Assembly (NCBI RefSeq): GCF_032854445.1
Contig: NC_088295.1
Span: 92,311,805-92,375,804, forward strand
Source of the DNA: Liolophura sinensis
Taxonomy: Eukaryota; Mollusca; Polyplacophora; Chitonida; Chitonidae
Reading direction: 5' to 3'
Length of the DNA: 64,000 nt
Made by a program: the position numbers and the translations under genes. Positions within the stretch are counted from its first letter, which is position 1. Every line of letters begins with the position of its first letter. Shown here in pieces: positions 1-64,000 of the stretch. The notes beneath the pieces are model-generated. The model was not told the DNA's origin. It made no database searches and was given only the letters and a program-made list of their open reading frames with translations.

Positions 1-52
1 TCTGTCCTACCAGCTGAGTTAATATATGTAGTAATTCCCATTCCACCTTCAG

Positions 53-3000
53 AGTCGGCTACGCCACAACAGCCACCATGGGAGCCTTACATCCCTGAAG
101 AACCCAGCCCCATTTTGACAGGCTTCTACACCGACGAGGGCAAATTCTGGCTCTCTATGGTACGACTGAATTCACATGTAGTATAATGTTAGAATTGAGG
201 ACATGGTGTTTGTATTAGCTAAAATAAATAATCTGGTCATGAATGTATATAAATCAAATGTTTCCTACATTTTATGGTCAGGAAACATGAACATTTTCTG
301 TAACAAAACAATTTGTCTTCTTCATGAGTCAGTCATAGACAGTGGTACAGTGAGACAGGTCTATAATGTTTATAGATACAGTACATTTTAAGATGTGTCA
401 TTTAAAATAGCAGACACTTCTCCATCTGTCTTTAGTGGTGTCAGGAACCTAATATCTGACATTAAACACAGCCTGTGTGTGTTACAGGGTGGATTTGATG
501 CTGGTTATCTGTACGAGTGTAAGTTCTTGTCAGAAGAGGAGAAAGCCAGCATGAGAAAAGAGAATATAGACAAGCCCCTGAGGGCAGTGTCTGTCATAGA
601 CTCCAATGATGTTCCTATCACACAGATCAAGTTCAGGTAAATACCACCCATCAGATCCCTTACTAACAACAAAATTTACATTATAACAAACTCTTTGTTT
701 TCTGCCTTGTAAATTGGCAATCATACTGTGGTGTTGACTCTATCTTCTAGTTAGGAGTACAGCCTATTGTTTATGTAAAGCTTAATAATCTGTGTAATTT
801 CAAAAACTAAATGGTTAGTACATGTACATCACAAACCAGTTAAATGTAATGGATGGATACCACATGCCCATTGTCCCAGCACATCCCATCACAGAGAGAA
901 TGAACATTTGTAATCAATGTGTGGGACATCCAGCTGATCTATTAACAATAATGTAATGGATGGATACCAAATGCCCATTGTCCCAGCACATCCCATCACA
1001 GAGAGAATGAACATTTGTAATCAATGTGTGGGACATCCAGCTGATCTATTAACAATAATGTTGGTTAGAATTGGTCAAATGCCTGTCTTGATTGGTGTGT
1101 GGAAAGGTATCTGACAGGTGTGTCTGCCACTGGACACAGCGTAGGCTGAGGTGTGGTGAATTTTTCTCTAATGCTGGGATTCCACTGACGTGTGATTGTA
1201 TTTATCATTACTTGTCTGTTAGTTCTGAAAATGGGAATTACATCAATACCCAGGAGTGTTTCCACGGACTCAGCAGGAGTCTCTAGCATAAAACATGTCC
1301 CATTTTTCACATATCAGAAAAGGATTTAGTACTGGGATGGGTTGACAGATTATTTGAATCACAGTTGTCAACACATGGGCCATGGAAACGCTGTAACAAA
1401 TGCGTGAAGTAATCGCATGAAGTAACACAAACTCTTGTTTGTGGAATCACAGCCAAAAGCAAGATGAATATAACATATGTTGTACTCTTTTCTCTAACAG
1501 TTCTAAGGTGGATCAGGTGCTGATGGGCATGGAGAACGGTGCTGTGCGGATCCAGCAGATGGACCCTGAGTCCCAGGAGAAGGACCTGGGTCTGATGGGG
1601 CCCTACTGGATGCTGACCATCCACGACAACAACTACGGCCACATCACTCGTCTACTGACCAGTCACGATGACACCTACATCCTCACTGTTGGCAGAGATG
1701 GCAACTTCTTTGCCTTCAACATGATGGGACAGGAGGAGATAAAGGAGAGAGTGGCTGAGGCCAAGGCCAGACTTCCATCTGCCAGGGTAAATACCTGCAA
1801 ATACTCAGCTCATTGTGCTGAGAAACCAGTAATTACCATAACCAGGGTTCCTTCTACCAACATGAAAACCTCCACTCTGCTCACTGTACTGAGAAACCAG
1901 TAAATACCATAACCAGGCTCCCTTCTACCAACATGAAAACCTCCACTCTGCTCACTGTACTGAGAAACCAGTAAATACCATAACCAGGCTCCCTTCTACC
2001 AACATGAAAACCTCCACTCTGCTCACTGTACTGAGAAACCAGTAAATACCATAACCAGGCTTCCCTCTGGCAGAGTAAAAACCTCCACTCTGCTCACTGT
2101 ACTGAGAAACCAGTAAATACCATAACCAGGCTCCCTTCTACCAACATGAAAACCTCCACTCTGCTCACTGTACTGAGAAACCAGTAAATACCATAACCAG
2201 GCTTCCCTCTGGCAGAGTAAAAACCTCCACTCTGCTCACTGTACTGAGAAACCAGTAAATACCATAACCAGGCTCCCTTCTACCAACATGAAAACCTCCA
2301 CTCTGCTCACTGTACTGAGAAACCAGTAAATACCATAACCAGGCTTCCCTCTGGCAGAGTAAAAATCTCCAAATACTCTACTCATTGTACTCAGAAACCA
2401 GTAATTACCGTAACCAGACCCCGCTCTGCCATAACCAGATGCCCCACCCCCACCCCCTACCCCCACCTCTGGCAGAGTAAAAACCTCCAAATACTCTACT
2501 CATTGTACTCAGAAACCAGTAATTACCATAACTAACTTCATGGTCTAGGTTCTATTAGCAATTGTAGATCTATTCTTCACATGTCCACTTATATATAATT
2601 ATTACAGCTAAAGATATTGAAACATTTATGTTTTATACACAGTGTATTCCACATGAGTTAGTATACACTGTATAAATAAAGTAACCATTGCACTTTTTGT
2701 TGTCTGACGTTAGGTTTGAAAACTCAGTCCTGTGGCATTGTATTCACTGCACTGACTGGATTTTGTCAAATAACATCAGGGACTCCGTGGCTCAGTTGGT
2801 TAGCGCGCTAGCGCAGTGTAATGACCCAGAAGCCTCTCACCAATGCGGTCGCTGTGAGTTCAAGTCCAGCTCATGCTGGCTTTCTCTCCGGCTGTACGTG
2901 GGAAGGTCTGGCAGAACCTGCAGATGATTGTGGGTTTGCCCTGGGCTCTGCCCGGTTTCCTCCCACCATAATGCTGGCCGCCGTCGCATAAGTGAAATGT

Positions 3001-6000
3001 TCTTGAGTACAGCGTAAAACACCAATGAAATAAATAAATAAATCAAATAACATCATGTGTCATATTGCAGGCTATTGAGGAAGACAAGGTGGTTGATGAT
3101 ATTGATGACCCTAATGCTTACAGGTAATATAATTTTCTATGTGATGGGAAGTGTCTGGCCTTGTGGTTTACAGTGATGGTGTTAAAGTGATGTCACTGGA
3201 ATGTCTGTGTATCATGATGAAGTCTAAAAAAATCAGACAAATTTCAGAAATACAAATTTGTGAAGGTATGTTATGCGACTTTTCTTCGGAAGTTGGCTTT
3301 TGGTGTTTCAAAATGATTAGATGTGAAACTGCCTTTTGGTGAGATGTATTGTGTACAGTGTATTGTAATGTTTAGCTAATTGTGCCGTAAGGTAAATCTC
3401 AATGTTGGTATTCTTTCAGTATTGAAGATGCCAAACAAAAAGCTGAACATGACAAGATGATCCGTCAAGCCGAGGAAAAAAAGAAAGACGTTCGCCGTCA
3501 CATCGCCAAACTACGTCGAGACTTCAAAACTCTGCTGGAGAAGAACAAGACTTTACCTGAACATCTACAGCTCCACAGAGGGGTAGGTAGTGGGGTGAAG
3601 TACCAACACGCAGAGCCTCACTGTAAATTATTCAAAGGAAATGATCTTTCGTACAAGTAGTGTATATTTAGGCTACAACATGCAATACTGCCATTTTGAT
3701 CAGTGAACACCTGCAAACTGGTTCTAAATACTGATTATTACATCTCCATTTTTGTTCATCACCAGGAATTTGAAATGGATCGAGAAATCAAACAGGAGCT
3801 AGAGAAGCAGATTCAAGACAAGATAGAACTGATGAAGAAAGAGATGGCATGGGATTCTGAGAAACACAGACTGGCTCTAGAGAAACTCCAGATGAAGTAC
3901 GATCAGTGACAATCAAAGATTGTTCTTTATTGCTGAAATGCAGGTCATAGTTATAATGTTAATTGGAAGGTCTATTTTCAAAGGAGTTAAAGTTAAAATG
4001 TTACGATGAAATGTAAACTGTTATTCTACTTCACAGGTAACACTTGGAGTGTGTATGCTCCCAAGGCTGTCATGTAGTATATGGTTTTGTTTTAATCAAA
4101 CCTGTGATATTCCTTGTCTGTTTCTGTAGGTTTAAGGAAGTGGTGGAGTGTGAGAGGATTGTGGTGAAATCCTTCAACTCTCCACATGAGGTGGCCACAT
4201 TTAGGACGGCTAAACTCTCGGATGACTTCTATGACATGAAGGCTTTGTTTCAACGCCGGAAAACAATGTTCCTGTCGGGACCCTCCAGAGATACCACCCG
4301 AGAACTACGAACAGGTCAGTGTGCAGGGGCCGTTTAAATTGCCCGTCTTCACCTTCTGTATGATGTTAATACTAAAATTCGGTCTTGTTTAATAATATGA
4401 TGTATTTTTTCAGTCACTGGACTCAAATAATATGTCCATTTTGGGTCACACTGTGTAATTTTTTGATTCTCCAATAACCCTAGCATAATGCAAAATCATA
4501 GACCCTACTACACTGAGAATTTGCCTTGTGAACAAAGTTATATTTGTAGTCTTCAGACGTCAACATGGAAACAACAGTGGAGGTGCTCAGTTTATTCTGG
4601 GTGTATAGTCTGTGCCTTAAGGATCACTGTTGAAGTAACGTATTGTGATTTTGAATCCTTCAGGTCAGACCAAGCAGACAGAGGGTGGACAGGCCGTCTC
4701 TGATGTGCAAGAGAATGCCGACCTCAAAGTGAAAACATCTCTGAAGGGTAGCATGGGAGACCGCATCACTCAGGCCTTACTCAAAGTGGACGAGAAGAAA
4801 CATCAGAGAGCGGTCAGAAAAGCTCAGGTAGGTATTAACACACGCCATGCATAGGCTTCCTGTAAGGTACATATAACATAACAGAACATGTAAGTAACAT
4901 TCCCAATCTACTTCCTATAAGAAAGATATCACCAAACCTATAAGAACATGCAGTGCAAGCATGCATACATATGTAGTCACTATAGTTCATACGTTCAACG
5001 CAGTGTTGCAACATCTTGGTAGAACATGGCCATAGTCTGTACATGTGCACAGTAGCTTGGTTTGCTCACCAGCATGTCATAGTGGGATGAACTAGTGTTC
5101 TGGTGACATCTTCATCTGGCTGCATTTTCTGTATGATGAAGTTTGCTGATGTTTTTGTTCAGTGGGATGAACTGTTGGCCAGCAAACCTGATGATGATTA
5201 TGAAGACCCAGCAGATGTGGCGGCGATTAAGGAGGCCAAGGAAAACATGGGGGACTACAAGCTGAAGACAGCTCCAGACTATGTTGTCCCAGATCACATG
5301 AGGATGAACGTGGAGAAGGCCAGGGGACGACTTCTTGTCATCAAGGATCTCGTATGTTATTCCAAATCATCCAAATTTCCATATTGACAATAATGATAAC
5401 CAGTTGCTACACAAGGGCTGTGATGTTGATAAGTTTACTTTCTTTAAGACTGTTGCTATAATCCCTTGGGTTCAGTGCCTTTGCCTGAAGCATACACTGA
5501 TTGGGTCAGTGTACTGATATTATGCACCACCAAGATCACAAAGCACATGTATTATCAAATCTTCTGTTCTTGCCAACAGATCCACCAGCACAAGTATGAC
5601 TTCAATGCACAGCTGCTGGCCCTCCGGGACAGGAAGATCTCCTTACTGGACGTCCTAAGGGAGTTGGTGAAGGAGCTAAAGGAGGTTCAGGCTGAGCTAG
5701 GGCCCCACAAGCGCCTGCCTCTCCCTCACATACCCGATCTCCACCCAGAGGAGATGCCAGAAAAGTAAGGCACTCAATCACTGTCATTGTCACCAAAATC
5801 TGTATATTGTTTTGTATTCTCACACGGTCAGAAGGGACTTTTTTTTCATTAGAGAAAAACATTTCAGTTATATGAAATCTTGCCTGTTAAGAATTTTGGC
5901 AATCTTTTTTTGTTTTTTTTTTGCTTCAGCATATCAGTGTAGTGTGATCATGCTTATTTACTTCCAGGCAGTTGGAATACACCCGTGAAAGCCTGCTGGA

Positions 6001-9000
6001 ATTCAAGAAAGCACATGAAGCAAAGGAACTGGCTGCTAAGAAAGGCAGTAACACAGGATTTGGGGGATTCGGAGGGGACGGAGAAGCAACTAAGGTGAAG
6101 ATTAATTTATGGTGTGGTTCATCAACCAGTCTTGTGCAATTCTTTGTCATGTGAAACAGCCTTGTGTTAACTGATACATCTGTGTGTTTCAGCCATCCTC
6201 ACCAGCAGGAACTCCAAAACAAGGAACATCACTCAGTAGTCTGACCAAGTCTGACTCGAATGTGATTAGTGAACAGGGCCCACCTACAGTAGCAGATGGA
6301 GAAGAGGAGCTGTCGGACGCTGAGAGGCAAATTAGAGAGGCCAGAGAAATTAGGTTTGTCATGACATCCTCCTCAAGTTTATTGTAGCAGAGAACAGATT
6401 CTGTAGTAACCACACTCACATAGCTTTCCTTTCTCTCCCAAAAGCAGATTCTACCGTTATTTCAGCCATATAGCTTTCCTTTCTCCTCCCACAGCAGAAT
6501 TTGTGGTTACCATGGTCACATGGCTTTCCTTTCTCCTCGAAGAGCATATTCTAGTCATGTAGTTATCTCAGTCACATGTCTACAGACTACAGTATCTGAG
6601 AAATTCTGTAGTATCAAGAGTCATATAATTTTCTCTTCTCCTCCAAGAGCAGATGCTGTAGTTATCTCCGTCACATGACTGTCCTTTCTTCTCAAGATTA
6701 CAGTATCTGAGAAATTCCGTAGTACCACAGTCATATAACTTTCTCTTCCCCCATCTACAGATACTGTAGTTGTCTCAATCACATGACTGTCCCTTCTCCC
6801 CCAGATTAGAGAGGCTAGATTCTGTAGTTAGAACAGGCCTGTTACTTTCTCTTCTGTCTGGGTAACTGTACCAGAGAGACCAGATATCTGCAGTTACAAC
6901 AGTTCTATATGTAACTTTCCCTTCTCCCACAGGAGAGCAATTTGTAGTTAGCTCATGTGAGCCATCTCTCTGCATTCCTCCAGGTTATTGTACCAGAGAG
7001 ACCAGATTGTTCTCAAGATCAAGGAACTGAAGCAACATTTTGATGCTGACCTACGCTTGCTGAGACATGACAAGTTCAACCTGGACATCATCATGAAGAA
7101 TGCTGATCTCAGGTATGACCTGATTTTGTATATACGCACTCACCTGTTAGAAGGCATTGCTCTCCCCTTGATCTTTGAGCCTTCAGCAGGTCTGTCAAAT
7201 AGGCCTGTTGGGAGGCTAATGATGTGCTACACAAAAATGTCCAGATTGCAGTAAACAGCTTACAGGTACTATGGCCAAGGGAAAAAAAAGAGTATGTAGA
7301 TTTAAACTGCAAGAATGAGTTTTACAAGTTAACAGTTTTCTAACTTATTCAGTTTATGAGAAAAAAAAAACAATGTCAAGAAACACAGGGTTTTTAGGGG
7401 ATGATGTCTATTACTATTATGTCTATAACATGATTGGATTGGGTATTCTCTTTTATACCGTAGAATGACGTGTTCTTTATGTTCTGTAAATGTGTGTGCA
7501 CAGATGTATCAGTACCTACATGCCATGCCCTTATGTCCTGTAGACATGTGACGCTGTTTGAAGAGCTGGTTTTGCTGAAGGAGTTTGAGAAGAGTGAGGA
7601 TGTGCTGGCTGCCAAGGTGGAGAGTAAAGAGCAGGAGAAGTTGGAGATGCAGGCCAAGGTTTGTACATGCACCTCCTATAGCACACAATCATTCAGGAGA
7701 GCCACTCACAATGTGACTGGAATGTTGAGAGGAATGATTAGATACACAGTTCCTCTGTGTTAAGAAGAAATTGTGTGATAGTTTACTGTTGATATGCAAG
7801 TGGCTTAGTGTTCACTACTGACACTAGATATAATGTTATAACTCTAACTGGTTCATTTTTCTCACGTGATGGCTACCATTGTTACAGGTTCTGGACTGCC
7901 AAAGCAAATTGGAAAATAAGAAAAAAGACATAGAAAGGCTTCAGGAAAAAGAAAAAGCCTTACACGCAGCGTTTCTTGCTTCTCTTGGAGACAACAACAA
8001 ATTTTCAGATTACCTACAGAAAGTTTTTAAGAAGAAAATCAAACGAGCTAAGAAGAAAACTACAGATGCTGATGGTATGTGATATGTTCTTGTAGAGTAC
8101 ATGTATTACTCTGATAGGTGTGTTCCACTGATTGATTGATTGGTAGGTGTTTAATACCTTACTCAATAATATTTCTCATATACGATGGTTTGTCATGTTT
8201 ATGAGAGGAAACTGGAATGGCCAGAGTAAACCGCTGACCTTTGCCAAGCATGTGACAAACCTCTTGGCGTAAAGCTGCAGCTGAAGCAGTGAGAGCTGAA
8301 TTCAAACACAAGACCTCATAGGTTAAGAGCCCGATAGTGACAGCAAGCCAGCACATTAACGGCTGAGCCAGTGTCTCAATGGCAAACCTTATACAACAGA
8401 TGATCAATATATTGTTTTCTCTGTCATGGGAAAAGAGGTCCCAAGGTGACAGAAGTGTGTTATGATGAAGTGAACAAAAAATATGTAAGTATATATTTTG
8501 GAAAGAATATCATGTTTGATGAAAGTCACATATACATTGTATTGGGCCCACTCTGTAGCATACTTTACCTGTTTTGTTATTGATGTTTAGGCTCTGATGA
8601 GGAGAGCGACGATGAGAGTGATGACGAGTCAGATTGGGATGAATCTGATGAGGAGTCAGAGTCAGAAACGGGGGGTTACGACTTGGATGTGTGTCCTTCA
8701 GGCTGTGACCAGGTGAGAGTTTGAGGTCATTTGGGGGACGTGCTAAATCCTTCAGCTGATTTGACAAGTTGTGCAAGAAAGATATCCAAAAATATTTTAT
8801 ATGATTGCTATATTAATGCTCATATTGGATATATACCAACTAGTATAATCAACTAAATTTTAGTCTTTGAACTCTTTACTTACTTTTTACTACCTGTTTG
8901 ATAGCGCCATGAAAGATAGTGTGTGTTTTTTTTTTGATAGTGTTCTTACATGTACGTCTTTGTTTTACAGGCAATCTATGACAACACCTGTCAGATGCGA

Positions 9001-11680
9001 GAGAAGAAGCTGGACATTGAAGAACTGCTGACAGAGGAGAAAAAAGCCAGTGAAGTGCTGAAAAAAGAGCTGGAAAGTCTCCATAAAAAATCCAAAATAA
9101 TTGACACTGGTTTGCAGGTGGCTGAAAATAACCTGGAGGCCTTTCAGGTAAGATGTGGACTGTAGTGGGAGTTGTTACTGGGGATGAGGGGAGACAGAAA
9201 ACATGTCTCTGCTGACATCTGTTTCCATCTTAGTAAAGCCAACAGTTTGGATGGGGATTGACCATTGCAGGTTTTATTGTAATCTTTCTAAGCATAGAGA
9301 GGAAAGTGATTTTATTTCTCAATCACTGCCTGTCCATTATATGTATGGTGGTGAACTTGACAAGGTGGAGGGGCAGCAGAGCCTTGAAATATGTATAAAA
9401 CACCACAATTCGCTCTTATGACAGATTCGTGTGTAAGCTGATCAGCACATCAGGGCTACAGCAAGCCCCAGTGTTCATGGCACTGGCATTTCCTGTATCT
9501 TTTGTGCCCTGATGTTTGCAGCTGGAGAAGCAACAGAAGATCAACGAGCTGGACGTGGTTGTGACACTAAAGCTTCACCAGATCCAGTATATGGTGAATG
9601 GCGTGCTGCCTCAGGACCTGTGTAACACCCTGGTGTTTGAGTCCTCAGGGGTGTCCAGGCTACAGCAGAGGATCAAGGAGCTCCAGCATGAAAAGTCCAT
9701 GCAGAAAAGACAGATGAAGTGAGTAACTTAGCTACTTGTAAAGCTCGTTTGGTTTTCAGTTCTTTTACAATGGTTCTGAGTATTGCCACCTTTGAGTCCT
9801 CACTGAATATGTCCAAATTCAAGCACATGCCCTCACCAGGCAGTGGTCCTATTCAGCAACAACATCCCCATTCTTGGTTTCTGCCAGTGTTATCCTCACC
9901 AGCAGGGTCTCAACTAGAAGTACAATATATAGCCAAATGGGTATCAATCATTGGCTGTCTTGGACAAGTGTTGTCTCATTCAGTAGCTATAAAGTAAGTG
10001 CTTTGACATGACGTGGGTAGATGTTCTGGCTGTTCCAAGGTTATGTGGACCTTCATAAGTGTATGCTATATCTGAGAAATGAAGGTAACTGAGTGTGAGT
10101 GTTGTCAAAACCGGCATTGTGTGTTGCAGGGAGTCACGCAGGCAGCATGTACAGCTGCTCAAGGACAGAAAGCACATGGAGTCTCGCATTAGGCATATGG
10201 AAGAGGAATGTAACAGCACAATGATGGCCAAATTTGGATGTATAGTGGATTTGGAAAAGTTGGAGACCATTACAGTGAACAGGAACATTGAGGAACTCAA
10301 GGAAAAACTCAGACTGGCAGAAATCACAAACTCAGAAGAAATCTCAGATTGGATTGTAAGTCATAATTAAGGATTTTGTTTTTTGAAAAACACGTCATTG
10401 CTGCATGAGGTTTTATTCACTCTTCCAGATTCCACTTACTACAGGAGGGACCTCAGAGACGGGGGCCTCTAGCCCCTCTACCTAGTTTTAGAGAGCGGCC
10501 ATTTTTGATAGGCAGTCCCCCCAGATCTTTGACTAACCTGATACCTTTCACCCCCCATTTTGGATGTAGTTCTGTTGCTCATATACAACCATGTTTGAGT
10601 TTTTGTGAGATTTCACTGTGGTATGCACTCTAGGAAGTTTCAGTATGCCTAATAACATGAAATAAACAAATAAATAAATAAATTTGGGTTGTAGACTGAA
10701 TGCCATAGTCTTGTGGTATGTCTGACTCTTTGTTGAAAATTTTACAGAATTAGTACAGCATGTACAAGAGTATGGTACTTGTACTGAGTTGTGTACATTG
10801 GGTGGCAATGTTTTGTGTTCACAGGAAAAAATCAGTGCCAAGAAAGAAGAGATTACTGGTCTGATTCGTGAGAATACCCGTAAACTGAACCAGCTGTGTA
10901 TTCTGACAGAGGAGAAGAAGACACTGGAGAACTCTCTGGATGCCAGACAGAAACATGTGGTCAGTTTGTACATTACCAGCTTCACTAAAGCATGTTATCA
11001 GTCAGGTCTAGGCCTTCATCCACATTCCCTCACTTTTTCAGAGCTGTCTCCTACAGAGTTGATAGAAGTCAGGTTACTTATAATTTTCACTTTCCTTTAT
11101 CGTAGGATTTGATATTTAAATCATCCCTTGATTAGTGTAGTGCTGTTTTTATTTTCACCTGTTATCCTGGATGGTTGTCCATAAGAGAAACAATATTGAG
11201 CTGGGCAGAACATATCTAATCTAAAGTGAAATCGTTTTTTTTTTTGTTATCACATTGGGTTTACTAAGGTTAGTTTAATAATAGAAGAGCACGCCTATTG
11301 AGTGTGTAACACAAAGTAAATGTATTAGTAATTGTATTGTTCCTGAACAACAGAAGTAGTGCGATCAAAATGCATTCGCTGCCTTGTCAACATGTAGCTC
11401 GATTCTAAACCACTGTTTCTAACCTGTTGAGCAGTGCTGTCTGGTGTCCCGTTTTCTCATGTTGAATTTAGACCAAGTTTGTTTGCTGGTGTTACAGGGA
11501 GGAGAATATAGCGGAGTGAAGAAGTCAGAGGCTCGTGAGAGACAGAGGTTGATACAACTGGTACAGCTTCAGGCTCAGGAGATCGATGCTCTCAAAGAGG
11601 AGATAACTCTGTTGTCTCGAAAAGGTGGTCACATCTTACCTCCAGCCCAGCCTCCGATGCCCCAGTCAGCCTCCATTTAG
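53..11680 (+). CDS. CFAP44: CFAP44 (WDR52), C-terminal part, 21 exons; 5' end outside window
   Basis: CFAP44 is a cilia- and flagella-associated protein (N-terminal WD repeats, C-terminal coiled coils) that links the inner-arm dynein f tether/head to axonemal doublets. Exons read: 53-159, 488-636, 1501-1786, 3071-3123, 3420-3582, 3766-3905, 4130-4314, 4664-4827, 5163-5351, 5580-5764, 5968-6094, 6193-6353, 6984-7112, 7544-7658, 7888-8074, 8591-8712, 8971-9147, 9522-9718, 10130-10355, 10825-10959, 11498-11680. All junctions are GT-AG and phases join without a stop, giving about 1125 residues ending in TAG. Exon 3 carries propeller-like sequence ([20 protein letters not shown]). Later exons are charged coiled coil, with an acidic Ser/Asp/Glu run (8591-8670) followed by a CPSGCDQ motif as I recall in CFAP44. 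The 3905 donor (GTGACA) is weak; 3896 (GTACGA) is the alternative. Identity by recalled similarity; CFAP43 is the main alternative and less likely. Confidence 0.85.
844..1062. repeat. Two-copy tandem duplication, 107-bp unit
   Basis: Two nearly identical 107-bp copies begin at GGATGGATACCA (851 and 958) inside the intron 637-1500 of CFAP44. I see only one clear difference (C/A at the twelfth base), so the duplication is recent. Confidence 0.9.
1765..2535 (+). repeat. Minisatellite, 71-bp unit, made from the CFAP44 exon 3 donor junction
   Basis: About ten units follow exon 3 directly. Period is 71 bp (GAGAAACCAG at 1891 and 1962). Each unit carries a degenerate copy of the exon end plus donor: exon ACTTCCATCTGCCAGG followed by GTAAATACCTG, against unit GCTTCCCTCTGGCAGA followed by GTAAAAACCTC. 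Two unit subtypes alternate, one with the donor-like CTGGCAGAGTAAAA and one with TACCAACATGAAAA. A C-rich interruption lies at 2420-2465. Confidence 0.9.
2766..3055 (+). mobile_element. Full-length tRNA-derived SINE (family A) with 13-bp target-site duplication
   Basis: The 5' part is tRNA-like: A-box-like TGGCTCAGTTGGTTAGCGC and B-box-like GAGTTCAAGTCC. A non-tRNA body follows (CCCACCATAATGCTGG, GTACAGCGTAAAACACCAAT) and an (AAAT)n tail. A perfect duplication, TCAAATAACATCA, flanks it at 2766-2778 and 3043-3055, so the element is 2779-3042. It ends only 28 bases before the next CFAP44 exon. Confidence 0.93.
6354..6983 (+). repeat. Degenerate CFAP44 intronic array of pyrimidine-tract/AG units with exon-end copies
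   Basis: The intron between exons 6193-6353 and 6984-7112 is a decayed series of roughly 50-80 bp units: CACATGnCTTTCCTTTCTCC, then a CAG, then ATTCTGTAGTTA. Near its 3' end it holds a copy of the downstream exon start (TACCAGAGAGACCAGAT at 6868, repeated in the true exon at 6991) and a copy resembling the upstream exon end (ATTAGAGAGGCTAGA at 6804 against ATTAGAGAGGCCAGA at 6331). Confidence 0.75.
8140..8395 (-). mobile_element. tRNA-derived SINE (family B), minus orientation, decayed
   Basis: Read on the minus strand it starts TGGCTCAGCCGTTAATGTGC (A-box-like), has TTGTGTTTGAATTCAGC (B-box-like) and ends near GAGTAAGGTATTAAACACCTA followed by a CAAT-repeat tail. It lies within a CFAP44 intron. 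No target duplication was identified. Confidence 0.65.
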
Positions 11681-12045
11681 TTCTTCATCCAAACCCAATA
11701 CTGCATATTTATTTTGATGTAAATAACGAAGTCTTATGACTTTACTTCTGCTGTGATAGGAAGGACAGTCATTGAAAGTTCCCGCTGCTACACAACAACC
11801 TTTGTATGGAAAACAAATGTCAAACAGAGTAGAACCAACCAAAGATTGGCACAGAGTACCTTGTGAGTTTTTACTAAACATCAGCATTGTATGTTTCAAT
11901 AACATACCTGGCTATTTGTGCGTACCAGTCTTCTAGTTTTCTCCATTCCTCTCAAGTTGAAGCTTTACGTAGGTGTGTTTTAAGAAAATTGTGATATGTA
12001 CATGTTATTTACTGGAAATAAATACAACCATTTGTGAGAAAACTG
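11681..12045 (+). other. CFAP44 3' UTR
   Basis: Non-coding sequence from the CFAP44 stop codon to just past a canonical AATAAA. The exact cleavage point is inferred from the signal and not seen. Confidence 0.6.
12017..12022 (+). terminator. Polyadenylation signal AATAAA of CFAP44
   Basis: First AATAAA downstream of the CFAP44 stop, about 340 nt after it, followed within 30 nt by a T-rich stretch (CCTTTTTCTTAG). Confidence 0.6.
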
Positions 12046-15000
12046 TGTCCTTTTTCTTAGGCCTCAGCAGAAGCACTAAAAAGTCAACTTCACTTTCATT
12101 CAACTTAAACCGCTGGATGGTAACAAATTATTGTATGATAAGATTTGTGGATTTTCTTTTTAAAAGAGTACATGTATACCTTAGATATTTAGGTATTACC
12201 ACACAGCTGTTGAATTTTCACACTCTGAATGTAGAGAGTGATTTCACCACTGTGTCTGAAGATATGTTTACAAGTTGGCAGAGTGCTACATGAGAGAGGA
12301 GGTAGACAACTTATGAGATGTCGCTGCTTAAAGTTATCATGAATACACTAAGGTGAAGGCCAATGCCAGGAACAAAGCCTTCTACTGTCCTCTCTTGATC
12401 AACCCTTGTAAGGGCATGATATATATGTAAGGCCTGATTTAGAGCGAGATTTGCAGGTAATCAGAGAGACTCGTGTTCACATGGCAGTCTTGTCATTTTG
12501 AAGAAAATTCACATTGCGAAACAGGAAGATTCTTGATGGTACCCTGACTTCTTTAGATTATATACTTGATGTTTAACCTCAATTTCTGAGCTGAGACCCA
12601 GACATGAAAAAGGCGCGACTCAAGAACTACATGTACAATGTAAAAGTAATAAGATACAAGTAATTGTTCCAGTATTGAATAAATTAGCAACACTCACCTT
12701 ACATTGTACAGAGTTGCAAGTGTCACTGATGCTTGTTTGTGAGTCAGATCATTGGTATCGGTCAGTACAGTCTGCTGTAAATGTTAGGTATCTGAATTGT
12801 CATTTGTTTTTCTTTTCACTGATAAAACTTGTGTTGTCTTACATGGCACCGAGGACAGGAATATTACACTTTGAGTACAAATTTCTAGTCCAATTGGTCA
12901 GACTTGCCCATTTGATGTGGACGTGGATTATTATGCATCTCCATACAATGTTCTAAATATTTTTTACAGAAAATATTGTCACAAAAAATTTAGTCGTTAA
13001 CACTATTTAATTGGTTTTGTGTGCCAACGTTTAGTATTGAATGCTCAAGTTGGCTGCATTCCTGTATAATCCATGTAAACCTAAGCTGGCAGTCATGTCA
13101 AAGCGAGCCATCCGTTCTTATTTTACTTCAAGCTTGCTGTGACATTTAGCAGTGAAATTGTGTAGAAATTTTGGCAGCATGATACCCAGAAGCAACTGCA
13201 CTGAGTGAATGAGTTTCACCAGAGCAAACAGTAGACAGCTGTGTTCCCATCTATGGACTGACTTTAAAAAGAACCAACTTATGGCTTAGTAGTGATTGCA
13301 TAGAGAGGTAACACATTACAACTTGGCTTATTAAGGTGCTAAGGACTACACTGGCTGCCATAGCAGGTGAAAATCTGTTCAGTTCAAATGTTGAATATAA
13401 GTGATGAATAACCTAGCATCTAGCGTTGGTTATTCAAAAGTGTATTAGAAGTTGAACCAGGTTTAAACCTTGATACCAGTCTTTCCATAATATAAAACGA
13501 AAGTTAATACCAGTCTGATCTGCTAATTCCCTTTTGAACAACTGGGCCATCATGTGCATTATTAGTTGTGTTACCATATCTTGTCAATAATTACAGACAC
13601 TTGCGCTCATTGAGACACACAGAAAGTAAACCGGCAGATCAGAGAAGTCTTCCACAAAGCCCTCTCAGCTGGTGCTATCGGCATGCCATTGGAGTATAGG
13701 CCTTTCCTGGCCTTTAAACTCAGCCTTTCCGGACAGCTTATACACGGCAACTCACAATGTCATTTTTGAATGTACACCCTTGTTCAAAAAGTTTAAAAAA
13801 GCCAAAATACAAGAATACTGATATGAGAACATCAACCTTGTGAAAACATCTCTTGCCATTTCCCTACCCAAAACTCTCCTCGTGCCATTTTCTCGGTTGT
13901 GTTCTACAAACTGTGGTATCCAGTATTTAAAGTAGATGGTTGTGTGGCATTTCTTATGGGGAACATTCAATAATAGGCATTATGTCCGCAGGATTGTCTT
14001 GAATCTACCGACCTCGTCTTCCTCCCCATTCGTGTAAGAGACCCATATAAAAATGAAACATGGATGATTGCTGTTTGATCAATGAACTAATAATGCTGCC
14101 TTACATATGTGGATAAAACACCTGTGGCAGTAAAGCGCATGTCACACTTGTAGGCAGACATGCTCATCAAAGAGCCCAGATGTTGATTGTGTCAAATGAA
14201 TGACTTGTAGGCCTACAACAATGTGGGCTGAAATAGTCGGAGGCAGCGTTCCATCTTTCAAAGTACCTGTAATCGTACTGTTTGTTAGGACATTGCCGGT
14301 AGTCTGGTGACATGGCCTCGGTGGTTTTTATTTATTTATTTATTTATTTACTTATTTATTTTTGCATCTTGACATTCGTCGCAACAGAGCTCATCTGTAC
14401 CTATTATAACCATTCAATGGAACAAAAAGAGAACATATGAAAACCTGGCAGTGTGTCTCTTCTCGTCTTGCTAAGCTATTGAGGCTCGCCGAGGTGTGAC
14501 GGAGGCGTGGACAGCTGTCACTGGTCGACTATCGCTAATCCTCTACTCCCCACAGAGAGTTAACTATTTAAGACAACAGCCCTCGCAAGGCATCATGGTA
14601 TACAGTTTAAGAAAATGCGTCCGCAACTTTTAAGAAGGTAGGGTACTTTATTACCAAACCTTCCAGTCCATACACTTAGTGACGGTGGTAAACCATATGA
14701 AGATGCCAGCTTGTGTCAGTTCTCCTTGTTAGTCCCTCCTCACAACAACCTGTGTCATAAGAACTGGGCTAAAAGAAAACCTTTCATACATCACCAATTA
14801 TAATACTACTATATGGGAACAAAGCATACATGAGGACTCAGTTCTTAAAAAATATATACATTTATTTAGTACACTGTTTTCAATATAGAAATAATGGAAG
14901 GTTGTTTTCTACTTTGTTGCTATTTACAATAGCACTGAAAGTTCCACAAAATGTCCGTAAACAGTGACCAGAGAATGTTCTCAGCAATTGTGATGTAAAT

Positions 15001-16999
15001 GTGTGTACATATTGGAAATTAACATAGGTGACCAACTAAAAATAAGTAAACACAGAGGAGAAATCTTATAGCATCAGGCAGATATTTTCAGTCCATGAAT
15101 GTAAACCTATTCATGTATGTGGATCTACATGTATGTAGGTACGTGACAATTAAAAGAAAAAAAAAAAAATTCCAAATTAATTTGACTTAACCTTAAATAT
15201 GAGCAGTTATCAAGCATTAGTAGCCAATATATTTACCTGTTAATTTGACTTGACTTGATAGCTGCTCACCCTGAAGGTCTAATTGAAAGATAATGCTCCT
15301 GCTATGGGTGTCTAGCGGCAGTTTTATAATCAATAAGGTAGGCACGGTTATTATTTCAGCTCCAAGGCACCGCCAGACACCCGTAGCAGCAAACATTATT
15401 TCGATTCTGTAACCGTTTAATGCAGGTAATACATAATTAAATACTAAAAACTCCACTCATGTAATTAAACACTTTCACAGCAATATGAAGTTGTGTTGAA
15501 AGATCCCAGCAAAGTTATTCCAAACAGCGTACAGCCTACAATGTCATACTCCCCAGGCAAAACCACTGCTTCTAGTAAAACAAAAGGGGTACCAGTCACT
15601 GATTTCAGTTTGAACCAGGATCACATTGATGGCAAATGCAAGTGTTGAAAATAATCTGAATTGTTTTGAACGGTGAAACATTCATTCGTAATGGCTTCCT
15701 CGTAATCATCGACAGTGACACATTTCTCACTGTGAAATAAACACTGCTGCCAGGTATTGTTTACTTACTGCAAGTTCATGATCAATCCTTTGGTGACATA
15801 TTTGTCTTCACACAGAAAGAAGTTGCAAGCCCCCCCATATACTGTTTACATGTTTGACCTTTCTGTTACTCCATGACATCATAATAGCTTTGTCGAGGAT
15901 GGAAGTGTAACGAGACCTAGTTCTGTTACACCTGGCATGTGATATCTATCCATTTTTTTTAAACAGGGAAAACAACATCCCATTTTATAACAGACCTGAT
16001 TGCTCTATTTACCTCATTTGTCTAGCATTTAGCACGCATCCTAAAGGGAGTAAACCTTGATCGTCTTCTTTATATGTAATAGAAAACAGATGAGAGTTAC
16101 AGAATAACTAATCCCATCTGGAAGCATAGTCATGCTAGCCAGCCCACAAAAACAAATGACATAGCAGAGCGTCCATCTCAAGTTACAACACGCCCCCAAC
16201 ATCTGCCAGCAGCTGTCCTGAAGAAGCTTTGCTATGATGTTTAGTTGCTGTAGTTGTAATGAGTATGTGCATACTTGTATATACCTTCATGACCCTTGGT
16301 TATTCTTCTTTGCTGGCTCTTAAGAGTCATCAGCATACCTGTTGGCCATATAAAACATGACTGTACTAGAGTCAAGCCTGGAAAGTAAAGCAGTCTACTC
16401 AGCGAATTTATTGTATACTTGAAGGCATTAATATGCAATGGTTTTCTCCTGGTTTTGGTGGAAATTTAGTAGTTTATGGGAAAATATGCATGTGTATCAT
16501 GTCATCCTTCTCGTGTACATGGTATTCTATCCACAGTCTGAATGAACAACCCAAGTTTGAATGCCATGTTTAGAAAGTAAGTAAACAAGCTCTTCTGAAC
16601 ATCAGCGAAAGGTTGACAACATACACCTAAGCCTTGTCCCCTCTCTCCATTACTTAAACAAAGGCAAATTATTACTGGTATTTAATTATTTATTTAAAAA
16701 AAAACACTGCCATCTCATTTGAACGGCACAATATAAACCAAAAACCTATGTAACATGTAGCTGTGGTGCATGTAACGCACTTTCCAAAAAATATCCACAT
16801 CAGCCAACATTCCTCAGTCATTAGGATCTAATTCAAAAACAGATAATTACAAAATCTCTTAAATTATTCTCTGGTTCCAGTGGGATACATCAACAGGCTT
16901 TATAAATTCCTCTTCAAAATATAACACGGTGTTTTGTAGAAGATTAATGTCCAGTATCCCTGTAACACTGAAAAATCATGGTTCTTAAAAATTCACACC
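12046..16999. other. Gap between convergent CFAP44 and ZDHHC23; probable ZDHHC23 3' UTR in part
   Basis: I see no gene in this 5-kb stretch. Short open frames lack recognisable motifs or splice context. Minus-strand AATAAA-type signals (TTTATT on plus) occur near 16683 and 14861, either of which could end the ZDHHC23 transcript. A run of TTTA repeats lies at 14328-14361, and an imperfect inverted repeat at 15292-15396. Confidence 0.5.
15292..15396. repeat. Imperfect inverted repeat (about 30-nt arms)
   Basis: The left arm contains GCTATGGGTGTCTAGCGGC. The right arm contains GCCGCCAGACACCC-like sequence (CACCGCCAGACACCCGTAGC) that pairs with it with a few mismatches; the loop is about 40 nt. 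It could fold in the RNA of either strand or be a small decayed transposon. Confidence 0.55.
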
Positions 17000-17044
17000 A
17001 TCTTTCACATGAAATCATACAACTTTAACATTATGCAAATAGTA

Positions 17045-20000
17045 TTAGAATGGAATCTGAGGTGAAGTACGCCTTGTCTTAAGCCGGATAAACTCGAGCC
17101 AATTCCACAAGCAGCCGCGGTCATGTATATTTCCTCTAGCATAGAGGCCGAGAACTGTCATACCTCTCACAGCGGCCATGTGGAGCTCCTGGGAGGTGAT
17201 GTTCTGGCTTATCAGGAGTAGCTGAAGGAGTAGGGCCACGCACATAATACTGCTGCCCAGAATAGCATAGCAGGCACAGACAAAACATAATGCAGTGCTG
17301 CAAAAGACGACAAACACAACCAACTGTTAGCACACTACACTTAATTTACTTATTTGTTTGATTGGCGTTTTAAAGCTGTTCTGCAGAATGTTTTTCTTAT
17401 ATGTTGGCACTCAGGTTTATAGGCAGGAAATCAGAATGGCCTTTGGCATGTACAAATTTAGCTGACAAACCTCCCTGACCTGAAGAGGCAACTAAACAAT
17501 CAAAGCTGGACTCAAATACACAACCTCATACACTGTAAAAACACCCAAAGACGTTTCTGATGCCAAGAGTGTCAAAATTCCAAGGATTCCTATACTTTCA
17601 CATTACACATATAGTGTCACCTGACAAAAATGTAGTACATGTATGAGGACTGTTATTACAGAAGTCTTAATACTCATATAAATATGAGTTGACATGGTTA
17701 ATATCATTAGAACAGGCATCTTTAATTGGGCTGCGTTGTTTAATACAAGGCAAGTTGAAGGTGTAACTCACGAAAAATCTGCGTAGACATATCGGCAGTC
17801 ATTAGGTAAGAGGAACCAGTCGTAATACATCTCCGGGGTACAGATGGTGGTTAAGGTAAGGTGAGCGCCATAGAAACCAGTGAAGACAAACAGCAGAATG
17901 GCCACTAAAAATGAGCGATGATTGTGAGCCCCAATACAGTTGTCCACCCTGCAAACAGATCACACAGATCAGACAATCATAAAGTCCCAATACAGTTGTC
18001 CACCCTGCAAACAGATCACACAGATCAGACAATCACACAGCCTCAATACAGTTGTCCACCCTGCAAACAGATCACACAGATCAGACAATCACACAGCCAC
18101 AATACAGTTGTCCACCCTGCAAACAGATCACACAGATCAGACAATCACACAGCCCCAGTACAGTTGTCCACCCTGCAAACAGATCACACAGATCAGACAA
18201 TCACACAGCCACAATACAGTTGTCCACCCTGCAAACAGATCACACAGATCAGACAATCACACAGCCCCAATACAGTTGTCCACCCTGCAAACAGATCACA
18301 CAGATCAGACAATCACACAGCCCCAATACAGTTGTCCACCCTGCAAACAGATCACACAGATCAGACAATCACACAGCCACAATACAGTTGTCCATCCTGC
18401 AAACATATCACACAGATCAGACAATCACACAGCCACAATACAGTTGTCCACCCTGCAAACAGATCACACAGATCAGACAACCACACAGCCCCAATACAGT
18501 TGTCCACCCAGCAAACAGATCACACAGATCAGACAATCACACAGCCTCAATACAGTTGTCCACCCAGCAAACAGATCACACAGATCAGACAATCACACAG
18601 CCTCAATACAGTTGTCCACCCAGCAAACAGATCACACAGATCAGACAATCACACAGCCTCAATACAGTTGTCCACCCTGCAAACATATCACACAGATCAG
18701 ACAATCACACAACCCCAACACAGTTGCCCACCCTCCAAACAGATCACACAGATCAGACAATCACACAGTCCCCAACACAGTTGTCCACCCTGCAAACAGA
18801 TCACACAGATCAGACAATCACACAGCCTCAATACAGTTGTCCACCCTGCAAACAGATCACACAGATCAGACAATCACACAGCCCCAATACAGTTGTCCAC
18901 CCTGCAAACAGATCACACAGATCAGACAATCACACAACCCCAATACAGTTGTCCACCCTGCAAACAGATCACACAGATCAGACAATCACACAGTCCCAAT
19001 ACAGTTGTCCACCCTGCAAACAGATCACACAGATCAGACAATCACACAGCCTCAATACAGTTGTCCACCCTGCAAACATATCACACAGATCAGACAATCA
19101 CACAGCCACAATACAGTTGTCCACCCTGCAAACAGATCACACAGATCAGACAATCACACAACCCCAATACAGTTGTCCACCCAGCAAACAGATCACACAG
19201 ATCAGACAATCACACAGCCTCAATACAGTTGTCCACCCTGCAAACAGATCACACAGATCAGACAATCACACAGCCTCAATACAGTTGTCCACCCTGCAAA
19301 CAGATCACACAGATCAGACAATCACACAGCCCCAATACAGTTGTCCACCCTGCAAACAGATCACACAGATCAGACAATCACACAGCCCCAATACAGTTGT
19401 CCACCCTGCAAACAGATCACACAGATCAGACAATCACACATCCCCAATACAGTTGTCCACCCCGCAAACAGATCACACAGATCAGACAATCACACAGCCC
19501 CAATACAGTTGTCCACCCCGCAAACAGATCACACAGATCAGACAATCACACAGCCTCAATACAGTTGTCCACCCAGCAAACAGATCACACAGATCAGACA
19601 ATCACACAGCCCCAATACAGTTGTCCACCCTGCAAACAGATCACACAGATCAGACAATCACACAGTCCCAATACAGTTGTCCACCCTGCAAACAGATCAC
19701 ACAATCACACAGCCCCAATAAAACTGTCCACCCTGCAAACAGATCACACAGATCAGACAATCACACAGCCCCAATACAGTTGTCCACCCTGCAAACAGAT
19801 CACACAGATCAGACAATCACACAACCCCAATACAGTTGTCCACCCAGCAAACAGATCACACAGATCAGACTATCACACAGTCCCAATACAGTTGTCCACC
19901 CTGCAAACAGATCACACAGATCAGACAATCACACAGTCCCAATACAGTTGTCCACCCTGCAAACAGATCACACAGATCAGACAATCACACAGTCCCAATA

Positions 20001-23000
20001 CAGTTGTCCACCCTGCAAACAGATCACACAGATCAAACAATCACACAACCCCAATACAGTTGTCCACCCTGCAAACAGATCACACAGATCAGACAATCAC
20101 ACAGTCCCAATACAGTTGTCCACCCAGCAAACAGATCACACAGATCAGACAATCACACAACCTCAATACAGTTGCCCACCCTCCAAACAGATCACACAGA
20201 TCAGACAATCACACAACCCCAATACAGTTGTCCACCCTGCAAACAGATCACACAGATCAGACAATCACACAGTCCCAATACAGTTGTCCACCCTGCAAAC
20301 AGATCACACAGATCAGACAATCACACAGCCTCAATACAGTTGTCCACCCAGCAAACAGATCACACAGATCAGACAATCACACAACCCCAATACAGTTGTC
20401 CACCCAGCAAACAGATCACACAGATAAGACAATCACACAGCCTCAATACAGTTGTCCACCCTGCAAACAGATCACACAGATCAGACAATCACACAGCCTC
20501 AATACAGTTGTCCACCCTGCAAACATATCACACAGATCAGACAATCACACAACCCCAATACAGTTGTCCACCCTGCAAACAGATCACACAGATCAGACAA
20601 TCACACAGTCCCAATACAGTTGTCCACCCAGCAAACAGATCACACAGATCAGACAATCACACAGCCCCAATACAGTTGTCCACCCTGTAAACATATCACA
20701 CAAATCAGACAATCACACAACCCCAATACAATTGTCCACCCTGCAAACAGATCACACAGATCAGACAATCACACAACCCCAATACAGTTGTCCACCCTGC
20801 AAACAGATCAGACAATCACAGTCCCAATAGAGTTGTCCACCCTGCAAACAGATCACACAGATCAGACAATCACACAACCCCAATACAGTTGTCCACCCTG
20901 CAAACAGATCAGACAATCACAGTCCCAATAGAGTTGTCCACCCTGCAAACAGATCACACAGATCAGACAATCACACAACCCCAATACAGTTGTCCACCCT
21001 GCAAACAGATCACACAGATCAGACAATCACACAACCCCAATACAGTTGTCCACCCTGCAAACAGATCACACAGATCAGACAATCACACAGCCCCAATACA
21101 GTTGTCCACCCAGCAAACAGATCACACAGATCAAACAATCACACAGTCCCAATACAGTTGTCCACCCTGCAAACAGATCACACAGATCAGACAATCACAC
21201 AGTCCCAATACAGTTGTCCACCCTGCAAACAGATCACACAGATCAGACAATCACACAGTCCCAATACAGTTGTCCACCCTGCAAACAGATCACACAGATC
21301 AGACAAACACACAGCCACAATACAGTTGTCCACCCTGTAAACAGATCACACAGATCAGACAATCACACAGTCCCAATAAAGTTGTCCACCCAGCAAACAG
21401 ATCACACAGATCAGACAATCACACAGCCCCAATACAGTTGTCCACCCTGCAAACAGATCACACAAAGTCAAGACTATAATACAAACCCAATACAACTTAC
21501 CATACACAGTGATGGTCTCTATTGAGTATACATGCCTGACACACATGACAATGGCCAGCTCGCGGCGGTTTGACCAGACAACATTTATCACACCAGGTCA
21601 CAAGCTGATTATCTGAAACACAAACAACCATTCTCACAATACAGGTTACCAATCAGACTGCTTTTGTCACACATTTTAATATTACAAAAGCAGCCTTTGT
21701 CATGCTGTATGACTTATTACAAACTAGGGGGCTTCCATAGCCAAGGTCCTTACCCAACAATGCGGTGGTGGTGAGTTCGTCCAAGAGGAAAGGTCTCACT
21801 CCGCCAGATCCCTGGGCTCTGCCTGGTTTCCACCCACCATAATACTAACCACCACTGTATAAGTGAAATATTCTTGAGTCTGGCATAAAACGCCAATCAA
21901 ATAAATAAACGCATCAGTATTACAAGCAGCCTTTGTATTACCTTTGTACCCACACAAACGGCTTTGTCAGAGCATATGACAGTCACACTTTGAGTCACAA
22001 TGTATTAATACAGTCCAGCTCAAGTCCAGCTTATGCTGACATTTTCTCTGACACGATGCGAGAAGGTGTAGCAGCAACTTGCGCATGGTCATGGGTTTCC
22101 CTCAGGCTCTGCCACATTTTTTCCCGACCATAGTACTGGCTGATGTCACATAAGTGAAATATTCTTGAGTACAGTGTAAAACACACATCAAATAAGTAAA
22201 TAAATCAAATAAATAATGCCTAAACAGCCATTATCACACTGTTTTACCACACAGCCAGCCTTTGTAATACCGGCACTAATTTACTGCACACACACTTTGT
22301 CAGAACACTTTACCACACAAACATCCTTTCCCATGTCACATTCTGTCACTTTTGTCACATAACATTACCATTCAGACAAACTTTATCCCAACATATTTGA
22401 TTGCAATGATAATGTAAGCCAATGAGAGTAGGAAATCCTTGAATTATTATAGTTCATATAAATGACACATATATTTACAGCCACCGGCAAATACATATTT
22501 TACCTACCTTTAATTGGTCGCGAGTCCACCCAAGTGACCTTTTGTTCAGGCATACTGGGAGCTGTTTGAGCCTGGTAGTTGGCTTTAAACGATTCCTTGT
22601 CGAAGCCCATGTTTGACAGCAGGAAGTTGCCCAACACATGCTCAGAAATTGTTTTCGAGTAATCATCCTTGGAATCTTTCTGACTGGCTGCATCCTTCTG
22701 ATCCTGACTGGACGACAGGTGTTGATTGGATGGAGTAACTGTGTCGGGCGAGGCTGGTTTAATGATTCCTGGATCTTTTCTCACAAATGTGAGAGCGAAG
22801 AACATGATGCCGATGGACGTAACCAGAAGCATCTGCTCCCACAGAAACACCTCTCGGAAGGACAGAACAAATGCGTGATAAATCAAAATGGTAAAGAGCA
22901 CAGAGGTCATAGCCCAGGCATAGAAAAACTTTGTACGCACTCTGTTGTGTTGAGTTCTCCATGAGCGATAGAAGAGGAACATGAAGATAGGCATGGAAGC

Positions 23001-25257
23001 CAGAACAAAGATTGTCATGTAGAAATTGATGGTGCCAAGACAGAGGCTGATAGGCACTGTCACAATGGGGACAACTACATCAATCTTAACTCTGATGGCG
23101 CCTGATCCACTCAATCCTGGGATGCGACATCTGTCTGCTATTGTCCTCCACATCCTCTCTGATAACTGCTTGGGTATTGGGCGACACGTAATACACCTGC
23201 AACAAGGCTACAAGATAACAGCTGTGGTACTGGGTGATGTGTAATACACAGTCTGTAACAAAACCATAACATAACTGCTGGGCTATTGGGCAACAAGAAA
23301 TACACATGTATCAAGACTATAAGGTAACTGCTGGGGTATTGGGCAACACGAAATACACCTTATAAAGTAACTCCTGGGGTACTGGGCGACACATAATACA
23401 CCTGCAACAAGGCTACAAGATAACAGCTGTGATATTGGGCGATATGTAATGCGCAGTCTGTAACAAGACCATAACGTAACTGCTGGGCTACTGGGCAACA
23501 CGAAATACACCTGTAACGAGACTATAAGACAACTGCTGGGGTATTGGGCGACATGTAATACACCTGCAACAAGGCTACAAGATAACAGCTGTGGTACTAG
23601 GTGATATGTAATGCGCAGTCTGCAACAAGACCATAATATAACTGCTGGGCTATTGTGCGACATGAAATACACCTGTATCAAGACTAAAAGGTAACTGCTG
23701 GGGTATTGGGCAACACGAAATACCCCTGTATCACGACTATATGATAACTGCTGGGCTATTGGGTGACACATAATACACCTGGAACAATGCTACAAGATAA
23801 CAGCTGTGGTATTGGGCGATATGTAATGCGCAGTCTGTAACAAGACCATAACATGACTGCTGGGGTATTGGGCAACACGTAATACACCTGTAACAAGACT
23901 ATAAGATAACTGCTGGGGTATTGGGTGACACGTAATACACCTATAACAAGACTATAAGATAACTGCTGGGGTATTGGGCGACATGTAATACACCTGTAAA
24001 GATACTATAAGATAACTGCTGGGGTACTGGGCGACATGTAATACACCTGTAAAGATACTATAAGATAACTGCTGGGGTAATGGGCGACATGTAATACACC
24101 TGTAAAGATACTATAAGATAACTGCTGGGGTACTGGGCGACATGTAATACACCTGTAACGAGACTATAAGACAACTGCTGGGGTATTGGGCAACATGTAG
24201 TACACCTGTAACAAGACTATAAGATAACTGCTGGGGTATTGGGCGACAAGTAATACACCTGTAAAGATACTATAAGATAACTGCTGGGGTACTGGGCGAC
24301 ATGTAATACACCTGTAAAGATACTATAAGATAACTGCTGGGGTAATGGGCGACAAGTAATACACCTGTAAAGATACTATAAGATAACTGCTGGGGTAATG
24401 GGCGACATGTAATACACCTGTAAAGATACTATAAGATAACTGCTGGGGTACTGGGCGACACCTAATACACCTGTAAAGATACTATAAGATAACTGCTGGG
24501 GTAATGGGCGACATGTAATACACCTGTAAAGATACTATAAGATAACTGCTGGGGTAATGGGCGACACGTAATACACCTGTAAAGATACTATAAGATAACT
24601 GCTGGGGTACTGGGCGACATGTAATACACCTGTAAAGATACTATAAGATAACTGCTGGGGTACTGGGCGACATGTAATACACCTGTAAAGATACTATAAG
24701 ATAACTGCTGGGGTACTGGGCGACACGTAATACACCTGTAAAGATACTATAAGATAACTGCTGGGGGTATTGGGTGACACGCAGTACACTTGGAATAAGA
24801 AACAAGACTACATACATGTAAGATAAGTGTCGAGGTATTAGGCAACACGTACACTTGCGCCAAGACCATTTGGTATACATAGCAACATACAAACTGAACG
24901 AATGTTGAAAATGCCACACAAAGCACATCAATATATACATACATGTATCTGTATTTACTGCAGCATAACCCTGAACTCTTGTATCTGTTCCAAACTTTGG
25001 AGAGACATGTACACATGAGCGATAGGATGAATCTGCTACAGCGTGATGCCTGTCCCAAAATATTTTTGTGGAGCATAGCAAACCTGTTCTTGTCTTTGAT
25101 ATGGTTGACATATTTCACAGCTTCACTTTTCTCACCTGTCAAATGCTTGGTCCAGTGCCTCACAATCACAGAAACATCCTAATATGTGACTTCTTGCTCC
25201 ATCCTCGTTCCTGTATTCACAGCAGCATAAGGATTCTTCCGTGCTGGACTTAGTCAT
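17045..25257 (-). CDS. ZDHHC23: ZDHHC23-like palmitoyltransferase, complete, 5 exons, 450 aa
   Basis: DHHC enzymes S-acylate cytosolic cysteines of membrane proteins. Coding exons in transcript order: 25257-25136, 23196-22508, 21612-21501, 17948-17772, 17297-17045; all are GT-AG and phases join into 450 residues ending TAA (human ZDHHC23 is about 409). The N-terminal cysteine-rich stretch (ESLCCCEYRN, CFCDCEALDQAFDR) and IADRCRIPG match my recollection of ZDHHC23. Hydrophobic segments lie in exon 2. The cysteine-rich domain starts WCDKCCLVKPPRAGHC and the catalytic Asp-His-His-Cys is intact at about 303-306, followed by VWVDNCIG across the exon 3/4 junction. Two more membrane segments and a TSQEL segment follow. 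The start ATG at 25257 is the one preceding the conserved cysteines. Introns 1 and 3 are filled with minisatellites made from their own acceptors. Confidence 0.9.
17345..17535 (-). mobile_element. Decayed SINE fragment (family B-like)
   Basis: The plus strand shows a TTGATTGGCGTTTTAAA start and ends in CTGGACTCAAATACACAACCTCATA, matching the tRNA-like part of the 8140-8395 element (TTCAAACACAAGACCTCATA). It lies in ZDHHC23 intron 4. Confidence 0.5.
17928..21479 (-). repeat. Minisatellite, 56-bp unit, about 63 copies, made from the ZDHHC23 exon 4 acceptor junction
   Basis: The array fills ZDHHC23 intron 3 and merges into exon 4. In sense orientation each unit reads pyrimidine-rich GATCTGTGTGATCTGTTTGCAG (in two halves GATCTGTGTGAT, CTGTTTGCAG), then GGTGGACAACTGTATTGG, which is identical to the first bases of exon 4 (17948 downward). 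Units vary at a few sites (CCCC/CTC/CAC/TCC before AATACAG on plus; CCCTGC, CCAGC or CCCGC). A few are shortened, e.g. at 19695 and 20810-20830. The unit has no stop in any plus-strand frame, which creates very long spurious open frames. Confidence 0.97.
21727..21907 (+). mobile_element. Decayed SINE (family A), 3' portion
   Basis: Contains CAATGCGGTGGTGGTGAGTTC, CTGGGCTCTGCCTGGTTTCC, ACCCACCATAATACTAACC and CATAAAACGCCAATCAAATAAATAAA, all diverged from the 2779-3042 copy. It lies in ZDHHC23 intron 2. Confidence 0.8.
22012..22217 (+). mobile_element. Decayed SINE (family A)
   Basis: Shows CAGCTCAAGTCCAGCTTATG, GGGTTTCCCTCAGGCTCTGCC and TAAGTGAAATATTCTTGAGT, ending in (AAAT)n. It is a second family A copy in ZDHHC23 intron 2, about 100 bases from the first. 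Confidence 0.8.
23160..24800 (-). repeat. Minisatellite, 53-bp unit, about 30 copies, made from the ZDHHC23 exon 2 acceptor junction
   Basis: The array abuts exon 2 within intron 1. Sense units read GTATCTTTACAG (or GCCTTGTTGCAG) followed by GTGTATTACGTGTCGCCCA, ATACCCCAGCAGTTATC. The first 36 bases of exon 2 (23196 downward) are the same with one A/C difference. Units at 24000-24770 are nearly identical (homogenised). Those at 23200-23900, next to the exon, are more varied and mix several subtypes. Confidence 0.95.
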
Positions 25258-27299
25258 CGGGAATCTATATATAATGCCTGTCACAAAAGATTTCAAGAAA
25301 ATAAAATTTATTAAAACTGACCCAGGGTCAAAGGTCATTGAGAGTACAAGTGGCCTAAATCAATTGGAGCAACGATGTCTGCTGCTAGATTAACATCTAC
25401 AAGCATATTTAAGACAAATGCCAGGCACCATTTATTTTGGTTGTTTTATATTTAAATATGTACATGTACATTGTTTCTAGATGGGTCTTTAATCCATCAG
25501 TCATCTCCATTAGGTGACCGACACTTTATGAAAAAATTTTAAATATAAAAAGGGGGTGACCAAACTAGTTTTTTGTCTGTAAACACAATTGCAAAATGCC
25601 CTTATATGCGAATGACAGGATACAGCAGAAGGATGAACCACGGTATATGACATGAACTTACTGACACTGAACTTTCTACAGCAACATGTGGAATACATCT
25701 TGAACTATGGGCCACCATGCTGTTCAGCAGTCAAATATGCACATATCATTAGTCAATGTAGAGTCTTCACAGGAATGTGCTGAAGTCTTTGGCCCTCAAA
25801 TCCACAAGGCAATCTGATGTTAATCCCTGGTGGTAATTTATGTCATTGTATTTAATCATAGCAGCATTAACTACAATTTGCTGATGGAAATTACCACGTT
25901 ATACATAAATTATCTTAATAGAGTTTGGTTGTTAGAAGATGGTGATAGATATCAGAGACCCATCAAAACTGTTGCACTGGCAACCAGGATGGCTCTTGAG
26001 GATGGGCCTTGGCAGTCATTGTATTGCATTATGTCAAATTCTGACCTGATAAATAACAGGGCATCTATGTTTGCAGGTCACCTTGATGAAGATAGGGATA
26101 CAGCTCTGAACATTCCACAACAGGACTTCTTATAAAATAGATAATCTAAAGTGTCAAGCCCCCACAAGCTGTTACGTATTGGAACTCGCATATATGTATT
26201 GAATGTACATATATTACATACATGAAAAGATAGCTTGAATTCTTGTGAGCTTGAATTCAGTAAATGTTTTGTTGAGCGGTACTGGAGTCACATTTTCCTG
26301 TCACAGCAAAGTTCATCAAGTTGTTGAGCAAAATCAACGATCTGTAAAAATCTCCAGCAGTTCTTCAAACATTTGATGAGGCAAACAAGATATGTAAAAT
26401 CTGTTGGTGCCAGAGAGAGGATATACAATATATACAATATAATCTAAAGATGATCAGAATATTTTCCTTGTAGTTGTCATGTCAGTCACATTTATTCTTT
26501 ACCACTTTTGCCACATACATGTACACAAGTATACACCACAATAATACTCCCTTATAGGTTTACAGGACAATACAGTACGGATGAATCTTTATTTATGATT
26601 TGGAAGCAGCATAATAAAAACAAAGAAGAGTAGGAGTAGTAATAACATAGATTCCTAGTTTCCTAGTTTTCCTTCACGGTCTGCACACCATTTTACCTAT
26701 GGCTGTAATTTTCCAAAATATTCAGATGAGACAGAAGGAATCAAGTGTCATCAGCCTAGAGTGACAACTGATGTAGACTGTCATACTGCCATACCAGTGT
26801 GATTCCTGCCACAATATATAGTGTGATTGCCTTATCAAACTGTCCGCATGTGGTGGATATAAAATGAAGTTGTAGAACAACAACTAGATATATTACTGGA
26901 TTTCCGTACTGGATACTGGTATTAAATATCAGCTAAACATTAACTCTCCACCTTGCCTTCTCCGAACATGTTCCTTCACGCCACAAATGTTGGTCCACCT
27001 GAATGGGCTATTGGTATTAACATGTGATACTTCCAAATTCTTTACTCTTATTTGTTTTTTATTATAATAATGATTATTACTTTTTATGTTGTTTTTTTCT
27101 TACGTGTACAATGATAGCAGCCCCTTATATCCACGGCAATTAAACAATATGAAATACAACGTCCTGAAACAGATCATCCGGAACATGGTCACAGTTCACG
27201 TGATCAAAACATAACTTGTCGATTTCATACTTGTCTAGAGGTCTGTGCTAGAGCCTTGGCACACGCTGTTCGAAGCTTTAGCAGTTTCACTTACCAAAT

Positions 27300-27560
27300 C
27301 ACATTTAGGTTTCATGACACCGTGACTATGCGCAGAAAATTGGCCCAACATTTTATAAATCCGTCATTCCAGTATTGCGAATGTTTACCACTAACGTGCA
27401 TCGGAATCTTCTGAAGAGCTACAATATGGGAGGTAACTCTTGTCCACAAGCAAGTGGACTATTTCTCTAGTAGATTTTTCTGCAAATCCCTCTGGTCTCG
27501 CGAACTATACGCGGTCGGCGACGTTCGCGTGACCGCTTGAACACCTGGTCTGCTCTTTTT
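27300..27560 (-). promoter_or_regulatory. Candidate ZDHHC23 promoter (CpG-rich patch)
   Basis: A CpG-dense patch (TCGCGAAC, ACGCGGTCGGCGACGTTCGC at 27498-27528) stands out in a CpG-poor region upstream of ZDHHC23. A possible 5' UTR acceptor (ATATATAG) lies eight bases before the start codon, which would fit an upstream non-coding first exon. Weak evidence. Confidence 0.25.
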
Positions 27561-28350
27561 AGCCAATGTAGGCCTACATGTAGTTGTAGCAGGAATATTT
27601 AGTTTATCATTTTTTTTTCTTCACATCGTTAGACCATCTAATGAACAACATTATCATATCTCTACTTTTTCAGAAAGCCCGAAAAGAAACGTAATATTTT
27701 CCTTTCAGCGCTACTAATATTTGTCCCCAAAATTAGAAGACATAGGTATCCAGTGTATTTCAACACGATGAATATTTAGCCTCCTAGACCCGGGATGAGC
27801 GGAATTAGACACACTCATAAAGCAGGGTGCCAGAAATTATGGACGCTCTGTCCATACATACTTACAAGAGAATCTTATAGGCTTACTCATTGTTAAGATT
27901 AAGAAACTTAGAGTGAAGGCTCTTAGTGCAGTAAGCCTTGAGAGGCTAGTTTTTGCAGTAATAACCTGTGACGTTGATTGAATTCGTCACATAATGTGCA
28001 GGATTTAAAAATGCTACAAGGCGAGATACATGTATGTACACGCCACGTGCAGAATCCTTCAGTATATTTGCTGTCAATGTAAGCATAATTTAATTACAAT
28101 GTCAAAATTGAAGCGATATCCCACTTATTGTAAAGTCTGCGAGAGAGGGAACCGTTTTGGTCTTTGTACAAAGATAGGTCCACGTATAAGATGTAGGTAA
28201 CCATGTGAAGAGTCTAGGGATTCCTTTAAACCTAACGAATGTGGATATATATCTTTCACAGCCTTTGCTATATATGGATTATTTAGTGAATGTGAAAGAA
28301 CGAGCCTGTTGAGGATTTTTAAAAAAAATAGCTTCTGAATATAGTCGTAT

Positions 28351-28510
28351 TCAGTCTCCGCCCACCACATCTGTCATGTAGTCTCCGTCCATCATATCTG
28401 TTGTCATGTAGCCTCCACCCGTCACATCTCCCAGTCATGTAGTCTCCGCCCGTCACATTTCCCTTCCTTGTAGTCTCCGTCTCACATATATAGTCTCGTA
28501 TAGTTCCATC
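28351..28510. repeat. Short tandem array, about 27-31 bp unit
   Basis: Five or six imperfect copies of TAGTCTCCGCCCGTCACAT followed by CTnnnnTCATG. The array lies in intergenic DNA. Confidence 0.8.
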
Positions 28511-28533
28511 CCACATATCTCTCTGTCGTGTAC

Positions 28534-30058
28534 TTTCACCTGGTCTTACCGAATTTGACACTCCACGGATCGGTATCCCATCCAAGAAATCAGTTAATTG
28601 TTTGTATTGTAGAAAGATTTTATTTGCCGCTTAAACGTTTGTCTACACAAATGTATCTCACACTGGACCACTAGTCAGTCTGGCGGTGTACATGCATATG
28701 CATTGGATACTTGAGCACTGATGATCACGTATAATGATACCGATGATCACGTGAACATGCATATAGACAGGTAAGTTTTACATGGCTATACTATGAGACA
28801 CGCAAGACACTAGACGTGTAATTAGCGACTTAGCTAGAAGACCCTGCGGTTGTCCACACTGCGATTCCGACTCGTTGGTGGAAGCTTTCCTCTGCAACTC
28901 CGCATTACCGGATGATGTGTGAATGCAAGCTGCATTCACCAGTTTTCTGTCTGTCTGTTTGTGTGGATACACCGTAACACAAGTGTGCATAGATGGGAAT
29001 ATGTCTTGTAAGATTTCAGGTAGCTTGGAGACGGCGGGACAGTTGTGGAATGCGTCCTACCTCCCCCCTTGACCCCCCACTCCCGGTCATATCTTGATTA
29101 TTTCATTCATTTAATTCTTATTTAAAGCCATACTCAGGAAGGAAGCACAGTGACCAGCGTGCTCATATTTATGAATATTGCCATTCACACACACCGGTCT
29201 GGTGTTAACAGTAATGCAATAAAAGCAATGCAGGGTTACTTTCTGAAGCATAAATTACATCTAAAATCAATATATTGACTGTAAGACCCATAGTGCTCAG
29301 AGTAATTACCGCTCTTTCTGCACTGTACTCAACTCACCTCATGGATTAACTCTGCGGATGAAGTAGTGAAAGTTGGATTTGAACAGCCAGCGTTTTGTAT
29401 ATTTGCCCATGCCATGTAGTGAGGGTCAACTATAGCATACTACTGATGTGGCAGTTGACAACGTGCATATCGGAGTGAACATTTTCGGGTAGACATCGCA
29501 TATATATTAACTGTGCTGTGGACAAGTGATCATTTGCGTGACAATAGAGGTCGCCTTGAGTACCAGGGCATGTCTGTCATACCTAGGTTGACGGGTAATA
29601 TCCTCGTACTACAAACATGCGTCACGTCTGACGGATATACACGCGTCATGCAGTCATGTCTTTGGTGGATGTTTTCCTCTGAAATTCCGCATTACCGGAT
29701 GATGTTTGAATGCAAGTTGCATTTAACCAGTCCCCAACTAATTTCACCTGGTCTTACCGAATTTGACACTCCACGGATCGGTATCCCATCCAAGAAATCA
29801 GTTAATTGTTTGTATTTAAGAAGACATTATTTAATGTATTATACAAATGTATCTCACACTGGACCACTAGTCAGTCTAGCGGTGTACATGCATGTGCACT
29901 GGATACTTGAGCACTGATGATCACATATAAAGTCCAAGTGTTCTGTCTGTCTGTTTGTGTGGATACAGCGTAACAACTATGTGTAGACAGGGGTGTTTCC
30001 TGTAAGATTCCACGTAACCCGGAGACCGCGGAACAGGTGTGGAATGCGTCGCAACCAA
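28534..30058. repeat. Two-copy interspersed repeat with rearranged blocks
   Basis: A 75-bp stretch starting TTTCACCTGGTCTTACCG is identical at 28534-28608 and 29742-29816. It is followed by about 100 bp of near-identical sequence (TCTCACACTGGACCACTAGT). Another block (TCCGCATTACCGGATGATGT) lies after it in copy 1 (28890) but before it in copy 2 (29685). A third block (TCTGTCTGTCTGTTTGTGTG) ends both. Order is A-B-C against B-A-C, suggesting remnants of a longer tandem or mobile unit. Confidence 0.8.
29180..29276. repeat. 97-bp exact copy of a segment of the Na+/K+-ATPase 3' UTR
   Basis: Identical base for base to 32283-32379, from GCCATTCACACACACCGGTC to CTAAAATCAATATATT, in direct orientation. 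The match stops abruptly on both sides. A 21-bp block just upstream (GAAGGAAGCACAGTGACCAGC, about 29143-29163, here in two overlapping pieces) also occurs inverted at about 31400 in the same 3' UTR. Confidence 0.9.
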
Positions 30059-30445
30059 AAAAAAAAAATATATGTATTTTTGTCATTTAGCACTGTGACC
30101 CACTTGCATTTTTTCAATATTTAATGTTGAAGACAAGTTAATATTGCTCCTCTCCATATATAAATACATTTCCGTATCTAGGTTTTTTTAAATATTTTTT
30201 TAATATTGCTAAATCAATTATCAGTAATAGTGGTAGTTTTTCACTTACTTTATATCAAATATATGGTAAGTTTCCGATTATATGGCGGAGAGTGAGAAAC
30301 AAAATGGATCCAATCTTTGGTGCAGTGTGATCCCATCCATGTAGGATTCAACGTAAACGCAATTTAAAAATGCTACTCCAGGTTTGTACCGAGGTACTGT
30401 ACCGGAGATTCATTAAATTTATTTCTCGCATTTCACGGTTGTTAC

Positions 30446-30592
30446 TGTGGCCAGCATTATGGTGGGAGAAAATCCACAACCATCAGCAGGTTGCTGGAAG
30501 TCCTTCCCACGTATGACCGAAGAGGAAGCCAGCATGTGATGGACTTGATAGGCTCCTGGCTCATTGTGCTGCCCCAGGCCACAGGATTCATG
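30446..30592 (-). mobile_element. Decayed SINE (family A), minus orientation
   Basis: Plus-strand GGCCAGCATTATGGTGGGAG, CAGCAGGTTGCTGGAAGTCC and GAAGCCAGCATGTGATGGAC are the reverse complement of the family A body and B-box side. The tail is missing. Confidence 0.75.
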
Positions 30593-30924
30593 AAGAATCC
30601 AAGGCTGAAGGATGATGTTCAGCAATGAGGAAGTGGATCACTGTTCATAAGACTGGTATTCACGTCAAGATTAAAAACAGGGAGGAGAATATTTTTCCTC
30701 AAAATCAACTGTAATGTCGTCTACTAGCTCATCCTCCAAAGATAAAACTGATTGTTTTAGCTGTTTGGTTCAAGACACTCTGAAAATCCTTATCACTAAA
30801 ATCAGGTGAAAATTCACATCCTCGTGTACAAAGAGCATGGAGGACACAAGTTGCCATGTAAATTACAATCCATTACTGCCGAGCACTGCACTTTACAGAT
30901 CATGCAAGAAAGAACGAAGCCAAT

Positions 30925-32597
30925 GAGGTTTGTTTAAAGACTTTATTGGCTAAAGTTCAGTGCATATTTTACTTCATATTGGTTCTTTACCAGTCACATT
31001 AAGACTACTGTGGTTTACTGTGATGGCCGTAAGAGCTTTGTAGGTGGACCCGTGAGAACAGAAAACCAGCTACTAGCTGTGCAGGCATCACAGGCAGCTC
31101 CAGTGGGAGGGGTAGGTCTGGGAGAGAAGCTTCCTACCAAAACAGTGGGGGGAGAAGGCTGTGAGCACACAGGGGGTACACTATCCACCACCCTGCCAGA
31201 CTCATGCAGCTTAATGTGACCTGAAGGACAGAGTATGTTTCTAAATAACATAACAATCTTTAAAAAAAGTATTAAAACTAGATGGAACATTCCTGATTAA
31301 TAAACAATACAAACATCAATTGATGGTGCCGAAGACAGAGCAGTGTTGAAGAAATACACTAATGTATAACAAGCTATGGTCTTACAGCAGGTAACAGGCT
31401 GGTCACTGTGCTTCCTTCTGATTCTTCAAAACATGTTAAAATCTCAAACTAACTTAACTGTAACAGACATAACAGTGTACAGGTACATCCACTGCTGTAC
31501 TTAATACTGGATCAAGATCATGACTTCCTGGTGTTATCTGGAACCGAGCACCCCTGAGCGGCTTGGGAGTGGGGGAAGGGCTACATTGGTGTGCTGAACA
31601 CTCAGCATTAAGGTAGGTAACTGGAATGTACATAACACAGAATTCACAGACACGCACTAGGATATCACACAGCGGCTAGAGCGCACAGGTTAGCTGGATC
31701 TACACAGGTGAAGGCAGGGATACACAGGCCCCGGGCTAATTAAACTGCGTATTGACTGGAGGACTGGTAGACCTGACTGGCCACTATATCCTCTGTACAC
31801 AACTCTAACTAGGGTTACTGATATGCTTCATTCTTGCTCCGTTCTTTAGAATGTACCAATTATACATCTCAAGGCTTGTAAATGCTTAGTTTATGTATAT
31901 ATATATATGACAAACAAATAAGACATCACAACATTCAAAGCCTGCCTCATACAGTGGGCTGTAAAACTTAATGAGATGAGTCTTGAGTACCATTACAGCC
32001 ATCATAAATCAACAGAAATTTCAGTAAAAAATCTTAAAACCATTCAAGACAAAACACACAAAAAATGTAAAAATTGTTTCAGCAATGGTGACATTTGCTT
32101 TGGGTAAAGTGACAACAGTTGTGCTTACACACAAGTAACTATGAATACACCTAATCTAGGGACAGCTATACAAGATTAAGATCCAGGGTATATAGAATTG
32201 ATAAAATTGTAACCTTTTGCTAGAGGCCTAGTAAGGCCAGCTACCAATAGTCTATGAGAACTTCAATAATGCTTGATGAATCGCCATTCACACACACCGG
32301 TCTGGTGTTAACAGTAATGCAATAAAAGCAATGCAGGGTTACTTTCTGAAGCATAAATTACATCTAAAATCAATATATTCACATGTATTCTTGATTATTG
32401 TTTTCAATTTCTTCTTGTCTCACTAGAACATTGTCAATCCTATACCAACAACCCAATTCAATGTCTATACAATCTTCACATAACAGGCAACGCCCAGTAA
32501 TAACCATGTAGTGGCCCCCCTAAAAACACTGGGAGCCTCCCAGACACCTGGCAATACAGTGATTATTGAAATACTCCTACTGGCTCTAGGCGTGTCG
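30925..32597 (-). other. Na+/K+-ATPase alpha 3' UTR
   Basis: About 1.7 kb from the stop codon to a canonical minus-strand AATAAA. It contains the 97-bp segment also present at 29180 and a C-rich tract in sense orientation near 31100-31170. Extent is inferred from the signal. Confidence 0.55.
30942..30947 (-). terminator. Polyadenylation signal of the Na+/K+-ATPase gene
   Basis: Plus-strand TTTATT is AATAAA in sense, in the context CCAATAAAGTCTTTAAACAA. It is the best-placed signal after the stop at 32598; a nearer functional signal is possible. Confidence 0.5.
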
Positions 32598-50602
<18,005 letters not shown>

Positions 50603-50760
50603 CTTGACAATGGGCGGTCTCTCCAAGCGAGATGGCGTAACCACGTGATCAATTCAGGTGCCAATCATTTCTTGACGTCAACTGACGTGTGAGGCACATT
50701 TATACCTCATAGGTCGCAATTTGATTGGCTGGAACAAATGCCCTATTCAATTTCTATACC
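50603..50760 (-). promoter_or_regulatory. Proximal promoter of the Na+/K+-ATPase gene
   Basis: Upstream of the exon 1a ATG lie an E-box CACGTG (50642-50647), a perfect palindromic CRE TGACGTCA (50673-50680), a second CRE half-site TGACGTG (50683-50689) and a sense-strand CCAAT (50724-50728). CRE/ATF sites regulate mammalian alpha-subunit promoters, so this is plausible. Transcription start not located. Confidence 0.5.
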
Positions 50761-51900
50761 GGCAAAGACCGCATGGCATTTTAGCCGACGAGGCAGATGT
50801 TACTTGGACATGTAGTATACAGTGAATGTAAGGTGCCCTAACCAAATACAGCCGTGCATGGCAGCAGTGGTTGAACTCTGTGAGTTCGAAACTCGAATTC
50901 ACCAAGTGATCCCAATCCCATGCATTAAATGTACAGTTATTAGTGCTCTGTGTAGTTACACTTGCATGCCCATGTTAAATTAGAATGGTATATGTACATT
51001 AGTTATCTCCCCTGATTCGAAAACATATGACACTCGGGTCAACCGCGTTTGAGTAGTGTTTTGTTGAAAGGCCAGGTTGAATTTTGGAAACCATGCAAAA
51101 TACCTCCTAAAGAACAATCTTCTGAGATCATTTACATACACGTGTTCAGATTTCATCATAGCTAGGTGACCCAGGACTTGAGACACAGAGGGAGGTAACT
51201 TTGTATAGTACTTCATGAGTCGAGTAACACCGGAATTTATTTCTTCAGAGGTCAGTTATTCGTTATGAATGAACGGATGGACGATTCGTTTGGAATTAAT
51301 GTTATATAGGCCTATTTTGCAACAAGCTGGTGTTTAGTTCAAACAGTGTTTTCATTATTGTCAAGTAATGTTAATTACATAGCAGATCTTTAAAACCCAT
51401 GAAGTACAGTAAATAAACACTGTTCCCCCAAATGATCATGATCGCTGCACTACGCCCTAGCTATAGCTGTAATCACATCCCAGGTGGGCATTGTAAGGGT
51501 TATGTAAAAGGCAGTTATATCGTTGTCAACGCCTGAATAAATGCCCACTGTTATACTTTGATTTTGGTCAACTGAAATCGCGGCAGAGTTTGGCTAAATT
51601 TCTAATGTAAAACGGCTTAATACCAGTATTGACTAATAAACCACCGTGCCCAGGCCTATATATGCAGCGTCATATGTCCGCTGTATGCTTACATGCTGCA
51701 TAGGCCCCCCTATATAGTACTCCGGCACAGATGTGTAATCAAATTTCACTCAGTTGCTTATAGCAAGAATATTGTATAATGAACGGTGTTCTTTTATGCT
51801 CATTGCGCCCTCGTGTCGAAACGCTGATCCTAGACCTTCGTAAGTGAGATACATGTCTAAGTGAGAGATTCGTAATTTCGTAATACTGTGTTATACACTC

Positions 51901-51903
<3 letters not shown>

Positions 51904-51969
<66 letters not shown>
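51904..51969. repeat. (TA)n microsatellite, about 33 dinucleotides
   Basis: Uninterrupted AT alternation running into an imperfect (CA)/(TA) mix up to about 52003. Confidence 0.98.
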
Positions 51970-51977
<8 letters not shown>

Positions 51978-52424
51978 TATACACATATACACACATACAT
52001 ACAAATCCATTCTCTTATTTACCACAAGTGATGAGCTCATTCTCAGTGTTGTATTCTCAATTTTGTATAAAGCAGAATTTACATATATTATATATATTGC
52101 AGGGTGATCCGTCATACACTTTCACGTGGGACTATACTTGAGCGTTTTGAGAAATACTACAAATCATTCAGAAATGTCAGCCTGCTTGTCGTTAAGTTTG
52201 ACATCATCAGGATGACACAATGTACATGACGGATAAAATTCGATTAACTTATCCATGGAATGACCATCCACTGGGCATTTCTTTGCATGCACTGCATTCT
52301 GTCGTTATACGCGGGGTATATATATAATCGCATTTTAACGGGCCTTTGTAAGTTCGTTAGTAAACACGAACACCTCCTCACGAAAAAAGAAAGGAATTAT
52401 TAATCCAAGTTCGAATCCAAAACC

Positions 52425-53030
52425 AGCAATTTTTATGGTTTGCTAAAATTCATAAATCTGAGCAAATCAGAGATGCTAATGAAAGTCAAAAATCGGAATA
52501 CATTACTCTACCCCATCCCAGTGATCTTAAATTTAGACCCATCATATTGCTGGCCCGTGTTCACCAACACAAATATTAAGCCATCTTACTGATATATTAC
52601 TTAAACAATTTCTAGATGACATTAAAATTAGCTTAGGGATGATTTAGATTTCCTGAATCATTTACCTCAGGAAGTAGAGGAAGAGGCTAAAATGGCCACA
52701 TTTGACGTACACAGTCTATGTAGTAGTATTCCACACGACCTAGGACTAGAAGCTATGCAATACTGACTTACTAACTTTTCTAGCTCACTCCACCAACGTT
52801 TTAAAGGTGAATTAATCAATGATAGTATTAAATTTATTTTGAACAATAATTCATTTTGCCTCAACAATGAACACTACATGCAAATTTTAGGTACTACCAT
52901 GGGAACCAAAATGACCCCAGTATACGAAACATTTGTGATGGGGTTTCTTGAAATTAAGTTGTATGAAACTATTTCCTCGAAATACGGAACTGAGTATGGT
53001 AAATGGAATCACTGTATACATACAACAAAC
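52425..53030 (+). pseudogene. Penelope-like element reverse transcriptase remnant
   Basis: Fragments in shifting frames, broken by stops: TLPHPSDLKFRPIILLA, ATFDVHSLCSSIPHDL, then SFCLNNEHYMQILGTTMGTK followed by MTPVYETFVMGFLE. The ATFDVxSLxxSIPH and YxQxxGTxMGTxxxP arrangement is typical of Penelope-like reverse transcriptases. The sequence ends before the catalytic YxDD would appear, and there are several in-frame stops, so it is non-functional. No GIY-YIG endonuclease was seen downstream. Confidence 0.75.
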
Positions 53031-53049
53031 ATCGCAAGATTATACATAG

Positions 53050-53100
53050 TGAACATTCTTGAGTACGGCGTAAAACACCATTCAAATAAATAAATAAATA
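53050..53100 (+). mobile_element. SINE family A 3' tail joined to the Penelope remnant
   Basis: ATTCTTGAGTACGGCGTAAA, ACACCATTCAAATAAATAAA matches the extreme 3' end of family A, starting about 20 bases after reverse-transcriptase homology fades. Confidence 0.75.
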
Positions 53101-53213
53101 CACAGTGAACAGGATGGTAATCTGTCACTATGCATGTCTTCATTTCTTTCTTATTTGTCTTTATACCAGTGAGAGTTTTCTGTTCAAAAAATGCGGGTAA
53201 TCTTACACGATGC

Positions 53214-53245
53214 AGGTAGAATAGATTCTAGAATCTATTCTACCT
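53214..53245. repeat. 32-nt perfect palindrome
   Basis: AGGTAGAATAGATTCT is followed immediately by its own reverse complement, centred on TTCTAGAA. It has no spacer and no nearby tandem copies. No coding or transposon context was recognised. Confidence 0.95.
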
Positions 53246-53827
53246 CCATGCTTACACCCCGAGCCCTTTATATAGTTACTTTAAAAAAAGTCTCGCTGTC
53301 AGGATAATTAATCGGTCTGGATTTTCAAGAAACGACAAGACTTTGTTTTCAAGTCATTGAAAGAAAAATCAACAAATATACTATAATTTGAGTTATTCAG
53401 GAAGAGGGATGGAAACAGAGCGGATGTGCTCAGTAACTGAACAAACCAATGTTTATCTGGAATTCGTACGAAGTAAGCCATGGGATGCGACGTGTTAAAG
53501 CATCTGGAAATAATGTCGCGTCACTCATATACCCTACGCTCACATAAGATCAAAAGGCAAACCAATCAGGATACGAGTGATGCAGAGGTAACTTGCTCCT
53601 AATTGATCAAAACTCATAACAAGGAGGCACTTTCGAATGACTCAGTGTGCGCGATTTCGCTTACTCTGTTGAACTGCGATACCTCGGTTATACATCAAAA
53701 ACAAGAAAGTTATAGGTTTTTTTAAGCTTTATCAGTGTATTTATATGTATTTAGTCTGGAGTAATCTTTTCCTTTTAAACATCCACAAATGTTATAAATT
53801 TACGACAGTATTTAGTACCATACACAA

Positions 53828-53828
<1 letters not shown>

Positions 53829-53907
<79 letters not shown>
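53829..53907. repeat. (TA)n microsatellite, about 39 dinucleotides
   Basis: Uninterrupted TA alternation; likely length-variable. Confidence 0.98.
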
Positions 53908-53910
<3 letters not shown>

Positions 53911-54096
53911 CAAATGCATTACATAGACCTCGGATCAAATCCTATAGTTCGGGAGGGGTGTAATGTCTGTTGTTTTCGGAATGATACTTCAGTGGCTGCC
54001 CAGCACTTCGGCGGCATGCATTTGCTCTGCCACAAAAGAGACAGAATATATACAGGCTGCACGCACCTTATCGCCATACATATGACTTCAACCGGC

Positions 54097-54345
54097 TGTA
54101 CGATTTGATTTATTTACTTATTTGATTGGTATTTTATGCCGTACTCAAAAATATTTCCATATACGACGGTGGCCAGCATTATGCCGGGGGAAACCCTCGA
54201 CCATCCGCAGGTTGCTGATAGACCACATACGGCCGGAGAGGAAGCTAGCATGAGCTGGACTTGAACTCCCAGCGACCGCATTGGTGAGAGGCTTCTGGGT
54301 CATTACGCTGCGCCAGCGCGCTAACCAACTGAGTGTACGATTTGA
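54097..54345 (-). mobile_element. Full-length SINE (family A), minus orientation, 12-bp target-site duplication
   Basis: Flanked by the perfect duplication TGTACGATTTGA at 54097-54108 and 54334-54345. Minus-strand head CTCAGTTGGTTAGCGCGCTG, B box GGAGTTCAAGTCCAGCTCAT, body and tail GTACGGCATAAAATACCAAT, then (AAAT)n. Confidence 0.93.
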
Positions 54346-55059
54346 AACCCCAAGCCTACATACATACATTGAAATGTATTACAGAAGAGTTCGGTGAAGA
54401 TAGCGGGCCGCGGAACAATACCGTGCACGCACGAACGGTGACTGTGCTTCTCCCCTCACATATGGCGTATCACAGGGCGCGACCCGCAACACGAGGATCG
54501 TATCAGTAGATTTGCATCGTCCTCATGCAGTGGGGTCGAGTCCCTCGAGGTTCTGGACGAAATGTCCTCGTTGAGTTTCCATACCTAGGAGTTTTAGGGA
54601 CCTTAGCTTTTTTTGGGTCGGATATATATTAGACAGTATGCCTTAGCAAACCCAAACTATATGACGTGCCCGCGAAAAGGACAACAGTATGCAATATTTG
54701 GCTGTTTGCTATCATAATTTTAGTCACTGGCTATCTGAAATACTAGAACTTCGGGGGCCTATAGACTTCGGCCTTACTATATAGTGGTATATCTCACGGG
54801 TCGTGAAGTTTCAATAAATTTAGCTTAAGGGATACATGAAAAGGTTCTATAAAATGGAGAGTATGGTTGTAATTAAGGAAAATGAAGCAAGAGCCAAAAG
54901 ACTAGAATTTGTTTTTGCATTTTTGAGGTATACTTTAGATTTCTTGATAACTTATTTATGCATATTCTATGTCAATGGTCGGAAATATTCGAAAATAACG
55001 TCATCGATGAGCATACTGAGAAAGCGAGCAAAATTCGAGCTCCACCCGCTGTTTTTGCC

Positions 55060-55127
<68 letters not shown>
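55060..55127. repeat. Compound (TA)n(TG)n microsatellite
   Basis: About 12 TA followed by about 22 TG dinucleotides, about 220 bases upstream of the TOM70 start codon; (TG)n can adopt Z-DNA, so it might influence the promoter. Confidence 0.97.
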
Positions 55128-55129
<2 letters not shown>

Positions 55130-55349
55130 GGCCATATCGTATGCCAGTAATTCCGTCGTATAGAATAAAAGCCAATATTTCATGCATATCCATTAAGGTG
55201 TTTATACATTTTGATCACTTATATATCTTTGCATTGGACAAGCAAGTTGCTTGAAACAATACTTAGTGGGCCAACATGTGCGTGCATTTGTGAAACGGTA
55301 ATTAAGGGGAGATAACTTCAGCTCGCTAACTATTTGAGCTCCGAGCACG

Positions 55350-58300
55350 ATGGCCTCGAAACTGAAAACTGCGCTGGAAGGATGGGAGAATTGGCAAATT
55401 GCTGTTGCAGTCGGGGCGCCGATTGCGCTAGGACTAGCTGGTCTCTGGTATTATAAACTGTCAAATTCAAACAAGACAGTCGACAAGTCGAATAAAGCGA
55501 AGGGTGACACGGAACCCGTGTCCCAGAAAACTGACGCCCAGGTATTCATGCTTGCAACAACAACACCTCCATACCTATAAAACGCTACTACCGGTATCTG
55601 GCGGATTGTGAATATGCTAATACTCTGCGTTCGATCCCTTTATTATCGCCATCACAGGGAACAGTTTCTGCCTGTTTCTTGGATAGATCGAATGTGGCAC
55701 TAACTGTAGTACAGTTATACGCTGACACTGACTGATACTTGTCAGTGATATAAGCTGTGTATTTGACATAATTCAACGCATGTGCAAGTCAGTCTGAACA
55801 TGCACTGACAGCTTAGCAAGCCAACAAAACATGCAAGTGTTGACTTCATTGTAAAAACTGCTGTCTTTGTGATAAGTATTCTTGTTTTGAAGGCAGTCAT
55901 GGATTTTTGTGACCTTTGAGACATGTTTCAAATAGTGCGTTTTGGCAGGTTCCCAAAAGTTACACTGTTCATGTACATGTATGTCATATATTTGCATGTT
56001 GGTACACGTAGTGCACAAAATAATCCATTTTAATGTTCACCACAGTATTATTCCACCTCAGAATTAAAATCTAAAGTTTCCAGCATTCAAGCATGTAAAA
56101 TAGTTGAGAAAATACATGCACTGGTTGGTTAATTGTCAGCAGAATGATAAAGTTGATTTTGGGAAAGGCGAGGGTTGACACCTGTTTTCAATAGTTCAGT
56201 GGCTATTTCAGGGTTGCCACAGTCATGAAGCAATCTGAAAAGTCATGGATATATTTCCCAGTCATGGATTGTCATAAAAAAAATCATAAATTTTGAAAAG
56301 TTAAGAGAATGTAATGATTTTTTTTCTTAAATGTAGACAGGTATACTTGTATCAGTATGACATATCATTTGACCACACTTTTCCCCAGTGTTTGCCTACA
56401 CTTGTCCCAGTGTTGTGAAGAAAGTGCCTCACACCTCTTGTTTTTCATATCACATTTTGGTTGAGTTATGGTGTGCAAGTGAGAGACTTGAACAGCTAGT
56501 AGCAAAGACTTTCACGGAAGAAAACAAATTTTTGGGGCATTCAGAGTCTTGTATAACAGACTTAGGAATTTAGAGAAGAGAAAATATATTGTGTGTTAAA
56601 TGCACAATGCACACACAGTCTGTTGGTGGATTAGGTGGCTAAAAGACAAGATGTGGAAACGATAGTCATCTACAGTAAAAATAATTGCACTCTGAAGACA
56701 GGTTTTTCAGATTTGATCAGCTTGCATGAATAAATCATGAATTTGATCTTATTTGATCAGTGGCAACCCTGCTATTTACGTAGAAAGAATCTCAGAGAGA
56801 CAGTAGTTCCAATTGTTCTGTCAGGGCAAAAAACTAGATGATCATGAACACCTGAAACAACAGATACACGCAGTGCTTTGTGAGAGACTCGTAGAATGTG
56901 TACAGCTGTCTATACCTACTGGTGATTAAGAGTGGTGGGTGAAGGAAATATCAGATAATGGTTATGATATCAGATAATGGTTATGATATCAGATTATTGC
57001 TAAAGATATGCAGGAAATTCACAGTTTTATTACAACGATACTATTTCCCTTCCAGCTAAAGTTAGAAAAAGCTCAAGAGGCCAAAGTTAAAGGAAACAAA
57101 TACTTCAAAGGAGGACGATATGACCTTGCCATTGAGTGTTATACAGAGGCTATCAGGATGTGTCCTGACAATCAGGCTTCTGATCTGGCCACCTTTCATC
57201 AAAACAGAGCAGCAGCATGAGCAACTTGTGAGTACCTATAATGGCCATCCGAAGTCATACATGTAATTCATCATAAAAATTATATGTGTACAATATAGGA
57301 AATATTTAGGAACATATTTAGGAGAAGTGCTTTGCTGGCAAAACATTTTTAGCAAACCAACAAAGTGAAACAAAGCACTGTCTGTGTGACTGCAGACCAT
57401 TAGCTTAATTAAAAAATTGCTGGTGGGTATATCATTAAACTATTTCTGGTGTGGGTATCATTAAACTATTTCTGGTATGGGTATCATTAAACTATTTCTG
57501 GTATGGGTATCATTAAACTATTTCTGGTGTGAGTATCATTAAACTATTTCTGGTATGGGTATCATTAAACTATTTCTGGTATGGGTATCATTAAACCATT
57601 TCTGGTGTGAGTATCATTAAACTATTTCTGGTATGGGTATCATTAAACCATTTCTGGTATGGTATCATTAAACTATTTCTGGTATGGGTATCATTAAACC
57701 ATTTCTGGTGTGAGTATCATTAAACTATTTCTGGTATGGGTATCATTAAACTATTCCTGGTGTGGGTATCATTAAACCTATTTCTGGTATGGGTATCATT
57801 AAACCATTTCTGGTGTGAGTATCATTAAACTATTTCTGGTATGGGTATCATTAAACCATTTCTGGTGTGAGTATCATTAAACTATTTCTGGTATGGGTAT
57901 CATTAAACTATTCCTGGTATGGGTATCATTAAACTATTCCTGGTATGGGTATCATTAAACTATTTCTGTTGTGAGTATCATTAAACTATTTCTGGTGTGG
58001 GTATCATTAAACTATTTCTGTTGTGAGTATCATTAAACTATTTCTGGTGTGGGTATCATTAAACTATTTCTGTTGTGAGTATCATTAAACTATTTCTGGT
58101 ATGGGTATCATTAAACTATTCCTGGTGTGGGTATCATTAAACTATTTCTGTTGTGAGTATCATTAAACTATTTCTGGTGTGGGTATCATTAAACTATTTC
58201 TGTTGTGAGTATCATTAAACTATTCCTGGTGTGGGTATCATTAAACTATTTCTGTTGTGAGTATCATTAAACTATTCCTGGTATGGGGTATCATTAACTA

Positions 58301-61300
58301 TTCCTGGTATGGGTATCATTAAACTATTTCTGGTGTAGATATCATTAAACTATTTCTGCTATGGGTATCATTAAACTATTTCTGGTATGGGTATCATTAA
58401 ACCATTTCTGGTGTGAGTATCATTAAACTATTTCTGGTATGGGTATCATTAAACCATTTCTGGTGTGAGTATCATTAAACTATTCCTGGTATGGATATCA
58501 TTAAACCATTTCTGGTGTGAGTATCATTAAACTATTTCTGGTATGGGTATCATTAAACCATTTCTGGTGTGAGTATCATTAAACTATTTCTGGTATGGGT
58601 ATCATTAAACTATTTCTGGTATGGGTATCATTAAACTATTCCTGGTATGGGTATCATTAAACTATTTCTGCTATGGGTATCATTAAACTATTCCTGGTAT
58701 GGGTATCATTAAACCATTTCTGGTGTGAGTATCATTAAACTATTTCTGGTGTGGGTATCATTAAACTGTTCCTGGTGTGGGCGTCATTAAACTATTCCTG
58801 GTGTGGGCGTCATTAAACTATCCCTGGTGTGGGTATCATTAAACTATTCCTGGTGTGGGTATCATTAAAGTGTCTCTGGTGTGAGTATCATTAAACTATC
58901 CCTGGTGTGGGTATCATTAAACTATTCCTGGTGTGGGTATCATAATATTTAAGTTTGGCATGAACAGAAATCAAATAAAGCCCAAAACATTCTCAGGTCA
59001 ATAGCTAAGTACCCTAAATGATCTGAAATTTTGCAAACAATAGTGCATAAGTAGGCATATTAATGTCACAAAATATTATTTTTGGCTCTGAAAGTTACAT
59101 CTTTTCAGTACAATACCATCCCATGTTTCAAGCAAACCTCAAAACATCTTTCAAAAATCAATAGAACTCTCAGAATCAGGAAAAATGGGCAGGTTAGTCA
59201 TGGATGGAATTTAGTGTCATTTAGGGTATCAGCTTTTGAAGGGAATTTCTTTGCTTTTATTCTGTTTGTACTGAACATGTGCTGAAAGGTAGTAAGAAAA
59301 TTTGATTACTAACATATTCAAGCTTGTCTTGTGAGAACAAAAAAGGTATTAATAATGATTTTAGATGTGTTAGCCTTTCAGTGTAGAGTAGTTTATTTGA
59401 GGAAGATTACTAACATGAAGGCAAAGCACAGCATACCTTATATAGTGCAGTATTTCGTTACCATTGGCATTGTATTCCTGTATATTTTTATACAGAAAAA
59501 CAATGAGAAAGTGATTGAAGATTGCAACCGTGCTTTGGAGCTGCATAACAGATATGTAAAGGCCTTTTTTAGACGCGCTAAGGCTTTCGAGCAAACAGGA
59601 CAACTGACAAATTCTCTGGAAGGTAAGCAGAAGGTGTAAGTTCACTCTCAAATAAAATGATGTAGAATTGTATAACATATTGTTATCATGAGTATCCCTA
59701 TACCCACTTGGGGGTTTAATGACACAGGAGCCTCTCACCAATGCGGTCACTGTGAGTTCAAGTCCAGCTCATGCTGGCTTCCTCTCCGGCTATATGTGGG
59801 AAGGTCTTGAAGCAACCTGCAGATGGTCATGGGTTTCCACGGGCTCTACCCAGTTTCCTCTCACCATAATGCTGGTCGCTGTCATATAAGTGAAATATTT
59901 TTGAGTATGGCGTAAAACACCAATCAAATAAATAAATAAAAAAATTTTTTTCTTGGAGTTACAAATGTAAACTGAATTCTTTTCTTCAAATTTGAGATAA
60001 TATGAGGATTTATCTCTGGATGTGAAATACACAAAATGGTCCACTTTCAACCATTATACAACTTTTTCAGTTCAAAATATTTCAAAAAAACAGTGTTGTA
60101 AATATAAACTTATAGTTTATAAATAATACAGGTAAATCATTTAGGGCTAGTTTGTTTTTTTCTTCAAATTTGAGATAATATGAGGATTTATCTCTGGATG
60201 TGAAATACACAAAATGGCCCACTTTCAACCATTATGCAACTTTTTCAGTTCAAAATATTTCAAAAAAACAGTGTTGTAAACTTATAGTTTATAAATAATA
60301 CAGGTAAATCATTTAGGGCTAGTTTGTGAGTTATCACATTGTACATAGGTAAATCATTTAGGGCTAGTTTGTGAGTTATCACATTGTACATAGGTAAATC
60401 ATTTAGGGCTAGTTTGTGAATTATCACATTGTACATAGGTAAATCATTTAGGGCTAGTTTGTGAATTATCACATTGTACATAGGTAAATCGTTTAGGACT
60501 AGTTTGTGAGTTATCACATTGTACATAGGTAAATCATTTAGGGCTAGTTTGTGAGTTATCACATTGTACATAGGTAAATCGTTTAGGACTAGTTTGTTAG
60601 TTATCACATTGTACATAGGTAAATCATTTAGGGCTAGTTTGTTAGTTATCACATTGTACATAGGTAAATCGTTTGGGGCTTGTTTGTGAATTATCACATT
60701 TGTGAAGGTTAAAGAATGTCCACCCAGATCTTGATATTTTAAATAAATACTCTAGTTAGTTGTGTGCTTTGGTGACCCAAAACTATTTAATAAATCTCCA
60801 CAAAGATCTTAGCATCATTCACTTGGTGCAATTTTCAATTAACTGGGGTATGAGTAAAAAAAAAAAAATACTGTGCGAACTGTATGAGTCCATGGTCCTG
60901 TTTATTTTTAGTGAAATTAGTTTGGAGGGGGGCAGAGCATAAATATTTTTTAGGTTCATCGAGGTACAAACGCAAAAAATTGACTTATCAGAAAGAACTT
61001 TATTGCTTAAACACAAAGAAAATTTAATTATTTAAATTTGTAGTCAATGTAAATTTCCACACAATGTATGACAAACAGGAATCATCGTTGATGGAGAAAA
61101 TTGTGCAAGTTTTACATTAAAGTAACAGTGATCCAAAAAAAGAACATATCTGGATATGACCATTCTGGTCCATGGATTATGTATATAGTTTTTGCATTAA
61201 GGCTCAGTTTGTCTATTTCTATGATTTTAATACTGGGGGATTTGTTTATTACAAGGTGGCCTATCAAACGCATCGATAGTAAAATTTAGTGTGTACTATT

Positions 61301-63783
61301 GGTGTGTCTTTAGTATTTTGTTGCATTGTTGTATTTGACAGTTGTAACGGCCTTGTATGGAGGTATTAAAAAATCAGATCAGCATATAGTGTTATAAGTT
61401 TCTCTTTTTGAGATAATTGGGTAAATAGACACATTAACAAAGAAATTGTAATAAGGATATAATCAAATTCTTTATAATCTAATCGTTATCTCAGTCTGAC
61501 CCTGTTTTGTCAAATTATGTTTTCCAGATATAAAATCAGTGTGCAGCACACTTTGTGTCTGGCACTATTGTGAACACTGTGGTTTATGTGAAAAGACTGG
61601 TCACCAGATATGTGTGCTTTTCTTGTCAGATAGAACAGCGGTGTGCGGTCATATGTGTGTTTGTGTTGTCAGATATAACAGCGGTGTGTAGTCATGTGTG
61701 TGTTTTTGTTGTCAGATATAACAGCAGTGTGCAGTCATGTGTGTGTTTTTGTTGTCAAATATAGCAGCAGTGTGCAGTCATGTACATTTTTGTTGTCAGA
61801 TATAACAGCAGTTTGCAGTCATGTACGTTTTTGTTGTCAGATATAACAGCAGTGTGCAGTCGTGTGTTTTTGTTGTCAGATATAACAGCAGTGTGCAGTC
61901 ATGTATGTTTTTGTTGTCAGATATAACAGCAGTGTGCAGTCATGTATGTTTTTGTTGTCAGATATAACAGCAGTGTGCAGTCATGTGTGTGTTTTTGTTG
62001 TCAGATATAACAGCAGTGTGTAGTCATGTACATTTTTGTTGTCAGATATAACAGCAGTTTGCAGTCATGTGCGTTTTTGTTTTCAGATATAACAGCAGTG
62101 TGCAGTCATGTGCGTTTTTGTTGTCAGATATAACAGCAGTGTGCAGTCGTGTGTGTGTTTTTGTTGTCAGATATAACAGCAGTGTGCAGTCATGTGTGTG
62201 TTTTTGTTGTCAAATATCGCAGCAGTGTGCAGTCGTGTGTTTTTGTTGTCAGACATAACAGCAGTGTGCAGTCATATATGTGTTTTTGTTGTCAGATATA
62301 ACAGCAGTGTGCAGTTGTGTGTTTTGTTGTCAGATATAACAGTGGTGTGTAGTCATGTGTGTTTTTGTTGTCAGATATAACAGCAGTGTGCAGTCATGTG
62401 TGTTTTTGTTGTCAGATACAACAGTGGTGTGTAGTCATATGTGTGTTTTTGTTTTCAGATATAACAGCAGTGTGCAGTCGTGTGTTTTTGTTGTCAGATA
62501 TAACAGCGGTGTGTAGTCATGTGTGTTTTTGTTGTTAGATATAACAGCAGTTTGCAGTCATGTGTGTGTTTTGTTGTCAGATATAACAGCGGTGTGTAGT
62601 CATGTGCGTTTTTGTTGTCAGATATAACAGTAGTATGCAGTCATGTGTGTGTTTTTGTTGTCAGATATAACAGCAGTCATGTGCGTTTTTGTTGTCAGAT
62701 ATAACAGCAGTGTGCAGTCATGTATGTTTTTGTTGTCAGATATAACAGCAGTGTGCAGTCATGTATGTTTTTGTTGTCAGATATAACAGCAGTGTGTAGT
62801 CATGTACATTTTTGTTGTCAGATATAACAGCAGTTTGCAGTCATGTGCGTTTTTGTTTTCAGATATAACAGCAGTGTGCAGTCATGTGCGTTTTTGTTGT
62901 CAGATATAACAGCAGTGTGCAGTCATGTGCGTTTGTGTTGTCAGATATAACAGCAGTGTGCAGTCATGTACATTTTTGTTGTCAGATATAACAGCAGTTT
63001 GCAGTCATGTGCGTTTTTGTTTTCAGATATAACAGCAGTGTGCAGTCATGTACATTTTTGTTGTCAGATATAACAGCAGTTTGCAGTCATGTGCATTTTT
63101 GTTGTCAGATATAACAGCAGTGTGCAGTCATGTATGTTTTTGTTGTCAGATATAACAGCAGTGTGCAGTCATGTATGTTTTTGTTGTCAGATATAACAGC
63201 AGTGTGTAGTCATGTACATTTTTGTTGTCAGATATAACAGCAGTTTGCAGTCATGTATGTTTTTGTTGTCAGATATAACAGCAGTCATGTGCGTTTTTGT
63301 TGTCAGATATAACAGCAGTGTGCAGTCATGTATGTTTTTGTTGTCAGATATAACAGCAGTGTGCAGTCATGTATGTTTTTGTTGTCAGATATAACAGCAG
63401 TTTGCAGTCATGTGCATTTTTGTTGTTAGATATAACAGCAGTGTGCAGTCATGTACATTTTTGTTGTCAGATATAACAGCAGTTTGCAGTCATGTGTGTT
63501 TTTGTTTTCAGATATAACAGCAGTGTGCAGTCATGTGCGTTTTTGTTGTCAGATATAACAGCAGTGTGCAGTCGTGTGTTTTTGTTGTCAAATATAGCAG
63601 CAGTGTGCAGTCATGTGTGTTTTTGTTGTCAGATATAACAGCAGTGTGCATTCATGTGTGTTTTTGTTGTCAGATATAACAGCAGTGTGTATTATGGAGA
63701 ACTTTGATAACCAGCAAAGCCTCCTCATGGCAGACAGGGTGCTAAAGGAGTTGGGGAAAACCAAGGCTAGGGAGGCATTCAAG
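55350..63783 (+). CDS. TOMM70: TOM70 mitochondrial import receptor, 5' part (exons 1-4); continues beyond window
   Basis: Outer mitochondrial membrane receptor that takes preproteins from Hsp70/Hsp90 by its TPR domain. Exons: 55350-55541, 57056-57227, 59496-59622, 63674-63783; donor after the last at 63784. Exon 1 (64 codons, start MASKLKTALEGWENWQ) has one membrane anchor (AVAVGAPIALGLAGLWYY) and a Lys-rich linker. Exon 2 has TPR 1 (KVKGNKYFKGGRYDLAIECY, then DLATFHQNRAAA). Exon 3 gives EKVIEDCNRALELHNRYVKA, FFRRAKAFEQ. Exon 4 gives ITAVCIMENFDNQQSLLMAD. Order and motifs match human TOM70 as recalled. Exon 2 as given is 172 nt where 174 is needed: after NRAAA a 2-base gap makes an immediate TGA (57218-57220), with the expected sequence resuming as GAGCAACTT before the donor. 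Either an assembly error or a true frameshift. Confidence 0.92.
57418..58945 (+). repeat. Minisatellite, 26-bp unit, about 58 copies, TOM70 intron 2
   Basis: Unit GGTATCATTAAACTATTTCT followed by GGTATG, with subtypes GGTGTGA, TTGTGA and GGTGTGG before GTATCATT. Many units therefore contain GTGAGTAT, a strong donor match. The array starts about 190 bases after the real exon 2 donor (CTTGTGAGTACC), with which it shares TTGTGAGTA. Confidence 0.96.
59716..59945 (+). mobile_element. SINE (family A), 5'-truncated
   Basis: Begins AATGACACAGGAGCCTCTCA and contains B box GTGAGTTCAAGTCCAGCTCA, body ACCATAATGCTGGTCGCTGT, and GGCGTAAAACACCAATCAAA with (AAAT)n tail. The A-box head is missing. TOM70 intron 3. 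Confidence 0.88.
59975..60325. repeat. Two-copy tandem duplication, about 172-bp unit
   Basis: Both copies run TTCTTCAAATTTGAGATAAT, ATGAGGATTTATCTCTGGAT through to GGTAAATCATTTAGGGCTAG. The second copy leads directly into the 45-bp array, whose unit is the end of this duplication. Confidence 0.88.
60295..60700. repeat. Minisatellite, 45-bp unit, about 9 copies, TOM70 intron 3
   Basis: Unit GAGTTATCACATTGTACATA, GGTAAATCATTTAGGGCTAG, TTTGT. Because 45 is a multiple of three, the minus strand has one open frame repeating 15 residues (YNVITHKLALNDLPM); this has no other sign of being a gene. Confidence 0.93.
61518..63673 (+). repeat. Minisatellite, about 41-bp unit, about 50 copies, made from the TOM70 exon 4 acceptor junction
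   Basis: Each unit is GTGTTTTTGTTGTCAG followed by ATATAACAGCAGTGTG, then CAGTCATGT. The first sixteen bases after the AG are identical to the start of exon 4 (63674 onward, codons for DITAVC), and some units (TGTGTAGTCATG) match further. Length varies 39-43 bp through TG and T-run slippage. The true exon is the final copy of the array. The 5' boundary is degenerate (61518-61610). Confidence 0.95.
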
Positions 63784-64000
63784 GTTTGTGGATGGCCAAA
63801 GTGTTTCTGTTCCTTTCTGTGGCATTTTCCTTGAATTGATATTGACAGTGTATATAGCAGTCATTAGTAGAACTTGGTGATAGCATGCTCATCTCTGTCA
63901 TGTTTAAGGCCTATCAAAATGATGTCCTCAAATGTAAATCAATCAACCTTTGGAAAGCAGAATACTTGTTTGATGGAATGTAAATCTTATTGCAATTGGC
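63784..64000 (+). other. Start of TOM70 intron 4
   Basis: Opens with GTTTGTGG after the AAG that ends exon 4. No further TOM70 exon is visible before the window ends. Confidence 0.7.

Follow-up and report, generated by a model that had tools for sequence, protein, structure and literature searches.

The DNA analysed here is a 64-kb window of the genome of the chiton Liolophura sinensis, taken from the contig that we label C1 (C1:92311805-92375804); as far as the accessible text of the assembly paper goes, the genome was published as Liolophura japonica (PMC11068029), and a correction renames the species L. sinensis (PMC12441733). A mitochondrial contig with the gene order nad3-nad2-cox1-cox2-atp6, in which COX1 was identified by a sequence match, agrees with a mollusc and led us to reject amphioxus as the source. 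Joined exon pieces match CFAP44 chains with an E value of 8.7e-39 and TOM70 chains with an E value of 8e-52, the latter alignment passing through the exon that adjoins a large tandem array, and these protein matches bear out both genes as named in an earlier sequence-only reading. The same reading had placed two further arrays in ZDHHC23. The two exons around the first of these match the DHHC family (Pfam PF01529, E 2.9e-22), so that the family stands; at the second, the exon has an open frame of 235 codons on the strand that carries the DHHC exons and was assigned to the DHHC gene by position only. Many predicted exons on the minus strand between 33358 and 42674 belong to a gene that we take to be Na/K-ATPase-like. 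The frame of TOM70 exon 2 is broken by a TGA at 57218-57220, where the human chain has ..RAAAFEQL.., perhaps through an indel in the assembly or because the copy is damaged. An interspersed repeat, perhaps a SINE-like family, occurs on both strands at 2685-2990, 41333-41680, 54086-54300 and 59692-59890, and also in other loci that we fetched.

TRF returned 31 rows for the window, among them seven arrays with at least 3.5 copies and a period of at least 20, and four of these seven span a splice junction (Table 1). In the four arrays, which we call mirages after the amphioxus structures discussed below, the unit crosses the exon-intron boundary and includes about 19-36 nt of exon. One lies at the 5' side of its intron (the CFAP44 donor) and three at the 3' side, and both types also occur outside the window. 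Each of the four arrays lies to the intron side of its junction and leaves the real exon with an undamaged site; at array 2 that exon is recognised by its open frame only.

Table 1. Exons and tandem arrays of the 64-kb window (positions counted from the first base of the window)
Feature	Position	Strand	Description and basis
CFAP44 exon ending at the real donor	1501..1786	+	exon prediction and protein match; last ~20 nt recur, diverged, in the array
CFAP44 donor (5'SS) mirage	1803..2417	+	71-bp unit, 8.6 copies, 142-bp higher-order period; TRF
DHHC exon from the real acceptor (plus-strand base 17948), VDNCIGAHNHRSFLVA	17771..17948	-	Pfam DHHC; lower bound is the ORF limit
DHHC-gene acceptor (3'SS) mirage 1	17927..21494	-	56-bp unit, 64 copies; 34 nt intron and 22 nt exon per unit
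Upstream DHHC exon (ending ..CVW), donor of the 3552-nt intron housing array 1	21501..21652	-	upper bound is the ORF limit
Exon that follows mirage 2 (plus-strand base 23196 is its real acceptor)	22508..23196	-	open frame and junction
Acceptor mirage 2	23161..24779	-	53-bp unit, ~30 copies (TRF 30.5), 36 nt exon per unit
26-bp array, TOM70 intron	57408..58943	+	TRF
45-bp array, TOM70 intron	60302..60700	+	TRF
TOM70 acceptor mirage	61610..63689	+	41-bp unit, 51 copies; TRF
TOM70 exon with the real acceptor, ITAVCIMENFDNQQSLLMADRVLKELGKTKAREAFK	63674..63783	+	exon prediction and protein match

We compared units with real sites by a junction-anchored alignment of the unit consensus. In DHHC array 1, which runs over 3.5 kb, every 56-bp unit has TTTGCAG or a variant of it, followed by the first 22 nt of the exon, which starts with GGTGGACAACTGTATTGGGGCT at plus-strand base 17948; the unit consensus equals the real acceptor and exon start at 36 of 36 positions, 22 nt of exon included. 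Array 2, next upstream in the gene, repeats ..TTTACAG joined to GTGTATTACATGTCGCCCAATACCCCAGCAGTTATC, the start of the exon at base 23196, and its consensus agrees with the real acceptor and exon start at 39 of 43 positions (36 nt of exon). The TOM70 array places 2.1 kb of 41-bp units, in which TTGTCAG is joined to ATATAACAGCAGTGTG, ahead of the exon at 63674, which translates as ITAVCIMENF..; here 33 of 36 positions agree. The acceptor units also have a clear intron part with a pyrimidine-rich stretch. At CFAP44, where the donor position can be written after base 1785 or 1786, the exon edge reads ..CTTCCATCTGCCAGG on the exon side and GTAAATACC on the intron side, and diverged copies of it recur in the 71-bp array up to 2417. 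This array is the most diverged of the four: within the tested window the sole copy above the cut, at +572, matches at 29 of 36 positions, the copy nearest the exon matches at only 21 of 36, and of the two unit types in the 142-bp period one has no GT. TRF, the raw sequence and the junction-anchored comparison agree for all four arrays that the unit comprises a splice junction with adjoining exon, as had been claimed. The 26-bp and 45-bp arrays in the TOM70 introns contain donor-like words, and by eye they share no sequence with an exon. Away from any predicted junction, a CFAP44 intron holds a 107-bp two-copy tandem duplication with 99% identity (843-1061), a very recent event.

The sequence-only reading knew of no named system to which these arrays could belong. 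The structure does have a name in amphioxus, and an earlier paper on it (Canestro 2002) is cited by later ones. Mirages are tandem repeats that span exon-intron boundaries in Branchiostoma genes (PMC3087553, PMC3902484), described in the available text for Adh3 and the globins BflGb6 and BflGb9 (PMC3087553) and, with PMC3902484 adding these two, for PGBD5 and troponin C. According to the accessible parts of these papers, amphioxus mirages resemble the chiton arrays in that the unit spans the boundary, 5' and 3' boundaries are both affected, the real exon is intact and many copies keep AG or GT; amphioxus units measure 10 to 160 bp, and normal splicing and somatic instability have been reported. 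The chiton arrays are longer, with up to 64 copies as compared with 3 and 6 in two BflGb6 haplotypes and 2-7 in PGBD5, as given in the same parts, and the host is a mollusc rather than a lancelet. Judged by their sequence anatomy, the window arrays are thus mirages, a kind already named, here in a mollusc.

Other systems are more distant. VNTR6-1 in TERT intron 6 is likewise a long intronic tandem array, with a 38-bp unit; the available text of PMC11830802 does not describe it as crossing an exon edge. Intron gain by duplication of an AG/GT proto-splice site (Rogers 1989, as cited in the accessible part of PMC3087553) likewise yields new splice-site pairs beside an exon; that model concerns new introns, whereas the chiton arrays lengthen existing ones. 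Minisatellites of earthworm metallothionein genes were considered as a parallel and set aside, since in the available text (PMC12783039) they do not span exon edges. We found no report of mirage-type repeats in molluscs or chitons in the open-licence literature; the accessible text of chiton genome papers (including PMC11068029) has no mention of "tandem repeat", and in one paper checked "minisatellite" is absent as well.

The four arrays appear to have arisen independently, as the sequence-only reading had supposed. Among the 15 pairs formed by six window units, none is more alike than shuffled sequences (the lowest share of shuffles reaching the observed score is 0.09), which suggests that the units are unrelated. 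Units at most five apart have mean identities of ~0.93, 0.83-0.86 and 0.89 in the three long arrays; identity hardly drops with distance in DHHC array 1 and the TOM70 array, and falls from ~0.83 to 0.75 at 20 or more units apart in array 2.

The same structure recurs at further loci, several of them with protein-supported exons, which supports the proposal of a recurrent class. For donors, we searched the genome for tandem pairs of the word CAGGTAAGT with a spacer of 21-51 and inspected 16 loci among the first of the 484 pairs listed, all on C1. In seven of the 16 loci (L035, L037, L038, L040, L041, L042 and L043) the array starts at an open frame that resembles an exon, and the final 9-35 nt of this frame are repeated in the units. 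The exon has protein homology in three of them, to RPC1 (L037, through the last exon residue), gelsolin (L038) and GH31 (L040), and is putative, called from open frame and position, in L035, L041, L042 and L043. One more locus, L034, is doubtful and lies outside the count of seven, and the other eight have no convincing exon. The L041 and L034 exons have no match in PDB or Pfam, and those of L035, L042 and L043 have none in Pfam; L041 is presumably DERA-like, L034 PKD2-like and L042 ARFGEF-like. At L042 the predicted exon stopped short of the array, and we lengthened it by eye up to the first repeat. The count of mirages excludes weak exon predictions with little or no coding score at L032, L047 and L050, as well as an open frame next to L045. 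Four more stretches at clusters of the single word yielded a 75-bp two-copy duplication over a donor (L049, exon by open frame only), and the other three have no convincing exon.

For acceptors, 20 of about 29 loci listed for the word TTTTCAGGT (a hand count) were inspected, and two are acceptor mirages: L056, where protein homology places the exon in an amine-oxidase family gene and 12 nt of exon are shared, 10 of them identical, and L070, at an exon placed likewise in a peptidase S10 gene. Of the other 18, 17 have no convincing exon at the array end. The remaining one, L060, which by protein homology lies in a DIL-domain gene, we counted separately and rejected as an acceptor mirage: the shared sequence of its 30-bp, 16-copy array sits at the exon's donor. 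The L060 array begins in the last bases of the exon, and its units stay near the exon's final codons. An 83-bp two-copy duplication covers a predicted acceptor at C1 20,066,703 (exon by open frame only); this and the 75-bp duplication at L049 look like first steps of mirages. As we read L042, its 38-bp unit is made up of ~35 nt of exon and 3 nt of intron, and the joint of the duplication itself produces the consensus donor GTAAGT; this is a candidate for an initial step in the making of a donor or an intron.

Recurrence at junctions raises the question whether tandem amplification initiates preferentially there, as had been proposed from the sequence; transcription-linked breaks or R-loops would be a possible route. 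Within the window the numbers speak for it: when the seven arrays were placed at random over 94 junctions (predicted ones plus hand-added boundaries of the DHHC region), a mean of 0.33 fell on a junction and at least four did so in 1 of 4000 simulations, a post hoc figure, since the window had been flagged for its junction arrays. With four of seven, the window is a local extreme.

As a genome-wide test in motif form, we counted tandem pairs per single match for each splice word, with its reversed word as an imperfect baseline. The donor word CAGGTAAGT gave 484 pairs in 9807 matches (4.94%) and its reversed control 242 in 4849 (4.99%); for the acceptor word TTTTCAGGT the counts were 193 in 13438 (1.44%) and 122 in 8358 (1.46%), copy-level counts being dominated by a few large arrays and the acceptor control pairs being split into 93 forward and 29 reverse. 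When the excess over the baseline is taken as real splice sites, the paired share is ~4.9% for donors (242/4958) and ~1.4% for acceptors (71/5080), no different from other sequence. For each motif the paired share equals that of the reversed word, so these counts do not support a preference for junctions. Roughly half of the CAGGTAAGT matches exceed the control count, so that about half of such arrays would be expected at exons from a blind process; the 7 of 16 C1 donor-motif arrays, among those listed, that start at an exon are therefore no more than this expectation.

At the level of loci, we took the first 100 listed matches each of the donor word and its control and merged same-strand matches by distance. 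Clustered loci were 6 of 48 for the donor word and 7 of 59 for the control at a 400-bp merge (p 1.0), and 6 of 46 and 7 of 57 at 700 bp; at 120 bp, a distance that splits single arrays into several loci, they were 15 of 62 and 6 of 70 (p 0.018). The excess of junction arrays anticipated by the sequence-only reading is accordingly absent at copy level and at the two wider merges, and appears at the 120-bp merge.

An unselected 200-kb sample with 96 predicted junctions points in the same direction as the copy counts, as none of its 26 arrays clearly spans a predicted junction, with 0.36 expected; flanks were read by eye for some of these arrays only. Of the predicted exons of this sample that score at least 7, a doubtful one at C1 20,058,587-20,058,763 is separated from an array by 9 nt, and two others, which sit inside an array or extend across one, appear to be false. 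A duplicate test centred on exons flagged 2 of 88 predicted junctions in the window, where the gene finder missed both of the DHHC-region ones, and none in the gene at 33358-42674. In the 200-kb sample it flagged 3 of 95, of which two belong to an exon predicted inside an array; with controls at one unit per array of 2.9% and 2.5%, there is no clear excess. These junctions come from a home-made exon finder trained on the window and the 200 kb, many of whose weak calls are false, including exons inside arrays. Taken together, we consider a general preference for junctions unlikely. A modest bias toward or away from junctions may exist, as may a local or context-dependent one, given that four of seven window arrays far exceed the uniform expectation.

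The explanation that we regard as probable is that these mirage-type minisatellites result from blind tandem duplication in a minisatellite-rich genome and are tolerated while the exon keeps its intact site. A splice site would by chance fall within an ordinary tandem duplication, some tens of base pairs long, and slippage or unequal exchange would then amplify the unit on the intron side. In the acceptor case the new upstream copy would turn intronic and the last copy would stay on the exon; in the donor case the first copy would stay on the exon and the array would grow in the intron. Such a process would be blind to junctions in a genome that makes many minisatellites, and the resulting arrays would be nearly neutral.

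Tolerance has to accommodate a large number of decoy splice sites. The sequence-only reading had put these at about 150 in 64 kb, and we counted 150 copies besides the four real sites, 124 of them with an intact AG or GT (158 units and 129 intact under other thresholds, with the real sites counted in). AG is kept in 49 of 63 decoys in DHHC array 1, 24 of 28 in array 2 and 47 of 50 in the TOM70 array, and GT in 4 of 9 at CFAP44. By position weights derived from exon predictions in the L. sinensis genome, 75 of 141 acceptor decoys scored at least as high as the true acceptor, and none of the nine donor decoys reached the true donor. In the DHHC intron alone, 49 decoy acceptors precede the real one and 43 score at least as high. 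Local signal strength does not single out the true acceptor, which suggests that the authentic site is favoured by exon definition, through the neighbouring exon and the partner splice site.

Use of an acceptor decoy in the true reading frame would lead to an early stop in 63 of 63 cases in array 1, 25 of 25 in array 2 and 50 of 50 in the TOM70 array, decoys lacking AG being included and the frame being given by the protein match (array 1, TOM70) or the long open frame (array 2). Read-through at CFAP44 meets a stop at 1901, ahead of the first GT-bearing decoy at 2075. Mis-spliced products would therefore be expected to be degraded, and such loss of decoy-spliced transcripts through their early stop could allow junction arrays to persist. 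The proposal that some process tolerates arrays carrying splice signals is borne out to the extent that the exon's own site is intact, and it is on this intact site that tolerance would depend.

Could the arrays instead be kept by selection for a role in splicing, slowing or regulating exon inclusion or buffering the real site? The high scores of the acceptor decoys and the well-kept AG of the TOM70 array would fit such a role. However, in DHHC array 1 only three of the 56 columns vary more than the A of AG (78%), GT is kept in fewer than half of the CFAP44 decoys, array turnover alone also predicts good conservation across the unit, and early stops would result from decoy use; we therefore regard selection for a splicing role as quite improbable. 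The offset to the best-matching copy, modulo 3, is mixed and follows no frame rule.

Still less probable is an assembly artefact in which a short duplication was falsely expanded. HiFi coverage is only 14x according to the accessible part of PMC11068029, yet the reads average 8,347 bp in the same source, more than the 3.6 kb of the longest array, the copies differ among themselves at the identities given above, and comparable PGBD5 repeats of amphioxus were confirmed by resequencing, as stated in the available text of PMC3902484. The least probable reading is that an exon segment containing AGGT was duplicated in tandem, that an intron was recently gained in this way and that the arrays are what is left of the event: the nearly all-exon unit of L042 with its joint-made GTAAGT would suit it, and intron gain from mirages has been proposed for amphioxus globins (PMC3087553, accessible part), but the window units have their clear intron parts, pyrimidine-rich at the acceptors.

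Returning to blind duplication and tolerance, we may tentatively ask what it would mean more widely. It is conceivable, if doubtful at present, that mirages are a general by-product of minisatellite-rich animal genomes and a source of intron lengthening, boundary shifts and new introns, with which the spliceosome copes by exon definition. Chiton mirages may number in the thousands, an extrapolation rather than a count. If so, mirages would go on supplying introns with sequence from exons and with ready-made splice sites. That a poorly known feature of amphioxus also occurs in a mollusc suggests either that it arose convergently or that it is general among animals. The splicing machinery must choose one correct site among dozens of near-identical copies, and for acceptors it would do so by exon definition; the arrays are natural splicing experiments in which the choice of site would test exon definition against first-AG scanning. 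For the model in which introns are gained by tandem duplication they provide raw material, and gene predictors should be wary of them, since a simple home-made one put exons inside arrays.

A separate observation concerns the assembly. Mitochondrial COX1 matches occur on contig C99 about every 15.5 kb (seven matches), with one more on C632; C99 is a mitochondrial concatemer in the assembly.
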